A stretch of 64,000 bases of DNA from Agelas oroides (Eukaryota > Porifera > Demospongiae > Agelasida > Agelasidae): contig OX422192.1 in NCBI GenBank assembly GCA_949130485.1, forward strand, positions 5,888,085-5,952,084, read 5' to 3'. The translations under genes were made by a program, and so were the position numbers. The notes under the pieces are model-generated. The model searched no databases and was not told the DNA's origin. It worked only from the letters and a program-made list of their open reading frames with translations. This document shows, piece after piece, positions 1-64,000 of the stretch. Numbering within the stretch: position 1 is the first letter of the stretch; each line of letters begins with the position of its first letter.

Positions 1-128
1 TATGTGCATTCAAACAATATACAGCTAGTGTGAATCTCCCCTTTATGAATTTCTGTGAAGGTGTGTGTTAGCTGCCAGGTTCTTTAATTCTCCCCATAGT
101 ACACTCCCCTACACTTGGCATCTGTTAG

Positions 129-201
129 AGGTCACGTGAACATTGTAAGATGCCTTGTTGACAAAGAAGCTGACATCAACATCAAAGATGATAAGTTTGG
201 G
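129..201 (+). CDS. TRPA-like exon: ankyrin repeat, second helix part
   Basis: Reads GHVNIVRCLVDKEADINI, the typical second half of an ankyrin repeat followed by its beta-hairpin loop. Acceptor ttag precedes it and donor gtaagt follows. The phase fits an upstream exon outside the window. Confidence 0.8.
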
Positions 202-3200
202 GTAAGTGAATGAGAGGACACTGCTAATAGTAAATTAGTATTGTTGATTGGATTTGTTCCCAGTCACCTGACCAAAGCTATGGTATTTACTGCTGTGGAA
301 TGTACAGCAATTTCTGATAATTAGCATACCTAGCCAAAATAATTAGTCTGTATAGAAGTCGGGCAGGCAAAAACAATTACTGTATTTCTTAGATTAGACA
401 CCACCGTCGAATAATCGCCACCCTCGAATAGTACCCGCACAATTGGGAGCTCCGAATGAAATAAACGCCGCCCTCGAATAGTAGCTGCTGCTAGTAAATG
501 CGGCGCACGAACGTGTACTAATAATTCCCACTGGCGCTCACTGAGCTATCTCTAGGGCTGTTCGTGTTCCACGGCTAACAGCAGGACTGAGAGGCTGCAC
601 GCACTACTACCAGCGTCTATCAGGCCTAGCTGTATCACTCGATGTACCTTATTCAGCCATCGTTGCTATCCACCGGCTTCCCAATGAAGTAAATGCTGCC
701 CTCGAATAGTAGCCACCCTCAATTAGTAGCCGCACTAAAATGAACAGCGAAAAAAGTAGTAGCCGCAGCGTCTGATAGAAGAAATACGGTATATGGTTAA
801 GTACAAGTAATGCATGTATTCAGCTAGTGTGACTATTACAAACTATTCATTATTAGCTTGACAGACTATGGCGATGTTTAATTGAAGCAGTGCTTAGTGA
901 TAAATTTGCAAGTGCATAGAGCTAGGGGAGGGAATAGGTGTCACCATCCACCATGGCTGGGCTATTGAATTCTTCACTTAGTCTGAGATAAGATCACTGT
1001 TTGTACATACACTGGTACAGAAGTAGTACAAATGGTGCTACCTTACTATAAGTAGTCCTGTGAACTTGACCACAGTTTGTACACACATTTACTTATACTC
1101 TTCTGTGATTTATGGTGCAGCTAATTATCGTGTAAGTAGCTACTCAGAAAAGTAGATTAGGTATATAGTGTAGCTAGCTATAATAGTGTTGTGCTGCAGA
1201 AACTTAGTACTTTTAAAAAATGTAAGTCACTTCTGTCATGCTGCTCTCATGCCTTCTCACCTCTAGTTTTAGATTGTTATGCCTAATCACTGTTCTATTT
1301 TCTGTGATGTAGGGAACACCTCTTCACTGGGCATGTGCTGGAGGAGATGTAGAGACAGTCGAGTATTTTCTGGAGAAAGGGGCCGACCCCACTGCTAAAG
1401 ATAAGGATTGTCAAACCCCTATCTCATGGGCGATTGGTTCAAGACACAAGTAAGATTAATATCCTAGTCCAATACAATAACCCAGTAAGGTTCTGTTACA
1501 AGAACCAATAACATGAGAACCATGGACCCACTGACCACGGGTTTTGAGTGATATTTTGCTTAGCTGCTGTGACAGAAAAGCTACTAAATACAGGCAACTT
1601 GTGTCAATCTAACCATTATGGGTTTGTCATAAGTCAACACTAATTATGGCTTTGTTGTTGTAAGTGTAGAATACACATTGCTAGACACACGAGAGTCCAT
1701 CAACAACAAATTGTGCTATGTCCTAATAATTCCTTTCACCCCATTACACTGTAAAATCTCATGTAAGGATACTTGCTACACACAAAGGTCCCAGGGTCAA
1801 AGGTTATGTGCATGTCTACTACAGCCCAGTCACTTGCAAAAGCAGTGCATTATGTGTGCAGGTCTGGCTTTGCAAGACTGATCATAAGAGGCTACTCTGA
1901 AGATCAAAGAAGTTAGATTGAAATGTAAAATAGTGTTTTCTGCTAAGAATAATGCCATTTTTATGCATAGCGACAATTAAAATCGCAGCTGTTGGTTTAG
2001 TCTTGTAATTGTAGCATTGGCACAGACTGCCCATTGTGTTTCTGCCATAACAGCTGCATGATGGGGACCTGTCGCTTATCAACAGACTGACAGTGTTAAC
2101 TTGCTATTTATTTAAAAAAGCACAGTCTTTATAGTCTGATTGTACTTATAGTTATCTGTACTTTCTTGGCATATAATTATTATCTTATATAGATTTGAGG
2201 ATAGATGCATCGAATTACTGTATAAATACCGTTTTTGTGACTAGTGCAGCAACTTGATCTTTATGATCAAGTACTTCAGGCTAGAATGTGCACATAAAAT
2301 GTGTTATTTATCTGAAAGTGTATAGATTTATCAGGGTGGCTCTTCACTAGCTATGATAAGAACTTAACCTTCCAGAACTGGGGTAAGGTGCTGCAAATTA
2401 CTAACTGGGCAACACGTGAAATTGGTCATCGTCTAAGTCTATACTTCAGTATTCAGATCTTCAGCTAATGTCTTTATGTACTCCCTCTGCAAAATGGGGA
2501 CTTCTGAAAACTGTGTACCAATGTCTATGTTTTAGCCAACTTATCCAATTTCTATATTCTGATATACCTTTTTTTTAAATAGGGATGTTGCTGCATTCCT
2601 TCTGGAGCAGGAAAAATGGGTTGAGATGTTGAAGAGTTCTGACAACAAGTTTACTACCCCAATGAGGGGCTTAATTGCTTTTTTGCCTGGTAAGCTTTAA
2701 CATTATAGTCAGGTAGCTTAATCACTGTTAGCATTACAGTCAGGTAAGCTTGATCACTGTTAGCATTACGGTCAGGTAAGCTTGATCACTGTTAGCATTA
2801 CAGTCAGGTAAGCTTGATCACTGTTAGCATTATGTGCAGTCAGGTGCGTGATCATGCATTCAGGTAGTTTGATCACTGTTAGCATTACAGTCAGGTAGCT
2901 TGATCCCTGTTAGCATTTACAGTCAGGTAGCTTGATCCTTGTTAGCATTACAGTCAGGTAAGCTTGATCACTGTTAGCATTACAGTCAGGTAGTTTTTAA
3001 TCACTGTTATCATTACAGTCAGGTAGTTTGATCACTGTTAGTATTACAGTCAGGTAGTTTGATCACTGTTAGCATTACAGTCAGGTAAGCTTAATCACTG
3101 TTAGCATTACAGTCTCCCAAAATACACTGGTTTGTGCTGCACTGCATGCAGTGTTCTGAAATGGGGTTAGAATGATTTGTAGAGGAAGGGCTAGTTCCCA

Positions 3201-6200
3201 CAAACTTTGGCAGCTCTGTGGTATCACACATGCAGTGTACAATTAGAACACTGTTGTACTGATAGTTTAATGCAGAATCTAAGATGGTGGTTGATTCTCA
3301 AAATAAATGCAATACAAGTCTCAATATGTATCTATGACTAAAGTGTGGAAATATGATTACTATTACCACATGGACATGAAGCATGAAGTTAGTCCAATTT
3401 CTGTATGCCAAAACCACATGTAAGACTGTGAGTTGTTGAGAAGTGACAACAAAGAATTTACTGTACCTGATTGCATTTGGAACAAAGAATTTACTGTACC
3501 TGATTGTATCTGGAACTAGCTACATTCTTCCAAATTACACCAGTTTATGTACTTCAAGTATGCTGCTGTATCAGTCACGTATTCCGAGCAGAGTATGATT
3601 TATTCTATGACTTACAAATAGTCCAGCAGTACGGAGACTGTTTCCGCTCACTTTAGCCTTGCTAACAGTACCAACGCCGTAACTGCACCTTGTAAGGTGG
3701 ACGGTTACCTGTCTGCTCCATAGTGCGAACACTTTATTCTGACTTCAAACGTTGTGTACAGTGTTAAAATCTACAGACTGTCCTAGCCCGTTTCTGTACC
3801 ATTTAAGCAGTGCTAGCTTTGTCAAAACACTGTGAGAGTCAGTGAATGGAGATCATACCACAAGAGCACCTTACATTTGGGATACCAACACGGTTTCCAT
3901 ACATGCACAATTGGTATGGCCCACCCCCACAATACATAGCAAACAAAATTCAAAAGTTAGGTGGGCAGTTTCACTATAAAGACAACAAGCAACTACAACT
4001 GTAAAGTACAGTAACAAAGCACAACAGGCAGAGTGCAATGGCGAATGAAGTACAGTAACAAAACACAACAGGCAGAGTGCAATGGCGTCTGACTTGCTAT
4101 TGTATGAATGATCTTTAACTGTCATTGGTACAGCCAGTCTGTTAAAATCAGAAACTGTTCGATGATATCCCTGGATCAACTGTCTGGCAAGTTGGAAATT
4201 ATTTTCGGCATCCGTCAGGGTAGTGGCTAGCTGCTGGGAAGCAGTAGCGTCTGTCCAGCCATGTGTGGTTCAACAAACCAAGTAAGCACTGTGTTGCTGC
4301 ACGAATAACCATGCAGAAATATTTGTGTGACGCTTTGACTACATATTGTGCTAACACTGAGTACAGTATACGGGGGTTCTATAGTGTTGGCAGTGCCTCT
4401 CCTAGAAAGCACTAGGGGGAATCATCCCACAAAAAAACACAAAAATGTCCCGTTTTTATGTGCATAATTACTTGTGATATTTGCAAATATTTATTTCAAA
4501 CTGTGCTGCTATATATACTCACTCAACCACAAATATACACCCCTGACTCAGCAATATACTCCCTGCGGTCACAACAGCAGGGTGCACTGTATATGCCATA
4601 TAAGACCGCATGCGGTGCCTTTGAGCCGCCCACGCACTGTAGTATAATATTATAGGTGTTTAAATAGTGAGAACTATAAATATTTACATAATCAACTATA
4701 CACGTTAGCTCTATGAATACTTATAATTTGTGTTTGCAACAAAGTAACTAGCGTTAATTTGAATGAACGTGCATGCATGTGCGTGAAGTGTGTGTGAAGC
4801 ATTTACGCTCAGCGGGCTAGTCCTCAACAAGCATGCAATTGTACATGCAAGCATATGCACAAACAGTACGCTGATATGCTCACGCTACACTATTTAAAAT
4901 GAGAAGAGATCGGTGAAAAGCTTTAGGCACGTGTGAATGAGACTGTGCGGAACTCAATCTGTCTTAGCGGGGTTGGGGTCTGAGCGTAGAAAGCAAGGCG
5001 GAGAGATGCTCCTGACACTAGCGGGAGGCTGGCGAGCTTCAGTGTTGAGGGGCGAGGAAGTAGGGCGCTTCCGTGAAGTAGCTGGCATGTCCATTGTTGC
5101 TGCGGGCGGTCCGCGTTCGCGGTAGACACTTTAACAGTAGACAGCCGAGTGGCTTAAATAAACGTAATCTCAATATTTCGACTTTGGGATGAGTCTTCTT
5201 CAGGAGATGACTGGTGACTGTGAGGTGAGTCTTTATATACCATGGCTGTCTGACAAGTGATGATACATGAAAGAGGAAAGAATGCTTTGATACAGGAATA
5301 AACATGGGACAAGAGTACCGGAAGGGAAGAGTGGAGGAAATGCAATATGTTGTTGGTACATAGAGGTATTTGCAGTCGGGCCAGGGACTTGGTTCCTAGC
5401 CTAGATGCTCATGTTACTCAGGGAGGCCTATGTTGTAGAGTATTGGGAATTAAGACCAAAGGGGAGGACTGTGTTAAGTGCCCTGATCCAATGTATCTCA
5501 CGAGATAGGAGCTGGTTTGGGGGGCAATGTTCAAGGGGCAGGATTCTTGTGTAATTCTGTGATGTAATCCGTAAGTTAGTTTAAGTATACGTGAGTTTTA
5601 TACTCAGTAGTCAGTCCACCAGAAAAATCATGTGTGCCTGCTGTTTTGCCGATAATGTTTTGACTAAGAATAAGAGTCAGTTAACCACACTAGCCCACAG
5701 CGGCATTACAATTGGAGGTCGTAGCCGAGACTAGTAACAGCGAAGCGATTCCTGGCATACTCGGAACTTTGCCTCTCTATCCCGCCGTGAGTCGATGTAG
5801 TCAGGCCAGAAAATCCCAGAGCAACTTGAGCAAGATGCCGCAAAAGACAAAGACTCAGCTGAGAGACGAACTTGAACAAGCTAAGAAGGAGTTAGCAGAG
5901 GTTCAAGTGAAAACCCAAGCTGAGGTGACCGCAGCGAGAGAGTCCGAACGGAAGCTGCAAGAGTCGGAACGGCGTCTCAAGCATGAGGTGGTGGAGCTGC
6001 GTCGACGCGCCACGGAGTCGGAAAGGGAACTGAATGAGGCAACAGCCGAATTGTCTATTGCACAAGACAAGGTGGAGGATCTCGAAGCTTCTCTGCGTCA
6101 AGCCCAGTCGAGAAGCCGTGCAGGTACGACTGCAGAGGGCGGACCCGACAATTTAGAGGTGGGTTCATTGATAAGGGATCTAGAGGATGCCCGGGACAAT

Positions 6201-9200
6201 GCCTTAGAGTCCTTGGACCGTTCACAGTGGGAGATGGATAGAATGAAAAGAGACTTTGAGTATCAGTTGTTGAAGGTCCAGGAAAGCATGAGGGAAGAGC
6301 TTGAATTAAAGTATACGAGGGATATTAAGACACGTGACGAACTTATTGAGTTGTTGAAAGCTAAAGTGTCTGACGGTTCCCTAAAACTACACAGTGGTGA
6401 GCACACTGTCTCCGTCATAAATGGGCGGGAATCGCACAGCTCAGGAGGCGGGTCAAATGAGCCAGAGGCTGTGGAGGACCTTAGCCGTGCTAATCGTTTG
6501 AAACTTCCTGCACAACCAAAGTTTAGTGGTGATGACAGGGATGATGTTGACTCATTAAAGAGATGGTTGGCCAAGTTGGAGAAGCATGCTGAGCTGCAGT
6601 GTTGGACTGAGCGGGAAAAATTGGTCCAGTTTGAGTTGCATTTGGCTGGACGTGCTGAGCGTGTGTATGAGGTTTTGCCAAGCCATGTCAAGGAGAGCTA
6701 TGTTAAGGCAACAGAGGCTCTGCAGGAGAGGCTGAATCCAGTAGAGAGAGAGTCCTTGGTGTCAGCTCAGTTGATGCACCGCAAGCAGCAACCGAACGAA
6801 TCTGTAGACAAGTTTGCACAAGATTTGGAGAAGTTGTTTGAGCGTAGCTATGGACGCAGGAAGGGAATGGATGAGAGCAGCAAGGAGATGCTGAAGAGAA
6901 TTTTTTGTGCAAGGTTTGTGGTTGAAGTGGCAGGAGAAGGTGCTACCATCAGCCAAGACCTTCCATGATGCATTGCACCAAGCTCGTGCAGCTGAGCAGC
7001 AGGAAAAGCAGCTCTCGAGTCTCCATTGTTCAGGGTCGGGTACAAAGTTGAACCCGTATGTGAAACCCATGGCCAGTGCAAGGACACAGAAGACTCCAGT
7101 AACATTTCAAAGAGAGCCTAGGCTGGCTAGGCCTGATACTGCACCCAGAAAGAGTAAAGTGTCTGGCCTATGCTATGAGTGCCATGGACCTGGTCACCAT
7201 TGGCGTGACTGCCCAGAACTCAAGCCACCTAGCGAGACTCCAGGAAAGAACAGAGCAAGTCAGCAAGCAACCAGTTCAGTAGTTTCGGCCACCCACTCAC
7301 ATGAGACGTTGGAAGATCGATGCCAAAGACTAAGGCAGGAGTGGGTTGATGCTGAGTTCTTGCTCCTTTCTCAGGGGTATGAAGGGAAGGCCAACGTTGA
7401 CAAAGTTGCAGGGGCTGTTGGTCCTTTGTATTACTGCACAGTGAACATTGCAGGAGAGCCTGTCAAGGCCACTGTAGATACCGGTTCGTCGGCGACTATC
7501 CTCTCATGGGATGTATTTCAAGCCATTGGCAGAAAGGCCCAGGTTCCAGCAAGTGCTCTGTATAAGCCTGAAGTTACTCTGTGCGACTACAGTCAGAGGC
7601 CTATTTTTGTGGGAGCAATGGTAGACCTTGAGGTTGAGTTCTATGGGAAGAGTGTTGTTGTCCCTATTTACTTGCGAGCTGCAAGACATGCTGGATCAGA
7701 ACCCTGTCTGCTGGGGACAAATGTTGTTGGCCCTTTGGGTCTGATGTGCCCAGCTGTTGGAGTGGAACCACGTAGAGGGGATGACAGATCCAATTCTACA
7801 GCGATTGTTCAGCTGGTGCATTCACAGAGGGTGCCTAGCCAGAAAGGAACATATCTGGAAGCACAAGTTGAGACATCACCGTCTAGCGCACTATTGTTTG
7901 AGCCTAACCGAGGCTGGATGGCTTCAATGGGAGTGGAAGTTGAGGACTCTGTGATTCACTCTGATGCTAAAGGTCGAATTTGGATACCTGTTAGCAACCA
8001 CTCTACTGGGACAGTTGAGTTGCAACCGAATGTTCCCATTGGGAGTGTGGTGGCACTGTCAGAGAGAGAAGGTACTTTGTGTGAAGAGTCTGGGGTAGAC
8101 TTGCAGGTTTCACAGCTTGAGAGTGCCTATGCAGCAAGCATTTATGCTACCTATTCGGAATCTGATGAACAACGAAAGAGGAAGTTGACGTCAATGTTGC
8201 AGATACCCCAGTGTAATCTCACTGAAGAGCAAGCTCAGAAGCTGATTGATTGTGCTGTTGAGTTTCATGCTGCTTTTGCATTGGATGATGGTGAAAGAGG
8301 TGAGGCTAAAGGTGTTGAACATGTGATTGACACTGCCGATAGCCAGCCAATACGTCAGATACTTCGAAGAGTACCATTCGCTTTGTGGGAGGAGATATCC
8401 AGGATGGTTCAGGAAATGTTGAAGGGGGAAGTGATCCAGGAGTCAGCGAGTCCATGGGCCAGTCCAGTGGTCCTTGTCTGAAAGAAAGATGGGGCACTAC
8501 GCTTTTGTGTAGATTATAGGCGACTCAATGCTGTGACCCGCAAGGATACTTTCCCATTCCCCAGAATTGACAACCTATTGGATCAGCTCAAAGGCAAGAG
8601 CATCTTTACCACTTTGGATGCCAAACGAGGTTACTGGCAAATCAGAGTCAAGAAGAATCCCAGGAGAAGACAGCCTTCGTCACATTTGATGGGTTGTATG
8701 AATTTCGGGTTATGCCCTTCGGCCTCTGCAACACACCAGCAACTTTTCAAAGATTGATGCAGAGAGCACTGGTGGGCATGAGCAAGTTTTGCAGTGTTTA
8801 CATTGATGATCTTCTCTGAGAATGTTGACGAGCACATTGGACATTTGCGTCAGGTGTTTTCCCGTCTATGTGAAGTGGGTTTGAAGTTGCATCCTCAGAA
8901 GTGTGTTCTCGGTTGTCCTGAAGTGCCTTACCTAGGCTATGTTATTTCTGCTGAGGGGATTTTTCCTAACCCGGACAAGATCTTAGCAGTCAAGGAGTTC
9001 CCTACCCCTACTAACGTCAGAGCTGTGAGACAGTTTCTCGGTTTGGCAAGTTAGTATCGGCGGTTTGTGCCTGATTTCGCCAAGGAAGCTGGACCACTGC
9101 ACATGTGACAAGAGCCAATGTTCCATTTGTGTGGTCAGAATCCTGTCAGGAGGCTTTTAGTCGGTTGAAGGAGCTCCTCACATCACCCCCAGTGCTTGCT

Positions 9201-12200
9201 TACCCTGATTTCTTGAAGCCGTTTGTGTTGCACACGGATGCCAGTGGCAGGGGTCTGGGAGCAGCACAAGAGCAGGCTGATGGAAAGAATCATCCAATTG
9301 CCTATGCCAGCCGTACCTTGTCACTGCATGAGTAACGGTATGAAATTACAGAACTGGAAACTTTGGCTGTGGTGTGGAGCTTAAGACACTTTTGTGCTTA
9401 CCTGCATGGACACAAGTGTATCGTCTACACAGATCATTCTCCAGTGAAATCTCTTTTGAAGACTAAGCACCCTTCTGGCAAACTGGCTCACTGGGGAGAA
9501 GTGGTGTTGGAGTTTGATCTTGAAGTGAAGTACCGCCCCGGACACAAAAATGCAAATGCTGACGCACTGTCTCAATCACCCATCAGTCAGTCTGAGTTGG
9601 AGGATGATGACGAAGCGTTTCATTCTGTGCAAGTGGGAGCAGTTGTTCCTGATGTAAGTGACAGTGAAGGGATTACAGAGGAGAATGAGGAACTGGTGAA
9701 ACTCCAGCGTCAGGATAAAGAGCTAGGACCGGTAGTGACTTTCTTGGAACAAGGACTATTACCACCTGAGGAGAATATTGCTAGATGATTAACTCTTGAG
9801 AAATGTCAGTATGTGGTTCTGGACAAAGTGCTGTATCGGATTGATGACTTGAGGAAGAACAGATTGCGTTTGTGTGTACCCGTGTGTATGAGAAGAGAAC
9901 TCATGAAAGAGGCACATGGTGGGAGGTTTGCTGGACACTTTTCACCCAAAGGAGTGTACTCCATGTTAGCCCAGAGGTACTGGTGGGACGGCATGTATAA
10001 GGATATTCATGCGTACTGTCAAAGCTGTTTAACTTGTGCCAGCTATCGGGGTACAGGGAGGAGAGTAAGGCCATGGCTGATGCCTATTCCAGTGGGAGGA
10101 CCGTTCTATCATGTTGGAGTGGACATCATGGAGCTTCCACAAACAGTGAATGGCAACTGTTATGTCATATCGTTTGTTGATTATCTCACCAAGTGGGTTG
10201 AGTCATTTCCCACGGATAACCTAACAAGTAAGACCATTGTGAGGCTCCTGATTGATCATGTGATATGTTGCCATGGGGTGCCTGAAGCTCTGATATCTGA
10301 TCGTGGCCCCAATCTTCTGTCAACTCTAATGCAAGAGGTATGTGAGGTGACCGGTATGCAGAAGTTGAATACCACAGCTTATCACCCCCAAGCTGATGGG
10401 TTAGTGGAGAATTTCAATAGAACTTTGCGGGCCATGCTTGCCAAATATGCTGCAAAGTTTGGTGTGAACTGGGATGAACACCTCCATCATCTGCTCTTTG
10501 CATATCGAACTAAACCACATGAGTCCACTGGTGAGTCACCGTTTTCCCTGTTATATGGCCGTGATGCTAGAATTCCCTGTGAGACCATGTTATCCACTAC
10601 TTGCACCGCATATCAAGTTGACATTGATGACTACAAGTCCGAGTTGGTATTTGGACTATCTGAGGCCTGGGAATTGGCCAGGAAGGAGATTCAAAGATCT
10701 CAAAAGAAGCAGAAGTACCAGTATGATTGCCATGCTAAGCAGAGAGATTTCCGAGCCGGTGATAGGGTAATGGTGTGTATTCCCTATGAACAAACTGGCA
10801 AGAATCGAAAGCTTTCCAGGCCATACTTTGGACCTTATCGGGTGTTGGAAGTACATCCAAATGGTGTCACTGTTCGACCAGTTGACTGTCCCAGTGATAA
10901 ATCTATCCGAGTTAATTTGGATCGAGTGACTCTGTGTCCAGTGGAGTTACCTGATGAGTCTTGGCTGGGACGAAAACGCCAGACTAGGAAAACTCGTAAG
11001 ACTTGAACAGTGAGTAACTGACTTAGTTGTTATTATCCTGGTTTGTACGTGTAAGCTAGCTAATGTCAAGTTTTGTAGTTTTTTTATTATGGTTCATGTT
11101 TTATTTTCTTTGTTTGTAACGTACGAAGTACGAGGCCGTCCTTCTGATTAGGAGGCGGGTGTTGTAATTCTGTGATGTAATCCGGAAGTTAGTTTAAGTA
11201 CGTGAGTTTTATACTCAGTAGTCAGTCCACCAGAAAAATCATGTTGAGTTGTGTGCCTGCTGTTTTGCCGATAATGTTTTGACTAAGAATAAGAGTCAGT
11301 TAACCACACTAGCCCACAGCAGCGTTACACTTGCATGCATCTCGAAGCTGTGTCCTCTGGAGCTGAAGTGGCGGTAGATGGGCCAGGTGCTCTTCCTCTT
11401 CTCCTTTGCTGCAGATCTATGGTGGCCAAAACAATTAAGTAGAGATTTAGAAGTTTGTCCTACATACATTTTGGAACATTTAGAACTGATGATGCAGTAG
11501 ATAAGACTGGTACTTTTACAGGTGAAGGTATCAGTGAGGTAGAAGGGTTGACATGTAACGCTAGAATGGATGACATTGTAGGAAAGTAGTTTAGGGCTGG
11601 TTCGTCAAAGTGGGTGATTACATGGCTTTACTCTTTTAGCGGTTGTACTTATCTGCAGTGGGACGTCGGCTGTAGGGGGAGGGGGTCTTCCAAGTGTCTT
11701 AGCAGAGACTAGGTGGTTGGAAACTGCCTTTTCTCGTCTGAAGCAAAGCTGTGGAGTAGAGAAGAGTTGTGTGAGGTTTGTGTCCTTAGAGATAAGGTCC
11801 CAATAATGAGTTAGAGTTTGATAGAGGTGAGTAAGCGAGGGGGAGTAAGGAGTGATGAATCTGGGGGTGATGGGGTTAGGTATGATATTAAGGCTAGAGG
11901 AGAGGTTGAGGTTAGGGGTAGGAGGAGGTTGGATGTAGTTGTTTCTAAGGGAGTATGGAACTGTGGAGAGGAGTGGGTCAACAAAACTTTTAGGGTACCC
12001 CTACAGAGTAGGTGATGCCTAAAAGTTGAGATTGTTCTTTCGTAGTTATCCTGGCTTGAGTTGGACCTAAGGAACCGAATGGCCTCACCCTTCACCAAGC
12101 CCTTAGAGTGTGCGTGAAGTGTGTCAGTCATTTCTCCAACGGAACCGGAAGTAACTAGAGCCCATACAAATTTATTTTTAACACGTGGGTGAGGGATTGA

Positions 12201-15200
12201 AGAATTGCGCCGCGCTCAGATTTTCGACCGCAACTTGGCACTGTTTTTACGATGCAAGGTAGCGACAGAACAACGATCTACTGTATACGCGTGAACACCC
12301 ACCACTTTTCTTTCAAGCAATCGAAACAGGAACCTGAAATCTGCCTGGATACGCTGTTGACAAGGCCAAGAACATACCTATATCAATTCGAGGCCGTACG
12401 CAAAAGTTGTCGGGAAACTATTTTTACAAGGTGCTATTCTTTCATGCCATACACAACCGGAAGAAAAAGGGTAGTAGTTAATGCTAAAGACACTCGGATT
12501 TGTTCCGGTGTGCTGATTACCATGCGCGCGCGGTCAAACATGCATGCAGCTGCTGGCAATTAATAACTGTACACAAAGAAAATTATATGAGCAACATGAA
12601 AACATTGCATGATAAGAGAGCATTATGAAACAGGCTGAACATAACTGAAGTGACAGGGGTGAAAGAGCTATTTTTGTACACAAACACATATCTCTTGTCT
12701 GAAATTAGGAGGTAAGAAGATATAAAAATAACAACTGCCCTTTTCTGGATCACCTACACCAAAGTGGAGACAGATATGAGTTGAATGGTTTGCTTGGAAG
12801 GGCATCCCCAATCTTGGTCTTGGAAGAATTAGAAAGCTCTTCACATGATCCTGATAGTTGTGTGCGGTCCCTCTGCAGTGAAAACAATGCAAGTATTTGT
12901 TATGGCATGAATGCATTGTGCAGCGATTCTTTAGAAGGCCCAGACAGGGAACAGTAAGTCGGAGACACTTTATGTTGAACTGCTCACTAATCTTTACACA
13001 ATCACTGTAATTGCACAACATTCCTTGACCTCCAATGGAATGTTGCAAAATCGCAGTGATTGCATAACGTTCTAAGAAATTCAGCCCTAGGCTTACTGTT
13101 CTAGTCCAGCCCTTCCATAGAGTCACTGTACAACGCGTTCATGTCACTCTAGTCAACACGACCAACATATCTGTGACCGATCTCCACACTTAGCGCTTGA
13201 CCTCCAATATAATGTATTACCATGGAAACTGGATCCTCAGAAAGAAGTCAACTTGACTTTGAAGTCCAACCAAGGAGGCTTGGCTACCATCTTGCCCTAT
13301 GTAAATCAAGGGATCAACAGTAAATAATTAAGGGAGATTTTTTGCTAATCAAGATAATTTATCCTGGTTGCAAATGCTTCTGCAGGTGAGCTATATAGGC
13401 GACTACTCTTTGAATTTGAACCATTGGTTGAGCCTGTGAGTAGGCAAGTGTATGCACTCACTCAGGCTTGCCCCCATAATGTTATGGGGTGCCGTTTGTG
13501 TTTATCAAATCTGCGACCTTTACTAAACCTCGATTGATCTCTACTAGAAAAGGCAATCCATTGATCTTTACTAAACATCGACTGCTGTTTCGTAAAGGGT
13601 CGCATAAGGTACCGGGTGAAAGCCGCATACGTCATCATGAATGCATGCCATGCCACGTACTAGGACTTTTGTAAGACAGCATGAGAAAAGCCTGCAATTT
13701 GGAAGCACGTACAGCTATGGGTTGAAGTTCTTTGTTGTTAAAGATCACCTGAGGGATGGCGCCCCTTCCAAATTGCAGCCTTTTCTCATACTGACAGACA
13801 AAAGTTAGAAGTATGCAGAGGGCGTGGCACGGCAATGCATTAATGATGACGTATGCGGCTTTCACTCGGTACCTTACACGACCTTTTACGAAACAGCAAC
13901 CGATGTTTACTAAACTTCGATCGATGTTTAGCAAACATTGATCGATCTTGGCTAAACATATTTGCTATACATATTTTGCTGAACATCGATTGATGTTTTG
14001 TAAAAATTGATGGATTGCCTTTTCTAGTTGAGATCAATCAATGTTTACTAAAGATGGATTGATGTTTCGATCAGTAAGGTCACGGGTTTGATAAACATTA
14101 CTAAAAACCGGAGTTTTTACACAAACTGCACCCCATACAATGCCCTACATTCACCTACTAGCGACAGTGATTACGTGGTGTGATTCTAGTTTATTCCTTC
14201 ATATTACTAATAGCCTGCAAAGCATTGTATTTGTACATGTGCTGAATATAGGTAGTCCGGAAACCTTTTTTACAGTACAGTAAACACACAATTTTCAGTG
14301 TAACACCTTCAGCAGTTGGTTGGTAACAACATACCTCAGTTCTAGCTTGTTCCAGTAAATGCAAGAAAAAATAGATCCCACCAGCTTCCCTAAATCACCC
14401 TGTCCAATTATGGAACGACGACAAACTCGGCGTTGAATCACGCGGCATGACAGTTTGGATTAAACATTCTCACTGCAACAAGAACCCCTACTTCATAGTC
14501 AAACATCACGCACTGTTGCCGCTTCCCAGGGTAGTGTGAGCGATGAGAAAAAGCGCTCTTTCTCAGCGAGAGTTCTTCGTTACTATTCACGACCACGAGG
14601 TGACTGTAATGACGTAACTTTAAAAATAAAAATCACGTGAGCGTTCCGGAACGATGGCGAAACGACTGGTGTGTGAAGCATTTACGCTCAGTGGGTTAGT
14701 CCTCAACAAGCATGCAATTGTACATGCAAGCATATGCACAAACAGTACGCTGATAAGCTCACACTACACTATTTAAAATGAGAAGAGATCGGTGAAAAGC
14801 TTTAGGCACGTGTGGATGAGCCTGGAACACCATTTGCCAGACTGTGTGGAACTCAATCTGACTTAGTGGGGGGGAGTTGTCTGTTTCCTCGCCCCAAGCC
14901 TATGGTCCTGAACTAAGAGTATACAGTCTCTCTTCATTCCCTAGTCTTCCACACATGTTGCAATACTCCTAACACCCATTCCTAATTATTGCAGGTAACA
15001 GAGCTGAGGTGAATGCCTAGGAACAAGGCTACAGTTAGCTAGTAACTATTTCAATGTCTATGACATAGTTGATAGGGCAGACTTAATATTATTTTATAGG
15101 GTAAAGAAACTTTTTCACAAGAAGAGTACTGACAGCTCACAGCTCAGAATTTTATTTTTGAAAGTTGAAGGGTATGCTGTAGTTGTGGTTATGAAGACAT

Positions 15201-18200
15201 TACACTGCAATCAGATCCTTGCTGCTAAGGTTACAGGTCAGGCTCATTTTTGCTTGGATTTACTTCTGACTAAATTGTCGCTGGTGTCTCAATTAAAGGG
15301 AATGTTTTTGGTTTTCAGTAATTTGAACGTAAAATTTATTCCAGAAAGTGCAAAATATGGGGAACTATCTATGGTTGTGTGTAGCTATTCTTATTAAGTG
15401 CAGAATGAGGCGAAGTAATATTTGTGTGCTGATATACTGTGGCTATTTTGTTGAAAAGTTTGGAGGTTTACAGGCATGTACTATTCATATTTCACATACT
15501 TGACACCACTAACTATAGATTAAAAACTGTCAAATTATGTCATGTACATTAAAAAAATATTTAAAAAATCAATTGCCTCATCCAAATTTTCATCATGTAA
15601 AACTTTTTCTTGCAAATCCACATCGACCCTTTGCCTACAATCAGCATGTGCACACCACACAAGTAGATTCTTGACATGAGATAAAGACTAACAGCTAAGG
15701 CTGCATGGCTCACTGCCACAAGATTTAGCCAGATACTAATATGTCAGTATAGAATGAATTGCTTTTTATTTATGAGTTACTTTGATTGTGGTATCATTTT
15801 TGTTGCATAGAGGATATATCCTACATTACAGGTCCATGAAGTACCTTAAGCTGTTGTGATCAGTGCAACATTTCTTATCCCATTAGATGTGGCTGAAAGG
15901 GCCTTCAGTAGATGTGTTACAACCAATAAAGCTGAAGGTGCAACATGGGAAGAAGAGGTACATGCTGACAGTCACAAGCTCAAGGGTATGTTCAACTATG
16001 AATTCCTTGAGGACTTCCAGGACGATAAATCTTCAGACAAACAGTCCTCAGGTGAAGAGGGTGAAACTAACATTGATTCCAGGTATATACCAAGAGCACA
16101 GATTTTCTTGAGTTCACTAGCTTATATAGTTATTGTGATGCTCTACCCCCCCCCCCCCCCAACAGTACTAAGTCCTGGCAACCAAAGAAATTCACAAAGC
16201 AAAGTCACCCACTCTTTCTGATTGTGAGTAGCCCTGTGTTTCTTGCCTTTTGCACTGTTTGTTGACTGTGAGCCTTATGCTGGTAATATGAACTTTTCAG
16301 AAGAAGCATGGCTGCTCAAACCTCATGAAGCACCCACTGGTAATCAGTCTCCTGGCCTACAAGTGGAAGAAGTTTGGACGATATATGTTTTGGGGGAATC
16401 TCTTCATCTATCTCATCTTTCTGGCATTTCTGACAACTTTTGGACTTGTAGTCCACAGTCCTTTGGAAAGACCATGTAAGCACATCCTACACATACCTTT
16501 GTGTGTGCGTGTGTAAAGTAGTGCGGGTTCAACAAGGATACAGTGTATGGTTGGCTCTGAATTAGTAATATGAATTTTCTGACTCTACTTGTCAAAGAGG
16601 GTCTGCAAAGTTCTTATTGGGGCTCGCTGCGCTCACCCCACACTTGTGGCGAAAATGGAAAATTGTCTATGTATATATATATATATATTATTTGATGGGT
16701 GAGAAGGCAATATGGCTGGATATTGCACGAGTGTGCGGCCGTATTTTCATGAGCCGCAGGCAAGTGAAAATACAGCACAAGAGTGCAATATCCAGCCATA
16801 TTGCCATATTACCAGCCATATTGCCTTTTCACCCATCAAATAATAGATTTATTATATACCACTCTGATTTTAGTAGCATCTAAGAAAATAGACAGCTACT
16901 GCGCATGTGCGGTTCAAAGGTCGTTGCTGCATGCATATATTTAATGAGCTTCAGGCTGTCGGCCTGTTTCTAGCTTTGGATGGCGCCAGCATGCGTACCG
17001 ATCCCTTTACCAGTGGAAAAAAGTACCGTAAGTTAGCCGTCTTCATCCGTAATGAAAGTTTATTCTTTGTTTCAGCAGCGGCTATCTGTGCATTTCAATT
17101 AGAGCACACGCCGTGGTTGCTACGCAGCATATGCCCCGCGGGCTATGAGATACGAACTATCGAGTATGGGAAAATATTAGTCATGTAGGTCTACGGGGAA
17201 TACTATGGGTGAGTATACGAGGTATGTAATAAATATACATATTACCCCACCTCATACTGACAAGCTACATAAGCAGCATTGCCTGGAGGCCTCAGCCGAA
17301 TTCCAACTGATTCTCACTCTTTCAGAGCTGGACTGAACTGAAACCCTGGCTGAACTTTGCAACCTTTAAAGGCCCAGTCGTGACATGTAGTCTTCTTAGC
17401 AGTCATAGTAGCCATAACCAAGGCTGGTAGTGAGAATTCAGAGGTTTGATGTCATTTACTGTAAACAACAGAGGTGCTCATGAATAATCATGCTTTTGCT
17501 GATGTTTTTTTGCTGAGAAATAAATCCACGGAAAATAATCCGGGATTCAGCTGGGATTCGAACCCAAGACCTTCTGAATACTAGTCAGACACTCTTACCA
17601 TTAAACCACTAGGACCCCTGGCAGAGGAGCAGAAGACAAGCTACATAAGCAGCATTCCCAAGAGGCGTCAGCCGAATTGGCAAATTCGGCTGAGGCCTCT
17701 AGGGAATTATTCATGAGCACCTACTGTTGTTTACAGTAAATGACATCAAGCCTCTGAATTTTCACCACCGGCCGCTACTAGGACTGCTAAGAAGACTACA
17801 TGTCATGACTGGGCTTTTAAAGTTTGCAAAGTTCAGCCAGGGTTTCATTTACTAACTTACGGTACTTTTTTCACTGGTAAAGGAATCGGTACACGTTCTG
17901 GCGCCATCCAAAGCTAGAAACAGGCTGAATTGGCGATTTCGGCTGAGGCCTCTAGGAATTTATTTATTTCTCACTCTCTCAGCAAAAGCATCATTATTCA
18001 TGAGCACCTACTGTCGTTTACAGTAAATAACATCAGGCCTCTGAATTTTCACCACCAGCCTTGGTTATGGCTACTAGGACTGATAGGTGGACTACATGTC
18101 TCGACTTATGTAAGTTTTCAGCCTAGCTAGATCTCTCAAAGCGGTTTGTCCATATTTTGCAGGTACTGAAGTTTTAAATGGAACATTCAATGGAACAACA

Positions 18201-21200
18201 CCAGAGGATTGTGGAGGTGGGACTGTTACAGTTTTATAAATCTCAGGCTTGGGGTAACATTTATTCTCATATCATTTAGATCTGACCATTGATGAGTACC
18301 GATTCCTCTTTGTTGGTGCTGCCTTCACCATTGCAACTGTACTCTTGCGACTTGCAATAGAGCTGACCCAACTGTACAGGCATCCACTGGAATACCTGCA
18401 GGACTGGGTCAACTGGTTTGAGATCCCCCTGTACCTGTGCTCCATAATATTCACATCTGTGTTTGCAACTCCCTGCCTCTGTGTTTACAAATGGCAGTGG
18501 CAATTCGGAGTTGTTGCTGTATTTCTGAGCTGGATTGGACTGATCTCATTTCTTAAAAAATGGCATGTGACAGGGGTCTACATTCTGATGTTCATAAATA
18601 TTGTCCAATCTTTTTTGAAGATTGCATTTCTTGCCTTGTTGCTGGTGATTGCATTTGCTCTGGCATTCTACATGCTGTTCTTTGAACCAGATGAGATGGT
18701 AAGTTAATTATGCACACCTGAGCAATCAGAGTGCAGTGTCTGTTTATCACTGTGTTCAAAGCTATAATATAACTCTTCTAGTTAATTTATCCCACATGAA
18801 TATCGATTGTAGCTGCAATTGGTAATCAACATCCATTAATTTCATTGGCAGTTGGAAACTGTCCGTAACTGTTATGGAACGCTACAACTAACAGCTGTTA
18901 TAACAGCTGAACACCAGAAATATAGGTATCAGTTATAATGACAATGCAGAAGTAATCTCTTTGTTACATTATATGGTGCCTTGATGCTTGCATACATAAG
19001 CAATAGGTCACACTATCTGTGTTCAGCTATGATCATGCAGGCAGTAAGTGTAACCTATTCTGCACTGTAGTTAAACTGCAACACAAGCCCAAAACTGCAA
19101 TTTATATGCTTGTGTGGTTGCACTGTAAATGCATTGATAAAAATAGTGCAATATGCATCTCCTGTCTTCCAGACTGGCCTGTATTGTATGATGATTGGAG
19201 ATATAGCTCTAGTGCATAATTTTACTCGAGTACTTGACAGTCGATCCATAGAGCAAAGAGGAAAAATTGAGTTGTGTATTTGTAACTACCAGATAGGCAT
19301 CGAATGCAAGCACACAAGCTTCAATGCACTGGCAATTATAAGCGGGGGAGTCTGTTTCCAGCTTACATCATGTTCTTTTGATTTTGTTTGTTTTAGCGAA
19401 GCTGATGAGTTTAATATCAAAGCGTCCCTGTCTGAGCAAGTATGTGTATTAGAATACCGTATACGTTTGCGAAAAAATTTCGCAATTTGCGATAGCGCAG
19501 TGTCGCGGCCGCATCCTAACGCGCGTAGCAGACGTAATTTTACTTTCGCGAGTGCAGACCAACTCGCGAAATACCGCATTTCTTCGATCAGACGCCGCGG
19601 CTACTATTTTTTCGCTGTTCGTTTTAGTGCGGCTACTAATCGAGGGCGGATACTATTCGAGGGCGGCGTTTATTTCGTTGGGAAGCCGGCGGATAGCAAC
19701 GACGGCTGAATAAGGTACATGTGGGCGATTCAGCTAGGCCTGATAGACGCTCGTATAGTAGTACGCGTAGCCTCTCAGTCCTGCTGTCAGCCGTGGAAAC
19801 GAGTCTTAGAACACGTACACCCTTAGAGATAGCTCAGTGAGCGTCGGCGGGAATTATTAGTACACGCGTTCGTGTGCCGCGTGTACTAGCCGCGGCTACT
19901 ATTCGAGGGCGGCGTTTATTTCGCTCGGAGCTCCCGATTGTGCGGCTACTATTCGAGGACGGCGTCTAATCGAAGAAATACGGTACTTGAAATTTATTCA
20001 CTGCAAATGTTCCAACAGTGACGGTACTCTGTGGTGCAAATTCAGCCTCCGATCATGTCTCACGTACAGAAGAAGACTCATTCTTAAGTCTAATTACTTA
20101 AGCCACTCGGCTGTCTACAGTTAAAAATGTCTATCAACTGATGGGCCCGCCAGCTACTTTGGGGAAGCTCTCCGCTTCCTCGCCCCTCACCGCTGGAGCT
20201 CGCCAGCCTACCCTAGTGTCATGAGCATCTCTCCGCCTCGCGTTCTACACTCGGCCCCTATCCCCATGCTTAAGGTGTGTCGACCTCACCTTAATCGCCT
20301 TAGAATCGCCAGTGCGTCAAAGTACAACAACCCCTGGAAAGATTCACCATTTTAATTCATCTATAGTTTAGCCTTGCAGTAGTCACAGTTAACTTGGTAC
20401 AAAAACTGAAAAGTTCAGTAATGTAGTAAGCCCAACAATTGTTCTCCCTCATCATATAAGCTTATGAAGTAGTGTAAATATGTCATCACCCTAGCCATTG
20501 GTGATAGTTGAATATTTGTATGTGCTCACATTGCATGGTGCATACTATTTTGATGCTGCCCTGTCTTATAATACCTGTGTGTGTAACTTTGAACAAAGTT
20601 GTGCCAATTTCTGTTTTCATTCATTCCCCAGCGCAATGCATTCTCCAATCCTGGGCGTGCTATTGTGAAGGTGATGACCATGACAACTGGAGAACTGGAC
20701 TATGGTGAGATGTTCCACCAACAGGAGGGTGAGGACGAAATTGCCTTTCCGCCAGTCTCCTTCATTCTCTGGATTATCTTCCTGGTACTGATACCAGTCC
20801 TGTTGAGCAATATGCTGGTAAGTTGCTAATCTTCTTACAGGTACAGTTAACATCCACTAATTCTTAGTATGATATGTAAATGGTGATATGAAGTACCTAA
20901 CATAAGTCAAAGCCCATGATGTAGCCATACTAATTGAACAATTACAGTCATATATATCATATATTCTGTGCGTAGTTGTCATGCTACAACCTTTAGTAAA
21001 GCGTAATACTTCCTGTAGCTACAACGTAACTGAGTTCATCTTGTTAAAAATGGTCATTATTTCACAACATCTTGGAGGAGAATGAACTACCTTAATACAT
21101 AAGGTGCATAGGCTGTAATTTTATCAGTTGCTATTCCTTTATTTCACTATTTGTGTTCCTGTATCCTTAAAGTGGTTCATAAATTTAGTAACTCTCACAC

Positions 21201-24200
21201 TCATGCCCTGAAGATGTACCTTTTACAGGAGCCTATGAATATGACTGTAGCCTGACTAACAACTTGAATTAATGGTATACACATATTATGTGCTTCCTTT
21301 TAACCTTTTCTGTACATAGATTGGTCTGGCTGTTGGTGATGTTGACAGTCGTCTGAAAACTGCTTTTCAGAACAGGATTGAATTACAGGTGAGCAGTGTG
21401 AAATAAGATATTGCACAATTTGACATTTCAGCTAGAAAAACACTCCAGTCTACCGTATAATTATTATATGTGAAGTATTGTCATGATAAACTCCATCAGT
21501 CACTACACTGCTAAGCAACTTGCTAAGTTTAACAACTCAGGTACATTAAGGTGTGACTAAATGGTTTTACGTAATGCGGAGAAGATTACGGAAGTGTATT
21601 ATTGATCCGCGGAAACTAGCGATCGATGTAGCTAAGTTCAGTGCCTGTTTCTGCCATCAAAGTATCGACCATCCAGTGTGTAAGTCGCTAGTTGGCACCT
21701 ACGATGGAAGGTATTTCAGTGTAGAAAAGAACAGTCTTCGCCTACAATTGAGTCACGAGCCAGCGCTATAAAGCGTTAACTTTGGTACTGCCCTTTGTGA
21801 AAGTGACACTTACCCGGAGCAGTTCTGCACCAAAAAATCCAAGTTTGCTGCATTGGTTGGTTTCACTGTCATATGTTCTTACAGAATCTCCCTGGGGAAC
21901 GTGAAGGATGAAGATTTGAAAGCGCTATGGCGTGATTTGTCATCGAAAAATGCAATTTTTTTGAATCAGTGAGACACAAACTCTTGTATTTTCCCTGCAG
22001 GTAGAAATTTCTGGATCCCCAGCGGGATCTAGTTACTACTGTTGTTGCTCTTGGCTGTAGCAAAAGTAGAGGCCCCAGCACTAGTGGGAACTGCTCCGGG
22101 TTTTGCAATCTTTCCGACGACATATTTTCTCTTCACTTAGGAAAAGGATGTGGGCGTGGTCACAAATAACGTCATAATTAGATAGAGTTTGATGGCAAGT
22201 AAGCTCTCACCAAGTATCAAGATCGTAGTATGAATCCATTGTGATTTACACTGCCTCACAGTTTTAAGGAAAGTAGTCAGTCCTTAATGCACCTGAGAAT
22301 GCAACTCAATCTCATTCTGTTGAAATTCTGTGTGTAATTGTTTTGTTAACATCTATTTCAGATTGATCTCGTTTTGACTTATGAGGAGCTACTTAAATCT
22401 TGGCCTGTTAAACAGCTGTTTGATCTTCTGTGTATTCGCTGTTGGTATCCAATTCAGAAGTCAAGAACAGTATACCCAAACACACCAGAAACATTGTTAC
22501 CTAACTGGTGTAAGGGTGATAAAAATGATGAGGATTTGGCTAGGTTTCCAGGATATAGAAACTCAGACAAGGCACGAAGGTGGGTTGCCAAGCAGTATGC
22601 AAAGTGGTGGGTCCCAGATGACTATAGCACTTCAGGAGTGAACATCTTCAATCAAGTCAATCCAGCTCAGGTGCATTAAACGTATGGTGTCTTGTTACGG
22701 GATAGGCTAAGTTCACCTGGTTTGAAATGGTAGGTCATTATATTAAACAGTCATTAGACATTTAACCCATTGCACCAGCGTTGTATGACTGTTGTACTTT
22801 GACATTGGCTGCTGATTTTTGCTTGCTTGGTAAGGCACCCAGCCAACTTTTCTACAGCTCTTCCTAAGATATTCACTAGAGACGTAATTACAAGTGTAGC
22901 TACCAATGCATCAGAACTCATAAGTTGACAGGACTTAGCAGGAGTCCATGTGGGTTGCAAATATTACGGCCTACTCTAGTACATGAGACTCTCCATCCTA
23001 GGGTGAGAAGCCTGTGCTGGAGTGGCATGTATTTGTGAAGTTTGTTTGAAGACATTGATAACTTTTGCATCTCCACAACCAGGTGACTGAGATTTTCTTG
23101 GAGGTATCTGCATGCACTATCAGAGTTGGTAGGCACTCTAAGTAGGGATGCCGCGGACACACAATATGCAATACTTAAGCAAAAGCCATATAACTTCACC
23201 ACAAATATCCTAAAAGCTTGTTTAAGAGCTTCTCCTTCCTCTTTGAGGGCTTTTATGATCAGAAAGACTCACGCAGTTGCCCAAAAGCCTCGCGAAAGAC
23301 AGCTAAAGGCAAAGGAGTGCAATGTTTGTTATTGTGTATGTTTCGGAAACTACACTAGATATATAGCCTGAATATTTGACACTTTCAGAGAAAGTATTAT
23401 TCACCGTTTAATTCACTATACAGAGATAATTATCAGGGTACATGAACACACAGGTGCTAAAATGAATTTATACATGCGGAAAAGCCGGAAGTTGTGACTA
23501 ATAATTGGAATGGCTAGTACAAGACCGAGATGAGGAATAAAATTAATAAGATAGTTATACAATGGTGATACACTGTAAAAACATTTGGGTTACTTCAACC
23601 ATATTTTGGTCATCTCAGTTGCATGCCTGTTGTGTGCATGACACATTACAAAGTTCAAAGGGATGCTTCCTATTTGAATCAAAGCTTAAGTGTAATTGAG
23701 AAGCTTCTCCCTCAGTTAGGATCTTCTTACAGAAAGCCTATAGCTACTTGGTTACACTCCTGGCATTTCTACCACAGCCATGCAACCAGGCACTCCTCCA
23801 GGGACAGATGTGTAGGATCAAAGAAACACCAACCTCACCAGAAATGCTATAAGCCTTCTGAAAGGAGATACTAATTTAACAAAGGGAGAAGCTTCTCAAT
23901 TACACTCTGATTCAGAATGAGATTTGTAGCCTTCCTTTAAGTTTGTAATGTATCACATACACAACAGGCATGCAACTGAGACAACCAAAATATGGTTGAA
24001 GTATCCCAAATGTTTTTACAGTGTAGGAGTCCTTGGTCTCTGTTCATTGGATCGTGCTGCTTGGATCTGATGTGCCAGGCTTCCAAGGCACACGTCATGT
24101 AAAGACGTGGGTGGCTATCAACAACAGATGCATTTGCCCAGTCAATGTTATGGTTGATGTTTAGTGTGTGTTCAGCAATGGGGGATGGATGGGTTAGGGG

Positions 24201-27200
24201 TGCCTGAGGTCAGCGCTCTCTTGTGTTGGTACTCCAAAGTGCGGCCAGTCTGACCAATTATCACCTCTGGGCATGATGCACAAGGTACTTGATACACCAC
24301 TCCTAAAGTCTGCAATGGGGGGATTGGGTTCATAGGGTGCACTGATAGCTGCCTCAATGTTTGTTGGGGTTTGAAGCAGGTCCAGATCTCCAGTGGTGTC
24401 AGGATTCTTCTTATTGATTCCAAGACATGCCGAATATGCAGGAGTACTACAGTGGCTTTAGGCCTGTTGATTGTATCAGGCATGACTGGTAGTCTTATAA
24501 GTGTTCTATAATGAACTGCTCAGGATAATCATTGTTTTTTTAAGGCATGGGAGATATGTTTTTCTTCCACACCCTCTCCAAAAGGGAGGAACAAACTTGT
24601 AAATCACTACTGAATACCTTAGGAAGAGCTGTGAAGTAGTTGGCTGCGTGCATTGCCAAGTAAGCAAAAGTCAGTAGTTTAATAAAATGACATAACCATT
24701 TTAAACTGGGTAAACTTACCATATCTCGTCTTGTTAAATCACCATAACTTGTTTTTAACTGTTATTAATGGAAGCTCTTCCCACATTATCATGGCTGACA
24801 AAGTTTCAAGCATGTTAGAATGCTCTGGGCTGTGTGCTAGTGGATTAATTTTAAGATAACAGGCAAAAATTAAAACTTAGTAGGCAGGGATCATGTATTA
24901 ATTATGCTGTAAAATTGACTACAGAGTGGTTACGCAGGTTGTGTGGCTTAGTTTCGTACCAGAGGCTAATTGTATTAAACAACAAGAGACAGATAGTTTT
25001 CTTCTTGTTTCCTCCTCTTTTCTTTGAGCAAAGTAACCGCACCTCAAGATACTCGAAAGAGGTTAGTGCTGCAGTTTTACCTTGGCTCGAACACTTTAGA
25101 GTTCAGTGCTATACGTAGGTAAAATGTTTGTTAGTAGGCTTTAGGAAAAAACAAAGTTCACTGCTACTTAGCTACCAGACCAGAAGTAGAAGGCTTTAGA
25201 GATCAGGATTTATTTACCTGAAGTAGAAAGCCTGGCTTTTTAAAAAAGCTTTACCCTCAAGGGAGGAGCCAGACATCAGTTTATCAATCGTGAACAGCAA
25301 GGCACGCCTTCACCAGCTTTATACTCGCGGATTACGCGCGTAGTATTAGCCCAAAGCACGGTAGCGCGCTCAGTACACGTAGCAATGATTTTATACGTGG
25401 TTATATCGAACGTGGACGTCACGTACGCAAAAAAAAAAATCGCTTCGGGAGTCACTGTGAGGGGTGACGGTAGTGTAGCTGGTGAAGGGAGAGTTGTTGG
25501 TCTACCAAAGTTTCATTCATGGGGTAAGTGCACCATGCCATTAACGAATATGAACTCAGATTGGATGTCCAACGCTTCCTCTGGCCTGTGTATTATATTA
25601 TTACATTAGTTATATTATTTACGCGGGTCCTTTAAGTTGCATCTTGGGGTGTACTTTATTTCAGAATCAGGGAGGAAACAACAAGGAGACTGGTTGTTCT
25701 CTTATGCTATTGGCCACTAGAACCAAGTAAACCACATAGCCAGGGTAACCACTCCACAGTTAAAACAACCAATCTGCTTTTACAGCGAATTAAAAAACAT
25801 AAATTATTATTACAGTGCCAAGTGAGAAGAAAAACATTATGTAATCAATGAATATAATGAACATAATGGACATAATACACAATATAATTACTGGCTCAGT
25901 GACAACTTACCGAGGCTAACGGAGTGAAGTAGAAAGATGACCACCAAGACGAAGGGCGAAAAAGTGTTCTTTGGTGTCTCTCCGTCGTGTCTAGGCACAG
26001 CTATGGTAACTTCGTTTTTAAGTATTGAACCCCTGGTTTAGCCTCGTTTCCAGGCATTTCCACCATCCAGTTGATTGCTTGCAGTATGCAAAAACAGAGG
26101 GGGAAGGCGTGGTCCATTTTATCATGTGAATGACGTCAGTGTCCACCTAGGTGGACAGAGGGGGGGAGGAGTCTCCCGTCAAAAGATCGAGCTAGAGCGA
26201 ACTAGAGGCCTGATCTTGTAGTTTCTGCCGCAAGCGTACCGCTCTTGGTTCAAAACGAAGAACGCGTGCGCAAAATGCGTTCTTTCGATCAGGGACTCCA
26301 TTCACGTGATAAAATGGCCCAGACCTTCCCCCTCCGTTTTTGCATACTGCCAGTGATCAAAAACTGGACGGTGGGAAGGCCTGGGAATGAGGCTAACCCT
26401 GGTTGTAGTTAGCCTCGTACCCAGACCTCACCTGTATTGGTCTGGGTATGAGACTAATGCACCTATCAATGGTATGCCCCACCTCCCCGTCCTGGGGGCT
26501 AGGTGGGGGGAGGGTGGGGATTTGCCACATTTGTGTTGCAAAGGCCGCACCCCTGGGGCCAGAACAGCATGTCAAATCCCTTACCAACCGCTGATATCAC
26601 CCCCACCTGGGTTGAATTGTTTCAAATTGCTTTTATTACAGAAACTTGCAAATCCCCCATCTCCCCCACCAGTTAGCCCCAGGACCGGGGGGTGGAGCAT
26701 ACCATTGATAGGCGCAACTTGCTCACGTGGATATAGCTGCATGGCGACGTTACTGAAATATAAAGAACCGTGAAATGTTGGAAACTGTTCCGTCTCTTGG
26801 ACGCTTCTACCACGTTGGTAAGCACCAAAAGACGACTAGTACAAGCCGACAAGGTATTGTGTGAGAGTGTACTACAAGCGATTATGAGTTCACGGAGTTT
26901 TAGGTTGAGCAGTCCGAATAATGGTATGAAAGCTTGCCAAGCTATTTACAGAAACATGCACTAACATCAAGCAAGGTAGTCTGACAAGCAAGACTGTCCA
27001 ACCAACGCCAGCACAGATCAGGCTACAGTGCGGCGCTAATGTGCATGTTGCACGAGAGCCTTGTGTGTGTGGAGTGTAACACATGGGAGATCTGTGGATA
27101 CCACAGCAAAGGAGGGGTGTGGTGTTATTTTGGGGAGACCTTTGGGTACTACAAAAGAGGCGGGGTATGCTGTTAGTCGGGGAGACCCGTGAATACCACA

Positions 27201-30200
27201 GTAGAGGGGAGGAGTATGGCGTTATTTTGGAGAGACCTGTGGGTACCACAGCAGACTGGAGGGGTATGGTGTTAGCCCAGGGGAAGCCTGTGTCAACTGC
27301 TAGCTGATATTTTATAGAGTAATAATATTACAACTTTGTACAAAACTGCATTACACTAGCCAAGAACAATGTCATGTCTGTCTTAGCACCCACTTGACTA
27401 AGTTCTGCTTGCCATGTGTGGTGACAAGCAAAACTGCTGCTATCCATGTTAGGTGGCAGCACAATATGTGTTACTTTTTGGGTTGCAAGATACTCCAGGG
27501 TCCACGTCCCGCAGCCTGGGACTAGGAAGGCCTTCCTTTCAGACAAAAAGCTTCCTGATGCTGACTGGAGTATACAAGAAAGCCATACATCTTTTACCAT
27601 GCACCATCCCATGCACCTTCCAACCAAAACCAATGCACCATCAATTTACATACCATGCACCTTTCAACAACCTAGTCTTGTGCCCAGACTATTTTTCTGG
27701 AACGAGACTACAATGCACCCTCCATTTACATATATATGCCATGCACACCCTACAGGGCGACACATAGATGCTAGACCTCTCATCTTCCACATACTATGAT
27801 GTTGCAAAGCTTCAAATAGTATGTGGAGAATAAATACAACCCAATTACCTAGGCAACATACAAGAATGCACTTCTGCAGTGGTGTTGCCTAGGTAACAGG
27901 TTATGTAGTAGATATACCCCTCCCTAGGGGGTGCTTTTGCACACTGGTGTTAGGTACACAACTAATACTTAGTAACCATCATCATTGTCCTCATTAACTG
28001 AGTAACACCCTCCTGGACCGATCCATCTCAGTTTACCAAGTAGGAAGAATTAGTTATCATAGTGAAGTATCAGCTGTTGGTCACCCACTCATTTAACCCT
28101 TTAACAACCGATGACGCCTTTTTGCGTCGTCAGATTTTAGCCGCATGTTATCAGTTTGTTTTGAAGATAGGTTCTGCGCTAGCAGAAAGGGTGGGACAGG
28201 GGGAGGTGGGTGGGTGCACCGCTCTGGGTGACAGTGCATGGCGGCGGTTGCAGCTGCCTGTAGAAGAGCCTTGGTCAATGCTGGGTGGGCCATTTGTCTG
28301 CTTTCTTGCACAAACGGGCGTAGAAAACGCTCCTTTCACCTTGTAGGGACTCCATTTCTGGCATTTTAGGCGGCTTTTAGTCCGGAGGAGCGTCCTCTGG
28401 TCGGAGGGCCCTGACCATTGAACGCTCGCTAATGAATGGGTGTGTCCAAGGTCATGAACCCACAGAGAATGTGTCAATAAAGCTTTGACTCAAGTTTCCA
28501 GTGCTAGCTCCAAGCAGAAGTGAAAATACGGACCATGGAAGGTATCCATAGCCTAATAAACACTTCCAGTAAATAGCCTACGGTTGTTAAAGAGTTAATC
28601 GAAATGCCAAGTGCGTGCATCTAGGCCTGCCATTCCAGGGTGCTAATATGTTGTACATGTACATGCCATTGGAGGAGGCACTTCAGAACGAAGCTGTGGG
28701 CATAAACTTCTCTGTAGACAGCCAGTATCAATTCTAAGCCACATCTAAGGTGAGGTGAATGTAATTCACAAATTGGACTGCCATTAGCTTACTGTGTGGC
28801 TTTCTCTCAACCATTCCAATTAGAAAACCAATGTTGAGATAAACCAACAGCATGTACTTTAAGGCAACTAACACTGGCCACTCATATGCACCTAACGACA
28901 TGCACTAGTTCTCACTTGGCACTGCAGTTAGGCTGGAAAATTTTTTTTATATAGTCCAACCTTATCAGAGTCAGTAGACTCTATGTAGGGATGGTACAGA
29001 CATGTAAAATATACAAAACTCAAGCAAAAGCTACTTAACCTCACCACAAATACGCTAAATGCTTATTTAAGCACCCAGCCTTCCTCTTTAAGTGCTATTA
29101 TGATCAGCAAGACTCAATGCCCAAAAGCATCACGAAAGACAGTTAAATGAAGTGTGCGGTAGTGTAAGTGCCATGAAACTAATGCTTACTACAGTGTGGA
29201 GCTCTACCACCACTCAGCATTTTCACAGCTTCAAATTTACCCCTGTCAAAAAAGCTGTTTGTAGCACTGCTGTACATTGTGTAGGACACCATTTTATAAT
29301 CTTGTATGCATGCACACATGCGGTCTCATTCCCAGACCAAAGACCACGGTGATTGGTGTACGCATGTGCACATGCAGTCTTATTCCCAGACCAAAGATCG
29401 TGGTCATTGGTCGGATGAATGAGACAAAATGCACATTGACAATGTACTTTGTAACATAGATATTAAAGCCGTATGGATTGGAAACGGCAAAAAATTATGG
29501 CCAAACTCAAGCAAAACACTGAGGGATGGCATGCCAAAATGTAAACAATTAAAGTAGGTATGATTTAAAAGTGAAAGTAAGTACAAAAAGTCCTGTCCCT
29601 AAATTATTTTACACTACAATGTAGGAAAGATATGGCTTTGCATGCTTACCTTCACTTTTATATTATACCTACTTTGTTTGCATTCTTTTTGGCATGCCAT
29701 CCTAATTTTTTGGGGCATTTATGTTTTGTTTTCTTGTACAACAAAGTATTCCCACTGGTTATAGCTCAAACAACTAATGTCACCTATTTGTAGGTTACCC
29801 AAAGAAGTATTACATTAAATGCAAATGGAAGGTCGTTGCTTCCAGCATTTACCATTGTGTTTGGGCTAATTCACAATCACCATTATGTAATACACCACAC
29901 TTTCCATTCTAATATGTGTGTAGTTTTGTAAATCAGTACTCGGGCATAGAGGAACCTATAGTTACAATGTGATAGCAGGATAGCTAGTACTTGACTAGTC
30001 ATTATGTGGCCTTATGCAATATTTGTGAATGTTAGGCAATTTTAAATGTCAGTAGGTTGCAAGGTATTTTATGCATGGACTGCTGCACAGTAGCAATTTA
30101 CCTACTAAAGTATCAGCAGGAGTATACTTTAAAACTTAGGAATTGACTTTTGTACTTGTCACAAAATGTCCTAAGCAGTGGTTAAGTAGGCACAAACCTC

Positions 30201-32664
30201 TTTCAGGATCCAACAGAAAAGCAGCTACAACAGCAGAGTGACCAGTTGGCCAAGCTGCTGAAGCAGGGTGAGGAACAGACGAAACAACTGGAAGGCCAGC
30301 TGGTGAAGCAGGGTGAGGAACAGAAGAAACAACTGGAAGCCAAGCTGCAACAACTCTCAGAGGTAATTATGCTGTATGTAGGAGCAAAAATTTAGGCTCC
30401 TATTGATACATGCAACTGCTTTGAATCAGATGGGCGCAATGTGGATTAAAAACAAATCTAAATTTCTAATCCATAAAACAGAGCACAGGCTAGGCAAACA
30501 GATAAGGAGTTAAGGTTGCTGTCACTACTTTTCTCCTAGCAATGATGAATTTGTCAATGTAGCACTAGACTCCACATGCTCACCTAAAAACTGCCAACTG
30601 TCAGCTGTTGTTCATTTCCCAAGCTGCAACAGCAGGGTGATGAACAGAAGAAACAACTGGAAGCCAAGCTGCAGCAGCACCTCCAAGAAGCCATTAAGGG
30701 ACTATCAGAGGTAATTGTTCATGCCATTAATAACAGTAGGAGCAAAACATTAGGCTCCTGTTGATGACTCTTGAAAATAAAACTACTTTGTAATGGATGG
30801 GTGCAATATATGGTTCAAAAACAATTCTGATCAAGTCGTCCAGAATACAAAGTGCAAACAGTAGGTTTTTACTGCCTTCCCACTGTCAACCGTTATTCAT
30901 ACCTCTGCAAACACAACCTCATATGTTATGAGTGCACAAGATACACACTAGATGGGAATAAACTCAGTAGACAACATTTCTATTGCCTAACATAATTATG
31001 CATCTGTGCAGAGCTTATCTCAACTGGAAGCCAAGCTGCAACAAATCTCAGTGGTAATCATAATTTTATGCTGTAGGAAACTTTTTAGGCTCCTTTTGAA
31101 AAATGCAACTGCTTGTATTGAATTATGTAATGTGAATTAAGAATTGACTCAAAAACAAATGTAAAGTTGTCACCCATAGTACAGTGGGCAAACAGATAAA
31201 GAGTTAAAGTTGCTGTCACAAACTTTCTCCTTGCAATAATGAATTTGTCGATGTAGCACTAGATTCTCACATGCTTTGGACTTCTAAATCTTGTCCACTG
31301 ATAGGTGTTCGTTTCTTTAGAACCACAATATCTATTTGTGAGTATATATATATACATATAATATTAAGATACATACCAGAAAGTAATAAACTAATGCTAA
31401 TATTCTTATGCATTGCCTAACATATGCATTTGGGCATGGCTTACATCAATAAACTGCCTGGGGTTCCATTATATCATAATTTTGTGTAAAGTGTTTTTCC
31501 ATTTGTAACACTACCTTTGGCAACATACAGTGCATGGCTAAGGCATTAAAAGACACTCAAGGTATAGTCACTCAGTTGAGTTACTGTTCTAGCAGTGCTA
31601 ACCTGTATGATTACTATCCCTTTAGACATATATGAGACATATGAGCTTGAGTAACTACTAGCGACAATGAAGTGATTCCTTTTATACAATCATACATTCA
31701 CAATTAGCTATGTGTTAACCACTACAGAAGTCAGAGGAGCAGGCTGCAGAAATGAAGGAGCAGACAGCACTGCTTGCTGGTGAGGTGGCTACCCTGAGGG
31801 AAGGGTTGGAAGCCAAGCTGCAGCAAGAATTTCAAGAGGCCATCATGCAACTTTCAGAGGTTATTATTATATACTTTTAGGGTGAAAGTCATGTTTAGGC
31901 CCCCTTTGATGATAAAGCTTGTATATTGGATGGGTACAGCACAAATGAAACATGGATCACAAGTCTGAACTTGTTATGCACATAGTGCAAAACACAGGCT
32001 AGGCTAACAAATAGAGTTAATGAAGGCTACTGTCACTAATTTTTCCTAGCGATGATGAATTTTTCAATGTAGCACTAGATTTCCACATGCTTTGGGTTTT
32101 TAATTTCCACCACTGTCAGCTGTTCATTTCTTTTGGAAATGCAATCTCATATGTTGTGGGTGTACAAGATACATACTAGAGGGGAATACATGTAAACTGA
32201 TGAGAAAAAACTGTTATTTCCATGCTTGCCAAGCATGTACATTCGTGCATGGCTTACCACAATAATCTGCCTGGGGATTCCATTTGCTATTATAATTGAG
32301 AGGAATTACACTACCTTTGGCAATATACAGTGCATGGCTAAAGCATTAAGAGACACTCAAGGTATAGTCACTCAGTTGAGTTACTGTTCTAGCAGTGCTA
32401 ACCTGTACGATTACTATCACTTTAGACATATGAGCTAGAGTAACTACTAGTAATGATGATTTACAATCATTAGCTATTTCAGTTCATAAATATATATATA
32501 ATATGTATTAACTACTACAGAAGTCAGAAGAGCAGATGAGGGAGCAGACTAAAGAAATGAGGGAGCAGACTAAAGAGATGAGGGAGCAGACTGCACTGCT
32601 TGCTGGTGAGGTGGCTACCCTGAGGGAAGCACTTCAGAAACTTATCACTAAAATGGATGTATAA
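129..32664 (+). CDS. TRPA-like cation channel, left copy (5' end outside window)
   Basis: Spliced gene for a transient receptor potential channel of subfamily A, a plasma-membrane cation channel that family members use for chemical, thermal or mechanical sensing. Exons: 129-201, 1313-1449, 2583-2689, 15887-16082, 16166-16223, 16301-16475, 18163-18216, 18280-18698, 20632-20817, 21320-21388, 22362-22670, 30207-30362, 30624-30710, 31012-31053, 31728-31859, 32521-32664. All join in frame at GT-AG borders and give about 780 residues ending in TAA. Order: ankyrin repeats, TRPA linker (TTPMRGLIAFLPD split over 2689/15887), S1 (FLTTFG), S2-S5 (WQWQFGVVAVFLSW), pore (TTGELDY), S6, then coiled coil. 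This matches TRPA1-type channels. The first ankyrin exons lie upstream of the window. A 13.2 kb intron holds nested retroelements. The ligand is unknown. Confidence 0.88.
202..1312 (+). other. Intron with one MITE
   Basis: Intron between the first two ankyrin exons seen. It holds the fold-back MITE at 380-790; the rest (791-1312) shows nothing recognisable. Confidence 0.6.
380..790. mobile_element. MITE-A copy 1 (TIR ACCGTATTTCTTCGATTAGAC)
   Basis: About 410 bp non-coding element with long, imperfect inverted ends. The ends read tgtatttcttagattagaca and, inverted, taccgtatttcttctatcag, with the internal motif ccctcgaatagtagc repeated near both sides. The same family recurs at 19572-19985 and 49261-49675. 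This copy is older: its ends are more diverged. Confidence 0.75.
1313..1449 (+). CDS. TRPA-like exon: ankyrin repeats
   Basis: Begins GTPLHWACAGGDVETVEYF, the ankyrin TPLHWA signature, and continues into the next repeat (QTPISWAI). Acceptor gatgtag, donor gtaaga; the last codon is completed by the exon at 2583. Confidence 0.88.
1450..2582 (+). other. Intron, nothing recognised
   Basis: Intron between ankyrin exons. No transposon ends, repeats or coding exon were recognised. Short open frames here have no exon-like borders. Confidence 0.5.
2583..2689 (+). CDS. TRPA-like exon: last ankyrin and linker
   Basis: Contains DVAAFLLEQ and then KFTTPMRGLIAFLP, a TRPA linker segment. The exon ends one base into an Asp codon. 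The donor gtaagc is followed at once by a minisatellite that repeats donor-like sequence. The next exon is 13.2 kb away. Confidence 0.87.
2698..3113 (+). repeat. 31 bp minisatellite of splice-donor-like units
   Basis: About 13 tandem units of roughly 31 bp (consensus cattacagtcaggtaagctt plus gatcactgttag) directly after the donor of exon 2583-2689. Five units carry CAGGTAAGC, a near-perfect 5' splice site; the others read CAGGTAG. The unit resembles the authentic donor context cctggtaagctttaac, so the array may have grown from the exon border itself. Confidence 0.92.
3448..3513 (+). repeat. 33 bp tandem duplication
   Basis: Two adjacent copies of a unit beginning aacaaagaatttactgtacc, differing at a few bases. 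Confidence 0.85.
4003..4090 (+). repeat. 44 bp tandem duplication
   Basis: Two adjacent copies of a unit beginning aagtacagtaacaaa and ending gagtgcaatggcg. Confidence 0.85.
4780..5180 (-). repeat. Penelope-associated 3' tail block, copy 1
   Basis: Block read on the minus strand from the end of the Penelope-1 reading frame: gaagaagactcatccc, then taagccactcggctgtctac, then a GC-rich part and an AT-rich tail. Related blocks occur at 14668-14890 (tail part), 20040-20290 (head part) and at mirror sites 48960-49170, 54240-54465 and 63541-63940. They are probably terminal sequence of one Penelope-like family. Confidence 0.55.
5428..5549 (-). pseudogene. Penelope-1 GIY-YIG tail, cut off by gypsy insertion
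   Basis: Read on the minus strand from 5549, this continues in frame from the fragment at 11330-12131 once the gypsy element and one CAAG are removed. It gives LSREIHWIRALNTVLPFGLN and a stop at 5430-5428. An (I/R)xWI..L.T..P.GLN ending is typical of the last segment of Penelope-like proteins after the GIY-YIG domain. The segment is missing from the right arm. Confidence 0.82.
5550..5710 (+). repeat. Gypsy 5' LTR
   Basis: Begins tgtaattctgtgatgtaatc and ends gcggcattaca, with TG...CA ends. Matches 11163-11329 except for about three substitutions and two small indels. Confidence 0.92.
5713..5730 (+). other. Gypsy primer binding site
   Basis: TGGAGGTCGTAGCCGAGA starts two bases after the 5' LTR. 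The TGG start fits pairing with the CCA end of a tRNA. I cannot name the tRNA from this alone. Confidence 0.6.
5835..6968 (+). pseudogene. Gypsy gag (5' part of gag-pol)
   Basis: The structural capsid protein of the element. The ATG at 5835 (MPQKTKTQLRDELEQ) is the first good start; the frame is open further upstream but without ATG. The first 200 residues are charged coiled coil. Next comes a retrotransposon gag domain (WLAKLEKHAELQCW, then LQERLNPVERE and ESVDKFAQDLEKL). The frame ends at 6968 after a T6 run at 6901-6906, where the gag domain continues in the +1 frame from 6907. The same shift exists in the right copy. Confidence 0.85.
6907..8481 (+). pseudogene. Gypsy gag C-terminus, zinc knuckle, protease and start of RT
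   Basis: Continues the gag domain (VQGLWLKWQEKVL), then a CCHC zinc knuckle (CYECHGPGHHWRDC), a retropepsin with catalytic motif VDTGSSATIL near residue 190, and the start of reverse transcriptase (SPWASPVVLV). It stops at TGA 8479-8481 just before KKDG, where an Arg codon (CGA) is expected. That would be a CpG to TpG change, and it is shared by the right copy. Confidence 0.87.
8482..9054 (+). pseudogene. Gypsy reverse transcriptase, frameshifted
   Basis: Three frames are needed to follow the RT. LRFCVDYRRLNAVT and IFTTLDAKRGYWQI lie in the upstream frame. MPFGLCNTPATFQRL and the catalytic VYIDDLL lie in a second frame (about 8660-8818). The thumb (LHPQKCVLGCPEVPYLGYVI) is in the frame from 8794 to 9054, ending in a stop after FLGLAS. 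Catalytic residues are present but the frame is broken, so it is inactive. Confidence 0.85.
9105..9788 (+). pseudogene. Gypsy RNase H region
   Basis: Contains FVLHTDASGRGLGA, AYASRTLS and ELETLAVVWSLRHF, with the YTDHSPVKSLL and NANADALSQ motifs typical of Ty3/gypsy RNase H. A stop interrupts it near 9333. The left copy reads GAAQEQ where the right copy has three more residues. Confidence 0.85.
9813..11006 (+). pseudogene. Gypsy integrase
   Basis: An open frame of about 397 residues with a separating stop upstream. It has a zinc-binding HHCC head (H..H and CQSCLTC), a DDE core (D in VGVDIMELP, D in LISDRGPNLL, E in GLVENFNRTL) and a C-terminal GPY/F module (FGPYRVLEV), and ends at TGA near 11006. 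No chromodomain follows. This is the best-kept part of the left element. Confidence 0.9.
11150..11162 (+). other. Gypsy polypurine tract
   Basis: Purine-rich aggaggcgggtgt directly before the 3' LTR, in the position used for plus-strand priming. Confidence 0.6.
11163..11329 (+). repeat. Gypsy 3' LTR
   Basis: Begins tgtaattctgtgatgtaatc and ends gcagcgttaca. It has an 8 bp insertion (ttgagttg region) relative to the 5' LTR. Confidence 0.92.
11330..12131 (-). pseudogene. Penelope-1 fragment: RT thumb and GIY-YIG endonuclease, left copy
   Basis: C-terminal part of a Penelope-like retroelement protein, truncated upstream. It starts with a thumb/linker segment (HSKGLVKGEAIRFLRSNSSQ), then the GIY-YIG nuclease core (LIYCIISSKCSKMYAGQTSK, then a conserved RFGHHRSA and RGHSFEMHA). 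One base is missing near 12010 compared with the right copy, so the left frame is shifted. The reading frame is then cut at 11330 by the gypsy 3' LTR and resumes at 5549. The family uses the endonuclease for target nicking; this copy is dead. Confidence 0.82.
12132..13483 (+). other. Intron stretch between Penelope-1 and fold-back F
   Basis: Present in both arms. It holds a small imperfect hairpin near 12985-13065 (caatcactgtaattgcacaa against ttgcaaaatcgcagtgattg). A minus-strand open frame of 152 codons (12668-13126) is broken in the right arm and was not accepted as a gene. Confidence 0.5.
13484..14136. mobile_element. Fold-back element F, left copy
   Basis: About 650 bp. The left half (atggggtgccgtttgtgttt, then repeated ctttactaaac and atcgatt motifs, then gccgcatacgtcatcatgaatgc) is mirrored by the right half (gcattaatgatgacgtatgc, then tgataaacattac and cacaaactgcaccccat). 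Non-coding, so a MITE-like element. The centre contains a second small inversion around caatttggaag. Confidence 0.75.
14668..14890 (+). repeat. Penelope-associated tail block, copy 2
   Basis: Direct repeat of 4790-4990: gtgtgtgaagcatttacgctc through agatcggtgaaaagcttt. It has an extra stretch (cctggaacaccatttgccag) not present in copy 1. The two lie in direct orientation on either side of the Penelope-1/gypsy nest. Confidence 0.7.
14891..15886 (+). other. Intron stretch before pre-S1 exon
   Basis: Conserved in both arms. A 79-codon open frame at 15158-15397 has no recognised domain and no clear splice borders. Nothing else was recognised. Confidence 0.45.
15887..16082 (+). CDS. TRPA-like exon: pre-S1 linker
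   Basis: Completes the Asp codon and reads VAERAFSRCVTT, similar to the linker after the ankyrin domain of TRPA channels, followed by an acidic Ser/Asp/Glu-rich stretch. Acceptor cccattag, donor gtatat. Confidence 0.87.
16146..16160 (+). repeat. C15 homopolymer at splice acceptor
   Basis: Fifteen C residues form the pyrimidine tract of the acceptor at 16165. The right arm has 33. Confidence 0.9.
16166..16223 (+). CDS. TRPA-like exon: short pre-S1 segment
   Basis: Fifty-eight bases ending in HPLFLI, just ahead of S1. The acceptor tract is a run of 15 C residues followed by aacag; the right-arm copy has 33. Donor gtgagt. Confidence 0.8.
16301..16475 (+). CDS. TRPA-like exon: S1
   Basis: Reads LMKHPLVISLLAYKWKKFGR and then the hydrophobic S1 helix (NLFIYLIFLAFLTTFGL). 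The layout HP...KW..FGR...FLTTF is strongly TRPA-like. Acceptor acttttcag, donor gtaagc, phase 1. Confidence 0.92.
16686..16848. mobile_element. Fold-back hairpin element G, left arm only in full
   Basis: Nearly perfect hairpin. The outer arm tatttgatgggtgagaaggc is mirrored by gccttttcacccatcaaata, the inner arm ggctggatattgcac by gtgcaatatccagcc, and the core is attttcatgagccgcaggca. In the right arm only one outer arm remains (52390-52422). The core resembles that of the 381 bp insertion at 47309. Confidence 0.82.
17260..18120. repeat. Cluster of inverted gaggcctcagccgaatt repeats, left arm
   Basis: Three partly overlapping copies, in alternating orientation, of a module with gaggcctcagccgaatt, acagtaaatgacatcaagcc and ggctactaggactgctaaga. 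They surround a tRNA-like piece in the S1-S2 intron. The same cluster stands at 51110-51985. It may be a nested MITE family carrying a SINE. Confidence 0.7.
17544..17618 (-). repeat. tRNA-derived SINE-like piece, left copy
   Basis: On the minus strand it shows a tRNA A box (tagtggtttaatgg), a 5 bp anticodon stem (tctga/tcaga) around ctagtat (anticodon AGT, Thr type), and a B box and T loop (gggttcgaatccc). The acceptor ends ggggtcc and ctgaatc do not pair, so it is a tRNA-derived repeat or pseudogene, not a working tRNA. The sequence continues past the tRNA part (ccggattattttccgtgg). Confidence 0.72.
18163..18216 (+). CDS. TRPA-like exon: S1-S2 extracellular loop
   Basis: Fifty-four bases encoding a loop with two N-glycosylation sequons in NGTFNGT, which fits an extracellular loop. 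Acceptor ttttgcag; donor gtggga is weak. Confidence 0.82.
18280..18698 (+). CDS. TRPA-like exon: S2 to S5
   Basis: The largest exon, about 140 codons, with four hydrophobic segments. Markers are DWVNWFEIPLYLCS (S3 side), WQWQFGVVAVFLSW (S3-S4) and LLLVIAFALAFYMLFF (S5). The S4 region lacks a regular arginine ladder, as is usual in TRP channels. Compared with the right arm there are three amino acid differences here. Confidence 0.94.
19572..19985. mobile_element. MITE-A copy 2
   Basis: About 414 bp with matching ends: taccgcatttcttcgatcag at the left and, inverted, taccgtatttcttcgattag at the right. Inside, cggctactattcgagggcgg is repeated. No reading frame of note. Its mirror is 49261-49675. 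Confidence 0.85.
20040..20290 (+). repeat. Penelope-associated head block, copy 3
   Basis: Shares agaagaagactcatt, taagccactcggctgtctac and the GC-rich segment cttcctcgcccctcac with 4960-5210, in inverted orientation to that copy. It seems to be a solo terminal fragment of the Penelope family. Confidence 0.6.
20632..20817 (+). CDS. TRPA-like exon: pore helix, filter and S6
   Basis: Reads RNAFSNPGR, then the filter region MTMTTGELDY, an acidic turret, and S6 (WIIFLVLIPVLLSNML). The acidic residue after TTG sits where TRPA channels place their selectivity-filter Asp/Glu. Donor gtaagt. Confidence 0.94.
20818..22361 (+). other. Introns around the post-S6 exon
   Basis: Two introns (20818-21319 and 21389-22361) flank the exon at 21320. 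The second includes the empty site of the right-arm fold-back insertion (around 21568-21575). It also holds two inverted short motifs (ccggagcagttctgcacc and ggaactgctccgggt). Open frames at 21553-21771 (+) and 21869-22123 (-) match no family I know. Confidence 0.45.
21320..21388 (+). CDS. TRPA-like exon: end of S6 and post-S6 helix
   Basis: Encodes IGLAVGDVDSRLKTAFQNR. This matches the conserved NLLIGLAVGDI segment of TRPA channels that follows S6. Acceptor tacatag, donor gtgagc. Confidence 0.92.
22362..22670 (+). CDS. TRPA-like exon: cytoplasmic post-S6 region
   Basis: 103 codons, rich in Trp, Lys and Asp, with no recognised domain, in the place of the TRPA C-terminal cytoplasmic segment. 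Length is identical (309 bp) in both arms. Acceptor atctatttcag, donor gtgcat (gtacat in the right arm). A stop codon lies directly after the donor, so intron retention would truncate the protein. Confidence 0.85.
22807..22893 (+). repeat. Inverted pair, left member
   Basis: The segment ctgctgatttttgcttgctt through cacagctcttcctaagatat-like sequence matches the reverse complement of 24598-24682 with scattered differences. The pair encloses MITE-B and the Penelope-2 fragment. Confidence 0.7.
23145..23300 (+). repeat. Dispersed repeat R1, copy 1
   Basis: Shares cttcctctttgagggctttt, atgatcagaaagactca and cgaaagacagctaaa with 28983-29147 in the same orientation, at an estimated 75-80% identity. 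Confidence 0.7.
23571..24023. mobile_element. MITE-B, mariner-type, left copy
   Basis: 453 bp between TA dinucleotides. The ends match inverted for about 60 bp: cactgtaaaaacatttgggt, then tacttcaaccatattttgg and ctcagttgcatgcctgttgt. TA target and CACTG ends suggest the Tc1/mariner group. Non-coding. It sits at the end of the Penelope-2 reading frame. The right copy is also 453 bp. Confidence 0.88.
24026..24540 (-). pseudogene. Penelope-2 GIY-YIG fragment, left copy
   Basis: Minus-strand remnant of a second Penelope-like protein. It reads RHVLESIRRILTPLEI, FKPQQTLRQLSVHP and then the GIY-YIG core (LGVVYQVPCASCPEVIIGQT). A frameshift and small deletion follow GRTLEY, after which INHNIDWANASVVD and ALEAWHIRSKQHDP continue in another frame. 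MITE-B truncates the end. It is a different lineage from Penelope-1. No RT catalytic part remains. Confidence 0.82.
24598..24682 (-). repeat. Inverted pair, right member
   Basis: Reverse complement resembles 22807-22893 (ttttgcttacttggcaatgc and cagctcttcctaaggtattc). Confidence 0.7.
26038..26396. mobile_element. MITE-C, left copy
   Basis: 359 bp with inverted ends of about 95 bp (ttagcctcgtttccaggcat; inverted gttagcctcattcccaggcc) that continue through gtatgcaaaaacagaggggg and cattttatcatgtgaatg. Non-coding. The right copy (42751-43144) is 35 bp longer in the middle. Confidence 0.85.
26409..26457. repeat. Short palindromic repeat ttagcctcgtacccagacc
   Basis: About 49 bp: ttagcctcgtacccagacct then ggtctgggtatgagactaa. 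It resembles the ends of MITE-C and the core of the 60 bp repeat at 29318. Confidence 0.75.
26458..26717. mobile_element. MITE-D, left copy
   Basis: About 260 bp. Ends gcacctatcaatggtatgcc and, inverted, gcgcctatcaatggtatgct, followed by C-rich and G-rich mirrored parts. Non-coding. Mirror copy at 42433-42690. Confidence 0.82.
27085..27292 (+). repeat. About 57 bp tandem repeat, four units
   Basis: Units share gggagacctgtgggtaccac, then agcagaggaggggtatg and gtgttattttg, at moderate identity. An open frame crosses the array in both strands as a result of the repeat. Confidence 0.75.
27844..27897. promoter_or_regulatory. Two inverted X-box-like sites
   Basis: ATTACCTAGGCAAC (27844-27857) and GTTGCCTAGGTAAC (27884-27897) face each other across 26 bp. 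The second fits the RFX X-box pattern GTTGCC-NN-GGYAAC. The right arm keeps both (about 41248-41301). Function here is not shown; it may simply be a hairpin. Confidence 0.4.
28097..28594. mobile_element. piggyBac-type MITE, left copy
   Basis: 498 bp between TTAA (28093-28096) and TTAA (28595-28598). The ends are cccttaac-like: ccctttaacaaccg and, inverted, ctctttaacaaccg. TTAA targets and CCY ends point to the piggyBac group. No transposase. Confidence 0.88.
28983..29147 (+). repeat. Dispersed repeat R1, copy 2
   Basis: Direct repeat of 23145-23300, with gcaaaagctacttaacctca and cttcctctttaagtgctatt. Confidence 0.7.
29318..29420 (+). repeat. 60 bp tandem repeat, two units (left arm)
   Basis: Units contain cattcccagaccaaagacca and gtgattggtgtacgcatgtg. 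The right arm (39675-39830) has three units. Confidence 0.85.
29523..29702. mobile_element. MITE-E, left copy
   Basis: 180 bp with inverted ends of about 60 bp: ggatggcatgccaaaatgta, then aaagtaggtatgatttaaaa, mirrored at the right. Non-coding. Mirror at 39384-39562. Confidence 0.83.
30207..30362 (+). CDS. TRPA-like exon: coiled coil 1
   Basis: 52 codons, phase 0 at both ends, rich in Gln, Glu, Lys and Leu. It contains an internal duplication of about 14 residues (KQGEEQTKQLEGQ and KQGEEQKKQLEAK), equal to two heptads. Joined to the exon at 22670 across a 7.5 kb intron. Confidence 0.85.
30624..30710 (+). CDS. TRPA-like exon: coiled coil 2
   Basis: 29 codons, phase 0 at both ends, containing GDEQKKQLEAKLQQ, a near copy of the end of the preceding exon. 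Acceptor tttcccaag, donor gtaatt. Confidence 0.83.
31012..31053 (+). CDS. TRPA-like exon: coiled coil 3
   Basis: A 42 bp micro-exon of 14 codons (SLSQLEAKLQQISV), exactly two heptads. It is another copy of the LEAKLQQ unit. Acceptor ctgtgcag, donor gtaatc. Length and borders are the same in the right arm (38030-38071). Confidence 0.78.
31728..31859 (+). CDS. TRPA-like exon: coiled coil 4
   Basis: 44 codons, phase 0. It starts KSEEQAAEMKEQTALLAGE and ends with another LEAKLQQ unit. Donor gttatt is non-consensus but is kept in both arms. Confidence 0.82.
32521..32664 (+). CDS. TRPA-like terminal exon: heptad repeats and stop
   Basis: 47 codons plus TAA. Starts KSEEQ, then MREQTKE twice, a third partial unit, and AGEVATLREALQKL. 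The right-arm copy (36441-36563) has one MREQTKE unit fewer, a difference of exactly 21 bp, one heptad. Confidence 0.87.
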   Translation, partial: KSEEQMREQTKEMREQTKEMREQTALLAGEVATLREALQKLITKMDV

Positions 32665-34025
32665 TTGAAAATAACAACTTTTGCAGCATTTTCAGTAGCA
32701 GTTATGGTTAAAGTTGCTAGTCATTTATAGGTGTTTGTTTAGGATGCTGACTTGAAATTAGACTATGCTCTTGCAATATGATACATTGCGAATGCATATT
32801 ATTTGCAACTCCTTTTGTTGTACGTATACTATGTCACTTTAATGAAATTTTCTGATGTTGGAACTTGTTTATTAATCAATGAATTTGATGTATAGTTATT
32901 TCTTTCAGCAATAAAATCTTCTACTGTCATGATACTCTGGTTGGAAACACTTGGTATTGGTAAATAATTTAAACCATCAAATCATATATACACTATTACA
33001 AGGTGAGTAAGTAATGCTCTCCTTAGTCATTAAAAAAAGTTGCAAGTAAGGAAAGGTCCACTGAAACAAAATAGAATTTCCTAGCTATTCTTGGGGTGAT
33101 ATTGGATACAGGGAGTCTCATTGCAATGGTGGTGAAGGAAGTGGTGGTGGTCAGCGGCCCACTGTTTGGAGGAGTAATGGCAATTGTACAGCTAGTGAGT
33201 GTCACTGCTGGTGGGACACAAAAAAGGTATGACAATAGTATAAAATTTGAGCGGAATACTATATAAACTTGAAGAGTGGAGTGTTAGGAACAAAAAAAAA
33301 TAAAAATAAAAACACTGTATCTAGAGTCCCAGTAATGAACATTAAATTCTAGGAATGACAACTGATGACAGCAAACACCAATTTTAATGCAACTAGTATC
33401 AGTAGAGTGTTAAGGTGGCAGAGAACCCTGTACTTTCAAGGTCGACAAACCTAGAATCCAAGCTGATAGACTTATTGTCTTGCTAAACTTTTAGCGCACA
33501 GTCAGTTTTGGGAGTCTTCAACCGTTCACTGTCCATAAAATTGGGGATTTTCCCCATTTCCTGTCGGCATTGGCATCCAATAATCAGTTTATAATTAAGT
33601 TAGTTTAAGATGTGGCCTGGCGGAACCCCTCATGTGGTGGTGGGAACTTTGAAGATAAGCTTAGATCGACTTAAAAAATAAAAAAAATAAAAATAAAAAA
33701 AAGGAGTTTAGTAGAGTGCTGTAGTATCAGTAGCTGTGAGTAGTGCGCAATGCCTGCTTGTGAAAGCAAGCTTGTGTCTAGTAGGTGACCGTGGCCCGGA
33801 GCTTCCAGTGCTGGGCTGGGCTTTAACTAGAATACGCAATATATCGTTGGTACTACGCTGCAGTAGACAAGAAAGCTGAAGAGTGGTTGTGTGTGGAACA
33901 GAGCCGTGAGTTGTTTAGCGACATAAGGGGGAGAGGTGGGGCTAGTAATGCTTGCTTCCACTCGTGAATGAGCCCCTCCCATAGACAAGCTGTGAATTTT
34001 TCGAAATGTGCATTCATTTTGGTGC
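32665..34025. other. 3' flank of left gene up to palindrome spacer
   Basis: After the poly(A) signal no gene was recognised. At 33095-33235 a segment has few stops on both strands and is nearly unchanged in the right arm. On the minus strand it is preceded by tttttgtgtcccaccag, a plausible acceptor. At 33853-34025 a minus-strand frame is also conserved. A run of A-rich sequence lies at 33676-33702. Confidence 0.45.
32910..32915 (+). promoter_or_regulatory. Poly(A) signal AATAAA, left TRPA-like gene
   Basis: Canonical AATAAA about 246 bp after the stop codon, conserved in the right arm. The 3' end is probably just downstream. Confidence 0.65.
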
Positions 34026-34197
34026 AGTCAAACTTGTCCATTCCAAGAGTAGTGACAAACATGAGTCTAGCCTGACTTTTGAGAGTAGCTCTGAACAAAA
34101 GCTGACATAGATTGGTTTGAGATACATTGGTGGTTAGGACACTACCTACAGTTAGCATGTAGCTAGATGCGTCCATCAGTGGCAATTTTGGGTTCAT
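33853..34197 (-). other. Open frame crossing the palindrome border, unknown product
   Basis: 114 codons from ATG 34197 to stop 33853, starting in the unique spacer and running into the left arm. The arm part (EKFTACLWEGLIHEWKQALL) is also open in the right arm at 35077-35249, with two amino acid differences near its start. I recognise no family. Conservation may be simply arm identity. It may be an exon of a neighbouring gene cut by the rearrangement. Confidence 0.3.
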
Positions 34198-35076
34198 GAA
34201 TATATTAATGAGCTACTAAAACCCTTTTTTAAAATTAGGCAAAGCAAGATTGCCCTAAACCAAACCCTATCCCTGAAACTAGGAGTAACACTGGTCCTGG
34301 CTGTAACCCAGGTTTATGCTTTCGTTAACCTCCGCTGAGTGACTTCCGCCGCCACCTTAAAAGAGCTACAAAATGATAGCCATTACGTTAGGCTGTGCCT
34401 TATGCTGCTGCAAAAACAAATACAAATGCTTGAAGTACCAGTGCTGGTACTTTAAAATATTGTGAAGTGAATTTTACTAGCTACAGTGCCTGTACTAAAA
34501 ATATTGCTAACAAAAACAGGTCTCTTAGTGTTCTATCGGTTGGAAATTTGTAGTCGCTGTGTATAGCTGCTGAAATTCAATGTTCATTATCGGTATATAA
34601 AAAACAAAGAAACAAAAGTTGACTATCTCACAGTCGAGCTTGAAAGTATCAGAGTAGAACTGAATATCACATGCAGCACTAGTTTAGTATCATAATGCGG
34701 TAATCAAGATAGCAATGTCCTGGCTAAAAGAACACAGTACACCTCCTAGAGAATGAAAAGAGGTCCTACAACTGCAGAATGTTTTCATATATCTTCTTCT
34801 TTAGGCAAACATGGAACTGCATCCTGGCAGCTGAGCATCCTGTGTACAAGGTAACTGATAAGCATGATGTAAATACACTGAAAGGTATTGCCATACTCAA
34901 TTTGTACCCTCCATTACATAACACGCACAAATAACTATAATAATTATTTACTTGTTCATTTTAGGGAGGAGGCAGTGGAAAAAGCACCAAAACCCAACCC
35001 AAAACTGTTACCTTTTTTCAATGTGAGGTAGTAGCTCTACTGCAGCCTGCACCAGTGTGTGACATCAAGAAGGTAA
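34026..35076. other. Unique spacer of the giant inverted repeat
   Basis: About 1.05 kb that has no inverted partner. Homology between arms stops at the shared 15-mer gcaccaaaatgaatg, read leftward at 34025-34011 and rightward at 35077-35091. On the minus strand an open frame runs from 34197 through the arm border to 33853. On the plus strand another open frame enters the right arm at 35077 with the same protein continuation. No transposon ends or known protein were recognised. Confidence 0.85.
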
Positions 35077-36189
35077 GCACCAAAATGAATGCATATTTCG
35101 AAAAATTCACAGCTTGTCTACGGGAGGGGCTCATTCACGAGTGGAAGCAAGCATTACTAGCCCCACCTCTCCCCCTTATGTCGCTAAACAACTCACGGCT
35201 CTGTTCCACACACAACCACTCTTCAGCTTTCTTGTCTACTGCAGCGTAGTACCAACGATATATTGCGTATTCTAGTTAAAGCCCAGCCCAGCACTGGAAG
35301 CTCCGGGCCACGGTCACCTACTAGACACAAGCTTGCTTTCACAAGCAGGCATTGCGCACTACTCACAGCTACTGATACTACAGCACTCTACTAAACTCCT
35401 TTTTTTTTTATTTTTTTATTTTTATTTTTTAAGTCGATCTAAGCTTATCTTCAAAGTTCCCACCACCACATGAGGGGTTCCGCCAGGCCACATCTTAAAC
35501 TAACTTAATTATAAACTGATTATTGGATGCCAATGCCGACAGGAAATGGGGAAAATCCCCAATTTTATGGACAGTGAACGGTTGAAGACTCCCAAAACTG
35601 ACTGTGCGCTAAAAGTTTAGCAAGACAATAAGTCTATCAGCTTGGATTCTAGGTTTGTCGACCTTGAAAGTACAGGGTTCTCCGCCACCTTAACACTCTA
35701 CTGATACTAGTTGCATTAAAATTGGTGTTTGCTGTCATCAGTTGTCATTCCTAGAATTTAATGTTCATTACTGGGACTCTAGATACAGTGTTTTTATTTT
35801 ATTTTTTTTTGTTCCTAACACTCCACTCTTGAAGTTTATAGTAGCTATTCCGCTCAAATTTTATACTATTGTCATACCTTTTTTGTGTCCCACCAGCAGT
35901 GACACTCACTAGCTGTACAATTGCCATTACTCCTCCAAACAGTGGGCCGCTGATCACCACCACTTCCTTCACCACCATTGCAATGAGACTCCCTGTATCC
36001 AATATCACCCCAAGAATAGCTAGGAAATTCTATTTTGTTTCAGTGGACCTTTCCTTACTTGCAACTTTTTTTAATGACTAAGGAGAGCATTACTTACTCA
36101 CCTTGTAATAGTGTATATATGATTTGATGGTTTAAATTATTTAACAATACCAAAGTGTTTCCAACCAGAGTATCATGACAGTAGAAGAT

Positions 36190-36195
36190 TTTATT
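36190..36195 (-). promoter_or_regulatory. Poly(A) signal AATAAA, right TRPA-like gene
   Basis: TTTATT on the plus strand, the mirror of the left signal, about 246 bp beyond the stop at 36441. Confidence 0.62.
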
Positions 36196-36440
36196 GCTGA
36201 AAGAAATAACTATATATCAAATTCATTGATTAATAAACAAGTTCCAACATCAGAAAATTTCATTAAAGTGACATAGTATACGTACAACAAAAGGAGTTGC
36301 AAATAATATGCATTCGCAATGTATCATATTGCAAGAGCATAGTCTAATTTCAAGTCAGCATCCTAAACAAACACCTATAAATGACTAGCAACTTTAACCA
36401 TAACTGCTACTGAAAACGCTGCAAAAGTTGTTATTTTCAA

Positions 36441-39400
36441 TTATACATCCATTTTAGTGATAAGTTTCTGAAGTGCTTCCCTCAGGGTAGCCACCTCACC
36501 AGCAAGCTGTGCAGTCTGTTCCTTCATTTCTTTAGTCTGCTCCCTCATCTGCTCTTCTGACTTCTGTATTGGTGTAATACATATTATATATATATTTATG
36601 AACTGAAATAGCTAATGATTGTAAATCATCATTACTAGTAGTTACTCTAGCTCATGTCTAAAGTGATAGTAATCGTACAGGTTAGCACTGCTAGAACAGT
36701 AACTCAACTGAGTGACTATACCTTGAGTGTCTCTTAATGCTTTAGCCATGCATTGTATATTGCCAAAGGTAGTGTAATTCCTCTCAATTATAATAGCAAA
36801 TGGAATCCCCAGGCAGATTATTGTGGTAAGCCATGCACGAATGTACATGCTTGGCAAGCATGGAAATAACAGTTTTTTCTCATCAGTTTACATGTATTCC
36901 CCTCTAGTATGTATCTTGTACACCCACAACATATGAGATTGCATTTCCAAAAGAAATGAACAGCTGACAGTGGTGGAAATTAAAAACCCAAAGCATGTGG
37001 AAATCTAGTGCTACATTGAAAAATTCATCATCGCTAGGAAAAATTAGTGACAGTAGCCTTCATTAACTCTATTTGTTAGCCTAGCCTGCGTTTTGCACTA
37101 TGTGCATAACAAGTTCAGACTTGTGATCCATGTTTCATTTGTGCTGTACCCATCCAATATACAAGCTTTATCATCAAAGGGGGCCTAAACATGACTTTCA
37201 CCCTAAAAGTATATAATAATAACCTCTGAAAGTTGCATGATGGCCTCTTGAAATTCTTGCTGCAGCTTGGCTTCCAACCCTTCCCTCAGGGTAGCCACCT
37301 CACCAGCAAGCAGTGCTGTCTGCTCCTTCATTTCTGCAGCCTGCTCCTCTGACTTCTGTAGTGGTTAACACATAGCTAATTGTGAATGTATGATTGTATA
37401 AAAGGAATCACTTCATTGTCGCTAGTAGTTACTCAAGCTCATATGTCTAATATATGTCTAAAGGGATAGTAATCATACAGGTTAGCACTGCTAGAACAGT
37501 AACTCAACTGAGTGACTATACCTTGAGTGTCTTTTAATGCCTTAGCCATGCACTGTATGTTGCCAAAGGTAGTGTTACAAATGGAAAAACACTTTACACA
37601 AAATTATGATATAATGGAACCCCAGGCAGTTTATTGATGTAAGCCATGCCCAAATGCATATGTTAGGCAATGCATAAGAATATTAGCATTAGTTTATTAC
37701 TTTCTGGTATGTATCTTAATATTATATGTATATATATATACTCACAAATAGATATTGTGGTTCTAAAGAAACGAACACCTATCAGTGGACAAGATTTAGA
37801 AGTCCAAAGCATGTGAGAATCTAGTGCTACATCGACAAATTCATTATTGCAAGGAGAAAGTTTGTGACAGCAACTTTAACTCTTTATCTGTTTGCCCACT
37901 GTACTATGGGTGACAACTTTACATTTGTTTTTGAGTCAATTCTTAATTCACATTACATAATTCAATACAAGCAGTTGCATTTTTCAAAAGGAGCCTAAAA
38001 AGTTTCCTACAGCATAAAATTATGATTACCACTGAGATTTGTTGCAGCTTGGCTTCCAGTTGAGATAAGCTCTGCACAGATGCATAATTATGTTAGGCAA
38101 TAGAAATGTTGTCTACTGAGTTTATTCCCATCTAGTGTGTATCTTGTGCACTCATAACATATGAGGTTGTGTTTGCAGAGGTATGAATAACGGTTGACAG
38201 TGGGAAGGCAGTAAAAACCTACTGTTTGCACTTTGTATTCTGGACGACTTGATCAGAATTGTTTTTGAACCATATATTGCACCCATCCATTACAAAGTAG
38301 TTTTATTTTCAAGAGTCATCAACAGGAGCCTAATGTTTTGCTCCTACTGTTATTAATGGCATGAACAATTACCTCTGATAGTCCCTTAATGGCTTCTTGG
38401 AGGTGCTGCTGCAGCTTGGCTTCCAGTTGTTTCTTCTGTTCATCACCCTGCTGTTGCAGCTTGGGAAATGAACAACAGCTGACAGTTGGCAGTTTTTAGG
38501 TGAGCATGTGGAGTCTAGTGCTACATTGACAAATTCATCATTGCTAGGAGAAAAGTAGTGACAGCAACCTTAACTCCTTATCTGTTTGCCTAGCCTGTGC
38601 TCTGTTTTATGGATTAGAAATTTAGATTTGTTTTTAATCCACATTGCGCCCATCTGATTCAAAGCAGTTGCATGTATCAATAGGAGCCTAAATTTTTGCT
38701 CCTACATACAGCATAATTACCTCTGAGAGTTGTTGCAGCTTGGCTTCCAGTTGTTTCTTCTGTTCCTCACCCTGCTTCACCAGCTGGCCTTCCAGTTGTT
38801 TCGTCTGTTCCTCACCCTGCTTCAGCAGCTTGGCCAACTGGTCACTCTGCTGTTGTAGCTGCTTTTCTGTTGGATCCTGAAAGAGGTTTGTGCCTACTTA
38901 ACCACTGCTTAGGACATTTTGTGACAAGTACAAAAGTCAATTCCTAAGTTTTAAAGTATACTCCTGCTGATACTTTAGTAGGTAAATTGCTACTGTGCAG
39001 CAGTCCATGCATAAAATACCTTGCAACCTACTGACATTTAAAATTGCCTAACATTCACAAATATTGCATAAGGCCACATAATGACTAGTCAAGTACTAGC
39101 TATCCTGCTATCACATTGTAACTATAGGTTCCTCTATGCCCGAGTACTGATTTACAAAACTACACACATATTAGAATGGAAAGTGTGGTGTATTACATAA
39201 TGGTGATTGTGAATTAGCCCAAACACAATGGTAAATGCTGGAAGCAACGACCTTCCATTTGCATTTAATGTAATACTTCTTTGGGTAACCTACAAATAGG
39301 TGACATTAGTTGTTTGAGCTATAACCAGTGGGAATACTTTGTTGTACAAGAAAACAAAACATTATAAATGCCCCAAAAAATTAGGATGGCATGCCAAAAA

Positions 39401-42400
39401 GAATGCAAACAAAGTAGGTATAATATAAAAGTGAAGGTAAGCATGCAAAGCCATATCTTTCCTACATTGTAGTGTAAGATAATTTAGGGACAGGACTTTT
39501 TGTACTTACTTTCACTTTTAAATCATACCTACTTTAATTGTTTACATTTTGGCATGCCATCCCTCAGTGTTTTGCTTGAGTTTGGCCATAATTTTTTGCC
39601 GTTTCCAATCCATACGGCTTTAATATCTATGTTACAAAGTACATTGTCAATGTGCATTTTGTCTCATTCATCCGACCAATCACCGTGATCTTTGGTCTGG
39701 GAATAAGACTGCATGTGCACATGCGTACACCAATCACCGTGATCTTTGGTCTGGGAATAAGACTGCATGTGCACATGCGTACACCAATCACCGTGGTCTT
39801 TGGTCTGGGAATGAGACCGCATGTGTGCATGCATACAAGATTATAAAATGGTGTCCTACACAATGGACAGCAGTGCTACAAACAGCTTCTTTGACAGGGG
39901 TAAATTTGAAGCTGTGAAAATGCTGAGTGGTGGTAGAGCTCCACGCTGTAGTAAGCATTAGTTTCATGGCACTTACACTACCGCACACTTCATTTAGCTG
40001 TCTTTCGTGATGCTTTTGGGCATTGAGTCTTGCTGATCATAATAGCACTTAAAGAGGAAGGCTGGGTGCTTAAATAAGCATTTAGCGTATTTGTGGTGAG
40101 GTTAAGTAGCTTTTGCTTGAGTTTCGCATATTTTACACGTCTGTGCCATCCCTACATAGAGTCTACTGACTCTGATAAGGTTGGACTATATAAAAAATTT
40201 TTTTTCCAGCCTAACTGCAGTGCCAAGTGAGAACTAGTGCATGTCGTTAGGTGCATATGAGTGGCCAGTGTTAGTTGCCTTAAAGTACATGCTGTTGGTT
40301 TATCTCAACATTGGTTTTCTAATTGGAATGGTTCAGAGAAAGCCACACAGTAAGCTAATGGCAGTCCAATTTGTGAATTACATTCACCTCACCTTAGATG
40401 TGGCTTAGAATTGATACTGGCTGTCTACAGAGAAATTTATGGCTACAGCTTCGTTCTGAAGTGCCTCCTCCAATGGCATGTACATGTACAACATATTAGC
40501 ACCCTGAAATGGTAGGCCTAGATGCATGCACTTGGCATTTCGATTAACTCTTTAACAACCATAGGCTATTTACTGGAAGTGTTTATTAGGCTATGGATAC
40601 CTTCCATGGTCCGTATTTTCACTTCTGCTTGGAGCTAGCACTGGAAACTTGAGTCAAAGCTTTATTGACACATTCTCTGTGGGTTCATGACCTTGGACAC
40701 ACCCACTCATTAGCGAGCGTTCAATGGTCAGGGCCCTCCGACCAGAGGACGCTCCTCCGGACTAAAAGCCGCCTAAAATGCCAGAAATGGAGTCCCTACA
40801 AGGTGAAAGGAGCGTTTTCTACGCCCATTTGTGCAAGAAAGCAGACAAATGGCCCACCCAGCATTAACCAAGGCTCTTATACAGGCAGCTGCAACCGCCG
40901 CCATGCACTGTCACCCAGAGCGGTGCACCCACCCACCTCCCCCTGTCCCACCCTTTCTGCTAGCGCAGAACCTATCTTCAAAACAAACTGATAACATGCG
41001 GCCAAAATCTGACGACGCAAAAAGGCGTCATCGGTTGTTAAAGGGTTAAATGAGTGGGTGACCAACAGCTGATACTTCACTATGATAACTAATTCTTCCT
41101 ACTTGGTAAACTGAGATGGATCGGTCCAGGAGGGTGTTACTCAGTTAATGAGGACAATGATGATGGTTACTAAGTATTAGTTGTGTACCTAACACCAGTG
41201 TGCAAAAGCACCCCCTAGGGAGGGGTATATCTACTACATAACCTGTTACCTAGGCAACACCACTGCAGAAGTGCATTCTTGTATGTTGCCTAGGTAATGG
41301 GGTTGTATTTATTCTCCACATACTATTTGAAGCTTTGCAACATCATAGTATGTGGAAGATGAGAGGTCTAGCATCTATGTGTCGCCCTGTAGGGTGTGCA
41401 TGGCATATATATGTAAATAGAGGGTGCATTGTAGTCTCGTTCCAGAAAAATAGTCTGGGCACAAGACTAGGTTGTTGAAAGGTGCATGGTATGTAAATGG
41501 ATGGTGCATTGGTTTTGGTTGGAAGGTGCATGGGATGGTGCATGGTAAAAGATGTATGGCTTTCTTGTATACTCCAGTCAGCATCAGGAAGCTTTTTGTC
41601 TGAAAGGAAGGCCTTCCTAGTCCCAGGCTGCGGGACGTGGACCCTGGAGTATCTTGCAACCCAAAAAGTAACACATATTGTGCTGCCACCTAACATGGAT
41701 AGCAGCAGTTTTGTTTGTCACCACACATGGCAAGCAGAACTTAGTCAAGTGGGCACCAAGACAGACATGACATTGTTCTTGGCTAGTGTAATGCAGTTTT
41801 GTACAAAGTTGTAATATTATTACTCTATAAAATATCAGCTAGCAGTTGACACAGACTTCCCCTGGGCTAACACCATACCCCTCCAGTCTGCTGTGGTACC
41901 CACAGGTCTCTCCAAAATAACACCATACTCCTCCCCTCTATATATACTGTGGTATTCAAGGGTCTCCCTGACTAACAGCATACCCCGCCTCTTTTGTAGT
42001 ACCCAAAGGTCTCCCCAAAATAACACCACACCCCTCCTTTGCTGTGGTATCCACAGATCTCCCATGTGTTACACTCCACACACACAAGGCTCTCGTGCAA
42101 CATGCACATTAGCGCCGCACTGTAGCCAGATCCGTGCTGGTGTTAGTTGGACAGTCTTGCTTGTCAGACTACCTTGCTTGATGTTAGTGCATGTTTCTGT
42201 AAATAGCTTGGCAAGCTTTCATACCATTATTCGGACTGCTCAACCTAAAACTCCATGAACTCATAATCACTTGTAGTACACTCTCACACAATACCTTGTC
42301 GGCTTGTACTAGTCGTCTTTTGGTGCTTACCAACGTGGTAGAAGCGTCCAAGAGACGGAACAGTTTCCAACATTTCACGGTTCTTTATATTTCAGCAACG

Positions 42401-45400
42401 TCGCCATGCAGCTATATCCACGTGAGCAAGTTGCGCCTATCAATGGTATGCTCCACCCCCCGGTCCTGGGGCTAACTGGTGGGGGAGATGGGGGATTTGC
42501 ATGTTTCTGTAATAAAAGCAATTTGAAACAATTCACCCCAGGTGGGGGTGATATCAGCGGTTGGTAAAGGATTTGACATGCTGTTCTGGCCCCAGGGGTG
42601 CGGCCTTTGCAACAGAAATGTGGCAAATCCCCACCCTCCCCCCACCTAGCCCCCAGGACGGGGAGGTGGGGCATACCATTGATAGGCGCATTAGTCTCAT
42701 ACCCAGACCAATACAGGTGAGGTCTGGGTACGAGGCTAACTACAACCAGGGTTAGCCTCATTCCCAGGCCTTCCCACCGTCCAGTTTTTGATCACTGGCA
42801 GTATGCAAAAACGGAGGGGGAAGGTCTGGGCCATTTTATCACGTGAATGGAGTCCCTGATCGAAAGAACGCATTTTGCGCACGCGTTCTTCGTTTTGAAC
42901 CAAGAGCGGTACGCTTTTGGCTTCGCGAACGTTCGAAACTCCAGCGCTTGTGGCAGAAACTACAAGATCAGGCCTCTAGTTCGCTCTAGCTCGATCTTTT
43001 GACGGGAGATCCCTCCCCCCCTCTGTCCACCTAGGTGGACACTGACGTCATTCACGTGATAAAATGGACCACGCCTTCCCCCTCTGTTTTTGCATACTGC
43101 AAGCAATCAACTGGATGGTGGGAATGCCTGGAAACGAGGCTAAACCAGGGGTTCAATACTTAAAAACGAAGTTACCTTAGCTGTGCCTAGACACGATGGA
43201 GAGACACCAAAAAACACTTTTTCGCCCTTCGTCTTGGTGGTCATCTTTCTACTTCACTCCGTTAGCCTCGGTAAGTTGTCACTGAGCCAGTAATTATATT
43301 GTATTATATTGTATTATGTCCATTATGTTCATTATATTCATTGATTACATAATGTTTTTCTTCTCACTTGGCACTGTAATAATTTTTTTTTTTTAATTCA
43401 CTGTAAAAGCAGATTGGTTGTTTTAACTGTGGAGTGGTTACCCTGGCTGTGTGGTTTACTTGGTTCTAGTGGCCAATAGCATAAGAGAACAACCAGTCTC
43501 CTTGTTGTTTCCTCCCTGATTCTGAAATAAAGTACACCCCAAGATGCAACTTAAAGGATCCACGTAAATAATATGTAATAATATAATACACAGGCCAGAG
43601 GAAGCGTTGGACATCCAATCTGAGTTCATATTCGTTAATGGCATGGTGCACTTACCCCACGAATGAAACTTTGGTAGACCAACAACTCTCCCTTCACCAG
43701 CTACACTACCGTCACCCCTCACAGTGGACTCCCGAAGCGATATTTTTTTCCGTACGTGACGTCCACGTTCAATATAACCACGTATAAAATCACTGCTACG
43801 TGTACTGAGCGCGCTACCATGCTTTGGGCTAATACTACGCGCGTAATCCGCGAGTATAAAGCTGGTGAAGGCGTGCCTTGCTGTTCACGATTGATAAACT
43901 GATGTCTGGCTCCTCCCTTGAGGGTAAAGCTTTTTTAAAAAGCCAGGCTTTCTACTTCAGGTAAATAAATCCTGATCTCTAAAGCCTTCTACTTCTGGTC
44001 TGGTAGCTAAGTAGCAGTGAACTTTGCTTTTTCCTAAAGCCTACTAACAAACATTTTACCTACGTATAGCACTGAACTCTAAAGTGTTCGAGCCAAGGTA
44101 AAACTGCAGCACTAACCTCTTTCGAGTATCTTGCTCAAAGAAAAGAGGAGGAAACAAGAAGAAAACTATCTGTCTCTTGTTGTTTAATACAATTAGCCTC
44201 TGGTACGTGTCATTTTATTAAACTACTGACTTTTGCTTACTTGGCAATGCACGCAGCCAACTACTTCACAGCTCTTCCTAAGGTATTCAGTAGTGATTTA
44301 CAAGTTTGTTCCTCCCTTTTGGAGAGGGTGTGGAAGAAAAACATGTCTCCCATGCCTTAAAAAAACGATGATTATCCTGAGCAGTTCATTATAGAACACT
44401 TATAAGACTACCAGTCATGCCTGATACAATCAACAGGCCTAAAGCCACTGTAGTACTCCTGCATATTCGGCATGTCTTGGAATCAATAAGAAGAATCCTG
44501 ACGCCACTGGAGATCTGGACCTGCTTCAAACCCCAACAAACATTGAGGCAGCTATCAGTGCACCCTATGAACCCAATCCCCCCATTGCAGACTTTAGGAG
44601 TGGTGTATCAAGTACCTTGTGCATCATGCCCAGAGGTGATAATTGGTCAGACTGGCCGCACTTTGGAGTACCAACACAAGAGAGCGCTGACCTCAGGTAC
44701 CCCTAACCCATCCATCCCCCATTGCTGAACACACACTAAACATCAACCATAACATTGACTGGGCAAATGCATCTGTTGTTGATAGCCACCCACGTCTTTA
44801 CATGACGTGTGCCTTGGAAGCCTGGCACATCAGATCCAAGCAGCATGATCCAATGAACAGAGACCAAGCACTCCTACACTGTAAAAACATTTGGGATACT
44901 TCAACCATATTTTGGTTGTCTCAGTTGCATGCCTGTTGTGTATGTGATACATTACAAACTTAAAGGAAGGCTACAAATCTCATTCTGAATCAGAGTGTAG
45001 TCGAGAAGCTTCTCCCTTTGTTAAATTAGTATCTCCTTTCAGAAGGCTTATAGCATTTCTGGTGAGGTTGGTGTTTCTTTGATCCTACACATCTGTCCCT
45101 GGAGGAGTGCCTGGTTGCATGGCTGTAGTAGAAATGCCAGGAGTGTAACCAAGTAGCTATAGGCTTTCTGTAAGAAGATCCTAACTGAGGGAGAAGCTTC
45201 TCAATTACACTTAAGCTTTGATTCAAATAGGAAGCATCCCTTTGAACTTTGTAATGTGTCATGCACACAACAGGCATGCAACTGAGATGACCAAAATATG
45301 GTTGAAGTAACCCAAATGTTTTTACAGTGTATCACCATTGTATAACTATCTTATTAATTTTATTCCTCATCTCGGTCTTGTACTAGCCATTCCAATTATT

Positions 45401-48400
45401 AGTCACAACTTCCGGCTTTTCCGCATGTATAAATTCATTTTAGCACCTGTGTGTTCATGTACCCTGATAATTATCTCTGTATAGTGAATTAAACGGTGAA
45501 TAATACTTTCTCTGAAAGTGTCAAATATTCAGGCTATATATCTAGTGAAGTTTCCGAAGCATACACAATAACAAACATTGCACTCCTTTGCCTTTAGCTG
45601 TCTTTTGCGAGGCTTTTGGGCAACTGCGTGAGTCTTTCTGATCATAAAAGCCCTCAAAGAGGAAGGAGAAGCTCTTAAACAAGCTTTTAGGATATTTGTG
45701 GTGAAGTTATATGGCTTTTGCTTAAGTATTGCATATTGTGTGTCCGCGGCATCCCTACTTAGAGTGCCTACCAACTCTGATAGTGCATGCAGATACCTCC
45801 AAGAATATCTCAGTCACCTGGTTGTGGAGATGCAAAAGTTATCAATGTCTTCAAACAAACTTTACAAATACATGCCACTCCAGCACAGGCTTCTCACCCT
45901 ATCATGTACTAGAGTAGGCCGTAATATTTGCAACCCACATGGACTCCTGCTAAGTCCTGTCAACTTATGAGTTCTGATGCATTGGTAGCTACACTTGTAA
46001 TTACGTCTCTAGTGAATATCTTAGGAAGAGCTGTAGAAAAGTTGGCTGGGTGCCTTACTAAGCAAGCAAAAATCAGCAGCCAATGTCAAAGTATAACAGT
46101 CATACAACGCTGGCGCAATGGGTTAAATGTCTAATGACTGTTTAATATAATGACCTACCATTTCAAACCAGGTGAACTTAGCCTATCCCGTAACAAGACA
46201 CCATACGTTTAATGTACCTGAGCTGGATTGACTTGATTGAAGATGTTCACTCCTGAAGTGCTATAGTCATCTGGAACCCACCACTTTGCATACTGCTTGG
46301 CAACCCACCTTCGTGCCTTGTCTGAGTTTCTATATCCTGGAAACCTAGCCAAATCCTCATCATTTTTATCACCCTTACACCAGTTAGGTAACAATGTTTC
46401 TGGTGTGTTTGGGTATACTGTTCTTGACTTCTGAATTGGATACCAACAGCGAATACACAGAAGATCAAACGGCTGTTTAACAGGCCAAGATTTAAGTAGC
46501 TCCTCATAAGTCAAAACGAGATCAATCTGAAATAGATGTTAACAAAACAATTACACACAGAATTTCAACAGAATGAGATTGAGTTGCATTCTCAGGTGCA
46601 TTAAGGACTGACTACTTTCCTTAAAACTGTGAGGCAGTGTAAATCACACTGGATTCATACTACGATCTTGATACTTGGTGAGAGCTTACTTGCCATCAAA
46701 CTCTATCTAATTATGACGTCATTTGTGACCACGCCCACATCCTTTTCCTAAGTGAAGAGAAAACATGTCGTCGGAAAGATTGCAAAACCCGGAGCAGTTC
46801 CCACTAGTGCTGGGGCCTCTACTTTGCTACAGCCAAGAGCAACAACAGTAGTAACTAGATCCCGCTGGGGATCCAGAAATTTCTACATGTAGGGAAAATA
46901 CAAGAGTTTGTGTCTCACTGATTCAAAAAAATCGATGACAAATCACACCATAGCGCTTTCAAATCTTCATCCTTCACGTTCCCCAGGGAGATTCTGTAAG
47001 AACATATGACAGTGAAACCAACCAATGCAGCAAACTTGGATTTTTTGGTGCAGAACTGCTCCGGGTGTCACTTTCACAAAGGGCAGTACCAAAGTTAACG
47101 CTTTATAGCGCTGGCTCGTGACTCAATTGTAGGCGAAGACTGTTCTTTTCTACACTGAAATACCTTCCATCGTAGGTACCAACTAGCAACTTACACACTT
47201 GATGGTCGATACTTTGATGGCAGAAACAGGCACTGAACTTAGTTACATCGATCGCTAGTTTCCGCGGATCAATAATACACTTCCGTAATCTTCTCCGCAT
47301 TACGTAAATATACCTTATTACACGAGTTAGCGTGCAATATCGCGAGTTATTGCACGAGTGGGCGTGGTATTTTCACGAGCCGAAGGCGAGTGAAAATGCA
47401 GCCCACGAGTGCAATAACCGCGATATGCACGCTAACGAGTGTAATAAAGTATTTATTATCCATTACCACAACAGCGTCGTGTCTCTTCTCATCAAGTCCC
47501 GAGTAACTCGCCGTTCGAACGCACTGGTTCTAATTAAAGCGCACGCTGGTTGCTAGGATATCGCGCGTATATAGCCTCAGGGCCCGTGCAATAACTACCC
47601 GTGCAATAACTACCCGTGCAATATCGTGTGATATTGCACGGCACGGGAATAGGAAAATACTGTTGTAGAAATATGAACTGGATAATAAAACCATTTAGTC
47701 ACGCCTTAATGCACCTGAGTTGTTAAACTTAGCAAGTTGCTTAGCAGTGTAGTGACTGACATGACAATACTTCACATATAATAATTATACGGTAGACTGG
47801 AGTGTTTTTTCTAGCTGAAATGTCAAATTGTGCAATATCTTATTTCACACTGCTCACCTGTAATTCAATCCTGTTCTGAAAAGCAGTTTTCAGACGACTG
47901 TCAACATCACCAACAGCCAGACCAATCTATGTACAGAAAAGGTTAAAAGGAAGCACATAATATGTGTATACCATTAATTCAAGTTGTTAGTCAGGCTACA
48001 GTCATATTCATAGGCTCCTGTAAAAGGTACATCTTCAGGGCATGAGTGTGAGAGTTACTAAATTTATGAACCACTTTAAGGATACAGGAACACAAATAGT
48101 GAAATAAAGGAATAGCAACTGATAAAATTACAGCCTATGCACCTTATGTATTAAGGTAGTTCATTCTCCTCCAAGATGTTGTGAAATAATGACCATTTTT
48201 AACAAGATGAACTCAGTTACGTTGTAGCTACAGGAAGTATTACGCTTTACTAAAGGTTGTAGCATGACAACTACGCACAGAATATATGATATATATGACT
48301 GTAATTGTTCAATTAGTATGGCTACATCATGGGCTTTGACTTATGTTAGGTACTTCATATCACCATTTACATATCATACTAAGAATTAGTGGATGTTAAC

Positions 48401-51400
48401 TGTACCTGTAAGAAGATTAGCAACTTACCAGCATATTGCTCAACAGGACTGGTATCAGTACCAGGAAGATAACCCAGAGAATGAAGGAGACTGGCGGAAA
48501 GGCAATTTCGTCCTCACCCTCCTGTTGGTGGAACATCTCACCATAGTCCAGTTCTCCAGTTGTCATGGTCATCACCTTCACAATAGCACGCCCAGGATTG
48601 GAGAATGCACTGCGCTGGGGAATGAATGTAAACAGAAATTGGCACAATTTTGTTCAAAGTTACACATACAGGTATTATAAGACAGGGCAGCATCAAAATA
48701 GTATGCACCATGCAATGTGAGCACATACAAATATTCAACTATCACCAATGGCTAGGGTGATGACATATTTACACTACTTCATAAGCTTATATGATGAGGG
48801 AGAACAATTGTTGGGCTTACTACACTACTGAACTTTTCAGTTTTTGTACCAAGTTAACTGTGACTACTACAAGGCTAAACTATAGATGAATTAAAATGGT
48901 GAATCTTTCCAGGGGTTGTTGTACTTTGACGCACTGGCGATTATAAGGCGATTAAGGTGAGGTCGACACACCTTAAGCATGGGGATAGGGGCTGAGTGTA
49001 GAACGCGAGGCGGAGAGATGCTCATGACACTAGGGTAGGCTGGCGAGCTCCAGCGGTGAGGGGCGAGGAAGCGGAGAGCTTCCCCAAAGTAGCTGGCGGG
49101 CCCATCAGTTGATAGACATTTTTAACTGTAGACAGCCGAGTGGCTTAAGTAATTAGACTTAAGAATGAGTCTTCTTCTGTACGTGAGACATGATCGGAGG
49201 CTGAATTTGCACCACAGAGTACCGTCACTGTTGGAACATTTGCAGTGAATAAATTTCAAGTACCGTATTTCTTCGATTAGACGCCGTCCTCGAATAGTAG
49301 CCGCACAATCGGGAGCTCCGAGCGAAATAAACGCCGCCCTCGAATAGTAGCCGCGGCTAGTACACGCGGCACACGAACGCGTGTACTAATAATTCCCGCC
49401 GACGCTCACTGAGCTATCTCTAAGGGTGTACGTGTTCTAAGACTCGTTTCCACGGCTGACAGCAGGACTGAGAGGCTACGCGTACTACTATACGAGCGTC
49501 TATCAGGCCTAGCTGAATCGCCCACATGTACCTTATTCAGCCGTCGTTGCTATCCGCCGGCTTCCCAACGAAATAAACGCCGCCCTCGAATAGTATCCGC
49601 CCTCGATTAGTAGCCGCACTAAAACGAACAGCGAAAAAAATAGTAGCCGCGGCGTCTGATCGAAGAAATGCGGTATTTCGCGAGTTGGTCTGCACTCGCG
49701 AAAGTAAAATTACGTCTGCTACGCGCGTTAGGATGCGGCCGCGACACTGCGCTATCGCAAATTGCGAAATTTTTTCGCAAACGTATACGGTATTCTAATA
49801 CACATACTTGCTCAGACGGGGACGCTTTGATATTAAACTCATCAGCTTCGCTAAAACAAACAAAATCAAAAGAACATGATGTAAGCTGGAAACAGACTCC
49901 CCCACTTATAATTGCCAGTGCATTGAGGCTTGTGTGCTTGCATTCGATGCCTATGTGGTAGTTACAAATTCACAACTCAATTTTTCCTATTTGCTCCATG
50001 GATCGACTGTCAAGTACTCGAGTAAAATTATGCACTAGAGCTATATCTCCAATCATCATACAATACAAGCCAGTCTGGAAGACAGGAGATGCATACTGCA
50101 CTATTTTTATCAATGCATTTACAGTGCAACCACACAAGCATATAAATTGCAGTTTTGGGCTTGTGTTGCAGTTTAACTACAGTGCAGAATAGGTTACACT
50201 TACTGCCTGCATGATCATAGCTGAACACAGATAGTGTGACCTATTGCTTATGTATGCAAGCATCAAGGCACCATATAATGTAACAAAGAGATTACTTCTG
50301 CATTGTCATTATAACTGATACCTATATTTCTGGTGTTCAGCTGTTATAACAGCTGTTAGTTGTAGCGTTCCATAACAGTTACGGACAGTTTCCAACTGCC
50401 AATGAAATTAATGGATGTTGATTACCAATTGCAGCTACAATCGATATTCATGTGGGATAAATTAACTAGAAGAGTTATATTATAGCTTTGAACACAGTGA
50501 TAAACAGACACTGCACTCTGATTGCTCAGGTGTGCATAATTAACTTACCATCTCATCTGGTTCAAAGAACAGCATGTAGAATGCCAGAGCAAATGCAATC
50601 ACCAGCAACAGAGCAAGAAATGCAACCTTCAAAAAAGATTGGACAATATTTATGAACATCAGAATGTAGACCCCTGTCACATGCCATTTTTGAAGAAATG
50701 AGATCAGTCCCATCCAGCTCAGAAATACAGCAACAACTCCGAATTGCCACTGCCATTTGTAAACACAGAGGCAGGGAGTTGCAAACACAGATGTGAATAT
50801 TATGGAGCACAGGTACAGGGGGATCTCAAACCAGTTGACCCAGTCCTGCAGGTATTCCAGTGGATGCCTGTACAGTTGGGTCAGCTCTATTGCAAGTCGC
50901 AAGAGTGCAGTTGCAATGGTGAAGGCAGCACCAACAAAGAGGAATCGGTACTCATCAATGGTCAGATCTAAATGATATGAGAATAAATGTTACCCCAAGC
51001 CTGAGATTTATAAAACTGTAACAGTCCCACCTCCACAGTCCTCTGGTGTTGTTCCATTGAATGTTCCATTTAAAACTTCAGTACCTGCAAAATATGGACA
51101 AACCGCTTTGAGAGATCTAGCTAGGCTGAAAACTTACATATGTCGAGACATGTAGTCCACCTATCAGTCCTAGTAGCCATAACCAAGGCTGGTGGTGAAA
51201 ATTCAGAGGCCTGATGTTATTTACTGTAAACGACAGGTGCTCATGAATAATGATGCTTTTGCTGAGAGAGTGAGAAATAAATAAATGCCTAGAGGCCTCA
51301 GCCGAAATCGCCAATTCAGCCTGTTTCTAGCTTTGGATGGCGCCAGAACGTGTACCGATTCCTTTACCAGTGAAAAAAGTAATGTAAGTTAGTAAATGAA

Positions 51401-52946
51401 ACCCTGGCTGAACTTTGCAAACTTTAAAACCCAGTCATGACATGTAGTCTTCTTAGCAGTCCTAGTAGCCATAACCAAGGCTGGTGGTGAAAATTCAGAG
51501 GCTTGATGTCATTTACTGTAAACAACAGTAGGTGCTCATGAATAATTCCCTAGAGGCCTCAGCCGAATTCGCCAATTCGGCTGACGCCTCTTGGGAATGC
51601 TGCTTATGTAGCTTGTCTTCTGCTCCTCTGCCAGGGGTCCTAGTGGTTTAATGGTAAGAGTATTCAGAAGGTCTTGGGTTCGAATCCCAGCTGAATCCCG
51701 GATTATTTTCCGTGGATTTATTTCTCAGCAAAAAACAACAGCAAAAGTATGATTATTCATGAGCACCTCTGTTGTTTACAGTAAATGACATCAAGCCTCT
51801 GAATTTTCACTACCAGCCTTGGTTATGGCTACTAGGACTGCTAAGAAGACTACATGTCACGAATGGGCCTTTAAAGGTTGCAAAGTTCAGCCAGGGTTTC
51901 AGTTCAGTCCAGCTCTGAAAGAGTGAGAATCAGTTGGAATTCGGCTGAGGCCTCCAGGCAATGCTGCTTATGTAGCTTGTCAGTATGAGGTGGGGTAATA
52001 TGTATATTTATTACATACCTCGTATACTCACCCATAGTATTCCCCGTAGACCTACATGACTAATATTTCCCCATATTCGATAGTCCGTATCTCATAGCCC
52101 GCGGGGCATATGCTGCGTAGCAACCACGCTCTAATTGAAATGCACAGATAGCCGCTGCTGAAACAAAGAATAAACTTTCATTACGGATGAAGACGGCTAA
52201 CTTACGGTACTTTTTTCCACTGGTAAAGTGATCGGTACGCATGCTGGCGCCATCCAAAGTTAGAAACAGGCCGACAGCCTGAAGCTCATTAAATATGCAC
52301 GCAGCAACAACCTTTGAACCACACATGCGCAGTAGCTGTCTATTTTCTAGATGCTACTAAAATCAGAGTGGTATATAATAAATCTATTAATCGGTATATT
52401 GCCTTCTCACCCATCAAATAATATATATATATATATACATAGACAATTTTCCATTTTCGCCACAAGTGTGGGGTGAGCGCAGCGAGCCCCAATAAGAACT
52501 TTGCAGACCCTCTTTGACAAGTAGAGTCAGAAAATTCATATTACTAATTCAGAGCCAACCATACACTGTATCCTTGTTGAACCCGCACTACTTTACACAC
52601 GCACACACAAAGGTATGTGTAGGATGTGCTTACATGGTCTTTCCAAAGGACTGTGGACTACAAGTCCAAAAGTTGTCAGAAATGCCAGAAAGATGAGATA
52701 GATGAAGAGATTCCCCCAAAACATATATCGTCCAAACTTCTTCCACTTGTAGGCCAGGAGACTGATTACCAGTGGGTGCTTCATGAGGTTTGAGCAGCCA
52801 TGCTTCTTCTGAAAAGTTCATATTACCAGCATAAGGCTCACAGTCAACAAACAGTGCAAAAGGCAAGAAACACAGGGCTACTCACAATCAGAAAGAGTGG
52901 GTGACTTTGCTTTGTGAATTTCTTTGGTTGCCAGGACTTAGTACTG

Positions 52947-52982
<36 letters not shown>

Positions 52983-53240
52983 AGAGCATCACAATAACTA
53001 TATAAGCTAGTGAACTCAAGAAAATCTGTGCTCTTGGTATATACCTGGAATCAATGTTAGTTTCACCCTCTTCACCTGAGGACTGTTTGTCTGAAGATTT
53101 ATCGTCCTGGAAGTCCTCAAGGAATTCATAGTTGAACATACCCTTGAGCTTGTGACTGTCAGCATGTACCTCTTCTTCCCATGTTGCACCTTCAGCTTTA
53201 TTGGTTGTAACACATCTACTGAAGGCCCTTTCAGCCACAT
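36441..53240 (-). CDS. TRPA-like cation channel, right copy (exons 4-16 only)
   Basis: Mirror copy of the left gene, transcribed towards the window centre. Exons in gene order: 53240-53045, 52943-52886, 52808-52634, 51084-51031, 50967-50549, 48614-48429, 47926-47858, 46526-46218, 38876-38721, 38459-38373, 38071-38030, 37355-37224, 36563-36441. Every exon length equals the left copy except the last, shorter by 21 bp (one heptad). No frameshift or stop was seen, so it looks intact from the pre-S1 linker to the C-terminus. Substitutions include N to S early in the pore exon and, in the S2-S5 exon, I to M, K to Q and I to V. The ankyrin exons would lie past 64000. If the window is two joined haplotypes, this is the other allele rather than a paralogue. 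Confidence 0.87.
39384..39562. mobile_element. MITE-E, right copy
   Basis: Mirror of 29523-29702 with the same inverted ends and only small changes. Confidence 0.83.
39675..39830 (-). repeat. 60 bp tandem repeat, three units (right arm)
   Basis: Three units with ccaatcaccgtgatctttgg and tctgggaataagactgcatg, one more than the left arm. Confidence 0.85.
40548..41045. mobile_element. piggyBac-type MITE, right copy
   Basis: 498 bp between TTAA at 40544-40547 and 41046-41049, the mirror of 28097-28594 with the same length. Confidence 0.87.
42433..42690. mobile_element. MITE-D, right copy
   Basis: Mirror of 26458-26717. Confidence 0.8.
42751..43144. mobile_element. MITE-C, right copy
   Basis: 394 bp, the longer form. 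The centre holds about 35 bp (ttggcttcgcgaacgttcga and flanks) missing from the left copy. Confidence 0.83.
44340..44874 (+). pseudogene. Penelope-2 GIY-YIG fragment, right copy
   Basis: Mirror of 24026-24540 with the same internal frameshift after GRTLEY. The GIY-YIG core (VVYQVPCASC, IIGQTGRTLEY) and the tail (ALEAWHIRSKQHDP) are readable. It ends at MITE-B, whose TA is at 44875-44876. Confidence 0.82.
44877..45329. mobile_element. MITE-B, mariner-type, right copy
   Basis: 453 bp between TA dinucleotides, the mirror of 23571-24023. Confidence 0.87.
47309..47689. mobile_element. Fold-back insertion H, right arm only
   Basis: 381 bp absent from the left arm, where tacgtaaaaccatttag is uninterrupted. 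It is flanked by a TAAA duplication (47305-47308, and the copy at 47686-47689). Inside is a long hairpin: ttattacacgagttagcgtg mirrored by cacgctaacgagtgtaataa, with the core attttcacgagccgaaggcg. A second part has three copies of cccgtgcaataactac. The core matches fold-back G at 16686, so both belong to one family. Confidence 0.88.
48960..49170 (-). repeat. Penelope-associated head block, right copy
   Basis: Mirror of 20040-20290. Confidence 0.6.
49261..49675. mobile_element. MITE-A copy 3 (right arm)
   Basis: Mirror of 19572-19985, with intact inverted ends taccgtatttcttcgattag. Confidence 0.85.
51110..51985. repeat. Cluster of inverted gaggcctcagccgaatt repeats, right arm
   Basis: Mirror of 17260-18120 with the same alternating modules. 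Confidence 0.7.
51640..51702 (+). repeat. tRNA-derived SINE-like piece, right copy (deleted anticodon stem)
   Basis: A box tagtggtttaatgg and B box gggttcgaatccc are present. About 11-13 bases that form the anticodon stem and loop in the left copy are missing (taagagtattcagaag). The loss lies between short agt repeats. Confidence 0.72.
52390..52422. repeat. Remnant of fold-back G in right arm
   Basis: One outer arm (gccttctcacccatcaaata) remains. The hairpin and second arm seen at 16686-16848 are absent, with accgattaa-like bases at the joint. Confidence 0.7.
52949..52981 (+). repeat. G33 homopolymer (C33 at splice acceptor of right gene)
   Basis: Thirty-three G residues; on the gene strand, the C-run before the acceptor of exon 52943-52886. 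The left arm has 15. Confidence 0.85.
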
Positions 53241-54993
53241 CTAATGGGATAAGAAATGTTGCACTGATCACAACAGCTTAAGGTACTTCATGGACCTGTA
53301 ATGTAGGATATATCCTCTATGCAACAAAAATGATACCACAATCAAAGTAACTCATAAATAAAAAGCAATTCATTCTATATTGACATATTAGTATCTGGCT
53401 AAATCTTGTGGCAGTGAGCCATGCAGCCTTAGCTGTTAGTCTTTATCTCGTGTCAAGAATCTACTTGTGTGGTGTGCACATGCTGATTGTAGGCAAAGGG
53501 TCGATGTGGATTTGCAAAAAAAAGTTTTACATGATGAAAATTTGGATGAGGCAATTGATTTTTTTAATATTTTTTGAATGTACATGACATAATTTGACAG
53601 TTTTTAATCTATAGTTAGTGGTGTCAAGTATGTGAAATATGAATAGTACATGCCTGTAAACCTCCAAACTTTTCAACAAAATAGCCACAGTATATCAGCA
53701 CACAAATATTACTTCGCCTCATTCTGCACTTAATAAGAATAGCTACACACAACCATAGATAGTTCCCCATATTTTGCACTTTCTGGAATAAATTTTACGT
53801 TCAAATTACTGAAAACCAAAAACATTCCCTTTAATTGAGACACCAGCGACAATTTAGTCAGAAGTAAATCCAAGCAAAAATGAGTCTGACCTGTAACCTT
53901 AGCAGCAAGGATCTGATTGCAGTGTAATGTCTTCATAACCACAACTACAGCATACCCTTCAACTTTCAAAAATAAAATTCTGAGCTGTGAGCTGTCAGTA
54001 CTCTTCTTGTGAAAAAGTTTCTTTACCCTATAAAATAATATTAAGGCTGCCCTATCAACTATGTCATAGACATTGAAATAGTTACTAGCTAACTGTAGCC
54101 TTGTTCCTAGGCATTCACCTCAGCTCTGTTACCTGCAATAATTAGGAATGGGTGTTAGGAGTACTGCAACATGTGTGGAAGACTAGGGAATGAAGAGAGA
54201 CTGTATACTCTTAGTTCAGGACCATAGGCTTGGGGCGAGGAAACAGACAACTCCCCCCCCCCGCTAAGTCAGATTGAGTTCCACACAGTCTGGCAAATGG
54301 TGTTCCAGGCTCATCCACACGTGCCTAAAGCTTTTCACCGATCTCTTCTCATTTTAAATAGTGTAGTGTGAGCTTATCAGCGTACTGTTTGTGCATATGC
54401 TTGCATGAACAATTGCATGCTTGTTGAGGACTAACCCACTGAGCGTAAATGCTTCACACACCAGTCGTTTCGCCATCGTTCCGGAATGCTCACCTGATTT
54501 TTATTTTTAAAGTTACGTCATTACAGTCACCTCGTGGTCGTGAATAGTAACGAAGAACTCTCGCTGAGAAAGAGCGCTTTTTCTCATCGCTCACACTACC
54601 CTGGGAAGCGGCAACAGTGCGTGATGTTTGACTATGAAGTAGGGGTTCTTGTTGCAGTGAGAATGTTTAATCCAAACTGTCATGCCGCGTGATTCAACGC
54701 CGAGTTTGTCGTCGTTCCATAATTGGACAGGGTGATTTAGGGAAGCTGGTGGGATCTATTTTTTCTTGCGTTTACTGGAACAAGCTAGAACTGAGGTATG
54801 TTGTTACCAACCAACTGCTGAAGGTGTTACACTGAAAACTGTGTGTTTACTGTACTGTAAAAAAGGTTTCCGGACTACCTATATTCAGCACATGTACAAA
54901 TACAATGCTTTGCAGGCTATTAGTAATATGAAGGAATAAACTAGAATCACACCACGTAATCACTGTCACTAGTAGGTGAATGTAGGGCATTGT
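53241..54993. other. Right-arm intron stretch
   Basis: Mirror of 14137-15886. It includes a Penelope-associated tail block at 54240-54465. No exon was recognised. Confidence 0.5.
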
Positions 54994-55646
54994 ATGGTGT
55001 TCAGTTTGTGTAAAAACTCCGGTTTTTAGTAATGTTTATCAAACCCGTGACCTTACTGATCGAAACATCAATCCATCTTTAGTAAACATTGATTGATCTC
55101 AACTAGAAAAGGCAATCCATCAATTTTTACAAAACATCAATCGATGTTCAGCAAAATATGTATAGCAAATATGTTTAGCCAAGATCGATCAATGTTTGCT
55201 AAACATCGATCGAAGTTTAGTAAACATCGGTTGCTGTTTCGTAAAAGGTCGTGTAAGGTACCGAGTGAAAGCCGCATACGTCATCATTAATGCATTGCCG
55301 TGCCACGCCCTCTGCATACTTCTAACTTTTGTCTGTCAGTATGAGAAAAGGCTGCAATTTGGAAGGGGCGCCATCCCTCAGGTGATCTTTAACAACAAAG
55401 AACTTCAACCCATAGCTGTACGTGCTTCCAAATTGCAGGCTTTTCTCATGCTGTCTTACAAAAGCCCTAGTACATGGCATGGCATGCATTCATGATGACG
55501 TATGCGGCTTTCACCCGGTACCTTATGCGACCCTTTACGAAACAGCAGTCGATGTTTAGTAAAGATCGATGGATTGCCTTTTCTAGTAGAGATCAATCGA
55601 GGTTTAGTAAAGGTCGCAGGTTTGATAAACACAAACGGCACCCCAT
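54994..55646. mobile_element. Fold-back element F, right copy
   Basis: Mirror of 13484-14136, nearly the same length, with inverted gtttgataaacac and gccgcatacgtcatcat motifs. Confidence 0.75.
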
Positions 55647-57002
55647 AACATTATGGGGGCAAGCCTGAGTGAGTGCATACACTTGCCTACTCACAGGCTC
55701 AATCAATGGTTGAAATTCAAAGAGTAGTCGCTTATATAGCTCACCTGCAGAAGCATTTGCAACCAGGATAAATTATCTTGATTAGCAAAAAATCTCCCTT
55801 AATTATTTACTGTTGATCCCTTGATTTACATAGGGCAAGATGGTAGCCAAGCCTCCTTGGTTGGACTTCAAAGTCAAGTTGACTTCTTTCTGAGGATCCA
55901 GTTTCCATGGTAATACATTATATTGGAGGTCAAGCGCTAAGTGTGGAGATCGGTCACGGATATGTTGATCGTGTTGACGAGAGTGACATGAACGCGTTGT
56001 ACAGTGACTCTATGGAAGGGCTGGACTAGAACAGTAAGCCTAGGGCTGAATTTCTTAGAACGTTATGCAATCACTGCGATTTTGCAACATTCCATTGGAG
56101 GTCAAGGAATGCTGTGCAATTACAGTGATTGTGTAAAGATTAGTGAGCAGTTCAACAAAAAGTGTCTCTGACTTACCGTTCACTGTCTGGGCCTTCTAAA
56201 GAATCGCTGCACAATGCATTCATGCCATAACAAATACTTGCATTGTTTTCACTGCAGAGGGACCGCACACAACTATCAGGATCATGTGAAGAGCTTTCTA
56301 ATTCTTCCAAGACCAAGATTGGGGATGCCCTTCCAAGCAAACCATTCAACTCATATCTGTCTCCACTTTGGTGTAGGTGATCCAGAAAAGGGCAGTTGTT
56401 ATTTTTATATCTTCTTACCTCCTAATTTCAGACAAGAGATATGTGTTTGTGTACAAAAATAGCTCTTTTACCCCTGTCACTTCAGTTATGTTCAGCCTGT
56501 TTCATAATGCTCTCTTATCATGCAATGTTTTCATGTTGCTCATATAATTTTCTTTGTGTACAGTTATTAATTTCCAGCAGCTGCATGCATGTTTGACCGC
56601 GCGCGCATGGTAATCAGCACACCGGAACAAATCCGAGTGTCTTTTAGCATTAACTACTACCCTTTTTCTTCCGGTTGTGTATGGCATGAAAGAATAGCAC
56701 CTTGTAAAAATAGTTTCCGGACAACTTTTGCGTACGGCCTCGAATTGATTGATATAGGTATGTTCTTGGCCTTGTCAACAGTGTATCCAGGCAGATTTCA
56801 GGTTCCTGTTTCGATTGCTTGAAAGAAAAGTGGTGGGTTTTCACGCGTATACAGTAGATCGTTGTTCTGTCGCTACCTTGCATGGTAAAAGCAGTGCCGA
56901 GTTGCGGTCGAAAATCTGAGCGCGGCGCAATTCTTCAATCCCTCACCCACGTGTTAAAATAAATTTGTATGGGCTCTAGTTACTTCCGGTTCCGTTGGCG
57001 AA
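55647..57002. other. Right-arm intron stretch next to Penelope-1
   Basis: Mirror of 12132-13483. The small hairpin around 56060-56140 recurs. No gene recognised. Confidence 0.45.
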
Positions 57003-57796
57003 ATGACTGACACACTTCACGCACACTCTAAGGGCTTGGTGAAGGGTGAGGCCATTCGGTTCCTTAGGTCCAACTCAAGCCAGGATAACTACGAAAGAAC
57101 AATCTCAACTTTTAGGCATCACCTACTCTGTACGGGGTACCCTAAAAGTTTTGTTGACCCACTCCTCTCCACAGTTCCATACTCCCTTAGAAACAACTAC
57201 ATCCAACCTCCTCATAACTCTAACCTCAACCTCTCCTCTAGCCTTAATATCATACCTAACCCCATCACCCCCAGATTCATCACTCCTTACTCCCCCTCAC
57301 TTACTCACCTCTATCAAATTCTAACTCATCATTGGGACCTTATCTCTAAGGACACAAACCTCACACAACTCTTCTCTACTCCACAGCTTTGCTTCAGACG
57401 AGAAAAGGCAGTTTCCAACCACCTAGTCTCTGCTAAGACACTTGGAAGACCCCCGCCCCCTACAACCGACGTTCCACTGCAGATAAGTACAACCGCTAAA
57501 AGAGTAAAGCCATATAATCACCCACTTTGTCTAACCAGCCCTAAACTACTTTCCTACAATGTCATCCATTCTAGCGTTCCCTTCTACCTCACTGATACTT
57601 TCACCTGTAAAAGTACCAGTCTTATCTACTGCATCATCAGTTCTAAATGTTCCAAAATGTATGCAGGACAAACTTCTAAATCTCTACTTAATCGTTTTGG
57701 CCACCATAGATCTGCAGCAAAGGAGAAGAGGAAGAGCACCTGGCCCATCTACCGCCACTTCAGCTCCAGAGGACACAGCTTCGAGATGCATGCAAG
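57003..57796 (+). pseudogene. Penelope-1 fragment: RT thumb and GIY-YIG endonuclease, right copy
   Basis: Open for about 265 codons up to the gypsy LTR at 57797. The N-terminal part is the end of RT (HSKGLVKGEAIRFLR), then a Pro/Ser/Asn-rich linker, then the GIY-YIG domain (SLIYCIISSKCSKMYAGQTS, SLLNRFGHHRSA and SSRGHSFEMHA). Upstream RT catalytic motifs are absent (5' truncated). Unlike the left copy there is no frameshift near its start, so this is the better copy. Its last segment, present on the left at 5428-5549, has been deleted here. Confidence 0.83.
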
Positions 57797-57963
57797 TGTA
57801 ACGCTGCTGTGGGCTAGCGTGGTTAACTGACTCTTATTCTTAGTCAAAACATTATCGGCAAAACAGCAGGCACACAACTCAACATGATTTTTCTGGTGGA
57901 CTGACTACTGAGTATAAAACTCACGTACTTAAACTAACTTCCGGATTACATCACAGAATTACA
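57797..57963 (-). repeat. Gypsy 3' LTR, right copy
   Basis: 167 bp, the mirror of 11163-11329, starting tgtaacgctgctgtgggcta on the plus strand and ending cacagaattaca. Confidence 0.92.
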
Positions 57964-58119
57964 ACACTCGCCTCCTAATCAGAAGGACGGTCTCGTACTT
58001 CGTACGTTACAAACAAAGAAAGAAAAACATGAACCATAATAAAAAAAATACAAAACTTGACATTAGCTAGCTTACACATACAAACCAGGATAATAACAAC
58101 TAAGTCAGTTACTCACTGT

Positions 58120-59311
58120 TCAAGTCTTACGAGTTTTCCTAGTCTGGCGTTTTCGTCCCAGCCAAGACTCATCAGGTAACTCCACTGGACACAGAGTCAC
58201 TCGATCCAAATTAACTCGGATAGATTTATCACTGGGACAGTCAACTGGTCGAACAGTGACACCATTTGGATGTACTTCCAACACCCGATAAGGTCCAAAG
58301 TATGGCCTGGAAAGCTTTCGATTCTTGCCAGTTTGTTCATAGGGCATACACACCATTACCCTATCACCGGCTCGGAAATCTCTCTGCTTAGCATGGCAAT
58401 CATACTGGTACTTCTGCTTCTTTTGAGATCTTTGAATCTCCTTCCTGGCCAATTCCCAGGCCTCAGATAGTCCAAACACCAACTCGGACTTGTAGTCATC
58501 AATGTCAACTTGATATGCGGTGCGAGTAGTGGATAACGTGGTCTCACAGGGAATTCTAGCATCACGCCCATATAACAGGGAAAACGGTGACTCACCAGTG
58601 GACTCGTGGTTTAGTTCGATATGCAAAGAGCAGATGATGGAGGTGTTCATCCCAGTTCACACCAAACTTTGCAGCATATTTGGCAAGCATGGCCCGCAAA
58701 GTTCTATTGAAATTCTCCACTAACCCATCAGCTTGGGGGTGATAAGCTGTGGTATTCAACTTCTGCATACCGGTCACCTCACATACCTCTTGCATTAGAG
58801 TTGACAGAAGATTGGGGCCACGATCAGATATCAGAGCTTCAGGCACCCCATGGCGACATATCACATGATCAATCAGGAGCCTCACAATGGTCTCACTTGT
58901 TAGGTTATCCGTGGGAAATGACTCAACCCACTTGGTGAGATAATCAACAAACGATATGACATAACGGTTGCCATTCACTGTTTGTGGAAGCTCCATGACG
59001 TCCACTCCAACATGATAGAACGGTCCTCCCACTGGAATAGGCATCAGCCGTGGCCTTACTCTCCTCCCTGTACCCCGATAGCTGGCACAAGTTAAACAGC
59101 TTTGACAGTACGCATGAATATCCTTATACATGCCGTCCCACCAGTACCTCTGCGCTAACATGGAGTACACTCCTTTGGGTGAAAAGTGTCCAGCAAACCT
59201 CCCACCATGTGCCTCTTTCATGAGTTCTCTTCTCATACACACGGGTACACACAAACGCAATCTGTTCTTCTTCAAGTCATCAATCCGATACAGCACTTTG
59301 TCCAGAACCAC
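58120..59311 (-). pseudogene. Gypsy integrase, right copy
   Basis: HHCC head, DDE residues (VGVDVMELP, LISDRGPNL, GLVENFNRT) and GPY module as in the left copy. A 2 bp deletion near 58607 (cacgag for cacatgag) splits it into two frames, 59311-58592 and 58650-58120. Confidence 0.87.
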
Positions 59312-59335
59312 ATACTGACATTTCTCAAGAGTTAA

Positions 59336-60025
59336 TCATCTAGCAATATTCTCCTCAGGTGGTAATAGTCCTTGTTCCAAGAAAGTCACTACCGGTCCTA
59401 GCTCTTTATCCTGACGCTGGAGTTTCACCAGTTCCTCATTCTCCTCTGTAATCCCTTCACTGTCACTTACATCAGGAACAACTGCTCCCACTTGCACAGA
59501 ATGAAACGCTTCGTCATCATCCTCCAACTCAGACTGACTGATGGGTGATTGAGACAGTGCGTCAGCATTTGCATTTTTGCGTCCGGGGCAGTACTTCACT
59601 TCAAGATCAAACTCCAACACCACTTCTCCCCAGTGAGCCAGTTTGCCAGAAGGGTGCTTAGTCTTCAAAAGAGATTTCACTGGAGAATGATCTGTGTAGA
59701 CGATACACTTGTGTCCATGCAGGTAAGCACGAAAGTGTCTTAAGCTCCACACCACAGCCAAAGTTTCCAGTTCTGTAATTCCATACCGTTACTCATGCAG
59801 TGACAAGGTACGGCTGGCATAGGCAATTGGATGATTCTTCCCATCAGCCTGCTCTTGTTCTAGGACTGCTCCCAGACCCCTGCCACTGGCATCCGTGTGC
59901 AACACAAACGGCTTCAAGAAATCAGGGTAAGCAAGCACTGGGGGTGATGTGAGGAGCTCCTTCAACCGACTAAAAGCCTCCTGACAGGATTCTGACCACA
60001 CAAATGGAACATTGGCTCTTGTCAC
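59336..60025 (-). pseudogene. Gypsy RNase H region, right copy
   Basis: Contains LHTDASGRGLGAVLEQE, AYASRTLS and YTDHSPVKSLL. Interrupted by a stop near 59790. The Asp and Glu catalytic residues are visible. Confidence 0.84.
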
Positions 60026-60075
60026 ATGTGCAGTGGTCCAGCTTCCTTGGCGAAATCAGGCACAAACCACCGATA

Positions 60076-60650
60076 CTAACTTGCCAAACCGAGAAACTCT
60101 CTCACAGCTCTGACGTTAGTAGGGGTAGGGAACTCCTTGACTGCTAAGATCTTGTCCGGGTTAGGAAGAATCCCCTCAGCAGAAATAACATAGCCTAAGT
60201 AAGGCACTTCAGGACAACCGAGAACACACTTCTGAGGATGCAACTTCAAACCCACTTCACATAGACGGGAAAACACCTGACGCAAATGTCCAATGTGCTC
60301 GTCAACATTCTCAGAGAAGATCATCAATGTAAACACTGCAAAACTTGCTCATGCCCATCAGTGCTCTCTGCATCAATCTTTGAAAAGTTGCTGGTGTGTT
60401 GCAGAGGCCGAAGGGCATAACCCGAAATTCATACAACCTATCAAATGTGACGAAGGCTGTCTTCTCCTGGGATTCTTCTTGACTCTGATTTGCCAGTAAC
60501 CTCGTTTGGCATCCAAAGTGGTAAAGATGCTCTTGCCTTTGAGCTGATCCAATAGGTTGTCAATTCTGGGGAGTGGGAAAGTATCCTTGCGGGTCACAGC
60601 ATTGAGTCGCCTATAATCTACACAAAAGCGTAGTGCCCCATCTTTCTTTC
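60076..60650 (-). pseudogene. Gypsy reverse transcriptase, right copy
   Basis: Same pattern of frame changes as the left copy: TTLDAKRGYWQI, then a frame change, VYIDD near 60320, and the thumb (LHPQKCVLGC) in 60336-60076. Confidence 0.83.
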
Positions 60651-62225
60651 AGACAAGGACCACTGGACTGGCCCATGGACTCGCTGACTCCTGGATCACT
60701 TCCCCCTTCAACATTTCCTGAACCATCCTGGATATCTCCTCCCGCAAAGCGAATGGTACTCTTCGAGGTATCTGACGTATTGGCTGGCTATCGGCAGTGT
60801 CAATCACATGTTCAACACCTTTAGCCTCACCTCTTTCACCATCATCCAATGCAAAAGCAGCATGAAACTCAACAGCACAATCAATCAGCTTCTGAGCTTG
60901 CTCTTCAGTGAGATTACACTGGGGTATCTGCAACATTGATGTCAACTTCCTCTTTCGTTGTTCATCAGATTCCGAATAGGTAGCATAAATGCTTGCTGCA
61001 TAGGCACTCTCAAGCTGTGAAACCTGCAAGTCTACCCCAGACTCTTCACACAAAGTACCTTCTCTCTCTGACAGTGCCACCACACTCCCAATGGGAACAT
61101 TCGGTTGCAACTCAACTGTCCCAGTAGAGTGGTTGCTAACAGGTATCCAAATTCGACCTTTAGCATCAGAGTGAATCACAGTCCTCAACTTCCACTCCCA
61201 TTGAAGCCATCCAGCCTCGGTTAGGCTCAAACAATAGTGGGCTAGACGGTGATGTCTCAACTTGTGCTTCCAGATATGTTCCTTTCTGGCTAGGCACCCT
61301 CTGTGAATGCACCAGCTGAACAATCGCTGTAGAATTGGATCTGTCATCCCCTCTACGTGGTTCCACTCCAACAGCTGGGCACATCAGACCCAAAGGGCCA
61401 ACAACATTTGTCCCCAGCAGACAGGGTTCTGATCCAGCATGTCTTGCAGCTCGCAAGTAAATAGGGACAACAACACTCTTCCCACAGAACTCAACCTCAA
61501 GGTCTACCATTGCTCCCACAAAAATAGGCCTCTGACTGTAGTCACACAGAGTAACTTCAGGCTTATACAGAGCACTTGCTGGAACCTGGGCCTTTCTGCC
61601 AATTAATGGCTTGAAATACATCCCATGAGAGGATAGTCGCCGATGAACCGGTATCTACAGTGGCCTTGACAGGCTCTCCTGCAATGTTCACTGTGCAGTA
61701 ATACAAAGGACCAACAGCCCCTGCAACTTTGTCAACGTTGGCCTTCCCTTCATACCCCTGAGAAAGGAGCAAGAACTCAGCATCAACCCACTCCTGCCTT
61801 AGTCTTTGGCATCGATCTTCCAACGTCTCATGTGAGTGGGTGGCCGAAACTGCTGAACTGGTTGCTTGCTGACTTGCTCTGTTCTTTCCTGGAGTCTCGC
61901 TAGGTGGCTTGAGTTCTGGGCAGTCACGCCAATGGTGACCAGGTCCATGGCACTCATAGCATAGGCCAGACACTTTACTCTTTCTGGGTGCAGTATCAGG
62001 CCTAGCCAGCCTAGGCTCTCTTTGAAATGTTACTGGAGTCTTCTGTGTCCTTGCACTGGCCATGGGTTTCACATTCGGGTTCAACTTTGTACCCGACCCT
62101 GAACAATGGAGACCCGAGAGCTGTTTTTCCTGCTGCTCAGCTGCACGAGCTTGGTGCAATGCATCATGGAAGGTCTTGGCTGATGGTAGCACCTTCTCCT
62201 GCCACTTCAACCATAAACCTTGCAC
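60649..62225 (-). pseudogene. Gypsy zinc knuckle, protease and start of RT, right copy
   Basis: Zinc knuckle CYECHGPGHHWRDC and protease TVDTGSSATIL lie in 62225-61563. A short insertion near 61603 and a 2 bp deletion near 61181 move the frame twice before the RT start (SPWASPVVLV), which ends at the same TGA as on the left. Confidence 0.84.
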
Positions 62226-63540
62226 AAAAAATTATCTTCAGTATCTCCTTGCTGCTCTCATCCATTCCCTTCCTGCATCCATAGCTACGCTCAAACAACT
62301 TCTCCAAATCTTGTGCAAACTCGTCTACAGATTCGTTCGGTTGCTGCTTGCGGTGCATCAACTGAGCTGACACCAAGGACTCTCTCTCTCTACTGGATTC
62401 AGCCTCTCCTGCAGAGCCTCTGTTGCCTTAACATAGCTCTCCTTGACATGGCTTGGCAAAACCTCATACACACGCTCAGCACGTCCAGCCAAATGCAACT
62501 CAAACTGGACCAATTTTTCCTGCTCAGTCCAACACTGCAGCTCAGCATGCTTCTCCAACTTGGCCAACCATCTCTTTAATGAGTCAACATCATCCCTGTC
62601 ATCACCACTAAACTTTGGTTGTGCAGGAAGTTTCAAACGATTAGCATGGCTAAGGTCCTCCACAGGCATTGTCCCGGGCATCCTCTAGATCCCTTATCAA
62701 TGAACCCACCTCTAAATTGTCGGGTCCGCCTTCTGCAGTCGACCCGCCTCCTGAGCTGTGCGATTCCCGCCCATTTATGACGGAGACCGTGTGCTCATCA
62801 CTGCGTAGTTTTAGGGAACCCTCAGACACTTTAGCTTTCAACAACTCAATAAGTTCGTCACGTGTCTTAATATCCCTCGTGTACTTTAATTCAAGCTCTT
62901 CCCTCATGCTTTCCTGGACCTTCAACAACTGATACTCAAAGTCTCTTTTCATTCTATCCATCTCCCACTGTGAACGGTCCAAAGACTCTAAGGCATCGTC
63001 CCGGGCATCCTCTAGATCCCTTATCAATGAACCCATCTCTAAATTGTCGGGTCCGCCTTCTGCAGTCGTACCTGCACGGCTTCTCGACTGGGCTTGACGC
63101 AGAGAAGCTTCGAGATCAGTGGCGTAGCTAGAAGTTGACAGTTGGTAGGGCACAAGTACAGACTGGGAACGAGACATGTACTTGGGTAGGCGTGGTTTGT
63201 AGACACATGTCTGTCGTACTCAGTAGACGAAGAGAAGCCCAGCGTGCCTGGCGGTTGCTCGAATGAAGCTACGTACGTACAGCACTGTTACACTGGCGGT
63301 TGTGTAGCTCCAGTAAGTGAGAAAGCCGGACGGTAGGGCTCCAGTTGGTAGGGCACTTGCAGCAGTTGGTAGGGCCTAGGCCCTACCAGGCCCTACCTTA
63401 GCTACGCCACTGTTCGAGATCCTCCACCTTGTCTTGTGCAATAGACAATTCGGCTGTTGCCTCATTCAGTTCCCTTTCCGACTCTGTGGCGCGTCGACGC
63501 AGCTCCACCACCTCATGCTTGAGATGCCGTTCCGACTCTT
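62164..63540 (-). pseudogene. Gypsy gag, right copy (rearranged)
   Basis: The gag domain (KEILKIIF, LQERLNPVERE) and upstream coiled coil are present, but the N-terminus is deleted. A hAT-type MITE (63117-63412) interrupts the coiled coil. A stretch of about 85 bp (about 62665-62742) is an extra copy of 62994-63068 replacing about 15 bp, which disrupts the frame. Confidence 0.83.
63117..63412. mobile_element. hAT-type MITE, right arm only
   Basis: 296 bp flanked by the 8 bp duplication ttcgagat (63109-63116 and 63413-63420). Inverted ends are cagtggcgtagcta and, at the right, tagctacgccactg. An 8 bp duplication with CAGTGGCG ends is the hAT signature. Inside, gttggtagggc is repeated. The left arm shows the empty site at 6079-6086. 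Confidence 0.93.
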
Positions 63541-63940
63541 GCGAAATATTGAGATTACGTTTATTTAAGCCACTCGGCTGTCTACTGTTAAAGTGTCTAC
63601 CGCGGACGCGGACCGCCCGCAGCAACGATGGACATGCCAGCTACTTCACGGAAGCGCCCTACTTCCTCGCCCCTCAACACTGAAGCTCGCCAGCCTCCCG
63701 CTAGTGTCAGGAGCATCTCTCCGCCTTGCGTTCTACGCTCAGCCCCCAACCCCGCTAAGACAGATTGAGTTCCGCACAGTCTCATCCACACGTGCCTAAA
63801 GCTTTTCACCGATCTCTTCTCATTTTAAATAGTGTAGCGTGAGCATATCAGCGTACTGTTTGTGCATATGCTTGCATGTACAATTGCATGCTTGTTGAGG
63901 ACTAGCCCGCTGAGCGTAAATGCTTCACACACACTTCACG
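63541..63940 (+). repeat. Penelope-associated tail block, right copy
   Basis: Mirror of 4780-5180 (gaaatattgagattacg, taagccactcggctgtctac), joined directly to gag by the 776 bp deletion. Confidence 0.6.
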
Positions 63941-64000
63941 CACATGCATGCACGTTCATTCAAATTAACTTTGTTGCAAACACAAATTATAAGTATTCAT

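Follow-up and report, generated by a model that had tools for sequence, protein, structure and literature searches.

At human fold-back junctions, spacers of 766-70,466 bases with a median of 3,428 are reported for 21 of the 21 sequenced (PMC3907307). On the side of assembly, false duplications are put at 4-16% of the sequence in three older vertebrate assemblies and attributed chiefly to diverged haplotypes (PMC9516828). The 2013 assembly of Adineta vaga, a 454-based rotifer assembly, is described as carrying 23 palindromic blocks that lack a counterpart in A. ricciae, with scaffolding error raised to account for breaks in collinearity (PMC5916493), and erroneous scaffolding is also named as a cause of artificial palindromes in the account of PMC7953838.

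Here we describe a large inverted repeat in a window of 64,000 nucleotides, the whole stretch of Agelas oroides DNA that was analysed. A preliminary description had offered two explanations, alleles joined by mistake or a real inverted duplication, and we judge these to be the right two. Overall, we consider it reasonably probable that the palindrome is a real inverted segmental duplication in the animal's genome.

Results

Comparison of the window with its own opposite strand returned blocks of more than 300 bases at 95.6-98.8% identity, chained from 4713/64000 to 34025/35077, the innermost pair of the arms. The longest inverted block scored 18,066 bits, and the best inverted blastn scores in five first-order Markov sequences of 64 kb each, used as a chance control, were 30.7-32.5 bits. 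The palindrome of about 29 kb with a 1 kb spacer, unfinished at the window end, that the preliminary description had claimed is thus confirmed, its inner edges included, with these parts:

4713-34025, forward strand: left arm, 29,313 bases, partner visible within the window
34026-35076, no strand assigned: spacer, 1,051 bases, sharp edges on both sides
35077-64000, reverse strand: right arm, 28,924 bases, pairing unbroken at the final base of the window

Since the pairing reaches base 64000, which is the window edge, the outer ends lie beyond it and the arm length is a lower bound; 1-4712 may also belong to the arm. The window contains no N.

Global alignment of the arms gave 302 mismatches in 28,016 ungapped columns (1.08%), an identity by substitutions of 98.92%, under the 99% mark of gene-converting palindromes of the mammalian sex-chromosome type. 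The arms also differ by 52 indel events (53 gap runs minus one 12-base cutting overhang), 11 of them of at least 15 bases and five of at least 100 (777, 381, 304, 262 and 121), in agreement with the earlier estimate of about 1% base difference plus dozens of indels. Among the substitutions, 215 are transitions and 87 are transversions, and 87 of the 302 are of the CpG to TpG/CpA type. The five longest indels are the following:

63118-63421, reverse strand: terminal-inverted-repeat element that lengthens the right arm by 304 bases
47309-47689, reverse strand: right-arm-only insert of 381 bases, partly self-complementary, TTTA at either edge
16714-16834, forward strand: left-arm-only insert of 121 bases, partly self-complementary
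24693-24954, forward strand: left-arm-only insert of 262 bases
5180-5956, forward strand: left-arm-only stretch of 777 bases, containing one member of the pair of LTR-like repeats that belongs to a gypsy-type element

The 304-base element, which we take to be hAT-like, has 14-base terminal inverted repeats (CAGTGGCGTAGCTA) and an 8-base target duplication (ATCTCGAA), and its empty site lies at 6077 in the left arm. The 381-base insert is related to the 121-base insert of the left arm. The 777-base stretch, judging by its LTR-like repeat, was probably lost from the right arm. The whole transposon insertions proposed earlier are clear for one case, the 304-base element, and plausible for others. 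The transition bias, the CpG-type changes and the target-duplicated insertion with its empty site make the differences between the arms look biological.

The first arm differences lie 18 and 45 bases away from the spacer (34008 and 33981), and 21 substitutions fall within the last 2.1 kb. A 21-base unit at 32557 is arm-specific too. This bears on an origin in a single hairpin read, through a missed adapter, duplex fold-back or a within-molecule amplification chimera. Such reads are described as common in amplified long-read data, at 25.6-38.5% of matched mitochondrial reads in five individuals (PMC13265396). The arms of a hairpin read would match save for read error, including at the junction, and would enclose little or no unique spacer, whereas these arms are diverged up to the junction, enclose a spacer of over 1 kb and carry a target-duplicated element on one side only. 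The arm differences close to the spacer speak against a junction made when a single molecule was read back on itself, which supports the earlier argument that divergence is too great for a hairpin read. On arm divergence together with the spacer we reject this origin, and we regard it as very improbable indeed.

The spacer has a length within the range given for human fold-back junctions (PMC3907307). Searched with blastn at E 1e-3 against 1-34025 on both strands, it had no match, which eliminates a repeat common to the left arm or flank. Inverted against itself it likewise had no match, and just two 12-base inverted pairs, at chance level, occur inside it. A transposon inserted at the middle of a perfect palindrome was also considered and rejected, as by eye the spacer ends have no common terminal inverted repeat or target duplication. 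Two candidate exons lie in the spacer:

34805-34850, forward strand: candidate spacer exon, unproven, without a homologue in the searches
34965-35072, forward strand: second candidate spacer exon, likewise unproven and without a homologue

The candidate donor GTAAGC of the second (35073-35078) spans the edge between spacer and right arm. The open frames at the junctions and the spacer peptide, compared with protein families and PDB, gave nothing or a single match at E 0.75. As the junction frames have no homologues, gene continuity over either junction does not indicate which edge is ancestral.

The arms and the left flank carry the following genes, putative genes and elements:

100-1447, forward strand: ankyrin repeats, matched near 100-192 and again near 1316-1447, outside the visibly paired arm, upstream of the left-arm TRPA-like frames and on the same strand
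5550-11333, forward strand: Ty3/gypsy-type retrotransposon between LTR-like repeats at 5550-5714 and 11163-11333
18258-18704, forward strand: TRPA-like ion channel frame, open in the left arm, closest in PDB to TRPA1 (E 8e-15) and matching Pfam Ion_trans at 9.5e-7
20593-20826, forward strand: TRPA-like pore frame, left arm (TRPA1, E 4e-6; Ion_trans, 2.3e-6)
50540-50989, reverse strand: open counterpart, in the right arm, of the frame at 18258, with 4 residues different
30186-32664, forward strand: putative coiled-coil gene with repeated stretches, open reading frames only

The two TRPA-like genes are convergent, tail to tail. The ankyrin repeats, found in two of nine sequences scanned (a single match in a third, far under the cut-off, was taken as chance), are probably the 5' part of the TRPA-like gene. 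In the retrotransposon, RNase H and integrase lie above the Pfam cut-off and gag-like and protease-like matches under it, and the LTR-like repeats are 91.9% alike; its presence in both arms means that it predates their split. One coiled-coil frame stops with TAA at 32662-32664, and no Pfam family matched the coiled-coil frames above cut-off. Pattern searches found 51 stretches of genome contigs that fit the TRPA-like frame and three of viral contigs that fit the integrase segment, none confirmed as relatives. Of the further PDB searches, one gave two chance-level matches (E 0.08) and another none. When long frames were scanned against Pfam with their stops written as X, no family was returned for 3 of 3, 9 of 9 and 6 of 6 sequences and the spacer peptide. 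These blanks mean little, because the scan of three, which covered both TRPA-like frames, missed the Ion_trans domain that single frames gave. The window also holds a run of 33 G and a tandem array of 13.5 copies.

Within the aligned arms, one long stretch is without any difference:

29721-31633, forward strand: identical stretch of 1,913 bases, left-arm copy, a candidate gene-conversion tract
37450-39362, reverse strand: its partner in the right arm

At a uniform substitution rate, about 1e-8 such tracts would be expected. The preliminary description had anticipated gene conversion, and the tract resembles the product of arm-to-arm conversion; its length is near the 2,068 bases given as the mean for minimum conversion tracts in human palindrome P6 (PMC3723533). 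However, simulated alleles also yield it. With 600 accepted runs at each of eight recombination/mutation ratios, acceptance being a substitution total 0.6-1.5 times that observed, a substitution-free run this long occurred in 7-26% of trials (26.5% at most) at ratios of 1-10. Such a run had a probability of 0.26, 0.17 and 0.07 at ratios of 1, 3 and 10, respectively, and dispersion this low had one of 0.08, 0.50 and 0.92. A long run and even divergence occurred jointly in 0-2.8% of simulated allele pairs, a figure picked after the data had been seen. The expectation of conversion is upheld weakly, by this one tract. A strictly uniform clock is rejected as well, whether or not the tract is removed (P 0.004 without it). 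Neither dispersion nor the tract alone excludes alleles, and substitution patterns do not separate alleles from paralogues.

Codon counts do not help to decide between alleles and duplication either. The two TRPA-like frames differ between the arms by three synonymous and seven non-synonymous changes and the frame at 22350 by two and one, counted on open frames that are not confirmed exons, with five of 13 comparisons containing indels and left uncounted. Two neighbouring frames, presumably parts of the same TRPA-like gene, show no differences over 447 bases.

Discussion

On sequence alone, without its reads, the structure has the appearance of an old inverted duplication of the ordinary sort, and could also be two parental copies joined by mistake. 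According to the latter explanation, each arm is a different allele of a single locus from a heterozygous animal, and an assembly error has linked them head to head. A divergence of 1.08% is ordinary heterozygosity in outbred invertebrates, and together with presence/absence insertions it is allele-like; simulated alleles also match the observed dispersion once recombination about equals or exceeds mutation. Since the arms differ up to the spacer, the join would need an allele chimera, for which template switching in whole-genome amplification is one example, or a path in the assembly graph that passes through a common 1 kb node. A heterozygous inversion of the spacer could make such a node if the reads crossing it were under 1 kb. 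Against this, false duplications are described with gaps between the copies (PMC9516828), and here there is none. In the same account, chimeric PacBio palindromes match raw reads in length (7-17 kb), and these arms exceed 28 kb. Within-molecule chimeras would leave an identical junction, which this is not, and the rarity of a joint long run and even divergence among simulated alleles, read with its post hoc choice in mind, points the same way. Furthermore, a gapless 64 kb that includes the G run and the tandem array suggests long reads able to cross a 1 kb node. We rate joined alleles as a serious candidate, though somewhat unlikely.

For a real inverted duplication, we count in its favour the lack of an N gap, the sharp-edged spacer unmatched in 1-34025 and of a length reported for human junctions, the arm differences close to the spacer, their biological look and the identical tract of near-P6 conversion length, and we infer that arms and spacer form a single molecule in the cell. 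After breaking or stalling, a strand would have copied through the left arm and then about 1 kb further, before folding back or switching to the opposite strand and recopying the arm in reverse; the loop would have been left behind as the single-copy spacer. The arms would later have diverged to about 1.1%, each gaining its own insertions, and one stretch of about 2 kb may recently have been made identical by arm-to-arm gene conversion. In a possible variant of this scheme the homologous chromosome served as template for the second copy; the 1.1% would then have been present from the start and would give no date for the event. A fuller proposal, which we hold only tentatively and think unlikely as a whole, is a real palindrome, 59 kb or longer and standing in the genome, with mostly unhomogenised arms and about 2 kb of conversion near the centre, possibly born from the homologue and freezing alleles in cis.

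This large palindrome, if real, would be old enough for divergence and a possible conversion tract, and would serve to measure arm-to-arm conversion outside mammalian sex chromosomes. Were the fuller proposal true, conversion and divergence could be watched side by side, with two convergent TRPA-like genes aboard. As an artefact, it would be a warning: a gapless and biologically plausible palindrome can add false genes to the count, here a second TRPA-like gene, and can mimic claims made for asexual animals.

Among known systems, the human fold-back inverted duplications described in PMC3907307 similarly have two inverted copies that flank a single-copy spacer, about 1 kb in size. Those are patient variants, mostly larger and, as tabulated there, most with a terminal deletion, whereas this one stands in an assembly and is 1.1% diverged. 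The primate sex-chromosome palindromes of PMC8981503 and PMC3723533 resemble it in arm size (median 37 kb in the X set), in carrying genes in their arms and, for the one candidate tract here, in the size of conversion tracts, but their reported median identity is 99.953%, and the arms here are mostly unconverted. The collinear palindromes reported in Adineta vaga, Folsomia candida and Botryllus schlosseri (PMC5916493, PMC7953838, PMC5490193, PMC12448946) likewise place inverted homologous blocks on one animal scaffold and raise the same doubt between reality and assembly; in those accounts they were found through gene collinearity, whereas here a gapless junction is visible at the base level. 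The false haplotype duplications described in PMC9516828 share two adjacent copies at allele-like divergence. In contrast to them, the copies here are inverted, with no gap and a sharp-edged spacer.

The inverted repeat and its spacer

Comparison of the window with its own opposite strand yielded a chain of matches running inward from positions 4713/64000 to 34025/35077, which places a left arm (4713-34025, +) and a right arm (35077-64000, -) on either side of a 1,051-base spacer (34026-35076). The longest inverted block scored 18,066 bits, against a best opposite-strand score of 32.5 bits in five trials with first-order Markov sequences derived from the window. When the two arms were aligned globally, there were 302 mismatches in 28,016 ungapped columns, a divergence of 1.08% (98.92% identity by substitutions), together with 52 indel events (53 gap runs minus one overhang at the cut end), 11 of them at least 15 bases and 5 at least 100 bases long. 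The alignment is still running at base 64000, and the outer arm ends lie beyond the window. A preliminary description from sequence alone had claimed a near-perfect palindrome of about 29 kb with a spacer of about 1 kb and arms matching up to the window end; these points are borne out, and the sequence palindrome is confirmed.

A simple hairpin read, the fold-back of one molecule, would give identical arms beside the spacer, but the arms differ at 18 and 45 bases from it, with 21 substitutions over the 2.1 kb nearest to it. By blastn, the spacer matches nothing in bases 1-34025 in either orientation, and it shows no inverted match to itself. Moreover, chimeric palindromes of a published assembly are described as being as long as the raw reads, 7-17 kb (PMC9516828), whereas the arms here exceed 28 kb. 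Differences near the spacer, the unmatched spacer and arm length therefore make a hairpin read very unlikely, upholding the earlier view that the divergence was too great for one.

Gene and repeat content

Features of the left arm and of the left flank (window bases before 4713)
~100-192 and 1316-1447, + strand (as the TRPA-like frames): ankyrin repeats, outside the part with a partner in the window
~5550-11333, left arm: Ty3/gypsy-type element, RNase H and integrase domains above Pfam cut-off
18258-18704, + strand: TRPA-like channel open frame (TRPA1 in PDB, E 8e-15; Ion_trans match)
20593-20826, + strand: TRPA-like channel open frame (TRPA1 in PDB, E 4e-6; Ion_trans match)
30.2-32.7 kb: putative coiled-coil gene containing repeated stretches; TAA at 32662-32664 closes one frame

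The right arm holds the left-arm content reversed, and two TRPA-like channel genes therefore face each other. In the right arm, the counterpart of the frame at 18258 is open, with four residue changes. The ankyrin repeats of the left flank probably belong to the same gene as the TRPA-like frames. The putative coiled-coil gene matched no family above cut-off.

The Ty3/gypsy-type element, which also has gag-like and protease-like matches below the Pfam cut-off and LTR-like repeats 91.9% alike, is present in both arms and is therefore older than the arm split; its right-arm copy lacks 777 bases, one LTR-like repeat among them. Flanking the element is a 156-base direct repeat (4790-4945 and 14669-14824, 96% alike). 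An open frame of the right arm (56958-57830) contains a GIY-YIG-like stretch just under the Pfam cut-off, perhaps a retroelement endonuclease, and its left-arm counterpart (11302-12215) is broken into shorter frames. A tRNA-like match (17549-17610, - strand; Rfam, 41.8 bits) is perhaps a SINE head; ARAGORN calls no tRNA there, and no above-threshold match occurs in the right arm. One copy of a dispersed repeat of ~400 bases lies in each arm (19571-19973 and 49273-49676), and the left-flank copy (407-792) is 86% like these. The left flank also carries a tandem array (2697-3114) of about 13.5 copies of a 31-32 base unit.

Divergence between the arms

The differences between the arms look like biological divergence. 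Transitions outnumber transversions (215 versus 87), and 87 of the 302 substitutions are of the CpG to TpG/CpA type, in a window that is CpG-depleted (observed/expected 0.48). Only the right arm carries an element whose terminal inverted repeats are 14 bases long and which comes with an 8-base duplication, ATCTCGAA (304 extra bases in all); the left arm shows the empty site. Further arm-specific pieces measure 381, 262 and 121 bases. The two TRPA-like open frames hold three synonymous and seven non-synonymous differences, while no difference occurs in 447 bases of two adjoining frames, which we take to be part of that gene; the frame at 22350 holds two synonymous and one non-synonymous. With so few codon differences, and with frames this uncertain, no argument can be built on them. 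At 52949-52981 the right arm has 33 consecutive G, where the left arm has 15 C at the matching place (16146).

Alleles or duplicates

Two alleles of one locus joined by the assembly are the serious rival to a real duplication, though we consider them less likely. The variance-to-mean ratio of substitutions per kb is 2.58, and the longest stretch lacking substitutions covers 2,026 ungapped columns. When indels are counted as well, the longest identical stretch, a candidate conversion tract, spans 1,913 bases (29721-31633), where a uniform rate predicts ~1e-8 such runs; a uniform clock fails, and still fails with this tract removed (P 0.004). In two-haplotype coalescent simulations (eight recombination/mutation ratios, 600 accepted runs each), alleles matched the observed dispersion once the ratio was ~1 or more, and a run as long appeared in 26%, 17% and 7% of runs at ratios of 1, 3 and 10. 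Across all the ratios, dispersion and long run coincided in 0-2.8% of simulations. Overall, these statistics lean slightly towards duplicates with a conversion tract without deciding the matter, because the joint criterion was picked after the data were seen.

Joining of alleles needs a chimera between them or a graph walk. Given a heterozygous inversion of the spacer, a path of left allele, spacer and reversed other allele would be formally valid in a graph of pieces under 1 kb. However, the G run and the 13.5-copy array in a gapless window hint at long reads, and with such reads this walk would not be allowed.

Comparison with known palindromes

The most likely reading, and in our judgement a probable one, is that the inverted duplication is real and belongs to a known kind. 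All 21 sequenced junctions of human inverted duplications are reported to hold a single-copy spacer of 766-70,466 bases (median 3,428), with fold-back of a broken strand as the explanation given, and short inverted homology is also reported (PMC3907307); the sharp-edged spacer of 1,051 bases here fits such a fold-back origin. Similar palindromes that raise the same doubt are described from invertebrate assemblies: 23 palindromic blocks are reported from the 2013 assembly of Adineta vaga and none from A. ricciae (PMC5916493), 16 and 11 palindromes from two analyses of Folsomia candida (PMC7953838, PMC5490193), and three from Botryllus schlosseri, judged real by depth and structural checks (PMC12448946). 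In the primate X palindromes taken as a benchmark, the median arm length is 37 kb and the median arm identity 99.953% (PMC8981503); the arms here, at 98.92%, fall below the above-99% mark. The identical tract is close in length to the mean minimum conversion tract of 2,068 bases inferred for human palindrome P6 (PMC3723533).
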